Assembly (NCBI GenBank): GCA_009746045.1
Contig: RPFO01000418.1
Span: forward strand, 332,501 to 396,500
DNA: 64,000 nt
Source of the DNA: Mesostigma viride
Lineage: Eukaryota > Streptophyta > Mesostigmatophyceae > Mesostigmatales > Mesostigmataceae
Direction of reading: 5' to 3'
The first letter of the stretch is position 1, and every line of letters begins with the position of its first letter. Below the pieces are notes generated by a model. It made no database searches and was not told the origin of the DNA. It saw only the letters and a program-made list of their open reading frames with translations. The position numbers and the translations under genes are program-made. Positions 1 to 64,000 of this stretch are shown here, in pieces.

Positions 1-3000
1 AACAGGCCCGCCTTGAGTGCGTGCGCGGCGCACGGCGTGTGCAGGCATAGATGGCCCAGGCCGGTGGTCGCCAGCAGCTTGATCTGGGGGGGTACGGTAA
101 AGGTTGGATACAGGGGAGGGTATGGTACAAAAGAGCGCTGGTATAATTGCTGTGTGTACGATCCCAGGCCGGTGGTCGCCAGCAGCTTGATGTGGGGTGT
201 GTGATGGATAACGTAGGTGGTATGCACACAGCAACACATCGTTCATTCGGATGCCATTGCTAATTTGGCAGCCCATGGTCTATTTGGCGTGCCACTTGGC
301 AACCAAGGGAAGCAAACCAGGGGAAAACAAACCAGTAGTCTCACATTTTTGTCAGACCGCACGTCCATAGGATCACAGTTGACAGTAGCTTGCCATCGAG
401 CACACATACGAAAGACGTAGAGGAGGGAAAGAGATGGACTCAATTCTTGTTATGTTACACGCGCATGCTGTTATTGCTGTGTGCATCACAGGTCCACAGA
501 ATGAGCAAGAGAGCCCGCAATATATCTGTTACGCTGGGTTGTTGCTCTTGTAGGTGGCAGCCAATGTATTTATACTACCTACGAACATACCTTTTGTGCT
601 GTCGGGTTTGTGCTCTTGTTTGTTGCGTGGCCGATGAGCAGGTCGGCCGCGCCGCCGTCGAACAGCGGCGGCCGCAACTCAGGAAACTCGGCCATGATGG
701 CCATGCCACGCAGGCCCTGCGATCCGGATGCGAGCAACGTTAACAATTTGCACCCAGTTTGCAGTCGTTCAATATGCGCTCAACTTGCAGCCATTTTTCT
801 CACGTACTTTGCATTCCGTTTTGCATTCCGTTTTGCATGCAGTCCGCATTGTAGCTGGCGGAGTCTCACAAGCCGGTACATGACAGCTTTGATTCGGTAC
901 CCTTATTACCAACCAAGTGCACGCACGCAGGTGCTTGAGGGCCCGGCAAGGGGCTTGCAGCCAGCTTGTGTTCAGCTCGCATTCAGCTCGCATGCAGCTT
1001 CCATTCAGCTCGCATTCAGCTTCCATTCAGCTTGCATTCAGCTCGCATACAGCTCGCATTCAGCTCGCATTCAGCTCGCATTCAGCTCGCGTGCAGCTTG
1101 CATTCAGCTTGCATTCAGCTCGCATTCAGCTTGCATGCAGCTCGCATTCAGCTTGCATGCAGCTTCCATTCAGCTCGCATGCAGCTTCCATTCAGCTCGC
1201 ATTCAGCTCGCATGCAGCTCGCATTCAGCTCGCATTCAGCTCGCATGCAGCTCGCATTCAGCTCGCATTCAGCTCGCATTCAGCTTCCATTCAGCTCGCA
1301 TTCAGCTCGCATGCAGCTCGCATTCAGCTCGCATTCAGCTCGCATGCAGCTTGCATTCAGCTTGCATGCAGCTCGCATTCAGCTCGCATTCAGCTTGCAT
1401 TCAGCTTGCATTCAGCTCGCATTCAGCTCGCATTCAGCTCGCATTCAGCTCGCATGCAGGCTCGCATTCAGCTCGCATTCAGCTCGCATTCAGCTCGCAT
1501 TCAGCTTGCATTCAGCTCGCATTCAGCTCGCATTCAGCTCGCATTCAGCTCGCATTCAGCTCGCATGCAGGCTCGCATCCAGCTCGCATTCAGCTTGCAT
1601 TCAGCTCGCATGCAGGCTCGCATTCAGCTCGCATGCAGCTCGCATTCAGCTTGCATTCAGCTCGCATGCAGGCTCGCATTCAGCTCGCATTCAGCTCGCA
1701 TTCAGCTTGCATTCAGCTTGCATTCAGCTCGCATTCAGCTTGCATTCAGCTCGCATTCAGCTCGCATTCAGCTCGCATTCAGCTCGCATTCAGCTCGCAT
1801 GCAGCTTGCATTCAGCTCGCATTCAGCTCGCATGCAGCTTGCATTCAGCTCGCATTCAGCTCGCATTCAGCTCGCATTCAGCTCGCATTCAGCTCGCATT
1901 CAGCTCGCATTCAGCTCGCATTCAGCTCGCATTCAGCTTGCATTCAGCTTGCATGCAGCTTGCATTCAGCTTGCATGCAGCTCGCATTCAGCTCGCATTC
2001 AGCTCACATTCAGCTTCCATTCAGCTCGCTTTCAGCTCGCATTCAGCTTGCATTCAGCTCGCTTTCAGCTCGCATGCAGGCTCGCATTCAGCTTGCATGC
2101 CAGTGAAGCGACGCCCACGAGCACATGTGAAAATGTGGGTGTTAGATTGTAAAAATGTTGGACAAGGCTTCAAGGTAAGAGGTGTATGCTTATACCAGAC
2201 AGTCAACCCTCAACCTTAAACCTTAAACAGTTACATCAACAGTCTTGGCATTACAAGGTAAAAAGTAAGACCAAAGAAACAGGTTTTATCCAGCGTTACT
2301 GCCAAGTCGATGATGTTACCCGCTGACATTGCACAGGCATGTGCATGACGCAAGCTGGGAGCCCAGACATACACAAAATGCTGAAGTCACTTTGCTAGAG
2401 GCGCGCACCAGCAGCGCTGTGTCTGGACGTGACCCTCCGAATGTCCGTGAGGCACCCTCCATCGAAAATGGCCACATATTAGACACTTCAATGTCCGCAT
2501 GCAACTCCAGCATTCAGCCTACACGCGGTGAAGGCACTGTAAAGACTGGACTAGAACCACACACCAGCAATGCAGTGTGTGAGACGTCAAGTTTCAGCGG
2601 TGCAATGTCAAAGTCAGGGAATATTGACACAGCAATGCCCATGTAGCACAGCGGTATTCAAAGCACATTATCAGGCGCACACCATCGAAATACACACTAC
2701 AGAATGCACACAACAAAATGCACCTATCAGGAGCACGGTGTCAACGTGCAACGATAGTTTACACTTACTGTGCGGTAAGATTGGAAGCACCTTTCTTAGA
2801 CTGGGGCAAGCGCCAGCAGCTCCACATCAGATGGTGAGCCAACAAAAGTTAGCAAAGCCCACTGCCGCATAAAAGTACAAGGGCTACATTGCTAAAGGGC
2901 ACCCACCATCAGCACCGTGTCTGAGTCGGTTGCAGGGTCGGCCTTCACCAGTGGAGTGCACACGGCGGCCAGCCCCTCGACGGAAAGGGACTCTGCACGC

Positions 3001-6000
3001 GGAAGAATGAGCCGAGGAAAGCACAAGACTCTCCAGAATAAAATAGGGTTAAAATAAACAAAGTTCAGTGGGTGAGGCAATGTCATATGGCAACCACAAA
3101 GCACCCGCGGACCGCCCATCAGACCCGACAAAGCAGAAACAAGAGCTGACAAGACACCGATTTACCCCGCGACCTCGCACGAGTGTTGCTTGCGCCAGTA
3201 AACGCTAGCATGTCCTCCCTATTACCCCGTGATATACTACCCGTGATACTACCACCACTGTCATTCTCCGAGGCTATCAGCATCCTTATAAATTGCCAAT
3301 CTGTTACACTGTTTCGATATGAGAGGCAGGGAGTCCCTATATGTTTTGATGCACTCTAAGGCAACTTGTATATCCTGTTGAGGTGCACTGCATGGGACTC
3401 ACCACCTTCATCCTGTCAAGATGTCAATTTTTTGTGTCTATTCTCCCCCCCCCCCCCCATCTCCATGTCAACGGATACCTCCCCCCCCCTTTTCACCACC
3501 AACCACATGAATAGATTTCCCGCCCCCAACCACCACCACCCCATGAATAGATCCCCAAGCCACCACCAACACATGATTAGATCTCCCCCCCCAACCACCA
3601 CCACTTCCTGCATCCCCTTGGCTTCCTGCATCCCCCCATGCTCCTCCCACAATCCCACGCCTGGTTCCTTCTCCCCGGCCACTCCCTGCCTTCTCTCAGC
3701 TTACTTGTATCTGTGCTGGCAGCCGCGCACGCCAGCAGTCGGGACACCATGCCGGGGGATGCCAGCGTGGCGAAGGCCTTGCACACGAGGCGTAAAGGAC
3801 GCAGCGGCCAGCCAACCGCCTGGTGAGAGAGCGGGGGGGAAGGGGGGTGGGCAAAAGCAAGAATGGCGTGTCGCGAGGGAAAGGAAATAGGCTTAGGGCA
3901 ACAGGGAAAAAACAGAGGAGTAGCTACTTACCAAAGCACGACTTGTGGGAGGATATACCACCGGAGTAAAGTATAAAGAGAAGGAACCGCATTCTCTTTA
4001 TAAGCATGCGTGTACAAGCTATGAAAGCTGAGCGCTCTCTTACACACACAACCCCTATACAGCTACTATTAAAGATGCGGGGATGCTAGAGGTTACCAAA
4101 CATCTTACCTGGCTGTCCTTGATGGCGAGCCGCCCAAACGCGGCCAGCGCCTCGTTAGACGCCGCATCGCGCTCGCGCCCGGCGACAGAGTCTTCGTCCG
4201 CGCCATCCAGGGTGGCCAGCTCAGGGACACCCAGGAGCGACCGCAGGCACTTCTCGGCGAGGGGGGGGATGGTGTCGCTAAGGGGGTTGGTCTGGAGCAT
4301 CAGCCTGGGGGACGGATGACGGTGCGCAAGTAATACAGCGTGATATGCCATGATACGGCAAGAGCAAGTTAGCAATCCATGACGGCATGGTTGAGTAAGG
4401 AGATACATGTAATTGGACAGCCACAGAGGACATGGAGATACATGCGGCCCTATATGTACTATAGCTGACCGTTGGTGAGGACATAGAGATACATGCGGCC
4501 CTATATGTACTATAGCTGACCGTCGGTGAGGATATATAGGACCAGCATGGACACACGAGGGCATGGCATAGAAGAACATAGATATGGTGGCATAACTGGT
4601 CCCAGCACGCTGCAAAAGGGTGGACACACAAGGGCACTGCGGTACAGAAGGTATAGTAGCAGTCTATCCCTACAGTAGCAGTCTATCCCTACAGTAGCAG
4701 TCTATCTCTATAGTAGCAGTCTATCCCTATAGTAGCAGTCTCTTCTATAGTAACAGCCTATCCCTACTGGTATTGCTATAAAGATGCAAGCTTCATCGTG
4801 GCCAGCACGCAAACTATGTACATCACGAGATGGGAATGAGTAAATGGCATGGCCAGGGGGGAATGAGGAGGGAGGGAAGATTGCAGGAAACCACATTGGA
4901 TGAGCCGTCTCCCACACCCTCTCACATCAGTCACATGATCAGTGGTCGTGTATATGCAGATAGCAGTCACATACAAGAGACAGAGAAAATACCTCTCACA
5001 CGATGCTGTCATAGACATGACAAGAAACCACGATGCAACTCGCAGCTGGATCATTTCATTTCACGCAAAAACAACAACAACAACAACAAAAAAAAAAACG
5101 ATGTCTTGCCTTGGCAGGTGCTCCATGACGCCACCCGCCACGAGGCCCTGCTTGCACCCGGGCCGCTCCGCCAGGGCCCCCGCGGCACGCAGCGCGGCCT
5201 CCATTGTCGAAATGGACGTGTGTGGCGGTTTGACCTGGTCCGCACATTTGAGGATAGCGGCCTGGCGGTGCGGCAAGGGGATTTGGGATGTTGCGGGTGG
5301 TGCGGCAAAGGGAGGAAGGGGGGGGGGGGGCAAGGGGGGCAGGACACATGCGGTGCGGTAGGGCAAGGTTGTAAGTGATGCGGTGGGGGCAGAATGACAC
5401 ATGGGGGATAGCACCTTGGCATTTTGTTGAGCCTAGTCTTCCTAGTTTAGCGCAGCAAGGGAAGGTCGCGGGATGTTGTATCTGGCACAGCAATGGGAGC
5501 TTGTGGCTGGAACCATCGGAAATGAAAGCAGGTGGGTAGATGGAAGGGGGGGAGATGCCATGTAGGTGGTAGATGGGTAGTTTGAAAGGGCGAGTCGCGT
5601 CAAGCATCAGGTGACGTGGCCACCCACCCAGCCACCCACACACCCAGGGCGGTCTCACTTCAGGGGGGCGCCGGTGGGGTGATCTCACCTTGGTGGAACA
5701 CCCGATTATCCCAAACTCACATATATCAATAATAGCATCTGATAATCTTATATGCACGGGGCACCGAATCCAGCACGGAGGGCCCTCCCGACTTCCTGAG
5801 TTTGTCCTACTGTCCTGCGAACCGGATGGGACCTGTCGAAGTGAGGGGCCACTGACACCACTGTAGCTGAGTGAGGGGCCACTGTAGCTGAGTGAGGGGC
5901 CACTGTAGCTGAGTGAGGAGCCACTGTAGCTGAGTGAGGGGCCGCTGTAGCTGAGTGAGGAGCCACTGTAGCTTCACCCCTGAGCCATCCAATCCCCCGC

Positions 6001-6780
6001 CGCACCGCCCGTGATTTACCAGCCGACTCACCATCTTCCTTCCCTTTCCAGCCGACCCGAGCCCCGCTCACCCCGTCAAGCAATCAAGCCAGCCACAGAA
6101 CCCTTGTGCAGCCGCGAAAGCACCACTGCGGAGCCAACAGGCGACGTGATTGGTGCGGCAACCTTGCTGGGAGGCGTCGACACAGATGGCAGGCAGTAAA
6201 TACCCCGCCAGTCGCCTGCCACCCCGCCCATCCTCTTACCCGCCAGTGACAGGGAATGTTCTCTTACCCCTTCTCTCAGACATTTCCTACCCCTTCTCTC
6301 GCCAATGCTCTCACCCCTTGTCTCACCCATTCTTTCATGCATTCTTTCACGCATTCTCTTACCCATTCTTCTACCAGCCATTTGCCAACCACCCCAATCC
6401 GTTACCGATCTGGCACCTGATGTCATCCCGCCCTTTCCCTTACCAGCCGGCCCGCCACCTCTAGCGGGGCCAATGGCGTGACGTCCGCCAACTCCCCCGC
6501 TCCCGCCGCAACGTGCGCGTACAACCTGGCCTCGTTGCTGACGTACGGCTGGCCCCAGGTGGCGCCACTAGAACCGCGGGGTCCGAACGCGCCAGGTGGC
6601 GGCGCAGGGGGCTCCAGCACGCCACTGCCCTCGGAGGTATCCGCGGGTGCGTGGGTGGCCACCGCCGCCAACACACCGGAGGCCACCAGCGCGGGTACCA
6701 GCCTGCGGAGTTAAATTTTATTATTATTGTTATTATTATTATTATTTTTTGTGGTTGTGGTTGTGGTTGTGGTTGTGGTT

Positions 6781-6816
<36 letters not shown>

Positions 6817-6872
6817 GTGGTGGTGGTAGTAGTAGTAGTAGTAGCAGCAGTAGTAGTAGTAGCAGCAGCAGC

Positions 6873-6920
<48 letters not shown>

Positions 6921-9900
6921 TGGGAGCAGCAAGCAGAAACATAGGTAAAAGACACCAACATCAGCCACCAAGCTGAGATGTTCGTCGTGTCATCGTTTGG
7001 GTGCAGCACACGCGCACGTGCACTACAAACCATGAGGTAGCATGGCACATGGGTACTGTACTACCTAGTGGGTGGGTAAGAACATGTCGGAGCCATTACA
7101 ATGGCGCAAGTCTAGCGCTCTGCAGGTGGATGGATTCCACCTTCGTGGCGGTGGTCCATTCTAGGTTCTGGCTGCTAGCCGCAGGCATGTGTCTTAGCGC
7201 AATGGCTTGGCATGGCAACCACTCCTCAGGTGCATGGATTCCAAGTTTACAGAACAAGGCCTGGGCGCAGTATACGTCGGCAGCAGGCAACACGCAACAG
7301 GCAGCCACAGCGTCATTGCGGCCTGCAGAGTACGCGGCACTGTACAGGGGAATGGCGCGCGGGGCTCCGTGACTGGCGCGGGGGAGTGCATGGGTAAACC
7401 ACCACCGACCCACCACCCCTGGGGTGGGTGGGTGGGGGGAGCTCGTGTGGTGTCCATTGCAGCGCTTCTGCGCACGTGACGTTTCATGAAAACCTCAACA
7501 GAGCAGTGCTTCTGACGTTTCCTGAAAACGCTTCACAGGAGAACTGCTCCTAGGTGGGGTGATCCCACCACCCACCTGGATTCCCGGGCCAGCGCCGTGA
7601 CCAGCCGCAGCAGAAGCGCCACCATCTCTATCGCCTCGCCCGCTGATCCTGCCATCCGCCCCGACGCCTGCCCCAGCCCCTCCGTGCCTGGTCCTCCCTC
7701 CTTGCCGGGCGGCGCCCCATCCAGCGCACTGTACGCGGTCACTATAGACCGAAGCAGCTCCTTGGTAAGCGCGGGGCAGCGGCGCAGCAGCTCGAGCGCC
7801 TCGCTGCAGGTCTCCGGCTGGTCCACCAACTGGAGGAGGGTCAGGGCCGCCGAGCGACGCAGGTCGGGCAGCCTGCTCAGCCCATGGGATGCGGGGCTGA
7901 ACGGGTGCTCGGGTAGGTGGTTTGCATGTGGGGAATCGTCCTGTTGATGCCGTCGGTCATGGAGTGGCATGGTGTGGCATGGTGTGGCATGGGACATTAA
8001 TTAGTCAACACATGGGGCATGGGTGGCATGGGACATGAATTAGTCAACACATGGGACATGGGTGGCATGGGACATTAATTAGTCAACACACATGGGACAT
8101 TAATTAGTCAACACATAGGACATGGGTGGCATGGGACATTAATTAGTCAACACATGGGGCATGGGGGGCATGGGACATTAATTAGTCAACACATGGGGCA
8201 TGGGGGGCATGGGACGTGGGATGACTTCAATCCGTTAGTCATGTGCCTCACATAGCACTGATACACTGTCAATCCGTTAGTCATGTGCCTCACATAGCAC
8301 TGATAAACTGTCAATCCGTTACTCATGTGCCTCACATAGCACTGATACACTGTCAATCCGTTAGTCATGTGCCTCACATAGCACTGATAAACTGTCAATC
8401 CGTTACTCATGTGCCTCACATAGCACTGATACACTGTCAATCCGTTACTCATGTGCCTCACATAGCACTGATACACTGTCAATCCATTAGTCATGTGCCT
8501 CACATAGGACTGATACACTGTCAATCCGTTAGTCATGTGCCTCACATAGCACTGATACACTGTCAATCCATTAGTCATGTGCCTCACATAGGACTGATAC
8601 ACTGTCAATCCATTAGTCATGTGCCTCACATAGCACTGATAAACTGTCAATCCGTTACTCATGTGCCTCACATAGCACTGATACACTGGCGCATTTGCCA
8701 TTTCATCAACCCGTCGGAAGGACATTGAGTTCAGTAGATGAGGGCACATCGTGCTTTCCAGCATTCAAGGCGTTGCGAGGGCAGACCTTCGTACGCTGCG
8801 ATTCCACAACATGAATACATTCAAATGGAATGGGGCACAGCGCGCGGGACAAAGGACACGTGACAGTCCTCCTGACCGTGGGAGAAAGGAAAGATACATG
8901 CGTCCGGCTGGGCATGCGACAGCCCAGCCAGACATGCATGAAAGCGTTGCGCTCTCCTCCCCCCACACCCCTTTTACTTCTGCGTGCTGGACGCGCCCCC
9001 GCCCCCCCCACGCACCTCGGCATGCCGGCGGTGCGCATCCGCGTCCCTGCCCGCGCCCAGGTGCAGCGCCAGGGTGGCCATGGCCTGCTCCGTGCACAGC
9101 ACCTGCGCGAGCGCCAGGTGTCCGCGGGCGACGGCCTCGGCCAGCGGCAGCGCCGCGGCGGACAGCTCGCGCTCCCACTCGAGGGAGAGCACGCAGGAGA
9201 CCAGGAGGGCCAGATGCTCCTCTTGCCGCCGCTGGTCATCAACCACCGCGACGCCCGTGCCGCTCCCGCCATCCTGTGGTGGAGAGGTACATGGGTATAG
9301 TAGTACGGGTATACGGGTATACGGTATCGAAAGAATGAATGAGTGAAAGATCGAGGGAGAAAACGGGACCTTGAACCTTATTGTAGACCGTGAACCTGAC
9401 CCTCTCATGCCGATGCCGCCGTCCTGGAAATATACATATACTGGTAGTATACGCATATGCTGTGTATGAATATACTGTGTGTGTAGTATATGCATATAGG
9501 TGTTTCAAGACACAGGCAAACTAACAAGGGCTGCCAGAGAAAAGCCCTAAGCCCTAAACCCTAAACCCAGCCTCATGCCGCTGCAGTTAATGTTAGCGGA
9601 GGTAATAACCTTATAACCTACGCTTATACTCGGTAACCAAGGGCTGAGTATAAACGGAGGTGGAGAGAATGCTATCTACGCAAAAAATAAGTACTGCCGC
9701 CTGCCTTCGGGTACTGTCCGTGCACCCCCGTAACAGCGTCACTAGAGCGGCCACTGCACCGATCGATTCATCATCAGCCAAGTCCATGTTGCATTACGGT
9801 TTACATTACAGCTTTGCAAGCCAACCCCCGTGGGCGTTGGATTCTGAAAATTTTGCATTGGGAGAGTCATGGGGTTCGAGCTGTTTAAGTACATATAGAT

Positions 9901-12900
9901 CCTCGTTATGTTCACCGGCCTGACCGCAGAATGAGCCCATAAACAAGGACAAGTCCATAAATTCACCCGCGCGCCTCCACTGGGAGCACCGCGGGGTGTA
10001 AACGACATACTACCCAGCTTACTACCTAGCATACTACCTAGCTTACTCCCTATGGTAGTGCATATCTACCTTCCATCCTGATCGGGAGACTACCAGAGCG
10101 GGGACGCGTGCCAGAAGCCCCCCAAGCAGCATATCTAAACACCAGATGGTTACCCACTAAAACTGTCGTCGACGTACCGACGGCCTCCGGAAGAAGAGCC
10201 ATTCAAGCTGCAACATACAGAAGGCCTTCGCAACAACGTCTGTTAACATGTCACGGGTTTGAAGATTATCCATGAACGCTGCCGACGCACCTAAAGCCCC
10301 CTGAATAGCACAATCAAAACTGCCGATGCACCAAAAGCCCCCTGAATAGCACAATTAAAACTGCCAACGCACCGAAAGCCCCCTGAATAGCACAATTAAA
10401 ACTGCCAACGCACCAAAGGCCCCCTGAGTAGCACAACTAAAGCTGCCGACGTACCGACGGCCCCCGGAAGAGTGCGGGGCTGTCCCTCAGCGCGGCCAGG
10501 CACTCGAGCACTGACGCGACCGCCTGCGTGTTGTACATGGCGTCCACCGATGCCGCGTCCACCAGGGGGGGTGGGGATGGGAACGCGAACGCGGTCACTT
10601 GAGGAGAGGGGAGGGCACTCCCGCCGCCCGCAGAGGAGCGGTGGCCGCCGAGTTCGCCCGCGTGGAAGCTCTGGGAGTTTGCGAGGGAGTCGCTGTCTGA
10701 TGGATCCGCTGTTTTGGTGGGGGCGGGGTGGGGTTGGGGGTGGGGTGGGGGCAGGGGTGTTGTTGGGGGTGGGGTGAGGGTGGGGTTGGGGTTGGGGGTG
10801 GTGGTGGTGGTGGTGGTGGTGGTGGTGGAAGTGGGAGTGGGAGTGGGAGTGAAAGTGGGAGTGGGAGTGGGAGTGGGGGTGGGGGTGGAGGTGGGGGTGG
10901 GATAGAAGTGCCAATCGGTTGTCACCAGTATGGCATCGGCAAGTTATCAAGCGCTTTTCTAATTCGGCAATCACAGTAGGAAGCATGGCATCCGTGAAGT
11001 GTCAGAGGACTAGCCCGTACAAGCACGGGAGTGTGCTAGCGAGTCACTGTCTGAGGGGTCCGCTGTGCCGGGATCATGGGAGATTGGAGGCCAGCGGGGA
11101 ATGGAGTATCAAGGATTCTTTTTGATTGATGCACAACAACTTATAAACAACATAAAAGGCACAAGCACACACACACGGCAGGACTCCAAACGTAGTTTCA
11201 CTTTTTGGAGACCGAGACTCATCACCGTACTCTGATGACGCAAGACACCGCACATATGCACACACGCGACACACACACACACGGCACAAGCCTGATGACG
11301 CACTTTCACTCCTCGGGGACCACGACTCCTTGCCGTCCCTCCGATCCCCTGACAAAGAAGGGTTCCCCGTGGCTGGCAGCGCGCCTGTGTCCAGCTGCGG
11401 CAAAGCCCCCAGCCGTGATGTGGGCGGGCCCGGCTGGCCCCCCCCGCTCTCTTCCCTCCCGTCCCAACTCCCACCACTCCCAGCCAGGGCCAGCCGCTGC
11501 ATGAGCGGAGGCGCGGGGGGCGACAACCGGTCACCCTCGCTCCCGTACCCTGCGTCATCGAGAGACGCCCGAGGAGTGACAGGTGTGTTATGCATCTGCA
11601 TGAGACTCGCGACCGGTCCGGGGCGGCCAGCGACCTCCCCCCCTTTCCCTCCTCCGGCGCCTGCGCGGGTGCCCTTGCTGGCCTTGGCCCCCGCGGTCTG
11701 CCCTCTCCCGGCCGGATCCCTGCGCAGCTGCCGCACCATACGGGAGTACTTCTCGCGACGCAACGACCGCTCCTGCTCCTTGGGCGAGCCGATGCCCCCG
11801 CCCCCCAAACCACCGCGGGCCTGGCCGCCCTCCAGGGGGCTCCCAGGGGCCGACCCGCCCGCAAAAGCCCCGGCCAGGGTCCCTGACGGGTCCAGGTTGG
11901 CCTCCACAAGCGCGAGCATGGCGGGCAGGAGCGGCGGGGAGAGCAGTGCGTCGTGCCACCTGGCGCGCTCGTCGCGGCTGCGGGAATTAAACGATGCCGG
12001 TGTCGTGGCAGAGCCAGCAGGGAACACCAGGTCGGCTGTCGCTGACGTGGCGGGGCCAACCGGGAGGAGGGGACTTGCCGCGGTGGCACCCGCGGGGCCG
12101 GGGAGCCGCCCAGGGCTCCCCCTTGGTGGTTGTTGCTGCCCGGGGGAGGACCGAGCGAGTGCGGAGGAGGCCGTGAGGGTGGACGCGGAGGAAGGGGGGA
12201 TGGATGCGGCCGCGTGACGTGACAGGGATGCGAGCGTGGCGGTCGCGTGGCAGCGGATGCGCGGGTCTGGGCTGAATGTGATCCACTGCGGGTTGATGGG
12301 GAGGGGGGCCGTGTGCGGGGGTGTGAGGAGGCAAAGCGATGTTGGGGTGGGCAGGGAATAGCAATGTGGGGGTGTGAGGAGGGAATAGCAACAACAGGGT
12401 CGCAGGTGCGTCAAGTAGCGCTGAGCACCCCGGTGCAGGTATAGGAAGATCCCCTCACATTGCAAAACGTCTCCTGACCAAACATTACAGGAAAGTCATA
12501 CTACTAGTATACCGATGATTTAGGTATGATCTAGGCACATTGAGGTATGATATAGGCACATTGATGCCAATTAAAATACCAGAATAATTTAGAACTTGCA
12601 ACATCACGACTTGGAGCATCTCCTTGAGGCTTACATCATATGTAATCTCCTCACAACTAAACAACTTCATTAAACGGTACATCATCCCCTCACGTCGTGT
12701 AGTGTGTACTTGTTTCATACATCATACATATAACATAAAGCATCAACCCCTGAAGTCACAGAGTGTATCCTTATTTCATAGATAATAAACACAACATAGA
12801 AGTATAACATCATCCCCTCACATCGTAGGGTGTGTCCTTGCTTCATACACCGCATATAGGGTAGAAAACATCATCCCCTCACATCGTAGGGTGTGTCCTT

Positions 12901-15900
12901 GCTTCATACACCGCATACAGGGTAGAAAACATCATCCCCTCACATCGTAGAGCGTCTCCACCAAGGTGTCGGCAGAGAGTGCCGCCGCGCCATCCGGCGT
13001 GTTGGCGAGCGCCGCGTACACCCTGGCCAGATGGCGATGCACCAGCTCGCCCGCGTTGGGGGCGTGCCAGGTGTTGCTCTCCTGGAGCTTGCGCGACAGG
13101 GACTCCAGGGACCCCAGCACGCCGGCCTGGGCGAAAGAAGAACGGGAAGAGGGAAAGAGAGGGTAAGGCATGCAGGGCGCAGCCAGCGAGTCAGCAACTC
13201 ACCCACACACCTGAGCCGTCTACCACCCTCAACGGAGGCAAAAGACCGGAGAAAAAGTTACTCACGTAAAACAGACCGGAGAAAAAGGGACTCATGCGAA
13301 ACAGACCGGAGACCAAGGGACTTGTGCATCTTCACAAGCTGGATATCAGCAAGTTGTCATAGATGCTGACGTGCCCTCTGTTCTGCCATCTTGGTTGAAG
13401 ATGACGGAAAAGCGGCAGATGCCGAAAAAGCGGCACACCTTGAGCCACCATCTCCCTTTCATGAGCCACTGTCTCCCTTTCATTAGCCACCGTCATCCCT
13501 CCTCCCTCGTCCTTTAGTACAAAAATTACAATAGAGAACACGCTGGTCCACTGCCATGTGGGGCTGATACAGTAGACAGGACACACATCAATGGGAGGGA
13601 GGAAGGAAACAGAGCGCACCTTGCGACTCCCCGCCGCGCGGGGTTGATGGGACATGAGTCGATGGGAGGAAGGAAAGAGAGGGCACCGTGGGATTCACAG
13701 GCACGTGGTGCCCATACAGTGAACGGATACCCATACAGTGAACGGATACCTTGTCTTCACGTTTCTCTGATGACTTATGCTACGGCATCTTGAACGGAAG
13801 ATCACCTGGATCCACCGCCACGAACCATAAAAACTGCGCTTGGTTGCTGGATGTAACAAATTAGCGGCTCACCTTGGTACACAGCAACGACGTGCACATA
13901 AAATAAATCAATACCTCCTTTCCATCCCTTGACGATTACCTTTATGAGAGCTTCTATGGTAAGGAAAGCTCACCTTGGTTCACAGCCAAGACATGCCAAA
14001 ACAATACATCAATACTATTACCTCCTTTCCACCACTCTACGATTACCTTTATCATATCCCATACAGTAACTAGACCCACCTTGATCCACAGCCACGCGGT
14101 GCCGCTGCTGCCGTCCGCGTCCTGCAGGTATGTTGACAGCGACGACAGGATGCTAGCAAACAGCGCGCACGCCTGCCCTGTTGTCTCCTTGGCGGCTGCC
14201 AGCTGGCAGAGGAGTGCAAAGTCGCGGCCGTCGTTCGCCAGCAGTTGCTTGCAGCTCTCCCGCGGGGCTGCCAGGAGGCGTCAGAATTCAAAAGTATACC
14301 AAGGAAAAGAGGCTTTTGAAAGAGTTCATAAGATAATGTTAATAGGAGGTTGTTCATAAGAGGTTCTTCAAAGAGTTCATAAGAGTTTGCTGATAAGAAG
14401 TTGTTTATAGGAGGTTCTTCAAAGAGTTCATAAAAGTTTGTTGATAAGCGGTTGTTCATACAAACTTCTCCCGCGGGGCGGCCAGAAGGCAGGAGAGAGG
14501 AAGGAATCGAAGCAACATTATATGCATTCTAATGGGCAATGAAGGAATTGGGATGAAAGGCTCTCGCCAGCAGGGCTGCCAGGAGGAATGTGACAGGTAA
14601 GAAAAAACGCTTCAGTGATTTTAGTAAGAAGCATTACCAACGTGGGGTTGCCAGAGGGTTGAAGAATAATGAGGCATCGCGAGGTAAGAAAAAGAAAAGA
14701 GGTATTCCTTTGGGGCTTCCAGTGGACCGGAGAGGGAAACACACCAAATAAAACAGCAGTACTGAATTAAGAACTCTTAAAAGGCAAAGAAGGAGAAGAA
14801 GTCCGGATGACAGCTTCTCAAGCAGGGCTGCCGGCTGCGAGAAGAGAGCCTACATGTAAAGGGAATTGTTTGAGTTAACACCCACGTTCAAGGTATAAAG
14901 AGATAAAGTGGGCCATAGTGGGCCATAATGAGAACACGCGGGATCGCATGCAGGGCGATGGGGGCCTGCCAGAGATCAGGACATTAAAATGCATTTGACA
15001 GTAACGGAAACATTTACTATACATCTGTACGGTGATGAACGGTTCTCTGCCTGGGGTAGCCAGGAAAGCAATTTAACGCAAACTTGACGCTTGTTATTTG
15101 GGAAGAGAATTGCTCGGCATCCTAGAGGGCATTTGGCCAGGAGCGCGCGGGCACAATTAGTGCGCAAAAGAGATGGAGTGGCGGACGCCAAACGCCAAGC
15201 GCCAACTTCAATGTGACTCCTAGGCGATGTCAAGGTGACTGTAAGGCCACACCAACGTGACCTCCAGGCCACCGCAAGGTTTACGTATCAACCACTGCCC
15301 CCCGATACCTGCGCCGAGGAGGGTCCCTACTACATGTCACGGCTGCCAGAACGTACCTGCCCCCACGAGGTTGTGTATCACCCGCAACAACCGCCAGCAG
15401 CTCGATCCAATCGCCTGCCGGGGCGACGCTGGCCCATCCTGGCCGCCACCCCCGACCACCATCGCCCCCCCCACCAGATCCCCCCCTCCACCCTCCCCCA
15501 GCTCCACCCCCATTCCCCCCTGGCAGCGCAGCATGGTGTCCAGGCACGTGAGAAGTGTGTGGAGCGCGCCACCTGGCGCCTCAAGGATGGGCTGGCACAC
15601 CGATGCCTCTCCGGTGTCCGCCAGGCAATCCATCAGCCGCAACGCCAGTCCCTGGCAGTCGCCCAGCGGGTCGACCACCGATGTAATCCCGCCACCGCCA
15701 CTCCCGAATCCGCCGCCCGCTCCGCTGTTGCGGAGCCCGCCACTGGCGGCCATCACGCCACTGCCAAATCCGTTTCCGCCGATGCCACCACTCATGGTCC
15801 CAGCGCCGTCACGGGCCGCGCCGCTGGCGCACGCCTCCGCGGCATCCCTCGCCTCTGCTAGCAGACGCAGCAACGAGGTGACGGCACCGCTGGCCACGAC

Positions 15901-18756
15901 CGCTTCTTGCACCCGTAACGCCCACGCGCGGTCCGCCGCCATGAGCGGGCCGCTCACCCCGCCCCCACTCCCGCTGCTGCTGGTCATGATGCTGCTGCCC
16001 GTCACGCCGGGCCCCGCCACCGCGAGGGAGCAGCCCCTCAGCACGATCAAGAGCGCATTGCGCAGCGTGATTGAGGCCTCCACCTCCTCGTCCTCCGCCG
16101 CAGAGGAGGATCCCGGGCGATGGCCACCCCATGCGCCCCCGCCAGGTGTCATCACCACGGGGGAACTCGAGGGGACCCCGGTCGTGTCGGTCATATTACT
16201 ATTTATAGCACTGGGCGTATGGGTGCCTCCATGAGTGCCCGCACCAGAAGGGGTGCCGAGCGCTGTCCCCCCCGCGGGTAGGGAGGTTGCGGAGGAGGAT
16301 GCCATGGAGGGGAGGGTCAAGGGCGGCTCATTCGGCGCGCACCAGTCGCACGCGCACTCGCGGTCGCGCCCATGCAACCCCGCGATCACCTCGAGGAAGG
16401 GCTGGTGCGCGCCCGCGTCGACCGCTATTTTTAGCCCGCTGCGCCCGCTCTTGTCCAGCAGGTGCAGCAGCGCGGCCCACGCGTGCGCACGCGTGCATCG
16501 TGCCTGGCCCCTCGCGGGGGCCGGGAGAGGGGACAAGGCGCCCAGGGGGCTGTCAGCGTAGTGGGAAGGCGTGGGGCAGCTGACGCCACTGCCCAGGGGG
16601 GTTCCGGCGGAGGATCCAGCCGCGGGGAAGGCGGTGGTCCCTGTGTCGGTGCGGGAGTGGGAGAGCTTCTCTGCCAGGGACATGGAGGCGAGGGCCACCA
16701 GGGACCCCTCGAGCGCGGGCGTCACGTGCAGCGCGCGGAAGCAGGCCAGCTGGTAGCCGATGCGCGCCACCTGGGGCGCGGGCGAGAGCAAAGCGGGCGA
16801 GAGCGAAGCAGTAGAACGAAGAGTAAGGAGAGCAAGTGCCATGAAATCGACGAGGGGAGGGGGCAGAATGAGCAAATAAGCTGAACAAGAGTAGTGACGA
16901 ACAAGGTGAATAAGAGGAATGACAAACAGGTGATTAAGAGTAGTGACGAACAAGTGGAGTACGAGAGTTGACGAGTACCAGGATACAGCAGAGGGGGAAG
17001 AGGGGAAAGAATGAGCCAACGGTGAGGGCGTATGTGAGGGGGATGGCGGGGGAACAAGAGCATCTAGAAGTAGAGTGAGCAAAACGGGGAGCCGGTGCGT
17101 GCCACCTGGTGCGCGGGCAAGAGCGGGAGGAGGAGAAGTGACAGGCGCGAGCACAAGGCAGTTAGAATGAATCGAGTGGGCAGCAGCGGTTCGAGGAAAA
17201 TGGCATGGGCAGGAAGACAACAAACAGAGGTATGCCCCCCATTCCCCCCCCATTCCAAAACTCGCTCCCACAGCGGTAAATAAGTTACCACCGCCACAAT
17301 ACTCCCTGTGGAAAAGGAGAACAAGTCGCCTGTTCGCACGCCCACCCTTGGCAACCGGTTCACCAAGCAAGGGAAGAACAACTTGTCACCTAATTGCTTA
17401 CTGAAGAAAAATGAAATTGCTCACCTGTTCACACAGCGGCAGGTTGGTCAAATTCGCCTGTGCGAGTGCCAGCACATCCGCCACCACGCTGGCATCGGCT
17501 ACCAGCAGCGTGCGCCCCGGTGACGACCCCGACAAGGCCAACAGGCCATCCAGCACCGCGGCCAGTTGGGGCGGCAAGCTGCTGCTAGCGCTCGCACCGC
17601 CGCCGCCGCTATTAACAGCGCCAGCACCGATGGCACCCGACAAAAACTCGTGGAAGCAGGAGAGCAGGGACTGGCTGGTGGAGGTTGACTTGAGCAGGTC
17701 GTCGTGCAACCCAGGGTTTCCCTGGAGGATGGTTGCAAGTTCCCCCAGGGCCTTGGTCAGGTCGGACGAGGGGTGGGGGGCGTCCTTGGAGCCCCCGGTG
17801 GCAGAAGAGCCTCCGACCGGGAGAGCGCTTCTTACTGCCGTCACGGCAGCCTCTAGCTGGGCAAAGGAGGCCGTAGGGGGCGAGATCAGGGAGGAGGAGG
17901 AGAGCGTGGAGTGTGGGGGCGGGTGGTGGAGGTTATAGTGTGCGTGCGCGAGGAGCGGGCTCTCGCTCGCGATGGGCGATGCGAGCCCTGCCAGGGCGTC
18001 CGGTGCAATGCTGATGCTTGGCTTGGAAGGGGGGACCCTGGCAGCAGGCGTTGCGCCCCCGACGGGCGGGCGGGCACTTGGGGGGGGGGCACGAGAGGGC
18101 GGCTCCGAAAGGAAATCGGCGCGGATGCTGGAGGGTGATACGGGCGCCGGGGACGGGGCATGAGGAGGTGTCGCTGCCACGTGGTGACCGCTGGGCCCCA
18201 GGGACGCGCTGACTTCATTATGGGGGTCCTGGCCAGGGGCCGGCGGCGAGTAGGGGGACTTGGGCGCTTTGGTGGCGTCGCGGGGCGGAATGCCAGGGGT
18301 CCTGTCGGTCTTGTCGGTGGAGAAGAATTTCAGGGCCCCGCTCCTGACCGTCTCGGCCACAGACTGGGCGGAGGAGGATTCGCGCTTGTCAGTAGAAGAC
18401 CTTGCGCGCAGTCGTCCATCAGGGGTGGCGGCAGGGCTGGCACTGACAGGGGGACGTGCGCCGGGCGAGGCCGTTGCCGACTCAGCCATTTTGGTGAGAT
18501 CGAGAGACGGCATCTTGGACAGGGTCGTTCGCGGCCGGCTGGCGGGGCTACTTTCCGGGCGCGCGCGAGGCTGGGATGCCGAGCGCGCTTGGGATGGAGC
18601 GTCGTCCGGGCGAGACCGGGGTCCAGGGCTAGGGGCGCGACCGCCCCAGAAACGGTGGGGTTTACCATCAGGGGTGCCCGAGACCTTCTCGGGCTTCGAA
18701 GAGTCATCCGGAGTCCGAGCAAGTCGTGAAACAGCTTTCTCCACGCGTTTGAACAT
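1..18756 (-). CDS. Large multi-exon protein, disordered N-terminus plus armadillo/HEAT-like helical region (5' part, runs off left edge)
   Basis: The gene begins with an ATG at 18756. Exons, all on the minus strand and read from high to low: 18756-17425, 16770-15357, 14267-14080, 13126-12944, 12285-11310, 10708-10455, 9273-9016, 7940-7576, 6702-6459, 5261-5110, 4304-4109, 3777-3705, 2992-2907, 716-591 and 83-1. Fourteen exons sum to 5847 nt (exactly 1949 codons), and every junction phase agrees; the last adds 27 codons. All introns are GT-AG except 5109-4305, which is GC-AG. Residues 1 to about 300 are Ser/Pro/Ala-rich and probably disordered. After that come runs of amphipathic helix such as LATILQGNPGLHDDLL, SVLECLAALRDSPALF and LAEKCLRSLLGVPELA, which resemble armadillo/HEAT repeats, separated by low-complexity inserts. 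I do not recognise the family; a BEACH-type or other ARM scaffold is possible. The exact acceptors of exons 10, 12 and 15 are the least certain. Confidence 0.75.
970..2100. repeat. 11-bp minisatellite (ATTCAGCTCGC) inside an intron of the ARM/HEAT-like gene
   Basis: About 100 copies of the unit ATTCAGCTCGC occur with recurring variants (ATGCAGCTCGC, ATTCAGCTTGC, ATTCAGCTTCC) and an occasional extra base (GCAGGCTCGC). Because three units make 33 bases, all three plus frames stay open, which yields spurious 400-500-residue frames. It lies in the 2.2-kb intron between the exons at 2907 and 716. Confidence 0.95.
4640..4775. repeat. 19-bp tandem repeat (AGTAGCAGTCTATCCCTAC), intronic
   Basis: Roughly six copies occur with small changes. 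A second duplicated segment (GAGATACATGCGGCCCTATA) lies just before it at 4430-4545. Confidence 0.85.
5838..5975. repeat. 21-bp tandem repeat (GAGTGAGGGGCCACTGTAGCT), intronic
   Basis: About six copies of a ~21-bp unit occur, some with GAGGAG for GAGGGG. The array lies between the exons at 6459 and 5261. Confidence 0.85.
6715..6921. repeat. Compound trinucleotide/hexanucleotide microsatellite, intronic
   Basis: TTA repeats, then GGTTGT, GGC, GGT and GTA/GCA repeats follow each other. All lie just upstream (gene sense) of the acceptor at 6702. Confidence 0.95.
8229..8690. repeat. 42-bp tandem repeat, about 11 copies, intronic
   Basis: The unit TCAATCCGTTAGTCATGTGC plus CTCACATAGCACTGATACACTG repeats with few changes (TTAG or TTAC; GATACACTG or GATAAACTG). 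At 8000-8225 a different ~38-bp repeat (GGGACATTAATTAGTCAACA) precedes it. Both lie in the intron between the exons ending at 9016 and starting at 7940. Confidence 0.9.
9545..9569. repeat. Interstitial telomere-like repeat (CCCTAAA)
   Basis: GCCCTAAGCCCTAAACCCTA and the following AACCC make three units of the plant/green-algal telomere repeat, within an intron. Single diverged units also occur at 33439-33453 and, as CCTTAAA, at 2211-2228. Confidence 0.7.
10712..10908. repeat. GGGGTG/GGTGGT/GGGAGT microsatellite, intronic
   Basis: This G-rich plus strand tract corresponds to a long C-rich polypyrimidine-like stretch right before the acceptor of the exon at 10708 on the minus strand. Confidence 0.9.
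11310..12285 (-). CDS. Exon 5 of the large ARM/HEAT-like gene (976 nt)
   Basis: The exon starts WITFSPDPRIRCHATATLAS after a CAACCCGCAG acceptor and stays open to a probable GTGAAAG donor after SWSPR (phase 1). The first 20 residues and a middle part (WHDALLSPPLLPAMLALVEANLD) look helical; the rest is Gly/Pro/Ser-rich and basic (LRREKYSRMVRQLRRD). The phase-1 end joins cleanly to the acceptor of the next exon at 10708. The donor is chosen partly because a diverged copy about 100 bases downstream keeps the same GTGAAA. Confidence 0.65.
15357..16770 (-). CDS. Exon 2 of the large ARM/HEAT-like gene (1414 nt)
   Basis: The exon runs from a CGCCCCAG acceptor (first residues VARIGYQLACFRALHV) to a GTACGT donor after HNLVGAG, entering in phase 0 and leaving in phase 1. 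It contains helical stretches (AHAWAALLHLLDKSG, LKIAVDAGAHQPFLEVI, VQEAVVASGAVTSLLRLL, LALRLMDCLADTGEASV) typical of solenoid repeats. Between them are Gly/Ser/Thr-rich inserts that look like expanded simple sequence. Confidence 0.7.
17425..18756 (-). CDS. Exon 1 of the large ARM/HEAT-like gene (444 codons)
   Basis: This first coding exon is open for 444 codons and ends at CTGTGTGAACAG before a GTGAGC donor, in phase 0. It starts MFKRVEKAVSRLARTPDD. About 300 Ser/Pro/Arg-rich residues follow, then helical sequence (AQLEAAVTAVRSALPV, LTKALGELATILQGNPG, LAAVLDGLLALSGSSPG). The start is the first ATG of the frame, and no coding signal lies upstream on this strand up to 20 kb. Confidence 0.75.
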
Positions 18757-20224
18757 TAGTCAATACCCTGTGATGTATATTTTCACCAATTATCGTATAA
18801 AACCGTCCGCTTGACAGCTTCACGGGTGCAGCTATCGCATGGCTTACAATCTGTTGAAAACACTCATATGAGCATTTTTCAAATTTACAAGTAAGCAAAC
18901 AAGCAGTGAGCCTAGCATCAACACGTCACAATGTCCTGCGTGCATCGATTGCCAATTAGGCCATGCCAGCTGCACCGCACTCCCAGCGAACCTTTTCCTG
19001 CGACACATGCTAGCACGATCCTATTCGGGGCAATCAGGAGAAGCTGCCAGGAAACCAGGTAAAAGCTATATCCCGTTAACCAGAGCGCAGAATGTCGATA
19101 ACGTGTTGCGATACACACTTCCCCCTAGCATCGGGCCGGCGCTGAATATGCATTCGGGATTCCAGTAGATGGAGTTAAAGTTAATACATTTACCTGTCAG
19201 ACGTTACTTACCACGAGGCGCCATCAATTTAAAACGGACATGCAACCACAGCCCCGCCATTGATGGTTGACTTTTTTTTGGTCGGCCTACAGGCTGCAGC
19301 GAGCGCGAAATTTATTACTGTGCGTGTCGGAAAGCCCCTGCAGCTATCATCGACGATCTTCGCGGGCTCTTGACCCCTGTCACAGTCTAACTTTTTGATG
19401 CACAAGTTGCAGAAACAAGTACTGGGCTCGAGGCCGCAAACTTTACATCTCAGAATCTTTAGATGCTCATCTTCTGATCTCTAGCAATACCAAATTACTG
19501 GTTAGCTACTACGCAAACAATTGGGGAGAATTCGGAATCATCAGTCGAATATACACGTACAGTAGAACATGCGAAGATAAGTTACCCAACTACCCAAGGT
19601 CCCTAGTTCGATTCCCGCCACGCAAAAATATGGATCAGCACTTCAGCAGCCTACAAGGGACATGACCGTTACAAGAGTGCCACTCTATGCTCCATGGCTC
19701 TCCATGGTAAGATCCTGAGAGATACATAATTATGTACGTTAAGTCAGAACTTAGAACTTGGAAGTAACCTTGCTGTTGGACCGTGGACGTTGGTGTCAGG
19801 AATGACAGCATAATGCCCGTCAGGGCATTGTCGAGGTGAGTAAGATACAGCGCGTGTCCAACATCTCTGCAGTGCTGTGTCGATGAAATGACTTCAGCAA
19901 GAAATTAAGGATGCACCCTACGCACTTTTGAACACGAAATTTAGCTCTTACGCTTTACCCTTGAGAATTGAGGTGTGCAAGATGGGCATTATAAACAATT
20001 GTCTATTGGTTGCCTGACTGCTACTGATTCGCGTGCAACACAGCGAGAAAAAAGTCATTGGTACGGAGTAAACTAGAGAAACCTTCCCCAGTGGAAGCTG
20101 CCTTGGTATGCGCGAGGGCTCGAAAAGATGGTGTGAACTTCTGCAACCAGCGCCCAAGGACCTGAGCAATCGACGGACACGCAGGAGAGAACGTAAGGCA
20201 TGATGACGGTGTAGGGTTGCCACA
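18757..20224. other. Intergenic region between divergent genes
   Basis: It separates the start codon of the minus-strand ARM/HEAT-like gene from that of the plus-strand MEA1-like gene, so it should hold both promoters. I see no TATA box I would trust, no repeat family and no coding frame with support. A GTTCGATTCCC motif at 19608-19618 resembles a tRNA B box, but the flanking stem does not pair. Confidence 0.6.
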
Positions 20225-21940
20225 ATGGCTGGCGACCGTCTTCAACCCAACGGGTTAGAAAATCATATCGAGGAAGTTGACTCGGACGAAGAAGATCGGT
20301 CTCAAGAAGACCCAGCTGAAGCAGGCTACGCAGAGGTAAATACGACGACAACGTCAGCGTCGACGACCATTGCCCACTAGTTGCACCATATATACTCAAT
20401 CCATTCCGTTCTTTCAAGTATTTACTTTGATTTTCTGTTGCTATCTTTGTGCTGCTCTTTCATATGGCGTTCAGCTCCATTTCGAGGAAGATGGCGAGCT
20501 CGGCCCGGATACGGTGGAGGACACAGGGCCTGCTCAACGCAGGGAGGCTCCAAGTGGCTTGGCTGTTGATCCCAATTCCGAACCGTTGGACGAGCAAGCC
20601 GAGGAACAGTACGAGGCCGAGGAGCAGCGAAGGGCGGCTGCTGCACGGGCGGCGGCTATTGAGGCGGAGCGCGTCCGAGCAACGCCACTAAGCGAAGATC
20701 AACGTCGGGCTATTTTGGGAGCCATGCAGGTCAGCATCCATATTACCCTGAAGCTTGCGTTCTTCTTGGATGTTTTCCCTATCTAATCCCACACTTGGCA
20801 ACTGCCTGTGCCAACCCCAAGCTGTTTCTCAGTATTTCTAACGAAGGCTGGGCCACTTCTTATGTCATTGTAAGCATGTGCAAACCGTCCTCGTGCCGCG
20901 TGCCAGGGTCCCCGTTGTGCCGGGGCTGCTGTGTGAATCAGTAGCTATTTTTGGCCGACCTTCTTACGACCGTGGTTGCCTACACTTGCTTGCTGGAGAG
21001 CTGTGTCATGTTGCGCTGCTGAGGGGTGCGTCATCTGACTGGCTCAGAATGCAATGTCGAACAGTTGAGGTGACAAAAACGGATAACGACATGTCATGTT
21101 CTTTCTGGCAGGTCGTTTTGATTTGCCTTGGAATTGCATTCCCTCCCTTCCCCGAGTGTTGCCTATTCCCGACGTATTCCCTGCCTTTTTTCTGCATATT
21201 CCCTGGGCTTTTCCTGCCTAATTGCCTGTCTATTCCCTGGCTTGCAGTCTGTTATTTATCCATGGAACAACATGCCTGCGCACACACCAGTAGAGTGTGG
21301 CTTGGACCCATGAAACCGCGCGCCTGCGCACACCTGTATTCCTGGTAATACCCAGTGCCACCACCTGTGAGGTGGGTGCAAGGCCCGCGGCCGTGCTGCC
21401 TTCTGGCAGGGCACACCGCTCGTTGGTACGTTCTGGACTTGGCGACACCCTGTGCAAGTGTGCATGCCTGACGGTGACGTTGTTAACTTGTGGCCGCCTT
21501 GCAGGGCGTCACGTTTACGGGCGCATTTTGGATCGGCGATGATTTCCCTAAGTCCTCAGCATGTGTGCATGTGTGTGTGGTGATCTTGGTCGCTCACTGC
21601 TCCTTGCCGGGCGTAAGGATGACACGCCCGTAGGTCCTCCGCAGTTGTGTTCGCCTGCGGCGACATTGCTGTCATCTCATCTTGTTGCAGGGCATCAATC
21701 TAATGAGCACTCTAATGTCATAATGTCACACTACTGAAGCGTCATCTTGCTGCAGGGCGTCACGTTCATGGGCGGATGACAGTCGATTGAGCACCAATGC
21801 ACGCCTGCCTGCGGTCATCTTGTCTGCTGTTGCAGGGTATCACGTTCACCGGGGCGGAACCGGCGTGGGCGCGCAGCATACCCGAGGATGCGTGGATGGC
21901 GCAGATTCGGGAGCGTGTGAACAAGTCCAATTCGTCATAG
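20225..21940 (+). CDS. MEA1: Male-enhanced antigen 1 (MEA1) family protein, three exons
   Basis: The exons are 20225-20335, 20475-20729 and 21836-21940. All introns are phase 0 with GT-AG ends, giving 156 residues. The protein is acidic, with N-terminal Asp/Glu clusters (VDSDEEDRSQED, LHFEEDGELGPDTVED) and a charged Glu/Arg/Ala helix in the middle. It ends in the conserved family segment LSEDQRRAILGAMQ-GITFTGAEPAWARSIPEDAW. This aligns with the C-terminus of animal MEA1, where a helix and a Gly-Val-Ser-Leu stretch lead into Pro-Ala-Trp-Ala-Arg-(x)-Ile and a following Trp. MEA1 has no well-defined biochemical role; it was first noted for raised expression in testis. The match rests on the last ~45 residues. 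Intron 2 contains extra partial copies of the exon 3 boundary. Confidence 0.8.
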
Positions 21941-22729
21941 CGCCAGCTGGCACCGTTAATAGGCTGACAGGTTGCTTATAACTGGAATGATAAGGACGAC
22001 GTTGGAAGCATGGCTGTCATGAAATTTTTGTCGGGAATCCCCCTAGGAAGGTACCAACTGCCTGTACTACTATAGGAGCAGCATCATCGTTCATATACGA
22101 GATGGCAGCGAGCAAGCAAGGATGTTTTCATTAGAAATAACACTGCTCGGGCTGGCCTTGGAATAAGTGTCTACTGGTAGGAGCTGGTCAACCTGAAAGA
22201 TGATGGCCACGTGCACACGGCACGGGCCCAGGGTGGGCGCGCATTGGCATGCATTCAAACATTGGTGCTCGCCACTTTCCCAGTGTAATCTAACAACTGG
22301 TAATTTTTGTGACCCCTTCCAGTCACCCTCGCAAGGCGTTGGTTTGTTGGTATCAACAGAAAATTTGTGCAGCGTGATAGTTATGCCATGCATGAAATGA
22401 CAGAACCTTTCTCGGCACAAGTAAAATGCTCCGCGGCTCCCCAGTTACGAGACTGCGTGTAATTAATGAATTGATTTTTTCACTGACTCGCGCGAGAGCT
22501 AATTCAATTCCTACTCGCATGCGACCGAAGTTAGCTACTTCTGGTCCGCTCCGACGTATCGAAAAAGATCACTTGTATACTTGACTTCTCCGTCAAATCT
22601 CATCGACCGGGTTTCGAAACAACCCTCGAACGCTATAGATGCAGATCCAACGGTGCAAACAACGTCACGATCGACGCTGCGCCAAATCGCCTCGGTTTCT
22701 TTGTTACCAACCATTTTAACGACGTCGCT

Positions 22730-22803
22730 TACGCACGCCCTCCATCGGGGTTAATGCTCCGTGACTCCCCAACGGGAGCGCGAGTCTAATTAATTAATTA
22801 TAA
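22730..22803 (+). mobile_element. LINE family B 3' end
   Basis: A 3' terminal piece reads ATCGGGGTTAATGCTCCGTG, then the ACTCCCCAACGGGAGCGCGAG hairpin, then a TAATTAATTAATTA tail. The same end recurs twice on the minus strand at 23263-23410 and 23790-24240. Confidence 0.65.
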
Positions 22804-23262
22804 TAAATGCACGCCCTTTTCCATGTAACGTGAGATGCAACATCCGCTTCCCTTACCGGGAATTCCGTCCAATAACGTCGATCGTGCAGTACAACCAATG
22901 CACTACCATTCCAATCGATCGCTGAAGAAAAGTGAGTTGCGCGTTGTTGCCACCACCACGCTGCTGGGAAATTCGGAGCTGCTGCCAGTATTTGGATCTG
23001 CCGCAGCAGCAGCCCTTGCCGGTACGGTGGCGCAGAAGATATTGCCATTGAGCTGATAAATTCTGATTTCGCAGGCCACTTGGCGCTGCGGCGCTCGAGG
23101 ACAACGTGGTGGCCCAGGTCGCCGGCACAATGACAGGAACGGTCGCCAGCACCCTAGCTAGCGGCGCAGGTGGCTGCCGGCACTTTAGCGGACAAAGTGG
23201 AGGCGCAGGTGGCCGGCCCCAAGCCACACATCCATGGCTAGCAATGCCATTCAGGACATCGC

Positions 23263-23410
23263 AAATTAATTAATTAATTAATTAAGTAGACTCGTGCTCC
23301 CGTTGGGGAGTCACGGAGCATTAACCCCGATGGATGGATGGATGGATGGGTGCAAACAGTCCTACCGGTCTAATCTATCTACATCAGCTACCTACAACAT
23401 CTATCTACAA
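23263..23410 (-). mobile_element. LINE family B 3' end
   Basis: On the minus strand, GATGG repeats and GGGGTTAATGCTCCGTGACT precede the CTCCCCAACGGGAG hairpin and a TTAATTAATTAATTAA tail at 23263-23286. It matches 23806-23920 nearly base for base. Confidence 0.65.
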
Positions 23411-23789
23411 CATCGCAAATGACCACCGCCTAGGCGGTCTCCCGGACTTTTGCTAACCGGAACACCAAAGAGCGGCGCGGCCGCACCATTATTATCCTCT
23501 GCAATGTGGCGGCCCTCCCCCGCCGGGAGACGGGGCTGAGCGTACGCCTCAATGTTGAGAAGGAATTATCACCAACTTCCCTTTAGTAGATGACAGTGTC
23601 ACAATTGACACCGTTCGCCGCCTACCGGGGCGCGCGGACGCGCCGGTGGCCGGCGCTAGTGCTTACGCGCCCCGTCGGCAAGCACTAAATATCAAGGAGA
23701 CAACCAGTGCAGGCCAGAAATCGGGAGAATCCAAACCATGGTAGCTCGAGCCTGCCGTTATCTTGTCCGCGTTGTCAAGTCATTCAGGA

Positions 23790-24240
23790 TTAATTAATTA
23801 ATTAGACTCGTGCTCCCGTTGCATGGGGAGTCACGGAGCATTAACCCCGATGGATGGATGGATGGGTGCAAACAGTCCTACCGGTCTAATCTATCTACAA
23901 CAGCTATCTACTACATCTATTCTATATCTATCAACTCAAGCCACAAATATCAGCCCTACCCTAGCCTGGGGACCTGTCTGGCGTGCTTCCCGTATGTTTG
24001 CCGACACGCGGGCGCTTCCCCACGGGGGGGGGCTCGTTGTCCTCTATGACCTGGGCCCACTTGGCCTTGTCCATCATCTTTTTCCAAATCACGGAGAGGC
24101 CTAGGCCCCCCATGTCCTCTACTAGCTATTCTTTGAAGGTGCGGGCCTTGCGGCGTCTAGCATCACGGGGCCCGGCCCACGTCAGGAGGCCATTCAGGAT
24201 GATGAATATGAATGGAGATGGAAATGTGTTGCCTTGTGCA
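23790..24240 (-). mobile_element. LINE family B 3' fragment with decayed C-terminal coding region
   Basis: The minus strand between about 24200 and 23960 encodes, with one stop, a LINE-like C-terminus: RRKARTFKE, then GLGLSVIWKKMMDKAKWAQV. This resembles the GLSVIWRQMVRKDRWQVV tail of the intact LINE at 39.7-41.9 kb. The family B hairpin and TTAA tail follow at 23790-23850. Confidence 0.65.
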
Positions 24241-24254
24241 TTGAAATTAGCACT

Positions 24255-24720
24255 ATATATATTCATTGAGAATGATAGATTACGGAGGTGAGATAGGCAT
24301 GCAACACAAGGAAAAACCCGATAACTGGGAGAATAACCCTGAAGAAATTAATAGTAATCTGACACAGACATCCAAGGATCACGCCAGCGGCACAAGGTAC
24401 AACTAACTAGACATCACAAAACTACACGCAGCAACAGCGCTGCCGGCCCACCATGCAGGCCTGGAAGGGATCTAGACCGCATGGGTCGCGACAAAGTCGG
24501 CCCGGGTGCGGCGGAATAACACATCAGCCACGGTGCGAGTGAGGGCGAGTGACAGGCGCTGCCGCCCTATATATATTCAGCCAGCTGGCGTGATCCTTGG
24601 ATGTCTGTGTCAGATTACTATTAATTTCTTCAGGGTTATTCTCCCAGTTATCGGGTTTTTCCTTATGTTGCATGCCTATCTCACCTCCGTAATCTATCAT
24701 TCTCAATGAATATATATTCA
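24255..24720. repeat. Inverted repeat, arms about 137 bp with 190-bp loop
   Basis: The arm at 24255-24391 is the reverse complement of 24583-24720 over essentially its whole length. It includes ATGATAGATTACGGAGGTGA and its complement, and CCCGATAACTGGGAGAATAA and its complement. The arms were probably produced by two insertions of one element in opposite orientation. Confidence 0.8.
24472..24560 (-). pseudogene. Third copy of the retrotransposon C-terminus, inverted
   Basis: The minus strand reads QRLSLALTRTVADVLFRRTR then ADFVATHAV and a stop. It is the counterpart of the end of the plus-strand copies, placed in the loop between the two arms of the inverted repeat at 24255-24720. Confidence 0.6.
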
Positions 24721-24942
24721 GAGAGTTTGGGGCCATGGGGCCCCTGACCTCCGCCTTCTTCAAGGAGTGCCGGCTCCGGGAGGACCGGCTGGACCTGGAG
24801 GGCCAGCGGGCCCCATGGTCGGCGCGGACCTGGACGTCATAATATTGGCGTTAGCGCTTGTCGGTGGCGCTGACTCGGGCCATGGCTGACATCATGCTCC
24901 GCCGTACGCGGGCTGATTTTGCGGTGCAGCAGGGCTATTAGG
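24720..24942 (+). pseudogene. Second, more decayed copy of the same retrotransposon C-terminus
   Basis: It aligns with 25270-25496: EFGAMGPLTSAFFKECRL, LDLEGQRAPWSAR, then, after stops, RLSVALTRAMADIMLRRTRA and a TAG at 24942. It begins right at the end of the inverted repeat arm (24583-24720). Confidence 0.6.
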
Positions 24943-25152
24943 TTCCTCCCGTTAGGCGTTTCCATTGGTCTTATCGTAGTATAGAGCTTTGACATGGCTA
25001 TGTATATAGGTTTATAGCTGGGCGTTTGCTTTGGTTTGAGTGATTTCAATCTGCTGTAAGTAATTATATCTTTATGATATATATTCAGAGGCGGCCGGCA
25101 CTTGCTCATTAATTGACGTTTCTGTGGCTCGCCCCTTGGCTCTTAGTTAGCC

Positions 25153-25496
25153 ATGTGGTTGGTGCATCCCAGGCGGCAGGCTACACGGCAGATCGGGCTG
25201 AGAGGGGCCAAGCTCACGGCCTATGGGGACGTCGGGCACCACCGTGTGGTGCCCTTTGTCTTGGAGGAGTTCGGGGCCATGGGGAACCTGACTGCCGGCT
25301 TCTTTAAGGAGTGCTGCCGGCTCCCGGCCGGGAGGACCGCCTGGACCTGGAGGGCCAGCGGGCCCCTTGGTCAGCGCGGAGTCACCTGGACAATTCGTAT
25401 TGGCGCCAACGCCTTTCGGTAGCGATTACCCGGGCTATGGCTGACATCTTGCTCCGCCGCACACGAGCTGACTTTGCGGCGCAGCACGGTTATTAG
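25153..25496 (+). pseudogene. Retrotransposon C-terminal fragment, frameshifted
   Basis: The first frame gives KLTAYGDVGHHRVVPFVLEE, then FGAMGNLTAGFFKECCR. A frameshift near 25320 moves the continuation (LDLEGQRAPWSARSHLDNSY, then WRQRLSVAITRAMADILLRR) to another frame, which ends at TAG 25496. The VPFVLEEFGAMG signature is typical of the C-terminal tail of reverse-transcriptase polyproteins. Confidence 0.65.
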
Positions 25497-26145
25497 GCTG
25501 TTTTACTTCATTCCGCGGTGTGGATCGAGTATCCCATGCCGGCTGTAGTTGTTGTGTCGTGGTATCTCTTGTTAGCGTTGGCTTTGTTTATTTTTACGTG
25601 GCCGGGTGCCTTTACTCTGATGTAAGTAATTATATATTTATTGAGAACGATAAATTACGGAGGCACTCGATGGCGATGGCGTTGTCCTGGAGCCTCCTGG
25701 CGCTTGTCGGAGCTGGGCGGTGATGGAGTCGGTGGAGGCTGTGTGTGTGTGTGGGGGGGAGGCGAGGAGGGTCAGTGGAGGTGGCGGTGGAGATGGCGGG
25801 GAGCTCAGCAGCCAGTGCGGCCCACAGCTGCCACATCTGCAGCGAGGGGGGTCACGTGCTGCGCGATGGCTTCTTGAAGGTGGAGGAGGAAGGTGGATTC
25901 GGTCAAGGGGGAGGGGTCCCGTAGGTCATTGGCAGAGCGCTTAAGGATGGAAAACAGATCAATTAAGCGGCAAGCTGAAGGCGCGGTCGGGACCATGGCC
26001 CTGGGCAGGTGATCAGTCAGGTCGACCGCGGTGGGAAAACCGGCCGTCAACTCCATTGCGGAGGCGATGATGGTGGCGGAAGCGCTGGCACAGGGCAAGG
26101 AGTGAGGCGTACGACCCATAAAACACGAGCTAGCTCCAGTATCTT

Positions 26146-26557
26146 GATGGATTAAATTAAATTAAATTTAATTTAATTATAACATGCCTCCGTTGGGAGG
26201 TCATGTAGCACATATTCCCTGATGGGTGGGTGGAGGTGGAGGCAGCCGCGTAAGCGAACTAACCTAACTCTAAGCTATCTAGTCTATAAAATCCTAACTA
26301 CACTACTCAGCAAAACGCCCCTTCCTCTTGGGGGTGGCTTGCCCACTGTCAGGGGCAGGCGTGTGAGCCTGGACAATCTTCTGCCACCGCTTCTTGTTCT
26401 GCATGGCAGTCCAAAGAAGGGAGAGGGAGTGGATGCGGTGTTCAAACTGAGCTGGGACCACTAGGTCGGCCAGCAACATCTGGGCCCTAAGCACACCTGG
26501 AATTGTACTACATTTTTCAAATTGTACTTCAGTTTTGAAAGTTGCATTTTCATGCAT
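26146..26557 (-). mobile_element. LINE family A 3' fragment with C-terminal coding region
   Basis: Read on the minus strand, an open frame of 84 codons (26557-26303) ends in AMQNKKRWQKIVQAHTPAP and KRKGRFAE, a LINE C-terminal tail. After it comes a 3' untranslated region containing the CCTCCCAACGGAGG hairpin and a tail of TTTAA/TTAAA units at 26145-26180. The element is truncated at its 5' end. It is the undisturbed counterpart of the split copy near 39.6-42.2 kb. Confidence 0.75.
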
Positions 26558-26607
26558 TTAAAGTTTCAACTAAAGTCTTTGAGGAAAAAAAAGTTCGTCG
26601 GCGGCCG

Positions 26608-27340
26608 GCACACCGGCACACCGGCACACCGGCACACCGGCACACCTCAAATTGCATGTATGCACACACCTTTGCACATGCAATTGTTATCCATGGGATT
26701 TATGTAGGTGGATGGGTCATGCAAGGGTTACCTAGATGCTCATGACACCGTGGCACCGTGGCATCGTGCCACCGTGCCACCGTGCCACCGTGCCACCTCA
26801 AAAGTTGCATATAAACACACATATTTGCACATACAATGGTTATCCATTGGGATTTATCAAGGGTAATGGGTCATGCAAGGGTTACCTAGACATGCTCATG
26901 ACACCGTTGCATCGTGGCATCGTGCCACCGTGCCACCGGCACACCGGCACACCGGCACACCGGCACACCGGCACACCGGCACACCGGCACACCGTTGCAC
27001 CTCAAATTGCATATAAACACACACCTTTGCACATGCAATTGTTATCCATGGGTTTTATGTAGGTGGATGGGTCATGCAAGGGTTACCTAGATGCTCATGA
27101 CGTACACCATGGCACCGTGGCATCGTGCCACCGTGCCACCGTGCCACTGTGCCACCTCAAAAGTTGCATATAAACACACATATTTGCACATACAATGGTT
27201 ATCCATTGGGATTTATCAAGGGTAATGGGTCATGCAAGGGTTACCTAGACATGCTCATGACACCGTGCCACCGTGCCACCGTGCCACCGTGCCACCGTGC
27301 CACCGCGCCACCGTGCCACCGTGCCACCTCCACAACGGTA
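26608..27340. repeat. Composite repeat: CACCGGCACA/CACCGTGCCA minisatellite alternating with ~110-bp spacer module
   Basis: Four spacer modules begin CCTCAAA near 26645, 26796, 27000 and 27155. Modules 1 and 3 share TTGCACATGCAATTG; modules 2 and 4 share TTGCACATACAATGG. So there is a higher-order unit of about 355-359 bp. Between modules lie runs of the 10-bp unit in the CACCGGCACA or CACCGTGCCA form. Confidence 0.8.
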
Positions 27341-27344
27341 TGAA

Positions 27345-29450
27345 AGTGCCAAAAAATGCCCTTATAAGCCCTACATGGAGCAAATTGAGTCCAAACATGC
27401 TAGATATTGGTAGGCAGCATGTCCAGGACACCAGTAGAAGGAATTTGACTTTCCAGAATTTTCCGACATCGGTTGGTCTATTTTTGGCATGTCTATTTTT
27501 AGCAACTTTCCAGATTTTAAGGGGAGGGTCCCATGGAATTGTATCAAAACTGAAGCCCCCTAATAACTACAGAAATGCAACTGACAACCACTGAATGATG
27601 TTTGGGGACCATAAACATGATGTTTGGGCATGCATACCACCACTTGTTGGGGGTACTACCCGCAGCCATACACCGGCTATGAGCTAAAAATAGAAAAAAA
27701 CGCTGTCCGGGGCACATCTTGCCCAGACCAGTGGGAGAACCAGTTGCATGAAAAAAGTAATACCCATATAAAAATGTCATGGGACATGGTTTCTACCTAA
27801 TTGGATCAACAAAATCAGCACATCCCTTTGAGTTATTAATTTTTGGGCCAAAAATACGCTTTTTTAGGCGGGGCGCCCCCATACACACTCATAACACATC
27901 AATTAGGCCTAAAAAGTAATAGTCGAATTCTGTCATGACCATAGAAGGCACTACCAAAGTTTGGTGGCATTCTGAGCTCAGCTGTAGCAGTTATTAATTT
28001 TGGCAGTTGGCCACCTGTGCAGACGCTAAGGAAGGCATTAGTGAGTATTAAGGCACACTAACACTTCCTATGCCATCCAAAAGGCTCCTGACCATGCCCA
28101 ATTCGACCACAATGTACAAGGAGGTGGCTGGGCACGTCATGTGCCCTTGCCTTACCTTGACACGGGCAACCTGTTGCGTGTGTGCACAACAATGAGGCAG
28201 GTAGCTCTACATGCCTAGCCGACACTTCTAAAGCATATTCCAGGTTTATGGTGTGGGCATCATCCCAAAACCAAGCTCAAACACACCCTAGAAAGCCATA
28301 TCCACTAATTGCCCAACAAGGGTAACAACAGACAGTCCACAGAGAAAGCAGAATTGTCATACATGCTGATTGCCAAGGCTTCTCACCATGGTTACCTTGC
28401 CTTGCCAGCATATGAATTAGGGCTCTCCCATTTTAGTGGGAGAAAGGCCGACAAGACAACCATAACCCCTACCTACGTGCAGTTCCACCCATGCAGTATG
28501 CCCCTCAGAAAAACCACTGCCACCTTTCTTTCCAGCGCAATTGTTTGGCAAGAAAGAAACTCAAGCTTGTGAGCCTCTAACCACAATGAAGCCTCTGCTA
28601 AGAAAGGCCGCGTCAATATTCACACAAAACTGAGTGCTGTTAGCAATCTCCTTCCAAGAAACCACTCAGCAAATCCCTGACAACTTGACGATATGCCACG
28701 GTCGCGCTTTGACACGTCCCAGCCATGCAACGTACATAAAAACCACTGAAAGGTGCCAGGAATCTGGCGATGCGCAGCACGGAATGGCATTATACCTGGC
28801 GCTAACTGCACGGAAAAAAGCCGAAAACTTGCGTTGATAACCCATCAAGGAAGCGAAACATTCATAGGGTCACGTTGATCACACGATCGTACCATTACCG
28901 GCATTGTCCTTCGCCCAGCGGCGCAAGAAAGAACAACCTTCCATGGAATAATAAGACGCGCATCCCGCGAGCCTGGAGAGTGTCTTACCGATCATGACGG
29001 AAATCTTGCCGAAACCCAGCAAATTTTTTAAATCTTTACCAATAACAATTTAAACGCATCCTTGACGCTAGGTAAAGCCCATAAAACCTGACAATCACCG
29101 CCGCCAGCGTGCATTCTAATTTATTCCTCTCGACGAAAACATCAGATTGGACCCCCGTGGCGATGGTCATCAATAAAATCATCGACACTGCAAAAAACGC
29201 GAACTCCGCTACGAAGTAGTATCATTTACTCATCGTCTTTAAGATTCGCTCAGTTTCTCTGCATTCCGCGAGCTATCTTTTTCTACTCTGCCTGAAAGCA
29301 CGTCGCCATGGCCAGCTCCGGTAGGGGTGCGCGCACCGTGCACCACTTTTTCACGGTACGGACGGGTACCGCGAATTTTTCGGCGCCAAAAATATTCGCG
29401 CCGGGACCGTCCCCTTAATATAAACAAATCCTCATAATCGCTTCCATCGC
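27345..29450. other. Non-coding stretch with no recognised gene
   Basis: Base composition is near 45-50% GC with frequent stops in every frame. The longest frames (28309-28572 plus, 27544-27780 minus) have no recognisable domain or splice support. No repeat family from elsewhere in the window was seen here. Confidence 0.5.
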
Positions 29451-29451
29451 T

Positions 29452-29935
29452 GGTGCTTCCATCGCTGGTTCATTATCCCCTACATGTAAAGACCATCGGG
29501 CATTCTGGAGTACAATTTGGTGGTGTGCCGGTGTGCCGGTGTGCCGGTGTGCCGGTGTGCCGGTGTGCCGGTGTGCCGGCCAGTGATTGGCCCGTTGCTG
29601 ATTTGCTGACATGCAGCCTAATAAAAATTGGCCGCAAATTCGTCCGGTCGCACGTGGGCACAAGATTTGCGGCCAATTTTTACTAGGCTGCATATCAGAA
29701 AATCAGCAACGGGCCAATCACTGGCCGGCACACCGGCACACCGGCACACCGGCACACCGGCACACCGGCACACCGTGCCACCACCAAATTGTACTCCACC
29801 GGTGTGCGGCGTGGGACACAACAACAACAACAACAATGGCGGCGTGCCACCACCATTAATTTTGTACTCCGTGCCACCACCATTTGGTCTTTACATGTAG
29901 GGGATATCGGAAAGCACCAGCGATGGAAAAGGACG
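29452..29935. mobile_element. Foldback (long palindromic) element
   Basis: The left arm (29452-29640) and right arm (29662-29935) are reverse complements in four blocks: TTCCATCGCTGG, CCCCTACATGTAAAGACC, the GTGTGCCGGT minisatellite, and GGCCAGTGATTGGCCCGTTG onward to TAAAAATTGGCCGCAAAT. Only about 22 bases separate the arms. It carries no coding sequence. Confidence 0.75.
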
Positions 29936-30503
29936 CAGTAGCCCCACCAGACACAATGGATCCCGGCCATGAACCACCGGGGCAAGAGAACCAGACAAAG
30001 GATACAGGCCCTGTATCCGTGACAGGTGTAGATGATGAAGAAAGGAAGAAAATGCAAGCGGCCGTGTATCACAGGGGCGCAGTGAATGAACTTGAGAGAA
30101 TACTTGCCTCTGGTGCTTCGGATGATGAAGCCGACCGTGTCACTGGGAAATCTGAGGTAAATTTATGACAGGGGAAATCCGGCTGTTATTTTACTAAAGG
30201 TATATTACAATAAGTGCAGTTCTTGGCGTTTGGAATCATGACATTGCTTGTGCTATTGCTCTTGAATTGCATTTTACCAAAGGAATATTACAATAAGTGC
30301 AGTTCTTGGCGTTTGGAATCATGACATTGCTTGTGCTATTGCTCCTGAATTTAAGTGCCCGCACCCCGCCGGCGCACCCCGGCGAACAAGACAAAGCGCA
30401 CCGTTACCCCCCTAGGCCCATCGCTGCCGTCGCCGGGCGGCACGTTGGGGAGGCGGCTCCTTCTCCCTTTTCTGGTGTCTGTTGCATCATTTTGAACCCC
30501 TGA
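29923..30503 (+). CDS. Candidate two-exon small membrane protein, function unknown
   Basis: Exon 1 is 29923-30156 and ends in GAG before a GTAAAT donor, the same donor sequence as MEA1 intron 1. Exon 2 is 30303-30503, after an AAGTGCAG acceptor. Both junctions are phase 0 and the product would be 144 residues. The N-terminal 78 residues are hydrophilic and acidic, with a charged stretch DDEERKKMQAAVYHRGAVNE. Exon 2 opens with one strong membrane segment (FLAFGIMTLLVLLLLNLS) followed by a Pro/Arg-rich tail. An alternative acceptor, 83 bases upstream at 30220, belongs to a tandem copy and would give a short different C-terminus. The start codon lies in the terminal arm of the foldback element just upstream. 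I do not recognise the family; this could be a chance pairing of open frames. Confidence 0.4.
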
Positions 30504-30561
30504 CCAACGGAGGCATGTTAATGAACGAGTGGATGCATGCATGAATGAACGGATGCATGAA

Positions 30562-31003
<442 letters not shown>

Positions 31004-31189
31004 AGGTGTGCTTTTTATTATGATGATTAGCTAAGTTACGTGTGTGTTGTTGATGTACATGTTGACGTTGTATCATGGGCGTGTGCCCCTAAGTCTGCCT
31101 TCCTGCAATATCACATAATATATCATCTAGATGTGTTGTTGGGAACCTGACTATATATCCCAAACTGGAAGGGTTGACATTCAACTATG

Positions 31190-32650
31190 GGATGAAACCC
31201 ACGAAAAACAATTACTAGGAACTGCCATTTTTGTGCTATGTTTGCTAGCATCTGTCACCTATTTGTCATGCAAACAGTCTGAATTTCTTGTGGGCAGTTA
31301 ACATAGATGTTTTTATGAGCTGTGCAATTTTCTAGGCTTAACTGAGTTCATTGATATAGGCACCCATGTGTTGGAACCCTTGGAAAACCAAGAAAAACTG
31401 CATTTGGGGGGTATTTATGCTAGCATTTGTCACCTATTTGTCATCCAACCAGCCTGAAACTTTGTGGGCATGCTGCTTGGGATGTGTTTACAACATGTGC
31501 AAAGTCCCAGGCCCAACTGAGTTCATTTGGAGTCATTATGTATGCATATGTGTGATAAAACCCTTGGAAAACCAAGAAAAACTGCATTTGGGGGGTATTT
31601 ATGCTAGCATTTGTCACCTATTTGTCATCCAACCAGCCTGAAACTTTGTGTGCATGCTGCTTGGGATGTGTTTACAACATTGCAAAGTTCCAGCTCCAAC
31701 TGAGCTCTATTGGTGTCATTATGTATGCATATGTGTGATAAAACCCTTGGAAAACCAAGAAAAACTGCATTTGGGGGGTATTTATGCTAGCATTTGTCAC
31801 CTATTTGTCATCCAACCAGCCTGAAACTTTGTGGGCATGCTGCTTGGGATGTGTTTACAACATGTGCAAAGTCCCAGGCCCAACTGAGTTCATTTGGAGT
31901 CATTATGTATGCATATGTGTGATAAAACCCTTGAAAAACCAAGAAAAACTGCATTTGGGGGTGTTTATGCTAGCATTTGTCACCTATTTGTCATCCAACC
32001 AGCCTGAAACTTTGTGGGCATGCTGCTTGGGATGTGTTTACAACATGTGCAAAGTCCCAGGCCCAACTGAGTTCATTTGGAGTCATTATGTATGCATATG
32101 TGTGATAAAACCCTTGAAAAACCAAGAAAAACTGCATTTGGGGGGTATTTATGCTAGCATTTGTCACCTATTTGTCATCCAACCAGCCTGAAACTTTGTG
32201 GGCATGCTGCATTGAATGTGTTTACAACATGTGCAAAGTCCCAGGCCCAACTGAGTTCATTTGGAGTCATTATGTATGCATATGTGTGATAAAACCCTTG
32301 AAAAACCAAGAAAAACTGCATTTGGGGGGTATTTATGCTAGCATTTGTCACCTATTTGTCATCCAACCAGCCTGAAACTTTGTGGGCATGCTGCATTGAA
32401 TGTGTTTACAACATGTGCAAAGTCCCAGGCCCAACTGAGTTCATTTGGAGTCATTATGTATGCATATGTGTGATGAAACCCTTGAAAAACCATGAAAAAC
32501 TGCATTTTTGGGGTATTTATGCTAGCATTTGTCACCTATTTGTCATCCAACCAGCCTGAAACTTTGTGGGCATGCTGCATGGGATGTGTTTAGAACATGT
32601 GCAAAGTCCCAGGCCCAACTGAGTTCATTTGATGTCTTTATATATGCATA
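31190..32650 (+). repeat. 183-184-bp tandem satellite, about 7 copies plus diverged ends
   Basis: GTATTTATGCTAGCATTTGT recurs at 31411, 31595, 31778, 31961 (one mismatch), 32145, 32329 and 32513, i.e. every 183 or 184 bases. Outer copies at 31190-31370 and after 32620 are strongly diverged. The open frames within the array are by-products of the 183-bp (61-codon) spacing. Confidence 0.9.
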
Positions 32651-32851
32651 CATGCCAGAAAGTGCTGAAAATACGGTATTTTTTGCTAGCAAATGTCACC
32701 ATGTTACCATGCTGCCGACTCCCCAAAATTTTTTGGACCACATGGCATCATAAGATATTAGAGGTCAAACTGACCATTACTTATTCCTTCTCCAAATAAT
32801 TTCCAGGGGAAGAAAATGGGTTTTCGGAGTGATGCGTGTGTCAAGAAATGT

Positions 32852-33550
32852 CACGGTGGCACGGTGGCACGGTGGCACGGTGGCACGGTGGCACGGTGGC
32901 ACGGTGGCACGGTGGCACGGTGGCACGGTGGCACGGTGGCACAGTGGCACCCCACGTTGGGCAGTGCTTGTGGGCAATATAACATTAGTATTGGACGTTA
33001 TGTTACCTCGTGACACCATACAAAATCATAAAATGGTAGTTTTATGGTGGCATGGTGGCACGGTGGCACGGTGGCACGGTGGCACAGTGGCACCCCACGT
33101 TAGGCAGTGCTTGTGGACATTATAACATTAGTATTGGACGTTAGGTTACCTTGTGACACCATACAAAATCATAAAGTGGTAGTTTTATGGTGGCATGGTG
33201 TGCCGGTGTGCCGGTGTGCCGGTGTGCCGGTGGCACAGTGGCACCCCACGTTAGGCAGTGCTTGTGGACATTATAACATTAGTATTGGACGTTAGGTTAC
33301 CTTGTGACACCATACAAAATCATAAAATGGTAGTTTTATGGTGGCATGGTGTGCCGGTGTGCCGGTGTGCCGGTGTGCCGGTGTGCCGGTGTGCCGGTGT
33401 GCCGGTGGCACAGTGGCACACCACGTTAGGCAGTGCTTCTAAACCCTAAACATTAGTATTGGACGTTAGGTTACCTTGTGACACCATACAAAATCATAAA
33501 ATGGTAGTTTTATGGTGTGCCGGTGTGCCGGTGTGCCGGTGTGCCGGTGT
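32852..33550. repeat. Composite repeat: GGCACGGT / GTGTGCCGGT minisatellite alternating with ~110-bp module
   Basis: Runs of the same 10-bp minisatellite as at 26.6 kb, in inverse orientation, alternate with a module containing AACATTAGTATTGGACGTTA and CCATACAAAATCATAAAATG. About four modules repeat roughly every 150 bases. The third run switches from GGCACGGT to GTGTGCCGGT. Confidence 0.8.
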
Positions 33551-34430
33551 CAAAACATGATGAGACACTTACCTCCTAGCTTTGGACCTAAGGGAGGTAC
33601 AAAATAACAAAGTTGAAAAAAAGTCAATTTGTACTTGTGTTGTAGTACAATTCCAGGTGTGCCTAGGGGGGTGTAGTTCATGGCAGGTTTACCTAGCTTC
33701 CTGGGAATGTCCTTGGGGCCAGGCCAGGTCAAAATATGCCGCCCTGGTTGCGGCCAAGCCGCTGGGGGCCGGCCAGACCAAGGGCGGTTTTGATGGATGG
33801 CATGTCGAAATAGCCGGGTCCGTGTCGACGTCAAAGGTGGAAAATAACCTGTCGACGTCTAAGTCGCGCTCAGACCAGCTAGGTTCGCCTGGTCTGGGCA
33901 ACTGGGCTTGGGCTCAGGCGATGCAGAGGGCGAGGCAAGCCCGGGAAGAACATGGGCGACCACCAGTGCGCGACTAGTGTCACCGCTGCCCTTCCGGACC
34001 TGAGGGCGAAGCTGCAGCCGGAACTGCAGACGTATTTTCAGGTCTTAGCACAGCCGCCAGGCTGCGTTGCGTAGCGGAGCCGTTTGCTCGTCACAAATTG
34101 CGTAATAGCTTCAGAGAATTATATCAGCGTGTGCGTCTTAGAAAGACGAAGCGATTGTAATAATCAAAGCCGAATTTGGTGCCCAAACGTGAAAGTTATG
34201 ACTCAGCTCGACCGCTGTCAGCCATGGCTACCTCGTGGCTCGTGCATATTTCACCATGCCTCTTTCCAACTCCGAATTCAATTCAATTTAGAGCGCCATT
34301 TTTTCACTGACTAACTGCAAAAAACTCAAAATAATTTATCGGAGAGTGGTGCCAGTGAATTGGAAAATTTGCTAGATATACTATGCGAGAGTGGTGCGTA
34401 TGATCAGTACTACATGCCTGAGCTCGACAT
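33551..34430. other. Unassigned accessory sequence
   Basis: A plus frame at 33582-33977 (131 codons) has a Lys/Gly/Ala-rich end (WAQAMQRARQAREEHGRPPV) but no recognisable domain. 34160-34235 is repeated, inverted, at 37205-37275 (AACGTGAAAGTTATGA and its complement), so part of this is a dispersed repeat. Confidence 0.4.
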
Positions 34431-34431
34431 G

Positions 34432-34800
34432 AATTAATCAATTAATTGTAACATATCTCCGTTGGGAGTACATGTAGCACATATCCCTGAGAAGGGGCAT
34501 ATGGATTTTAATACATTCTCGGCTACTTCCTGCAATGGGTAGGGTGTAAACTACTACGCCTGCTCTGGGTGCACCAAGTGCACCTGCACACCACTAGCTA
34601 TGTATTCCAGCACCTAGGGTGCGGACATAGGGGGCGGAAGATCATCATGGCTATACAATGGCTAGGGCATGGCTTCTCAGCAGAGAGTAGCTCTCTGCAT
34701 AGGCAGAGCCTGGCTAAATTCTTAATGCATCATCCATATGGGGAGTCCCATTATAGGCATGCAGAGCTTGGCTAAATTCTTAAGGCATCATCCATGGGGC
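34432..34800 (-). mobile_element. LINE 3'-end fragment, inverted partner of 37300-37669
   Basis: On the minus strand the fragment ends in CTCCCAACGGAG followed by a TTAATTGATTAATT tail near 34433-34450. Much of its length matches the plus-strand fragment at 37300-37669, for example the CTCTCTGC and GGGTGCACC-GTGCACC stretches. A short internal tandem duplication lies at 34700-34795 (GGCTAAATTCTTAA twice). Confidence 0.65.
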
Positions 34801-34866
34801 GGGCCATTATGGGCTCACATGCGCATGAGGTGTGTGCCACGTGCTATTAAAGCTAAGCCTGACTAA

Positions 34867-36199
34867 CAGTGTATAATCATACGCAATACGCTATCGTACG
34901 CGGCCCAGGTGTATAATGTATAATACGCTTCATACGGTGTATTATACGCTAATCGTACGCTAACCCCTTAAAAGTCTGTTTTTGCATGGTTTTGATGATC
35001 ATTCATCAATCTGACCAACCCAACATGTTCTCCAGCATCACAAGTTTGGCTTTATATGCCACATTATCACATGGCCTTGCCAATGTCGTCACTACCTAGA
35101 ACAACAAGCGCTGTCCCTAATGAATAGTTACTCAATAAAAGCACAACAAAACGTCAAGTTTATACTCAACTAGGGGTACTGAATAAGACATTTTGCCAGA
35201 AATAAGACACATTGCCTACTCATCGTAGGCCGGCCATTACTCATGGTTCTGCATTAAGCAAGCATACAAAAGGCTCTATGGCTGGCATGCAGGCTAACAA
35301 AGTGCACCGGATGGCCCAGCAGTGTGCGCCCAGAGCCGGCCATGCCGGAGGAGCTGGCATGAGCGGACTGCCACTCGGAGGCGTCGGTTTCTACAAGGTC
35401 AGTAAGCAATTGCCTTTGGCTGCCGCCCGCGCATCAGCCTGCTTCCCGGCGTCACTACCCGCCTTTCTCTTCCTGGCCTTGTCATCCTTCTCCGCCTGCT
35501 AGCTCCCTCAACAGCTTGAGACGCAATGCCTTGGGCGGCTTCGAGCAGCATGGGCACACTTTCGCATCCTTGGCATACGTGCCGCCCGGCCATGATATGG
35601 CACCTTCCTCGGGTAGAAGAACCCTTGAAATGTGCCTTGCATTCTGAGCACGTCATTTGGTAGTTATTTGTCTGCTGCCCATCCTTGAAGACACGCTCTT
35701 TGCTAACATATGTCCAAACATCCTCAGAATCAGCCTCTAACTCGTCGATCGGCCCCATCATCATCATGGTCCATCTCCTCACTCTCCGTAGCCATGGCGC
35801 CTGTTGATATGCTACGATAGGTGACCACCGCGATCTTGCTGGCAGACCGGGATCTTGGCACATTTTGTCTTCTTGAACGGTGCCTTCCTGTCCTGCCAAT
35901 ATACGCAGCCATATGCATTGATCTTGGCCAAGTGGCACCTTGCTGCTCTGACACTTGTTTCTACTACTCGGCGCGCCGCAGCCTAGTCTAGAAACTTCCG
36001 CTTCACCCGAGCTGTAAACTGATGCCGGAGCCAAAAATACGCAAAAAATACGCTAAAAAATACGCGATACGCAAGAAATACCCTAAAAATACGCGGCGCG
36101 TACGAAAGTACCCCGTTTTCGTACGCGCTGCTCCGACGCGTATCGCGTATAATACGCGCGATACGGCGTATAATACGGCGTATGATTATACACAGTCTG
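34867..36199 (-). mobile_element. hAT-type DNA transposon, decayed, with 8-bp target duplication
   Basis: The left end is CAGTGTATAATCATACGC and the right end, read inward, is CAGACTGTGTATAATCATAC. It is flanked by the identical 8-bp sequence CTGACTAA at 34859-34866 and 36200-36207. CA-G ends and 8-bp target duplications are the hallmark of hAT elements. The subterminal regions (34870-34960 and 36020-36195) are packed with ATACGC/GCGTAT units, as is usual for hAT transposase binding sites. The interior holds a broken transposase frame on the minus strand. Confidence 0.8.
35399..35770 (-). pseudogene. hAT transposase N-terminal fragment with BED-type zinc finger
   Basis: On the minus strand, 35731-35555 encodes SEDVWTYVSKERVFKDGQQT, then CSECKAHFKGSSTRGRCHIM and RHVCQGC. 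The order Trp, Lys-rich stretch, Cys-x2-Cys, Phe-(x)-Gly-Ser-Ser-Thr-Arg, His, His/Cys is the BED zinc finger of hAT transposases. Its acidic leader is split by frameshifts, and the catalytic domain is missing between the inverted ends. Confidence 0.65.
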
Positions 36200-36305
36200 C
36201 TGACTAATCTACACAACTGTTATACATTCCCTAGACTGAGGTTGCTGGGGTGGCAGGGGGCGCCTGCCAGGGCTTGTGGTCGACGTGGATGACCGCCCCC
36301 CTTCA

Positions 36306-36480
36306 CTATACCGGTTTCCCCTCTGCGCTCTGCGGGAGCTGGAGGTAGGTCGGCCATAGCTCCCGTCGCCGCTGCATTTGCTGTGCCAGGGTCAAGTCGT
36401 CGTCGAGCGTGGAAGTCCCCGAGAGCTTAATTCTTGCGGCATTTAAGAAACAACAGCTTATCCGCAATGTACTTAAAGGT
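36306..36480 (-). pseudogene. Possible LINE ORF1-like fragment
   Basis: The minus frame reads RIKLSGTSTLDDDLTLAQQM, then QRRRELWPTYLQLPQSAEGK. The pattern Leu-Thr-x2-Gln-Gln-x2-Arg-Arg-x-Leu-Trp-Pro resembles the C-terminal domain of LINE ORF1-type or associated proteins. It lies directly beside the hAT element. The resemblance is short. Confidence 0.3.
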
Positions 36481-36612
36481 GAGGAGCACGGGGGCCGGGC
36501 CAGCCTTACCCCGCGCGCGGGCAAGGTGGACAGCCGACATCCGCAGTTCACCAGTGAGTTGCATGGGGGCAAGAATGTCGCGCTTATAAACGCTATGGCA
36601 AGCTCGACATAG

Positions 36613-36759
36613 GTCCTATAGTCAGCGAAAGTTGGTGCGAGAGGTCCCCAGTTCGATTTCGGTCGGATTCATTTGCAGATCGCGTTTTTCCGCGTTTTCC
36701 GCGGCCCGGCACTGAACGCAAATGTTTTTCACCTTTGCGGAGTGCCTGCTGATCAGAAT
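36613..36759 (+). repeat. tRNA-like SINE, copy 1
   Basis: It begins GTCCTATAGTCAGCGAAAG (A-box-like, similar to the D-arm start of tRNA-Asp) and has a GTTCGATTTC B-box-like element about 45 bases later, so it may carry an internal RNA polymerase III promoter. The tail (TCATTTGCAGATCGCGTTTT to TTTGCGGAGTGCCTG) is shared with copy 2 at 37682-37833. Confidence 0.5.
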
Positions 36760-37049
36760 ATACGCTTGGCTGATTTCGATAGTACCGGCTACGCCCCCTT
36801 CTAAAGAAGGATTCAGCCGTGTTCAGCCCGTCTCACGTTGCGAGACTGAACAAGTCTCGCGTGCAGACACGTGTGTAGTACTCCTACACACAGATCTCGA
36901 GTGATTTATCTAGTACCAAATCCGACAGGCTTGCATCACTCCCCAGACAGGAGAACTTTTGCGGATGACTGTAGGTGTAAGTTGGCGATGCCATGGTAAC
37001 CGGAGACGTAGAAATCGGGAGAATATCCGGACCATGGTAGCTCGCGGCG

Positions 37050-37198
37050 TTTTGATGAGTAGTGTAGTTAGGATTTTCTAGATAGAGTTAGGATAGTTCG
37101 ATCACGCGGCTTCCTCCACCCCATCCATCATGAAATATGTGCTACATGACCTCCCCACCACGGAGGCATGTTATAATTTAATTTAATTTAATTTTAAT
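37050..37198 (+). mobile_element. LINE family A 3' end
   Basis: This short 3' terminal piece matches the family A copies at 26146 and 42080-42224: GTGTAGTTAGGATTTTCTAG, a GCTACATGACCTCC hairpin arm with GGAGGCATG, then a TTTAATTTAATTT tail. No coding sequence remains. Confidence 0.7.
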
Positions 37199-37299
37199 GG
37201 TAGCTCGCACCGGCCACGAGGTAGCCATGGCTGTCGGAGCTCATAACTTTCACGTTTGAGCACCGACTTTAGCCGTGAATATCACAGTATTTAGCCGCG

Positions 37300-37669
37300 C
37301 CCAGCCTACAATGGGACCTCCCATGGATGATGCATTAAGAATTTAGCCATGCGATGCCTATGCAGGGAGTTACTCTCTGCTGAGATGCCATGTGTACACC
37401 AGCTATAGCCTAGCCACATACCCTCCACCCCATATGTCATGCAGGCCTTCTAGGCCCTCTCCTCTTCTAGCCCCCCCTGGGTGCCTGTGCTTGAACCATC
37501 ATGGCGGTGCAGGTGCACCTTGTGCACCCAGAGCAGGTGACAGTTGTACATCCTCCACCTGCAGGTTGTAGCCCTGATTGTATTACAAACCCATAGATGC
37601 CCCTTTCTCAGGGCTATGTGTTACATATGCTCCCAACGGAGCTATGATTTTAATTAATTAATTAATTAA
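37300..37669 (+). mobile_element. LINE 3'-end fragment with TTAA tail
   Basis: It carries the same 3' sequence as 34432-34800 in the opposite orientation, ending in the GCTCCCAACGGAGC hairpin and a TTAATTAATTAATTAA tail at 37651-37668. No coding capacity is seen. Confidence 0.65.
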
Positions 37670-37681
37670 CCGGAGACGTCC

Positions 37682-37833
37682 GTCCTATAGTCAGCGAAAG
37701 TTGGTGCGAGAGGTCCCCATGCAGTTCGATTTCGGTCGGATTCATTTGCAGATCGCGTTTTTCCGCGCGCGTTTTCCGCGGCCCGGCACTGAACGCAAAT
37801 GGTTTTCACCTTTGCGGAGTGCCTGATCAGAAT
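37682..37833 (+). repeat. tRNA-like SINE, copy 2
   Basis: Nearly identical to 36613-36759, with four extra bases (ATGC) before the B box and a CGCG insertion in the tail. It starts about 10 bases after the TTAA tail of the LINE fragment at 37300-37669. Confidence 0.5.
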
Positions 37834-37834
37834 C

Positions 37835-39615
37835 GGATTTCTCTTTGTTTCTTTGAATGTGCTCACTGAAGCAGTATGAGCGGCCTCGCTGCTATGGCGG
37901 CGGGGCTAAAGAAAATTAGGCAAAGACCCCGTCCTTGCCTGCTATGAAGTCGCGGGCTTTGCGACTTCACGGCAGGTAGGGGCGGTTTGAACGGAACGGA
38001 AATTTCGCGTTACCAATGTGCCAAGTGGTTCTGGTTGGCACCTTGCTGGGCAGCGTCTCGGTGGTCATAGAAAGTGGGCTGGGCGCCCCGCCCCGGCTGC
38101 TGGTAATTCCAGCAGCGGAGCCAATCATGTCGACTAAGAAGTCCACAGCTAATGCGGAAACTGTGCGAAGGTCAATAGATGAATTTGGATTCCATGAGAC
38201 TGCGCTGGTAGTCAGTCAGCGGCCCACCGCCTAGGGCGCTGCATGGCGCTGCCTTCGGCTTGGTGCGCGGCCCTTTTTTGTTATGGGCCAGCGAGGGATA
38301 TAAGGGTGACGCGCGGCCGGCTAATTTCTTGCGTTCCGGAAGAAAATATATTTGCAAAATTCCCACAAAAGGAACCGAGTATCGGAAAGGCGTCTCGGCT
38401 GGCAGTGGCAGTGCCTGGCCTTGTCGTCTCTCCCTGCTCAGCACCCGGCAGGTAGCGGTTCAAACCCTGGTGGCGTCGGAATGCGAATTTTCTGGGTTTT
38501 TATCTGGAATAATATTTTGCTGAGGCGGCTCCGCGGATTCGCTAACCTTTTATCGTCGGGCCCCTTAGGGGGTTATTATAGCCTTGTGCGGGCTGAGTCG
38601 CCATGAAGGAGATGTTGCGACACGCCCCACTTTGTGGTCTTTTTATGGAAGCGGCTACCCTCGAGGCTGCCTGGAAGAGGGGGGGGATTCTTCTTCTTTT
38701 CTTTGTTCACTGTTATTGGGGCAACAGTGATCCTATCAAGTTTTGTTTCCTGAACGGCGACAGTGCGGGGGAGGAGGGCAATGGCGCCAGGGACTGGGGT
38801 GGATCGGGGGGCTCTTGCTCCTGCATGCGAGGGAGACGAGATGACTACTTAAACCTGCCTTTGGCAGGGGCTCTACTCATTGTTTTCAATCAAATGCTGG
38901 TTTTCTTGGGAGCTAAAGTGTCATAATCGGATTTCTCTGAAAATAGTTTATTAAACAGAATGCGGGAAAGAAAGGGCCGCCACAACCTTGTGGCTGTACA
39001 TGCAGAGAGGCTTGTTAGACGAATGGGGACGACTTGTTGTTTACCGGGGAATCCTACTGGCAACTAGCTTTGCCTTTTGTAAGTCAGGCGCCGTTTGTTT
39101 GAACGGTCGGCCATGTGTGGAATGCTGACGGAAGTTGCGTCAAAAAGCTGTAATAAAATCTTATGTAACCAGCACTCACCAATTGGTTGGTGTGCTGCTT
39201 GGTTGGGTAGTGTGTTCAGGGTTGCATTCGAAGAGTACACATGGCCTGACAGCTCAGACGTGTGACAGATGAGCTGGCTGGCTGAATTATTAAATTGTCA
39301 GCGTTAGGATATTTCTGGTTTTGCCGTTTTCCATTTTGACGGTAGGCTTGATAAGCATGGTCGGCGGGTTGTGACCCGTAATTGTTTCTTCCCACCCATC
39401 CCACCCTTGGGGGGGGCTCTTGCTCCTGCATGCGAGGGAGACGAGATGACTACTTAAACCTGCCTTTGGCAGGGGCTCTACTCATTGTTTTCAATCAAAT
39501 GCTGGTTTTCTTGGGAGCTCAAGTGTCATAATAGGTATATCAAAATGTGAAAGAGGTATGTGACCACGACGTACTGAGACACCAGGGTATAATTGGGTGT
39601 AGCATGCATGGAAAG
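37835..39615. other. Unassigned sequence between the SINE and the LINE
   Basis: Apart from the ~120-bp direct repeat pair, no gene is supported. A plus frame at 38016-38234 and others are short and lack recognisable domains. The block at 38340-38600 looks like old element sequence. Confidence 0.4.
38806..39532. repeat. Pair of ~120-bp direct repeats about 605 bp apart
   Basis: 38806-38927 and 39411-39532 are almost identical: GGGGGCTCTTGCTCCTGCAT through TTGGGAGCTAAAGTGTCATA. Each contains a small hairpin CCTGCCTTTGGCAGGG. They may be terminal repeats or two copies of one short element; no coding sequence lies between them. Confidence 0.75.
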
Positions 39616-39655
39616 ATGTTGCTGGCCGACCTTAAGTGGTCCCAGCCCAGTTTGA

Positions 39656-40930
39656 ACACCGCATCCACTCCCCCCCCGCCGCCCGCCCCGCTTCACCAGC
39701 CTGCACCGGCTCCCCGCCGTCATCCAGGCCCGGCAAGCCCTGCGCGACAATAGCGACCCCGCCCGCTACGCCCGCCTCAAAGCCGATTACCACTCGGCCA
39801 TCCGGCAGGCGACCAAGGAGCAGGAGGACCTTCATGTCCGCGAGTACTTCGCCCACCTCAAGGACCAGCACGGCAAGTACGCCTGGACCCGCCTGGGTCA
39901 CGCCCAACGGCCCGCCGGCGGCGCGCAGCCGGCGCCGCGGACGCTCTCTGGCTCACCGCAGCAGCAGCTCGACCAGTGGTATTCCTCCCAGTCCCGGCTG
40001 CTCGGCGCCCCCCCGCCGCCTCCGCCGCTTGGCCCTCTGGCGGCCGCACGCCTGGCAGTAGCACCGGCGGACGTCCCTGCGCCGCCCACGCCGCCCGCCG
40101 CTGAGCAGGACTACACGTACCCAGCCCTGACGGAACCCCTGGCCCACCCCAACGAGCTCCCGCCGTTCACCGAGCTCGAGCTGAGCACCGCCGCCAAGCA
40201 ACTCCGCTTCTATGCTGCCGTTGGACCTGACCAGCTCCCAGCCCCGGTGATTAAGCTGACGGCGCTCACGGGGTTCCTGCTTGACGTCTGCAACCGGATC
40301 CTGCTTGCCGACGCGCCGCCGATTCCTGAGTGGCAGCACAGCTACCGTATTATGCTGTACAAAAACAAAGGTTCCCCTGACGACCCCGCCAACTACAGAG
40401 GAGTCTGCATCCAGAGCGCCGCACTTAAGTTGTTCATGCGCATGATCCTCAACCGCCTTCGTTCTGCTCTCGACTGTCACCTTGGGGAAAGTCAAATGGG
40501 CTTCCGTCCTGGGCGCAACACCGTCATGGCCATTTTCGTCGCGCGTCGCCTCTTCGAGGAAATCGCTCTCCTGCAACCTGGTGAGTTTCCCGCCATCCTG
40601 ATCTTCGTCGACTTCATCAAGGCTTTTGATTCTGTCCTCTGGGACGCTCTATGGGCTGTACTTGCTCGCGCTCGCGTCCCCACTCCCCTGATTACCGTCA
40701 TCCGCACGCTGTATGAGGGGTCGACCACTTCGGTGCGCACTCAACACGGCATTACCCCGCCCTGCCCACTGCAGACCGGCGTCTGGCAGGGTTGCGTCCT
40801 GTCGCCGTACCTGTTTATTATTGTAGTGGATTCTGTTATGCGCCAGGCACGTGCTCGCTTTGCTAGCATTGCAGGCCGTGCCCCTGGCCTAGCGATCACG
40901 AACGAGCTCGGGGGAAGGGGGGCCGACTAA
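39656..40930 (+). pseudogene. Non-LTR retrotransposon reverse transcriptase, upstream part
   Basis: The frame is open from the TGA at 39653 to a TAA at 40930 with no start codon of its own, as expected for a 5'-truncated LINE. Its first residues belong to the LINE linker before the polymerase (YARLKADYHSAIRQATKEQ, DQWYSSQSRL). The reverse transcriptase domain follows, with fingers motifs (YRIMLYKNKGSPDDPANYRG, LNRLRSALDCHLGESQMGF), motif A as FVDFIKAFDSV, and motif B as GVWQGCVLSPYLF. A one-base indel in the G-rich run near 40908-40922 throws the frame into a stop just before the catalytic motif C, so the copy is dead. Confidence 0.9.
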
Positions 40931-41954
40931 CAAGCAGAATTTACTAGCTGACCTCATTTATGCCGACGACATCACGCTCATCGAGAAGCCGGAGTCTGCC
41001 CAACTTTGGCTGGACTGCCTGGCGCTCGAGGCTCGGGCGGTTGGTCTAGAAATCAGCCCCAAAACGGAGGCCCTGGCCCTCGGCATGGCAGGGCCCCCAC
41101 CCACACTCCGCCTCTTAGACGATGCCGAGGTCAACTACCCTCCTTCAGGCCGCTTCAAGCTGCTCGGCAGTTGGCTTCCCGACTGCGAGGACGACATGAC
41201 GACACGGATCGGCATGGCGTGGGCGCACCTCCATGACCACCGCCGCTGGTGGAGCAACCCCGCCCTACCCCGGATCGTCAAGCGTGACCTCTTCAAGGTC
41301 GTCATTCTGACGATCCTGACCTACGGCGCCGAGACGTGGACACTGATGCAGGAGCTGGAGCAACGACTCGACGGCGCCGTCACCAAGATGCTGCGCAAGG
41401 CCCTTAACATCCCCTTTGGTTTGCACATTAGTAATGAGGATTTGTACGCTGATTTGCCCTATGTTTCCCACATTATTAGGCACAGGCGCCTGGGCCTAGC
41501 CGGGCACCTGGCCCGCACAGATCAGGTAGATACATCAGATAGACTAGCTGGCACCAAGCCCGCCCAGCCTGGGCGATATGTCCTCACCTGGCGTGCCCCC
41601 GGCCGCGCGCGGCAGGGCCGCCACCCGTGGACTTTTCGTGATAGACTCGGCATGGACATGTGCTACACTAGACGTGACGGGCTCACCCCCGGGCAGCCTC
41701 CTGGTTTGTCTGTAATATGGAGGCAGATGGTGCGCAAGGATAGATGGCAAGTAGTGATGAAGGAGACCACCCCCAAGCCTGTGGGGGCTCCGCGTGTGAC
41801 CAAGTATGGCATTCATAGCGATTCGGGCCGCGGTGCCCACACCCCTGTAACTAGGACCTAGATAGCTTATACCATCCATTCCATCCCATGTTCCGCTCCC
41901 ACTGAGGACTTATGCTCACGTGACGCAGTCACGTGTCTATTAATTAATTAATTA
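39673..41954 (+). mobile_element. 5'-truncated LINE copy with TTAA tail and 10-bp target duplication
   Basis: The copy is bounded by a direct repeat ATCCACTCCC at 39663-39672 and 41955-41964. It ends in a short palindrome (CACGTGACGCAGTCACGTG near 41918-41936) and a TTAATTAATTAA tail instead of poly-A. Its 5' end falls inside the coding region, as for target-primed reverse transcription that stopped early. It sits inside the C-terminal coding part of another LINE copy (see 39616-42224). Confidence 0.85.
40923..41861 (+). pseudogene. Non-LTR retrotransposon reverse transcriptase, downstream part after frameshift
   Basis: This frame continues the previous one after the indel. It opens with the catalytic motif C (LLADLIYADDITLI). 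The thumb and the LINE C-terminal region follow: YGAETWTLMQELEQRLDGA, RRLGLAGHLARTD and, near the end, GLSVIWRQMVRKDRWQVVMK, the Trp-rich tail common to many LINE C-termini. It stops at 41861. The segment is otherwise intact, which suggests recent insertion. Confidence 0.88.
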
Positions 41955-42224
41955 ATCCACTCCCTCTCCCTTCTTTGGTCTGCCATGCAGAACAAGAAGA
42001 GGTGGCAGAAGATTGTCCAGGCTCACACGCCAGCCCCTGTGGGCAAGCCACCCCCCCCCAAGAGGAAGGGGCGTTTTGCTGAGAAGTGTAGTTAGAATTT
42101 TCTAGACTAGATAGCTTAGAATTAGGTTTAGATCGAGTATGCGGCTTCTCCCACCTCCACCCACCCAAGGAATACGTGCTACATGATCTCAACGGAGGCA
42201 TATTATTAATTTTTTTTTTTTTAA

Positions 42225-42780
42225 TGCATGAAAAGATGGCACTTACCTAACAAAATACACTCATGATTGATTATAAAGAGAAAAATGTTCAATCATTATT
42301 TAGGAATATCAGCACACTTGTCTAAACAAGAAGAGCATCGCTACTCAAACACTAGCAAAATTTAAACACAAAAATCAACTGCTCAGCTTTGCATACAGCG
42401 AGCAAGATAAGACACACCACCATGGGTTAGCACTCACTTATTTGCACAGAAGACCACACCGTGGTCAAGTTGAGCATAGCATAACCCCCAAACCCTTCTA
42501 CCTTTCTACCACTGGCCCACATCACTCGGGCAGAGCTTCCGCCATGCAGAAGGCGGACAGCACCCTTATGTCACCAGGCGTGCCTTCCAGAAAGCAGCAA
42601 GCAATCCCATAAAAAAAAGGATCGTTGCGTTGTTGCCAGCAGAGATCGTGGAAATAACAACCGCTGGCACCTTGAGTGAGCACAGGAACCTCATTCCTGT
42701 CCTGTTACCCATGCAGGTTGGCCCCCTCCATGCAATGCAAAGAGGCAAAAAGGGCGGGGGCCCTGAAAAGCAAGAGCTCT
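42225..42780. other. 3' flank of the giant coiled-coil gene
   Basis: A/T-richer sequence between the LINE A tail and the stop codon of the coiled-coil gene. It presumably holds the 3' untranslated region; no poly-A signal could be fixed and no other gene is seen. Confidence 0.5.
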
Positions 42781-45700
42781 CTATACATTTGTGATATCAA
42801 ACAGTCCCCGTTTGGACCCCCCCCGCCGCTGCCGTTGGCGAGCCTGCCGCTTGGTGTTCTTGGGGTTATCCGCCGCCTTGGGGCTATCCAGCGTGGCCGG
42901 TGCTCGGAACCCAGCGGAGCTGTCCGCCATGGAAGGCTCGGCAGCGACATCCTCAGCCCTGGCGGGGGCTGGGGACATTGCCGCGAGGATCCCACTGGGG
43001 CCACCGCACATGGACTCCTTGTCTAGTGCCTGGTCCTCCCCTAGTAGTTGCTGGTCCAGCTGGTCCTCGATATCGCCCAGGAAATCCGAGGAAGGGTTAT
43101 CGGCGCACGCACTCCCTGCCGACACAGACGAGAGCTCCCCGTTCTCCGCGTCAAAGTGGTTGAACCCGGCCGGGAACTGCGCGCTGCCATCCCCGTAGAC
43201 GGTACTATTTCTGGCATCTCTGGGCCCAGGATTGGCACCCCCGTGACTGCTGCCCCCTTCGTCAAATGAGAGGGACACGTTGGCTAGGCTTCCCACGGCA
43301 GGTGAGCCCGCACCGGGGGGTGTAGAATCTGACAGTTCTAGGGGGCTGACCACCAGGGTGGCCGGGGCCATGAGCGGCACTGGTACTGCCCCATCTCCCA
43401 TGAGCGGTGCTTGTACTTGTGCCGATTCCGCCCCCAACTCGTCCTTGATGGGCGAGGGGTCCTCCATGCTGTCAGCACCCGACGACTTGCTGGCAGGGGA
43501 GTCCATCGGTGACGCCTGGAACACACTCGCCGACGGGGAGCCCTGGAGGTCCTCCAGGACTGGTGGGAGGAGGACATGTGGCAGCGCGTGGGGCTCCACC
43601 AGCACATGCCCTACCATGGGGACACCGCCCTCCAGGCCACCACCGCCAGTATAGCCAGTCAGGCTGCCCAGGGCCGCGTCGGCAGGAGCGCCGCTGGAGA
43701 AGGAGGCATCCGAGGCATCCGAGGGCGTCGCGTGCGCCCCCCGGGGGGAGGAATTGGATGGGACCCCCCTTAGGCAGGGCATGGACATGGTGGTCAAGTC
43801 CGACCGCGGCGTGTGCGGGGGTGTAATCTCATCACTGTTTCCCGCAGCCCCGTCCCCTCGGGAGCGGGCGAATGTCAGAATTAGGCTCAGCGGGTCGGCG
43901 TTCAAGGCATTTGCCTGGGGCCCGACCGCCACGCTCCCATTGGCTGGCGACCGTGCCTGCGTGGGCGTAGGCGGCAGCCGCTGCGCCTCGTACTGGTCCA
44001 GTATCCGCCGGATGTGGCTTACGTCGGATGAGACGATCTGCGCCAGCTGGCGCCGCTGCTCGTGGATGTGGGCACCCAGGCGCTCCAGCTCCCCGTTCTC
44101 AAACGCGAGGCCCGTCTGGAACCGCCGGTTGCCCTCGCCCAGCCGCTCCATCTGGCCCATGACCAGCGAGTGCATGCTTGCCAGCGATGCACTCCCGCTC
44201 CCGATCTCGCCCGAAATAGCCCCACCACTGGTGTGGCCTGTCATGCCACCCGCCGAACCGATGCCCGCCTGGCTCGTACTGGTGATGCCGCTTCCGCTGG
44301 AGGCGGTTGCGCCGCACGCGCTGGCCCTCAGCAGGCCCCGCCGCGCACCCTGCAGCGCGACCTGGGGGACTTGGAGGACAGGGACCTGGTGCATGCTCTT
44401 GCCACAGCCGGCACTGTCCACAGGGTCGAAACCAGCTGAAGCTGCCCCACCCTCTACTGCTGTCACTGACTGAGAGGGTGGGCCCGTGGGGGGAATCGCA
44501 GGCATTGCGCCATGCTTGCCCGCATATGACCTCCTCCTGCCACCTGGCGGCGCGCCCACATCAGGGCTGCGCTCGTCGGCCCCTGGGCTCCACGCGCCCG
44601 TCCTGTGGGCCAACTCAGCCCCCGCGAGGATCGGCGCGTCGCCCGATGGCCCCTCATTGGCCCCCCGTGACCGCGAACTCTGCGCGCTCACAGGTGTCGC
44701 CGTGCCTGAGCTCAGCGCAATCGTTGCCCCCCGGGGGGTGCTGAGGCCTTCATTACTTGGGGCCGCCATCACTTGCCCACCACCCCCAACCGCCCGCTTC
44801 ATCTCATGCAGCTCCCGCATCAAACTGCTCATCTCGCTGATGCAGTGGTTCACGTCCAGCTCGACGCCAGCGCGGGGCGTGCCTGAGCTCGATGATCCAC
44901 CGCTGCTGGCGCCCCGGCCCGCGGGCCGACTCGACCCACCCCCCGTGCCCCCCCGCGTGAGCACCCCGCCCCCGCCTCTCTTCCGGCTCACCTCCAGTCG
45001 CGTCAGCTGGACCGAGAGCGAGGCCAGCCCCTTGAAGACGGCGTTCTGCGCACGCGCCAGCCACTGGTGCTGCTGCTGCAGCATGCTGGCCGCCGCCACC
45101 CCTTGCTCCCGATGGAATGGCACAAGCCCCTCGCCCACGCTCCCTGCGACAGCCATCCCCGCGTTGTCGTCGGTGGGCATCGACACGGCGATGCTCCCTG
45201 GGGGGCACCTGGGCGTAGCATCTGCATCTGCGTCAGCGTCAGCGTTCCCCCCTGGAGCTGCTGCAGTCCCCTCATCGCCGGCCTCATGACCGCTGGAGGA
45301 TGAGCCAGCTGTGATGACCCCCTCCGAAGCCACCTCTTTTCCATCACCCCGCTGGGCTGCCCAATGGTGGGCCGCGGTCTGTTGCGACCCGATTTGTGAC
45401 CCACGGGCTGCTGCTGGAAGGTGGCTCCCCACCCCCGCCCCCGTGCTGGCATCTTGCTTGGGCAGGGCGGCAACCGCAATGCGCAGCTCCTGGACTTCGC
45501 GGTAGCGATCCCCCAGCTCCGCTGTGCAGCGCGCCAGCTCCTCCTCACGGCCCCTCAGCTCCTCCCGTAGCGCGCCCCGTTCCGCCCGCTCCTTGTCCAT
45601 CTCGGCCACCACACGCGCCAGCTCATCACTCAGCTTGTCCATCTCGCCCTGCCGCTGCCGGCGCGCCGCCGCCTCCTCCTTCCTCGCCTTGACCCTCGCA

Positions 45701-48700
45701 CTTCTGGCGTCCTCGAGGGCCTTCCTCAACCCCTCGATCGACTCTGCCTGCTCCTTGACCTGCTTCAGCAGCTTCTCCAGCTTGCCTTCCTGGGCCCCCT
45801 GGGACTCGGCACGTGCCGCCAGGTCGTTGGTCAGCGAGTCCACCTGCGCACGCGAGTTTGCTAGCAGCTCCCACACGTGGCTGCACTCCTCCTCGGAACG
45901 CCCCGCGCGCTTGACCAGGGACTGCGCCTCGCCCTGCAGGTCGCGGATCGTGGCCTGCGCCGCTCTCAGCTCCGAACGGAGCGAGACCAGCAGCAAACGC
46001 ACAGCCTCGTGGTTGCACGCGGGGAGCGGCCCGCACAAAATACCCGCCGCGTTACCAGCAGCACTACTGCCAGACCCTGAGCCATGGCTGCCACCTTGGT
46101 AGGCGTCCGATTCGTCGTCATCGTCCTCGGGGCCATTGTTCGCGCCGCCGCGGTCCCGGTCACCGATGAGCGCCTCGGCAAGACCCGAGAGCGTGCCCTT
46201 CAGGCTGGAGCCTTCACCCACCAGGTGCTCCGCCAGGCCTGACAGGGTGGACTTGAGCGTGCTGGCGGCGGTGGGCGCGGTTGCAGATGCGCCCGCTGCT
46301 GCGCCAGTCGCTGCCGCACCAGTCGGGTTCAACGAGGTTTCCTCTGCCTGACGAGACCTGCGCCGGAGACTCGTGCCCCAAGCGTACTCCCCATCATTCC
46401 CATCCAGGCGGGCAGCCTTGCTGCCCTCAGGGCATGTCATCAGAGCGTCCTTGCCCGAGTCATCCCCCGACCCGGCCGAGACCAGCTGCCACAGACCGTT
46501 CACCTCCTCCTCGCGCCGCCTCAGCTGCTCGCCCAGCTGGTCGATCAGCACGCGGCGGCCCTCCGCCTCCTCCAGCTGGCGCCGCTGGGTTGCCAGGGAC
46601 CCCTCCAGGGCCCTCACGCGCGCCCGCAGCGCGCCCGCGGATGCCTCCATCTCCTCCACCTGCGCGTGCAGTCGCGCCTTCTCGGCCGCCCACGCCTGCT
46701 CCCCGCTCTCAAGCAGCGACCGGAACCGCGCCGCCTCAGCGCTCCACGCGCAGCTCTCCGCGTCTAATTCTGCCACACGCTGCCGCCACCAGCCGGCCGT
46801 GGCCCCGCCCTCCTGGTTACTGCCAGACTCGGCATCGTCCCCCACAGGGACCTCCTTCCAGACCGCGGGCTCCCGGTTGCTGCCCGTGTTCCCGTTGAAG
46901 CCGTCACCAGCATTACCGTCGGCTCTCCCGTCGAGTTCAAATGAGTCGTCCAGGGAGAGGGACACGCTGGCGAATGCGAGGCTGCCACCTGGACCTTCCT
47001 CGTCACCGCCCCTTAACCCGGCCTCGTTCAGCAGTGACAGCGTGCTGCTGATGTCATCGCCGCCGGCGCCGAGGATGATGTCGTCGCCAGCGCCGCCGAG
47101 GGGGGACCGTTGGCCCGCCGCCGCGTCGCCCTCCTCTCTCAGCGGTCCCAGCATGCCCATGCACAGGAGCCCGCCCATGCCCCCAGGGAGTGCCAGGTCA
47201 TCGCCCTCACCCCCCGCGGTCACCGAGGGAGCGTTAAGGCCTGACAGCAAGGGGGAACTCCCGCCGGCCTTGTCGCCAGCGTCGGTGCTGTGCCGCTGCG
47301 GCGCGCCCGTGGTCACTGTAGCGTATGGTACAGTGAACACGTCAGGCTCGAGCGTCGCGGCGGCCATCACCGCGGCCGCGCTGGGCCTTGCCCTCGCTGT
47401 CGCGCTGCGCTTGGGGGGCGGGCTTGGGAGCAGCCGGCGGCGCACGGGCGTGGTCGAGCGTGGCTTGGAGGATCCCGGCTGGCCGCCCTGCTTGTCGTCC
47501 GTGCCCCGTGGCTTGTCTTCCACAAGCCGGTGCTCCTCTGGGGAAGTCACAACGGATGTTACTGTGGAGTGCGGGGCCGAGGTTTGTGGGGCAAAAACTT
47601 GCGAGGCGGACTTGGGTTCTCGCGGGGATCGCTTGGCTTCCGGTAATGAGCCTGAGGAAGAGGGAGAGGATCCAGAGGAAGACGTTGAGGAAGGGGACCC
47701 GTGCGCCGCAGGGCTAGCGTGTCGGACAGGCGACATGGCGACGGCACTAGCGGCCGCGCTCCTTGGCGGGCTGACGTTCTTCCCACCCACCCGGGTGGTG
47801 GTGGCCGCCGGGACAATGACAGCGGCCTGGTCACCAGAGCCCATGGAGAGCACGCCCCTCACAACATTGTTGCTGTGACGGCTGTCCTCGCCATCCCTCG
47901 GCGGGGTCAGCTCGCCGGCACACGCCGGGGTCAAGTCACCGCGAACAAGGGCCGAGTCAGCGCCGACACGGCTCGGCGACGCGCCTGCCGAGAATGCGCC
48001 CGGCGAGGCCAGGTGGCGCGGTCGGCTCCACAGCTTGACCCTCTCCTCCAGCGCGGTGACGTTCGCTAGCGCCTCGTCCAGCCTCCGCCCCGCCTCGGCA
48101 GCGCGGGCCAACGCCTCGTCTCTCTCCTCCGCCACCCTGGCCAGGGTCCCCGCGAGGGCCTCAACCGCACCAAGTGTCCCCTCCAGATCCCGCGCCACGC
48201 CCGCCGTGCCCTGCAGCGCATCGTCGTACTCTAGCCTCACCTCCTCTAACTGCTCCTCCAGCTCCCGCATCCGCGAGATGTTCCCCGCGGCCTCCGTGGC
48301 CTCCCTCTCGTCCCTGGCACGCAGAGCCTCGTCCCTGGCATCCGCGACGACCTTCTCCCGCGTCTCCACTGCCTCTTCTAGCGCGGTCTGCAACCCGGCC
48401 AATCGGTCCACCGCCGCGTCCCGCTCCCTCGAGACTTTCTCCGCCACGCACCGCCACTCCTCCATGCTGGCCAGCGCGTTGTCTCGTTCCGCTTGCACCC
48501 GCCCCAGCTGCTCCACCGCCGATGCCAGCTCCCGGAACGCCTCCTCCGCCCTCACCGCCGCCGCATCCCTCTCCTCCTCCATGGCGCACGTCGCCGCCAA
48601 CAAGGCGGACCGCTCGGATTCCAGCGCGAGCGCCCGCTCCGAGGCACCCTCGCGCTCCCCTTCTAATTCCGCCACGCGCGACACCGCCGCCGCCCGCGCC

Positions 48701-51700
48701 GCCGACGTCTCCTCGAGCGCCACCTGGCACGACCGCAGCGCGCCACGCGCCTCCGCCAGCGCTGCCTCCTCCTCGGCGAGCTGCTGCGCCGCCTCGTCGC
48801 GTTCCGCCTCTGCAGCCGCTGCGCGCGCGAGAGCCACCTGGACATCCCCTTGGAGAGCCTCCGCCCTCCTCAAGGCCTCTGCGTGCTCCGCCCGCGCGTC
48901 CTCTGCACAGGCCATAGCGGCAACCAGCCTTGCGTCCAGCTCAGCGAGTCTCACGGCGCTAGCGTCAGCCACCTGTTTCTCTCGCAGCTTCGACGCCTCC
49001 GCCTCCCCCTCAGCTTCTTGCAGCCGCGTTGCCATGCTCATGACTTGGACCTTTGCCTCGTCCTCCACTTGCTGGACCTTGGCAGCGGCGTTGGACTCCG
49101 CTTGCAAGACCCTAACAGCAGCGTTGGACTCTGCTTCTTGGACCTTTGTGGCGGCGGCAGCCTCGACTTGCTTCAGCTTTGATTCCATGTCCCTGACCCG
49201 CCCATTCACCTCCGCCTCGCGAGCGTCCACCTCCGCCTCTCGGGCTATAACCGCTGCCTGTGCTGCACTGCTGCTGACTGCTCGCACCCGCTCCGCCTCC
49301 TCCACACGCCCCTCCCACGCCCTGACCGCCGCAACTGCCGCGTCCCTCTCCTCCACGGCCATGCTGGCGCGCGCCACTGCCGCGTCGCGCTCCGCCTCCA
49401 CCGCCGCGATCCGCACCCGGGCACCCTCGAAGCTCTCCAACGCCCCTTCCCGTTCGCCTTCCAGTTCCCGCATCCGCAGTTCTGCGTCCGCCACGCCCTC
49501 CAGCGCAGCCTGCCGCTCCGCCTCTAACTCTTGCGCACGCGTGTTCGCTTGCTCCAACCCCATCGCGGCCTCGTCCCGTTCCGCCACCACCCTGGCCAGC
49601 TCGGCTTCCGCTGCTGCGAGCCGCGCCGCACTCTCAGCCACCCGCAGGGCATACCCTTCTCGCTCCGCGTCCATCGCCATCACGTCCCTGCGCGCGCCCT
49701 CCAGCGCCCTCTCCAGCTCCTCCCTGCGCCCTGCCAGCACATCGCGCTCCGCCTCGGCCCTCGCCACGCGCGCCAGCGCGTAGTCCCGCTCCGCCGCCGC
49801 CGCCTCCCCCTTCTCGCCCAGGTCCCTGAGCTCACCCTGGAGCTTCTCAATATTCCCCTGGAGGCCCCTCCCCTGCTTCTCCGCCGTCTCCTTTGCCACA
49901 TCGGATGCCGCGAGCCGCCCCGCTACCTCCCTCAACTCCCTCTCGGCCTCCTTGAGCTTTGCCAGCGTGCCCTCCCGCTCCCGGGCCATCTCCGCCACGT
50001 GATCGAGGGCATTGGCTAGATCCGCCTCTACTTCTCGCAGCCGCCCTGTGGCCTCGTCCAGCTGGATCTCGACACGCAGCACCGTCGCGACCGCCTCGTC
50101 CAATTCCCCTTCCACGTCCACCACCCTCCTTCGAGAGGCGTCGAGCGCCAAGTCCACCTCGTCGGCGTGCGCCAGCGCCTCGCGAAGCTCCACCCGCATG
50201 CACTCTAACCGAGCGAACGAGTCGTCCAGCTCACTCTCCAGCCCCATGACACGCGCCACCATGACGTCCAGCTCGCCCGCCGCGACCGCCGCGCTCGCCG
50301 CCGTCACATCTAGCTCCTCCTCCGTCTCTGCCAGGTGGCACTCCGCCCTCGCCCGTGCGCGCTCCAGCTCCCTTGCCCGCGCCTCCAGCACCGCCACCTG
50401 CGCGCGCGCCACATACACGCCCGCCATGATGTCGTCCCTCTCCCCCTCCAGCTGGCACAGGCGGGAGCGAAGGGCCCCCGCGTCTGCCTCGGCCCGTAGC
50501 GCGCGGGCCTCCGTGCGCACGCGTTCCGCCTCGGCTGCGGCCGCCATCGCCATCGCCTCCCTCTTCTGCTCCTCCGCCAGCTGCGCGCGCTGGATTGCCA
50601 TGCGCCTGCTCTCCTCCGCCGCGTCCGCCGCCGCCTGCAACTGCGCGGCCGCCCGCTTGGCCTCGTCGCCTTCCAAGAGCGATGCCGTCGTCCTGGCCAG
50701 GGAGGTCTCCAGGGTCCTCAGCCGCTCGGCCGCCGCATCTCTCTCCGCTGCTGCTTGCTCAGCCTCCCTCTGGGCCGTCTGCGCAGCTCTTTCAAATTCT
50801 GCCATCCGGTCCAGGACCTCGTTCCTCTCCTTCTCAGCCATGGTTCTTTCCCTTTCGGCCGCGGTGGCAAGGTCCGTGACGGCCTTCAGCCGCTGGGCCA
50901 GCTCCGCCACCTGTCCATCCGCCAGCGCGTGCCGCTGGGTTAGGGTGGACACCTCGTCCCTGGCGCGGGAGAGCGAGGTGGCGGCGGCCAGCAGCTCCGC
51001 GGCGACCTGTTCCATGGCACCCAGGAGCGCCCCGGTGTCGCCCAGAGATGCGCCAGCCAGGCACCCATCCGCAAGCGCCGGCTGGCTCTTGCTGTTGGAA
51101 GCACCCTTGATGTTGTTGGGAGCAAAGTCCTCGTTGATGTCCAGAAGGCAAGCATGGCCATGTAGGACCGCATCCACAGCGTCCAGCAGACAGGTGTCCT
51201 CGTGGACAAAAATTCCCGCTCCCTCCAGCCCTACCATGTGGGCGCCCAAGGACGAGGGATGAGCCGCAGAAGCGGCATCTCCCTGGGAAAGCCCCAGCTG
51301 AACGGGCACCGATGACCGGGAAGACGGTGACAGCGCCGTGGACAGCGCGGCGCGTGCTGTCGCCAGCTGGCGCGCGGCGCCGCGGACACCTTGCAGGCGC
51401 ACGAGCATGCCCTCCCGTTCCCGCTCCACCTCCTGGCACTTGTCGCACTCCCGCGGCTCCTCGTCCTTTGCCACCATCGTGGAGACGGTATGGCTGACCA
51501 CCTCATCCCCGCATCCGGGCAGGTCCGTGGCCACCCCCTCATCCCTTGTCTCCACGACTCGTGAGAAGCCTTGAGCCAGCTGATCCCTCTCTTCCACCGC
51601 CCGTTCCGCTCGGACCACCGCCTCATCCCTCTCCTCCTTTGCCCGTTCCAGCTCAACAACCGCCTGTTCCAGCGCCACCACCGCGGCCTCCCTCTCCCTC

Positions 51701-54700
51701 AGGGCACGCTCCACGTCCAACAAGGCTGCGTCCCTCTCTTCTGCTGCCCGTCCTGCCGTCAGCGCCGCCTCCCTGGCATCCTCAGCCGCCAACTCAGCAC
51801 GCTCCACTGCATTCGACCGCACCTCCATGGCGAGCTCTGAGCGCACGGCAGCCGCGTCCCTCTCCTCCACGGCCATGCTGGCGCGCGCCAACGCCGCGTC
51901 GCGCTCCCCCTCCACCGCCGCCATCTGCACCCGGGCAGCCTCAAGGCTCTCCAACGCCCCTTCCCGCTCGCCTTCCAGTTCCCGCATCCGCAGCTGCGCG
52001 TCCACAACGCCCTCCAGCGCAGCCTCCAGCTGTCCCTTCACCTCCTGGAGGTGCATCTGGGCAGTTGTGAGGCTGGCCAGTGCCGCGTTCCTCTCCCCTT
52101 GCATTTCTTCCATCCGTGACTGGGCATTCGATAGGTTCCTCGCTGCCTCATCGCGTTCAGCCTCTGCGGCCACCACCCTGCGGGCCACCTCCTCCTTCTC
52201 CTGCTCCATGCCCGTGATCCTCTCTTCCAGCTGGCTCATCACGGTGACCTTTTCTGCCAGCTGGGTCGTTACAGTGACCTTTTCTTGGCTCACCGCCGCG
52301 GCCCTCTCTTCCAGCTGGGTCACTATAACAGCCTGCTCACCCAACTGCCTCTGGAGACCACCCAGCTCCCCAGTGATAGCCGCCAGCTGCTCCTCCAGCG
52401 CCGCCTTGGCTTCCGCCAGCACATCCCTCTCCCTCTCAATCTCTCCCACCCTCAACTTGAGCTCCTCGCGGGCCTGCAGCAGCACCCCCGCCGCCTCGTC
52501 CCCGTGAGCCACCTGTCCTCTCAAGACATCCAGCGCCTCCTTAGCCGCCCGTGCCGCGACCACAGCCGCGTCCCGTGCAATCTCCGCCTCCTGCCTGTCT
52601 TTCTCAAGGCATGCCATCTGGCCACGGAGTTCCCCCATGGCCCCCGCGAGGTCCTCCCGTTGCAGCTCCAGCTGGGAAATAACCGCTTGCAGCCGGGCCT
52701 GTTCCTCCAACAGCCCCTCCCGCTCCCTCCCCATCCCCACCAGCGTGTCTTCTGCTGCCTCCCGCGCCTCCACTGCCACTCGCATCAACCCAACCACCCT
52801 CTCCCGCTCGTCCTCCGCCCTCTCCGCCGCCGCCACCGCAACACCCCTGGCTTCCTCTGCCACACGCAACGCCTCCATGGCCGCCTCCCATTCCCTACCG
52901 ACACAGGCAACCTCCTCCCGCAGCCGTGCCTGCACCTCCCCCATCCTCCCCACCTCCTCTTCGGCCCTCTGCACCCGCAGTGCGTCCGATTCCCTGTCCT
53001 GCCCCACCATGGCCAGCGCGACCGCTGCCGCCTCCTCTGCCTGCTTGACCCGGGCACCCGCCTCGTCCCGTTCCCCTTCTACCCTGGCCAGGGTGCCCGC
53101 CACCTTAGCCAACTCGGCCTCCAATCGCGCCACCTGGCACAATGCCCCATCCCTCTCCTGGCCCAGCCGGTCCGTTGCCTCGGCCGCGGAAGCCTGCGCC
53201 GCCCGCAGCTCCGCTTCCACGCCCTCCTTGGCCTCGGTGACCGACCGTACCTGCTCGGTCAGTGCCTCCACTTCCTTTCTGAGCTCGGCCACCCGGGCGG
53301 CAGCACGGGCCCGCGTCTCCTCCCCCAGGCACGCGCGCTCCAATGCGATCTCCTTCTCCTCCTCCACGTCAGCCAGCCGTGCCAGCACATCCACCTTCTC
53401 CTTCTGGAGACCATCCCTTTCCTTCTGCAGACAATCCCGCTCCCTCTGGGCCTGATCCCTCTCCCTGTCAACCTGCTCCTTCTTCCTTTCTACCTGGTCC
53501 CTCTCTTGGTGGGCCTCGTCCCGCTCCTTCTGAGCCTGCTCCATCTCACCCTGGACCCGTTCCAAGCTGTCATTCGCGGATGCCAATGCGGCCTCCAGCT
53601 CCACCCTCCTCGCCTCCAGCTCCCCCACCCTCGCTCTCATCGCCGCCACCTCGTCCTCCAACACCCCGAGGTCCTCCACCGTCTGCGACTCGGCCGGGAC
53701 ACTGGCCACCGCCCGCAGCTGCCCCAGCTCCATAACCGCCTCGTCCCGCTCCCTCACCATCCCGGCGGCCGTGACCGCCGCTGCCTCAGCTGCCGCCTCT
53801 GCTTGTGCCAACGCATCCCTCGCCAAGACCAAGCCCTCATCCGCCCGCCGCACCCGTGCCAGCGCGGCATCCCTCTCCTCCCTGGCATGGCCCAGTTCCA
53901 AGACCGCCTCGTCCCGCTCCTCCCTTGCCCGCTCCAGCTCCATTACCGCGGCATCACGCCCGGCCGCCGCATGCACCGCGTCCCGCAACGCGACATCCCT
54001 CTCCGCCCTTAGCTCCCGACTCTGCTGGATGCCCTTATCCCTCGCCATCTCCGCCTCCCTCGCCCGCGCCCATGCCCTCTCCAGCTCCCCCCTTGCGCCC
54101 TCCAGGGACCTCGCACCATCCCCACTCCACAGCATCGCCTGCAGCTGCTGCTGTTCCGCAAACTCCCTCGCGCTCAAGGCGGCTCTTTCCCGGTCCGCCA
54201 ACGCCGCCTTGAGCCCCGCGGTCGCCGCGTCCCTCTCCTTCTCCACCTGCGCCAGCTGGACAAGCGCCCGCGCATGCTCTTGCTCTAGCGCACGCAACCG
54301 CCGCACCTCCCGGTCCTTCTCCACCACAAACTCGCGGCCGAGCTCCACGGCGCAGTCCCTCTCGTCCGCCACCTGTTGGCACATCCGCGCGGCTGCGTCA
54401 CGCTCCGTCTCTAATTCCCGCATCCGCCCCTGCGCCTCGGCCGCCCTCAGCACTGCCCCGTCTCTCTCCTCTGCCAGCATGGCCAGCTTCTCCTTCAACT
54501 CCCGCGTACGGCGCTCCGCCAGCACGACCTCCGCCTCCAGCTCCGCCAGCTGTTCCTGGGACTCCAGGCTGCTCGACACCCTGGAGGCATCCAGGTCCTC
54601 CGAGAGACCACCCTGATCGCAGGAACCCTCATCACTCCGGGATGCATGCGAGCCCTCCTCGCTGCTGGAGTAGGCGAGGGACCCAGATGGGCTTATGCCC

Positions 54701-57021
54701 CTCATGGCACGGAACGGGCTGCCACCCCTCGGCTCCTCCCCTTCCCGCCTCTCCTCTACTGGGCCAGATTCCGCTCCATGGGCCAAGTCCTTCCGAACGT
54801 CCTTCTCAGCCATGGACAGATCCGCACGAGGATCCGCGAAAGCCACTCCCTCTGCGGCAGCCGCCTGGACGGCCCCCGCGGCCGCCCTCGCAGACTCCAG
54901 CTGGGCCACGAGCTCGCCCGCCCACGCTTGTGCCGCCTGCAGCTGCTGCGTCAGCTCCGCCACCCTTGCCTCGAGCTTGACCACCGCGCCCGTGGCCTCC
55001 TCGGCCTCCCACCGTGACGCTCGCTGCCTCTCCGCGGCACTCTCCGCCACCGCCTCCGCCTCGGCGAGCCTCCTCTCTAATTCCACCAGACGAGCCGAAG
55101 CCTCCTTCTCCTTTGCTGCCGCCTCCCTCTCCCCCGTCTCCCTCGCCGCCCTCTCCCCCGCCAGCTGTCCCGTCACCGTGGCCAGCTGTCCCGTCAGCGC
55201 GTCCCGCTCCTTGGACAGCCCCTTGGCCCGCTCCTCCAGCCCCTGAACGCGGTCAAACGCTGCGTCCAGTGCAGCGCCCATGCTCGCCAGCTGCCCCTCG
55301 GAAGCAACCTTGGCCTTCCTCGCGCCCTCGGCCTCCACAACGGCCTCCGCCCGGTCCCTCATGAGCTGGTCCACGCTATCCTCGAGCACCCGAATCGTTC
55401 CCTCCAGACTCTCCACCTGTTCCTGCAGCCGCAGCTCCCCCGCCGACGCCTCGGCGACCGCCTCGTCCAGCCGAGCCACCGCGGCATCCTTCTCCTCGCA
55501 AACCGCGCGCAGGTCTGACAGATTCGCCATCACCTCGGCGACCACGACCCGCGCCTTGGCCACCACGTCATCCAGCCCGCAGTCCACCACGCCCACCGCC
55601 ATGAGCAGGGTGTCCAGCAGGGGGTGCAGCAGCTCCAGCCGCGTCACGAGGACCACCGATGCGGCCACCGTGGCCACCGAGTCCGAGTCCGTCTCCTTGT
55701 CACTCTCACCGCTCTCGCCCTCGCCATCTTGATCGCTCCGTCCCTCCATCGTCCCATCCTCAGCAACCGCCCCGTCCTCCTGTGGAGCGTTGGCATCGGC
55801 ATCGCTAGACGCGTTAGAGCCGGCACGGCGTGCCACAAGCTCCTGCACGGGCGAGGCCGCGGAATCACCGCGTCCGCCCAGCACCACAAGTGGCGACGCG
55901 ACCGACTCCGCATCCACCTTACCCTCCCCCCACGCGCGCTTGAGGTCCCCCAGTTCCGCCACCATGGCCTCGTATGACGCCAGCTCGGCCCTCATGCCCT
56001 CCAGCTGGAGGTGTGCTGCCGCCAGCTCGCGCTCGAGCCCCTTCTTGGCCTCCCAGACAGCAGCTGTCTCTGCCCTGGCATCCGCCACATCATCCATCTC
56101 GGCCCCCATGCGGCGCAGATGGTCCCTCACCGCGTCGCGCTCCGCCTCCACGTCCTTGATCCTTGCCGCGTACGCCGCCTCCGACATCTCGCTATACCTC
56201 AACCGCTCCAAGACAATGTCCCGCTCCGAGGCCATCGCCGCCGCGGCCGCCTCCGCTTTATCCAGCTGCGCGTGCAGCTCCTTGAGCACGCACGACTGAC
56301 CGCCTGGGGCGCCCTCCAGGGGCTCCCCGAGCTCCTGCAGACGAGCCACCGCGGCCAGGCGTGAGCGGTCGGCCACCTGCTGCATCTCATGGGCTGCGCG
56401 GGCTGACTTTAGGGCATCCTCTAAGGCCGCCTCCATCTCGGCCCGCCAATCACATTCCTCAGCAAGCCGCGCAGTCACTTTGTCGTGCTCCGCCTTGAGC
56501 TCGGCGAACGCCGTCTGCCAGCATACGGCCTTGTGGTCCGTTGGGGCACTGTGGTGAGGAGGGCGGTCAGCGCTCGATGGGGGCTTGGCGCCAGAGGCGC
56601 GCCGCTTTCCGCGAGTTGGAGTGGACGGGGTGGCGGCTGATGAGGATGCTGGCGTCTGCGGGAGTGCGCTGGGGACCGCGTCCGAGTCATCGTTCAAAAA
56701 GTCTTCGGCGAGGGCCAAGAGTGCTTGGTTGCCGACCAAGGGGGACAGCTGGAGTTTCCCCAGGCCGAGGTCGCCGGTCTTCCCTGTGATGCTTGCGTGG
56801 ATGTCGCCAGCGGAGGCCATGTTGGTAATGGCGCCCAACGGATTCGCAAGCATGGGGAAACTGCTCGGCTGGCTGCCCGCGTCAGACTTGGAGCCATGGA
56901 GTGGGAAGGTGGCGTCGGGGGCATCGTTTTCGGTGAAGGGAAGCTCCTCGCTGGCAGATGGTGGGAGGGTCATCCGTGACCCCTCAGAGACACGTGCTTT
57001 GGGCAGATTGTGCTCCTTCAT
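42781..57021 (-). CDS. Giant single-exon coiled-coil protein, 4746 residues
   Basis: One uninterrupted frame of 4746 codons runs from an ATG at 57021 to a stop at 42781. Residues 1 to about 165 are disordered. From about 170 to about 3000 the sequence is almost continuous Glu/Ala/Arg/Leu heptad coiled coil, with recurring phrases of the type ERDAAVARA and LEAERDEA. Ser/Gly-rich linkers interrupt it near residues 373-450, 725-815 and 1895-2010. A long disordered block (about 3000-3400) follows, then two more coiled coils (about 3410-3520 and 3670-3845). The C-terminal ~900 residues are Ser/Gly-rich with short helices near 4057 and 4285, and end in a basic patch (KRQARQRQRRGGSKRG). No motor, kinase or membrane segment is seen. 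The build fits golgins or centrosome/basal-body scaffolds, but I cannot assign a family. Lack of introns contrasts sharply with its neighbours. Confidence 0.85.
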   Translation of the reverse strand: MKEHNLPKARVSEGSRMTLPPSASEELPFTENDAPDATFPLHGSKSDAGSQPSSFPMLANPLGAITNMASAGDIHASITGKTGDLGLGKLQLSPLVGNQALLALAEDFLNDDSDAVPSALPQTPASSSAATPSTPTRGKRRASGAKPPSSADRPPHHSAPTDHKAVCWQTAFAELKAEHDKVTARLAEECDWRAEMEAALEDALKSARAAHEMQQVADRSRLAAVARLQELGEPLEGAPGGQSCVLKELHAQLDKAEAAAAAMASERDIVLERLRYSEMSEAAYAARIKDVEAERDAVRDHLRRMGAEMDDVADARAETAAVWEAKKGLERELAAAHLQLEGMRAELASYEAMVAELGDLKRAWGEGKVDAESVASPLVVLGGRGDSAASPVQELVARRAGSNASSDADANAPQEDGAVAEDGTMEGRSDQDGEGESGESDKETDSDSVATVAASVVLVTRLELLHPLLDTLLMAVGVVDCGLDDVVAKARVVVAEVMANLSDLRAVCEEKDAAVARLDEAVAEASAGELRLQEQVESLEGTIRVLEDSVDQLMRDRAEAVVEAEGARKAKVASEGQLASMGAALDAAFDRVQGLEERAKGLSKERDALTGQLATVTGQLAGERAARETGEREAAAKEKEASARLVELERRLAEAEAVAESAAERQRASRWEAEEATGAVVKLEARVAELTQQLQAAQAWAGELVAQLESARAAAGAVQAAAAEGVAFADPRADLSMAEKDVRKDLAHGAESGPVEERREGEEPRGGSPFRAMRGISPSGSLAYSSSEEGSHASRSDEGSCDQGGLSEDLDASRVSSSLESQEQLAELEAEVVLAERRTRELKEKLAMLAEERDGAVLRAAEAQGRMRELETERDAAARMCQQVADERDCAVELGREFVVEKDREVRRLRALEQEHARALVQLAQVEKERDAATAGLKAALADRERAALSAREFAEQQQLQAMLWSGDGARSLEGARGELERAWARAREAEMARDKGIQQSRELRAERDVALRDAVHAAAGRDAAVMELERAREERDEAVLELGHAREERDAALARVRRADEGLVLARDALAQAEAAAEAAAVTAAGMVRERDEAVMELGQLRAVASVPAESQTVEDLGVLEDEVAAMRARVGELEARRVELEAALASANDSLERVQGEMEQAQKERDEAHQERDQVERKKEQVDRERDQAQRERDCLQKERDGLQKEKVDVLARLADVEEEKEIALERACLGEETRARAAARVAELRKEVEALTEQVRSVTEAKEGVEAELRAAQASAAEATDRLGQERDGALCQVARLEAELAKVAGTLARVEGERDEAGARVKQAEEAAAVALAMVGQDRESDALRVQRAEEEVGRMGEVQARLREEVACVGREWEAAMEALRVAEEARGVAVAAAERAEDERERVVGLMRVAVEAREAAEDTLVGMGREREGLLEEQARLQAVISQLELQREDLAGAMGELRGQMACLEKDRQEAEIARDAAVVAARAAKEALDVLRGQVAHGDEAAGVLLQAREELKLRVGEIERERDVLAEAKAALEEQLAAITGELGGLQRQLGEQAVIVTQLEERAAAVSQEKVTVTTQLAEKVTVMSQLEERITGMEQEKEEVARRVVAAEAERDEAARNLSNAQSRMEEMQGERNAALASLTTAQMHLQEVKGQLEAALEGVVDAQLRMRELEGEREGALESLEAARVQMAAVEGERDAALARASMAVEERDAAAVRSELAMEVRSNAVERAELAAEDAREAALTAGRAAEERDAALLDVERALREREAAVVALEQAVVELERAKEERDEAVVRAERAVEERDQLAQGFSRVVETRDEGVATDLPGCGDEVVSHTVSTMVAKDEEPRECDKCQEVEREREGMLVRLQGVRGAARQLATARAALSTALSPSSRSSVPVQLGLSQGDAASAAHPSSLGAHMVGLEGAGIFVHEDTCLLDAVDAVLHGHACLLDINEDFAPNNIKGASNSKSQPALADGCLAGASLGDTGALLGAMEQVAAELLAAATSLSRARDEVSTLTQRHALADGQVAELAQRLKAVTDLATAAERERTMAEKERNEVLDRMAEFERAAQTAQREAEQAAAERDAAAERLRTLETSLARTTASLLEGDEAKRAAAQLQAAADAAEESRRMAIQRAQLAEEQKREAMAMAAAAEAERVRTEARALRAEADAGALRSRLCQLEGERDDIMAGVYVARAQVAVLEARARELERARARAECHLAETEEELDVTAASAAVAAGELDVMVARVMGLESELDDSFARLECMRVELREALAHADEVDLALDASRRRVVDVEGELDEAVATVLRVEIQLDEATGRLREVEADLANALDHVAEMAREREGTLAKLKEAERELREVAGRLAASDVAKETAEKQGRGLQGNIEKLQGELRDLGEKGEAAAAERDYALARVARAEAERDVLAGRREELERALEGARRDVMAMDAEREGYALRVAESAARLAAAEAELARVVAERDEAAMGLEQANTRAQELEAERQAALEGVADAELRMRELEGEREGALESFEGARVRIAAVEAERDAAVARASMAVEERDAAVAAVRAWEGRVEEAERVRAVSSSAAQAAVIAREAEVDAREAEVNGRVRDMESKLKQVEAAAATKVQEAESNAAVRVLQAESNAAAKVQQVEDEAKVQVMSMATRLQEAEGEAEASKLREKQVADASAVRLAELDARLVAAMACAEDARAEHAEALRRAEALQGDVQVALARAAAAEAERDEAAQQLAEEEAALAEARGALRSCQVALEETSAARAAAVSRVAELEGEREGASERALALESERSALLAATCAMEEERDAAAVRAEEAFRELASAVEQLGRVQAERDNALASMEEWRCVAEKVSRERDAAVDRLAGLQTALEEAVETREKVVADARDEALRARDEREATEAAGNISRMRELEEQLEEVRLEYDDALQGTAGVARDLEGTLGAVEALAGTLARVAEERDEALARAAEAGRRLDEALANVTALEERVKLWSRPRHLASPGAFSAGASPSRVGADSALVRGDLTPACAGELTPPRDGEDSRHSNNVVRGVLSMGSGDQAAVIVPAATTTRVGGKNVSPPRSAAASAVAMSPVRHASPAAHGSPSSTSSSGSSPSSSGSLPEAKRSPREPKSASQVFAPQTSAPHSTVTSVVTSPEEHRLVEDKPRGTDDKQGGQPGSSKPRSTTPVRRRLLPSPPPKRSATARARPSAAAVMAAATLEPDVFTVPYATVTTGAPQRHSTDAGDKAGGSSPLLSGLNAPSVTAGGEGDDLALPGGMGGLLCMGMLGPLREEGDAAAGQRSPLGGAGDDIILGAGGDDISSTLSLLNEAGLRGGDEEGPGGSLAFASVSLSLDDSFELDGRADGNAGDGFNGNTGSNREPAVWKEVPVGDDAESGSNQEGGATAGWWRQRVAELDAESCAWSAEAARFRSLLESGEQAWAAEKARLHAQVEEMEASAGALRARVRALEGSLATQRRQLEEAEGRRVLIDQLGEQLRRREEEVNGLWQLVSAGSGDDSGKDALMTCPEGSKAARLDGNDGEYAWGTSLRRRSRQAEETSLNPTGAAATGAAAGASATAPTAASTLKSTLSGLAEHLVGEGSSLKGTLSGLAEALIGDRDRGGANNGPEDDDDESDAYQGGSHGSGSGSSAAGNAAGILCGPLPACNHEAVRLLLVSLRSELRAAQATIRDLQGEAQSLVKRAGRSEEECSHVWELLANSRAQVDSLTNDLAARAESQGAQEGKLEKLLKQVKEQAESIEGLRKALEDARSARVKARKEEAAARRQRQGEMDKLSDELARVVAEMDKERAERGALREELRGREEELARCTAELGDRYREVQELRIAVAALPKQDASTGAGVGSHLPAAARGSQIGSQQTAAHHWAAQRGDGKEVASEGVITAGSSSSGHEAGDEGTAAAPGGNADADADADATPRCPPGSIAVSMPTDDNAGMAVAGSVGEGLVPFHREQGVAAASMLQQQHQWLARAQNAVFKGLASLSVQLTRLEVSRKRGGGGVLTRGGTGGGSSRPAGRGASSGGSSSSGTPRAGVELDVNHCISEMSSLMRELHEMKRAVGGGGQVMAAPSNEGLSTPRGATIALSSGTATPVSAQSSRSRGANEGPSGDAPILAGAELAHRTGAWSPGADERSPDVGAPPGGRRRSYAGKHGAMPAIPPTGPPSQSVTAVEGGAASAGFDPVDSAGCGKSMHQVPVLQVPQVALQGARRGLLRASACGATASSGSGITSTSQAGIGSAGGMTGHTSGGAISGEIGSGSASLASMHSLVMGQMERLGEGNRRFQTGLAFENGELERLGAHIHEQRRQLAQIVSSDVSHIRRILDQYEAQRLPPTPTQARSPANGSVAVGPQANALNADPLSLILTFARSRGDGAAGNSDEITPPHTPRSDLTTMSMPCLRGVPSNSSPRGAHATPSDASDASFSSGAPADAALGSLTGYTGGGGLEGGVPMVGHVLVEPHALPHVLLPPVLEDLQGSPSASVFQASPMDSPASKSSGADSMEDPSPIKDELGAESAQVQAPLMGDGAVPVPLMAPATLVVSPLELSDSTPPGAGSPAVGSLANVSLSFDEGGSSHGGANPGPRDARNSTVYGDGSAQFPAGFNHFDAENGELSSVSAGSACADNPSSDFLGDIEDQLDQQLLGEDQALDKESMCGGPSGILAAMSPAPARAEDVAAEPSMADSSAGFRAPATLDSPKAADNPKNTKRQARQRQRRGGSKRGLFDITNV

Positions 57022-58665
57022 TCGAGGAAAAGCTGCGCCATTTTGTTAAACAGTGTTGTTTGAATGCCGTGGTCAGCACGCAAGGTGGCAACCCTGCCTG
57101 TAAAAAAAGGGGCAGTTCAGTTGCCTTGATTTTGTTCCCGACCTGATGATAAGCCTTCAGCTTGCCAGTCAGTTCTGAGCAGTGCGAAAGAAAACTCCCG
57201 GGAGTCCCCGAAGCGACAGCAATTAATTTTTCGAAAGCTTGCCGACAATGTGGTAGAAAATCAATAGGAGTCACCCACACGTTGCTCCAGCCACCAGACG
57301 GTCTGCATTGTTCACGTGCGGATAGCATATACCGTGCACCTCGGAAAAGGCGTTAGGCGTTGAATACTTGGAAGATTGCACCTAATTTATTGCTTCGATC
57401 CCTTCGGAATAGTACTCGTATTTAGGCCCTTAAAAAAGTGAAGTCTTGGAGGATGGGCATGGCTACACAGCAGTTCAAATGCCGCTCATCCGGGAAGCAG
57501 CGCATTCGAATATCTCACATTCAAGATGCGTTACATATGTTCAAGTCAGTGTCTTAGAACACTGCGGCGGAATGATGTAGAAGAGCAGTCGTACACACGT
57601 GTATATAACTTACACCGATGAGACAACGACTCACACCTAGATGAAAAAAGAGGCCATTTCACGTCGAACTGCAGAAAGGGAAACTCAAAAAAATTTCACT
57701 ACTTACCATTGGACCAAGGAATGCTGCATTAAAAAAAGCTACAATAATCCAGGTTCAGACGTATCATATCCCGCAATGGAATAAGTCGGCATAGTGTAAT
57801 GGTCAGCTACCAGGTTTCCAGGCAATAATTAACGCAAGCGCGAAAAGGTGCAGACTGCCACGCCGGAAAATCGATGCAAATTTAAGACGACTACCCGATG
57901 CATGTCAACTCCGCTAGAGCCACGATTGCACAGTTCAGCCTCGCACGAGAAGGCCGAAGCCTTGGATGATGGACGAGGCCTGCTGGTGATGGCTGCTTTG
58001 AACGACCGCCAGTCGGCACAGGATCCTGAGTCTGCGCGGGAAATTTTTCAAACAGGTTTTGGCGCTTTCAGGCGCGCGAGCCCAATCTTGCCAAGAGCTG
58101 CGCTTATAGCTGCTGGCGTGCTCCAATCGTGTGGCACACCCCGACGCGCACCGGCGCCACGCGTCCCATTCTATTGCTTGAAGTCAGGGGCTCAGGGCTC
58201 TGAATGGGTGGGCCTGAATGGGAGCCCAGCCGGGCTGCGTCGCGCCAAAATTTTGCTGGCATTTTCTGACAGCCATGGAAATCCCACTTCTGACGGCCGG
58301 CACGGTGCGAGCCGCGCCGCTACCCCTAAGTTGATGCTCCTCGAAGTCATGACGAGCAGGGCCGGAGCTATTTCGGGGTCAATGCGAGCAATGGCAGTAG
58401 ATCAATGCGAACAAAATAACAAATTGAGGCGCCATTGACCTTTGAAAGCAGACTTCCTGGCATTTATAGCCACCTTATGGATGTCCACATCAATAGCAAT
58501 AAACAATTGTCTTTAAAAATGCGTAGATTCTAGCGTCGTGAATGCAATGTGCATTCCATAATGCAGGCAGTTTGGCCGATGTCAACAGCGGGAGCTCGAT
58601 TGGGGTCTAGGAGGGGATAAGCGTAATTTCTATTTTCCCCCACGTAACACGTAAACAAGATCGTC
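57022..58665. other. Intergenic region between the giant coiled-coil gene and the dynein gene
   Basis: The two flanking genes are divergent, so both promoters should be here. The plus frame at 57848-58438 (196 codons) lacks a recognisable domain and is judged non-coding. A tRNA A-box-like stretch TAGTGTAATGGTCAGC at 57794-57809 has no matching B box downstream. Confidence 0.5.
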
Positions 58666-61600
58666 ATGAAGTCCTCTACGAAGAAAACAGTACGTTAGTC
58701 CATTCCCACGTATATCTTCTTCCGGCCCCACAGGTTTCGTGTGCAGTCCTCGTCCTCGTTGATGATAGGAAGTGATTATGTCAGTCGCTCGAACGAGTAC
58801 GTTGCCGTTGTTCCCGGTTGCTACAGACGAACAGGCAGTATGAGAGCCAGAAAAAGATCAAAATTGCGGCTGGAATGCTTATAGAGTAACAGATGCGTTC
58901 CCGTCTCGTAGTAACCCGTGGATTTTTCCCGATGACGAAACCCTCCGAGATCGGGGTGGACGTGAATTTCACAGGGCTCTTACCTTTTGAAGTGCCGCCT
59001 ACTATCAATTTTCTGCTTGTGGCATGATCACCTTTACCGTTATCAGGCGGCCCCTCCGGTCAAAGTAACCAAGAAGAAGGGAGCCGCTGCTGGCAATGAC
59101 ACACCTGGCCGCCATGAACAGGAGACGAAAGCGGAGGACCCGGCATCGGCGGCCGCCCAGGGAGACGCTTGGGACGTTGTACGTAAACATGGGAAACTAA
59201 ACACTGAGTAAGCGACTACTTGCCAGGACGAATTATTTGGGCGGGAGGATCGCCCTTGCTGCCATGCTATCTTCTTATTGATACCCGCATAATCAGTATT
59301 CCTGTCAGCTTTCTAAAAGTACATGTCTCTCGTAAAATATGAAGACCAGTGGAAGAGGCTATGAGGGCCAGGTACAATCCCTGCTGCACTGATATCGTGC
59401 CGGAATTTCCGAATCTCTTTTTATCCAGTTTGCATTTTGCCATCCCCTGGACAACTGTCAGTATGATGGATAGATTTTGGTAGCTCATTCCCTGATCTGC
59501 GAAAGCAATGCCAATCGGTAAATGTTGAAGCTACAATTCTGGCATGGTCATACGCTGTGGCCGATTATGGCAGGGCGATATGGCCTAGTATTAGAGAGGT
59601 CGGACGCTTGGCCTAGTCACACATCAGCCATTCACATCCACTATCCATATCCATGGCGAGACCACATACCCCTCCCCCTCCCCCTCCCCTCCCCCTCCCC
59701 CTCCCCCTCCCCCTCCCCTCCCCCTCCCCCTCCCCCTCCCCCTCCCCTCCCTCCCCCTCCCCTCCCCCTCCCCTCCCCTCCCCTCCCCTCCCCCTCCCCT
59801 CCCCCTCCCCCTCCCCCTCCCCTCCCCTCCCCTCCCCCTCCCCCTCCCCTCCCCTCCCCCTCCCCCTCCCCCTCCCCTCCCTCCCCCTCCCCCTCCCCTC
59901 CCCCTCCCCTCCCCCTCCCCCTCCCTCCCCTCCCTCCCCTCCCCCTCCCCTCCCCCTCCCCCTCCCCCTCCCCCTCCCCCTCCCCCTCCCCTCCCACTCC
60001 CCCTCCCCCTCCCCCTCCCCCTCCCGCTCCTACCCACGATTGCTGCATCAACAACACTCATTGCTGCTATGGAAGGGCCACCATTGCTGCCACTAACGCC
60101 GCGGCTGTCATCGGTGTTCCCCGGCTGTCCATCTGCCGGGCCGCCCACCCTCCCCCTCCACTCCCAGCCACGCATGGTGGTGGTGGTCCCCCCCGAGCAG
60201 CTCAAGCTGAGCAAGGAGGAGCTGGTGGCAGAGACCACCAAGATGCTCACGGCCAACAACCCGTACGTCCTGGCTCAACATGCTGACTGAATCACTGTGC
60301 CATTTGTCAACACAGGACTCAGACATGTCTGTCAAGCCAGCGGCGCCAATCAATAGTCATGTGCACGTATTGGCAGAGCAGGAGCCCCATAATGCACTTC
60401 GCCATGAACATAATACCGCTGCCGTTCTAACCACATGAGGTCCGGCTGATCATGATGCTGACGTCTATTCACGATATCCATTAATGATTACAAGGGCCCC
60501 AGCGACAATGATGCCGCCCTTGAATTGCTACAAGAGCCATATGCTCCTTTGTGCTCCGCGATGTGATGCTACGCAGCCCTGTGGCTGAGTCCGTGCGATG
60601 CTTATTGACCCCTGAGTATGCGGCTTTCAACGGGTAGGGGGGTGGGGGATGCTGGGGTGACAAGAATAGCTGCGTGTGCTGACAGGCTAGGCTACAAAGG
60701 GACGGGCAACCCGGAGCACGGTAGATACATAGCGAATAGTTGTGTCGTTGATATGAGGGAATGCTCGCCTTTTGGAACTTCAGGGACGTAGGCCCTGCCA
60801 CTTCCCCTAAGGAGTCTGGTATTCTTGGCAAGTGGCGCATGATAGAAGTGTGTGTGCGTGCTCTCCTGCCCTGCTCCGCCTGTCCCCATCCCCGCAGCAA
60901 CGCGCCCACCAACATCGCGCGCTACAGCTACAAGGAGAAGACGTTCAAGTTTGAGCCCATGGTGGACCAGGTGGGTACTAGTACTTGCCAAGTGGGATAA
61001 GGAGATAGACCCCCGCGTGCGGTACAGAGCTATGAAGAAGACCAGTTGAGCCCATGGTGGACCAGGTGAGTACTGCGCGTGGGATAGGTAGATAGACCCC
61101 CGCTTGCGGTACACGGCTATAAAGAAGACCAGTTGAGCCCATAATGGATCACCTGAGCCATGCGAGTGGGCTTTAAGGTTGGAACCCATCGTAGCTTGCT
61201 CGCGTTGTCAAGCTCTAGGGACAGCCAGCAATGAGCGCTACAGAGACGACCAGCCTGACTTGCATGGTGGGATGTGCATGGAATGGCAGGGGAGTAGCCT
61301 GGAATAGAACCTGGTTTATGTGTTTGTCATGCGATCGGATCGGGGTGCCACACCCAGCATCGACCGTGGCACAATGACCGATAGAGCACTTTGCCCCACA
61401 GGCAAACCCGCCGGTATTGCCGCAGTGGATTAGTTAAAAGCAGCAGTGGATGACCGGGCGTACATCATGGGTAGTTGTCGGCTCTCAGAGCCTGGATGAG
61501 ATGTGTGTGTGTGTGTGTATGTGTGTGTATGTGTGTGTGTGTACACCAGCGTGTATGTGATGAACGTATATCCCTCGACAAGGACAAGAAGCATCATGTA

Positions 61601-63854
61601 AGCAAGGTACCCAATACGAATGAAGGATATGAGAACCTACCGGGCATCCACCCAGTCTGTCACCCACCTTCAGACATGCGTGCGCCCCAATGTGTGTTCA
61701 CCCAAAGTCCATGGGGTTTCTCTGCTCTGCAACCTCGCTGCCGATCCTGCTTCATGCTCTCAAAGGCAGCATCGCTTTCTCCTTTTTTGGCCGTCTATTA
61801 AACCTGCTCACGTCCCCTCCCCCCCCCTGTTGCCTCCCCTCCCCTCTTCCCCCGCTCGCTGCCTCGCCTCGCCTCTACTTGCCGTCCTCCCCCCCTGGCC
61901 CAGACGGAGTTCCACTTCATCTCGGATGGCTGGCTGATGCACAAGGGTACGGACGAGGCCAAGCGCCAGCTGGAGCTGGACCGGCAGGAGGAGATCAGCG
62001 CGCGCGAGTACGAGCAGGTGCTGCTGTCGCCCATGTCGGAGCGTCCAGATGACGAGGACGACTCGCGCCAGCTGCGCAATCAGTTCAACTTCTCTGAGCG
62101 CGCCGCGCAGACGCAGAACAACCCGCGCAGGGTGAGCAAGGGGATGCACCGAGCAGCGTGGCAAGGTGGAGGGGGAGGGGAGCACTGTAACAAAGCATGT
62201 GGCAAGGTGGAGTGGTTTGATGCATCGGGCAGACATGGCCGGGCACAAAATTTGTTAGGCAAATTCAGGGGCCAGAATCGTCGAATAATGCGGACATCGC
62301 GCTTAGACAAAGGCACCGCCTAAGCAGAGTGGAAAAGAAAGTGGTCAGGGCACAGTGGGCACATTCGTGGTCAGGCACAGTGGTCGGGCATAAGAGTGGT
62401 CAGGTCACAGGGGGCATGAGTAGTTGGACAAAGCAGACAGGCCCAGTTGGACTGAGCAGGCAGTAGAGTGGCGGTACAAGGCAGGCTCATGCATGTCCCA
62501 TGTCGCCGGAGAATGCATTCACTTTTTTCAAGAATCTGGATGGTTTCATCGCCATCTATTGGGTGCTTGCTAAGATCATGATCAGGATATACATGACAAG
62601 CGACACGAACTCTTACATATGAACTCTTACGGTGTTACTTACGGTGTTACTTACGGTGTGTTTTGCTGTTGTGTTAGTGTCCATATCTGTCTATGTTCTG
62701 TGCGTGTGTGTCTGTCTGTTGTGTGTAACTCCCCCCAACTCCCTGCAACTTCATTGCCCTCCCCCTCTGCACAACCTATCCTTTTCCTTCAGCCCATTGC
62801 TGACACCCCATTGCTGTACCCGGCACCCACCATGCTCATCGCTGCCTCTCTATGCCCACAGATCTGCACACAACCCGGGCACAAACTGCCCACAAAAGTT
62901 CCCACAACCCGGGCACAAATCGCCCACAAAATAGCCCACAACCCGGTCACAAAGTTGCCCACCACCCTGTTTTCCGTGATGCTGTCTCCCCGCAGGACCG
63001 CGCCACGTCCATGGAGCCGCCACCCATGCAAGTGTACACGGGCCAGTCGACGCAGTGGGACATCTACGACGCGTACATCGAGGACCAGGAGCGGCTGGCC
63101 AAGCAGGCCGAGCGCAACAAGGTGGGCGGGATATGTGCCGACACAAACGTGGTTGGGCCATGTGCAGGAGTGACTGTGCAAGCCCTGTGAGCAAGCCCTG
63201 TGAAATAATGTCATTACTCAAAACTAGAGCGCCCCGGTGGCTTGGCGCAACCCACAGTAAGGACAGGCCCAACAAGAAGCCAGCCCGCGTGCAGCCCGCG
63301 AATTCTTGTAGTGCACCTGGGTCGGGAATATCTTTGGGACCCACCCACGATTGGCCCCTCACTCGCGTCCCCTTCTTGGATTGGGCGCGTACTTTTTAAG
63401 CAATACTCGGGGAATGGTGCCCAAGTTTCGCTTAAGTAAAGTAGATCATAATCAACATTGGTCATTGGGCAATCCCATACTACAAGTATTGTAATATACA
63501 AGTATTATATGCAAGTATTGTAATATATCACTTGTGTAATAATATGTTGGTCTCCCTTGCCTTCAGCCTTACTCAAGTGCCCACATTCGTGGCCGCATAT
63601 TCATCCCAGCTGTCGGTTCATTCTGCGTCATCATTCTGCGCTCATGCCCGCGCTCTTTATCCTATCTCTTGCCCCCCCCCCAGCCCGGCATCCCCGGCGC
63701 CAAGAGTGGTGACGGCCTGCTGAATGGCCACCTGCACGACCCGCCCAAGCCGCCGACGGAGAAGGAGAGCCTCATCCACTCGGCCAGCATGATGAAGGCG
63801 GCGAAGGTCATGGAGCGCATGGTCAATCAGAACTCGTTCGATGACATCGCGCAG
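58666..63854 (+). CDS. DNAI1: Axonemal outer-arm dynein intermediate chain 1 (IC1/IC78, DNAI1/ODA9-like), 5' part
   Basis: Seven exons chain in phase: 58666-58689, 59047-59178, 60168-60262, 60898-60970, 61904-62131, 62996-63121 and 63684-63854. The short lysine-rich first exons (MKSSTKKT) are the least sure; an alternative exon 2 end at 59207 breaks the phase. The protein carries the segments shared by animal DNAI1 and Chlamydomonas IC78: KMLTANNP-NAPTNIARYSYKEK, FKFEPMVDQ, DDSRQLRNQFNFSERAAQT followed by NNPRRDR, QWDIYDAYIEDQE, and AAKVMERMVNQNSFDDIAQ just before the WD-repeat region. IC1 anchors the outer dynein arm to the doublet microtubule and binds the heavy chains. The WD40 repeats must lie beyond the right edge; the window ends in the intron after exon 7. 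Confidence 0.85.
59668..60027. repeat. CCCCTC/CCCTC polypyrimidine tract in dynein intron 2
   Basis: About 360 bases are almost purely C and T on the plus strand, built of CCCCTC and CCCTC units. They end ~140 bases before the exon 3 acceptor. Long mirror-symmetric polypyrimidine tracts can form triplex (H-) DNA. Confidence 0.95.
61501..61542. repeat. (GT)n microsatellite in dynein intron 4
   Basis: GT dinucleotides with two TATGT interruptions. Confidence 0.9.
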
Positions 63855-63867
63855 GTTGGGGCTACTT

Positions 63868-64000
63868 TCCTCCTCTTCCTCTTCCTCTTCCTCTTCCTCT
63901 TCCTCTTCCTCTTCCTCTTCCTCTTCCTCTTCCTCTTCCTCTTCCTCTTCCTCTTCCTCTTCCTCTTCCTCTTCCTCTTCCTCTTCCTCTTCCTCTTCCT
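63868..64000. repeat. (TTCCTC)n microsatellite at the right edge
   Basis: An uninterrupted TTCCTC run begins 14 bases after the dynein exon 7 donor and continues to the window end. It was probably a reason for the assembly or window context ending here. Confidence 0.95.

Follow-up and report, generated by a model that had tools for sequence, protein, structure and literature searches.

Splice-junction copies biased towards donor sites in introns of the green alga Mesostigma viride

Intron growth is usually attributed to transposons. In amphioxus, minisatellite-like tandem duplications across exon-intron boundaries, termed mirages, have been described in Adh3 and the globin genes BflGb6 and BflGb9; they lie at 5′ or 3′ boundaries, have units of tens to about 160 bases, carry splice signals in many copies, though not all, and are accompanied by regular splicing (PMC3087553). 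In potato RdRp, a tandem duplicate crosses an intron-exon boundary, involves splice signals and makes a new intron (PMC4974935). In Mesostigma, a streptophyte alga whose introns average 1142 bp and are the second longest in the set of species compared (PMC6947507), we found introns carrying copies of their own splice junctions. A sequence-only reading of this DNA had regarded such duplication of existing junctions as undescribed, which does not hold, because the amphioxus mirages are of the same kind: boundary-spanning tandem units, both boundary types and use of the authentic site are common to the two systems. What is new is the lineage (a green alga, whereas amphioxus is a chordate), the frequency (9/11 sampled genes), and the donor bias and short exon reach, which were measured here. 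Together, the two systems suggest more than one origin of the pattern. The potato case also is a tandem duplication involving splice signals, but it made a new intron, whereas in Mesostigma existing introns lengthen. Introners likewise represent rapid genome-wide intron change, but they share sequence among genes (PMC9860276), whereas the Mesostigma copies are private to each intron.

The window, that is, the whole stretch of 64,000 nucleotides analysed, contains three genes whose introns carry diverged copies of their own junctions, as the sequence-only reading had noticed: gene A (18756..~11074, minus strand), gene B (~20225..21940, plus strand) and gene C, a dynein intermediate chain DNAI1-like gene (58666 to beyond the window, plus strand). 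A stringent ungapped test (at least 17/25) detected copies at 6 of the 24 boundaries of their 12 introns, and affine local alignment returned the identical set: the acceptors of A1, A2 and B2 and the donors of A3, A4 and C4. On the minus strand, gene A intron 1 (16771..17424) has an acceptor copy at 17087-17124, identical in 33/38 bases to the real acceptor at 16752-16789; intron 2 (14268..15356) has acceptor copies at 14467-14490 and 14563-14586; intron 3 (13127..14079) has a donor array at 13867-14094 with a unit of ~100 bases, and a copy at 13803-13822; and intron 4 (12286..12943) has a donor array of a 61-base unit at 12680-12959, with an older copy at 12449-12481. On the plus strand, gene B intron 2 (20730..21835) has acceptor copies at 21499-21524, 21668-21697 and 21748-21776, and gene C intron 4 (60971..61903) has a donor array at 60951-61170 with a unit of 87-95 bases, including a copy at 61046-61074. 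Full tandem units were seen in C4, C9, C11, A3 and A4, and single copies at some other boundaries. Copies covered 22% of the intron at 13127-14079 at E≤1e-3 and 31% at E≤0.5 (1% when shuffled), and not most of it as had been proposed; the earlier count of at least 13 boundaries came to six, or nine including gene D. The exons of gene D, on the minus strand, were called by hand without homology support. Its acceptor (exon start 83) and a copy with an exon-like start at 191 lie within 55..191, the 29 exon bases at 163-191 being identical to those at 55-83 (29/29), and weak donor copies occur in two of its six hand-called introns (2389..2425 for the donor at 2906, and 6040..6059 for that at 6443). 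Tandem repeats are frequent across the whole window. A Pfam search of the large ORFs found little, and no homologue of gene A exon 2 emerged at E≤0.001.

Beyond the window, introns 9-11 of DNAI1 show the pattern again, as do CCT genes. Our main sample comprised 61 introns from 11 genes, with CCT genes contributing 41 of the introns. Seven of the 48 CCT junction calls were left out (four from the allele-like locus L049 and three of low score, L050_CCT8_i1, L050_CCT8_i5 and L055_CCT1_i3); loci L054 and L056 had no usable introns, and the introns of gene D and epsilon-tubulin were counted separately. Junction-spanning intronic copies were found at 17/61 donors and 6/61 acceptors, in 9 of the 11 genes; both boundary types are affected, donors more often. 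Boundary queries gave no match in introns of other loci (0/348), which puts the copies above chance. In gamma-tubulin, BLAST found copies at none of eight boundaries, and one donor scores 32 once the masked part of the intron start is reduced; in the four introns of epsilon-tubulin, the best copy score was 26, under the threshold of 30.

These copies are probably boundary-spanning minisatellites of the mirage type. A recurrent short local duplication, whose 5′ edge falls between the last few and the last ~40 bases of the exon, would bring the 5′ splice site along into intron sequence, and further tandem duplication of the unit (25 to ~175 bases) would lengthen the intron in many cases; the exon-proximal donor would remain the site used, and the intronic copies would drift as neutral decoys. 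Boundary duplication is apparently one of the ways in which these introns lengthened. Among 35 arrays, the left edge of 15 falls within the 40 exon bases that precede the donor (Poisson p about 1e-9), with none in -120..-40 and roughly a single edge in each 40-base bin elsewhere. Of 30 upstream exons measured, 7 are under 110 and 17 under 160 bases, so that far bins and far exon controls fall partly outside the exon. When L050_CCT8_i8, whose junction call is doubtful, was omitted, 14/34 arrays started at the donor (p 8e-9); L050_CCT8_i3 is absent from the list because no pair passed, though other alignments show its copy. Arrays lie at 15/61 donors vs 4/61 acceptors (Fisher p 0.011). Thus, the duplication is anchored at donors, while anchoring at acceptors is not clear, and acceptor copies are about as frequent as duplication elsewhere in introns. 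The junction-anchored growth envisaged in the sequence-only reading therefore stands for donors of unrelated genes, but not as an equal anchoring at acceptors. This suggests that part of intron growth in Mesostigma begins at the 5′ splice site itself, and we infer that transcribed donors are subject to a mutational bias, as opposed to selection. Arrays showed no association with local G content, GC skew or intron length, and hence no causal signal was found. An R-loop origin was rejected, since the sense strand is G-rich at intron starts, yet introns with and without arrays are alike.

The copies reach only a short way into the exon. In an exon-only test, the last 50 exon bases were copied in 13/61 introns, in comparison with 1/61 for -110..-60 and 0/61 for -160..-110, controls that lie partly beyond the exon; 34 of the 38 matches (16 introns) stop within 3 bases of the junction. 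The exon reach is 7-38 bases by strict and up to 55 by lenient measurement, vs offsets of 22-175. For 20 arrays (15 at first, then five weaker ones added), the mean was 25.7 (strict, maximum 38) or 28.8 (lenient, maximum 55), values biased upward because the largest per boundary was taken. Lenient measurement extended L050_CCT8_i3 to 41, C9 to 42 and C4 to 55, and both versions were tested. With breakpoints uniform over the repeat unit, so small a maximum was obtained in 0/400,000 trials (strict) or with P = 0.0001 (lenient), and so small a mean with P = 0.0015 or 0.008, respectively; uniform breakpoints are disfavoured. L050_CCT8_i3 contains an exact 40-base duplication that extends from roughly -31 to +9 relative to the donor. 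It is conceivable, as a tentative extension, that a duplication coupled to transcription or splicing recognises the 5′ splice site, copies about -31..+9 into the intron and seeds intron-lengthening minisatellites genome-wide; a paused polymerase, spliceosome-shielded pre-mRNA or RNA-templated repair may be candidate routes. If the short reach is true genome-wide, it would link the duplication to splicing or transcription. On the other hand, duplication may be random, with copies of more than ~40 exon bases purged as pseudo-exons and short ones tolerated, which we consider rather unlikely. Exon definition recognises very short exons poorly, and no strict reach exceeds 38 bases (three lenient values are 41 to 55), as purging would have it. 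However, purging is unable to generate the excess of array starts at the donor, and the strict mean of the 20 arrays remains high even when reach is truncated at 40 (p 0.006), a result tempered by the easier detection of longer reach and by the use of the largest value per boundary.

It is improbable that tandem duplication is simply random everywhere and that boundary copies stay recognisable for longer merely through selection on their exon side. The abundance of tandem repeats throughout the window and an interior coverage of 0.115 fit this idea, as do two of the five indels of at least 6 bases between the allele-like copies L049/L050, which resemble tandem duplications; in this single pair (~3.9 kb), the boundary arrays showed no difference of 6 bases or more. 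Moreover, random intronic windows had copies in 58/348 cases vs 23/122 boundaries. We had read this as boundaries being no hotter than intron sequence, a reading since revised, because the random-window control includes simple repeats and scores coverage rather than array starts. By the coverage criterion of the sequence-only reading, repeat coverage at the donor point (0.230) is twice that of the intron interior, but shows no excess over the next 100 intron bases (0.204; the confidence interval of the difference spans 0), and acceptor coverage (0.066) does not differ significantly from the interior. Against random duplication, donors exceed acceptors, and the excess of starts at donors persists among pairs of at least 85% identity (9/19 left edges in [-40,0)), which makes slow exon-side drift unlikely: it is still about tenfold, whereas such a one-sided clock would give, by our estimate, about twofold at most.

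Maintenance of the copies by selection, as decoy or auxiliary splice sites, is very doubtful. GT is retained in many copies, and L053_CCT4_i5 has ~35 units of 25 bases starting exactly at +1, most with GTGAGG. However, the splice dinucleotide is retained in 26/34 copies (not independent, nine belonging to one intron), in comparison with a drift expectation of 0.909 squared = 0.83; this gives no sign of upkeep, GT being lost about as by drift. In addition, first-copy offsets are divisible by 3 in only 2/15 cases, so that splicing at a copy would in most cases disrupt the reading frame.

Mobile intron units or true tandem exons are scarcely credible. A 60-base match shared by introns of two different genes speaks for them, but it is the sole between-gene match among the 61 introns at E≤1e-6, with no element found in introns of many genes; the boundary copies are private to their own intron (0/348 elsewhere), and the copies are skipped in two annotated proteins. 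When spliced at exon-proximal donors, CCT4 (whole) and CCT3 (383/556 residues) are 100% identical to the annotated Mesostigma proteins; at the protein level, the intronic copies of these two genes are not used as exons. The decay of copies with distance, also proposed earlier, was absent in L051_CCT3_i5 and L047_CCT2_i3, but it does apply broadly in A4 and C9.

Genes A, B and the DNAI1-like gene C were read from the sequence, with C traced past the window, and each junction was compared with its own intron. The sequence-only reading held that introns carry copies of their own splice junction, and a stringent test bore this out at 6 of 24 boundaries of these genes, while the other boundaries failed it. 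In self-alignments, the arrays in introns A3, A4 and C4 (gene letter and intron number) start about 14-21 bases inside the exon, and donor arrays recur in DNAI1 introns 9, 10 and 11. Gene D was called by hand and is counted apart; it has weak donor copies in two of six introns and one perfect acceptor copy of 29 bases. These hand-called introns also hold long minisatellites at window 971-2098 (11 bp x 102) and 8227-8688 (42 bp x 11).

Chaperonin genes, picked irrespective of repeats, yielded 41 usable introns, and the window genes and gamma-tubulin brought the pool to 61 introns, of median length 775 bases, from 11 genes. In this pool the sense-strand GC skew changed sign along the intron, from positive over the initial 100 bases to negative over the final 100. 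Nine of the 11 genes had junction-spanning copies, at 17/61 donors and 6/61 acceptors in all, against 0/348 for boundaries compared with introns of other loci, which is the outcome that the sequence-only reading expected of this comparison. It also expected boundary copies to be commoner than copies of random segments. Random intronic windows were copied in their own intron in 58/348 cases, simple repeats included, so the introns are generally repeat-rich and copying as such is not peculiar to the junction.

It is the position of the array edge, not copying itself, that sets the junction apart. When non-simple direct repeats were merged into arrays (n=35), 15 left edges (the exon-side starts) lay within the last 40 exon bases and none in the preceding 80 bases; on the intron side there were 4 in the first 40 bases, 2 in the next 40, none in the following 200 and then 1-2 per 40-base bin over 120 bases. 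The excess in the last 40 exon bases is marked (Poisson p ~1e-9; 8e-9 without one doubtful intron), and these bases hold 9 of 19 left edges for pairs of at least 85% identity. Right edges at acceptors fell in the first 40 exon bases in 4/35, close to the background of 1-3 per bin, and donors exceeded acceptors by 15 vs 4 of 61 (Fisher p 0.011). An exon-only query, which avoids bias toward the splice site, found copies of the last 50 exon bases in 13/61 introns, compared with 1/61 for -110..-60 and 0/61 for -160..-110, these far controls being partly non-exonic (of 30 measured upstream exons, 7 do not reach 110 bases and 17 do not reach 160). The exon-only matches stopped at the junction in 34/38 cases (16 introns).

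The reach, or number of exon bases copied, is limited: upstream-side repeat coverage is zero from -46 outward, and strict reach in 20 donor arrays is 7-38 bases (mean 25.7; 27-38 in 12 of them), with first-copy offsets of 22 to 175. Lenient extension lifts three values to 41, 42 and 55. Strict and lenient reach alike speak against breakpoints spread uniformly over the unit; strict reach also speaks against uniform breakpoints cut at 40 bases (mean, p 0.006; spread, p 0.04), though longer reach is easier to detect. Three young examples each include 31 exon bases: an exact 40-base duplication in CCT8 intron 3, a 95-base unit in DNAI1 intron 9 and a 48-base unit in CCT3 intron 5. The CCT8 duplication is probably in both allele-like copies of the gene, because no indel of at least 6 bases occurs there; these copies (L049 on C1641, L050 on C887) differ by 83 mismatches in 3917 aligned bases, and one of them has an intron 4 longer by about 3.2 kb. 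Past the donor, likeness in the single copies of CCT3 intron 2, CCT2 intron 7 and CCT5 intron 2 ends after about 10-17 bases and then drops to the random level; it is also near random in CCT7 intron 3 and C10 and slightly above its own shuffles in CCT5 intron 3, and longer units occur in C4, C9, C11, A3 (offset 106), A4 and CCT2 intron 3.

With nine introns spliced out, CCT4 (locus L053) encodes a protein of 532 residues that agrees with the Mesostigma viride annotation Mv12911 at 100% identity, and CCT3 (L051) matched Mv15887 (556 residues), also at 100% identity, across 383 residues. Both annotated proteins skip the copies, including the approximately 35 units of 25 bases that run from position +1 of CCT4 intron 5, which for these two genes speaks against the alternative that the copies are true tandem exons. 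The splice dinucleotide is retained in 26/34 copies, which are not mutually independent, as neutral drift would give (exon-part identity 0.909). Thus, at the level of annotation, the copies look like unused decoys.

We favour recurrent duplication that would be anchored at the donor, with minisatellite growth coming afterwards. The bias for donors over acceptors and the short reach point to something that recognises the 5' splice site, and so to transcription or splicing. Selection against pseudo-exons could also shape the exon reach. R-loop proneness was not supported in a weak test.

Tandem duplication of junctions, which the sequence-only reading took to be undescribed, is known from amphioxus as mirages, according to passages of PMC3087553 that also cite Adh3 work, and our copies resemble mirages in crossing the exon-intron boundary. 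The potato case in the relevant passages of PMC4974935 is one boundary-crossing duplication that created a new intron. Among the matches listed in open-licence literature, none reported algal boundary duplications. New relative to mirages are the lineage, the quantified frequency, the donor bias and the limited reach. In the published Mesostigma viride assembly of 441.8 Mb, introns average 1142 bp, a length that the authors tied to repetitive elements, which take up 30.1% of intron space (passages of PMC6947507); boundary repeats are not mentioned in that paper's intron, splice and repeat passages, nor in the intron and tandem passages of PMC7027972.

Elsewhere in the window, 42781-57021 (minus strand) is a single intronless open reading frame of 4746 residues, whose sole match, to tropomyosin and below the curated cut-off, suggests a coiled coil. 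A plus-strand frame at 40247-40930 matches the reverse-transcriptase domain (PF00078) and is probably part of a non-LTR element between about 39.6 and 41.9 kb of the window, both its type and its extent being interpretation. Units of 8 bp, CACCGGCA and GGTGTGCC among them, form arrays at 26605-27328, 29522-29775 and 32852-33550, outside the gene models read here.
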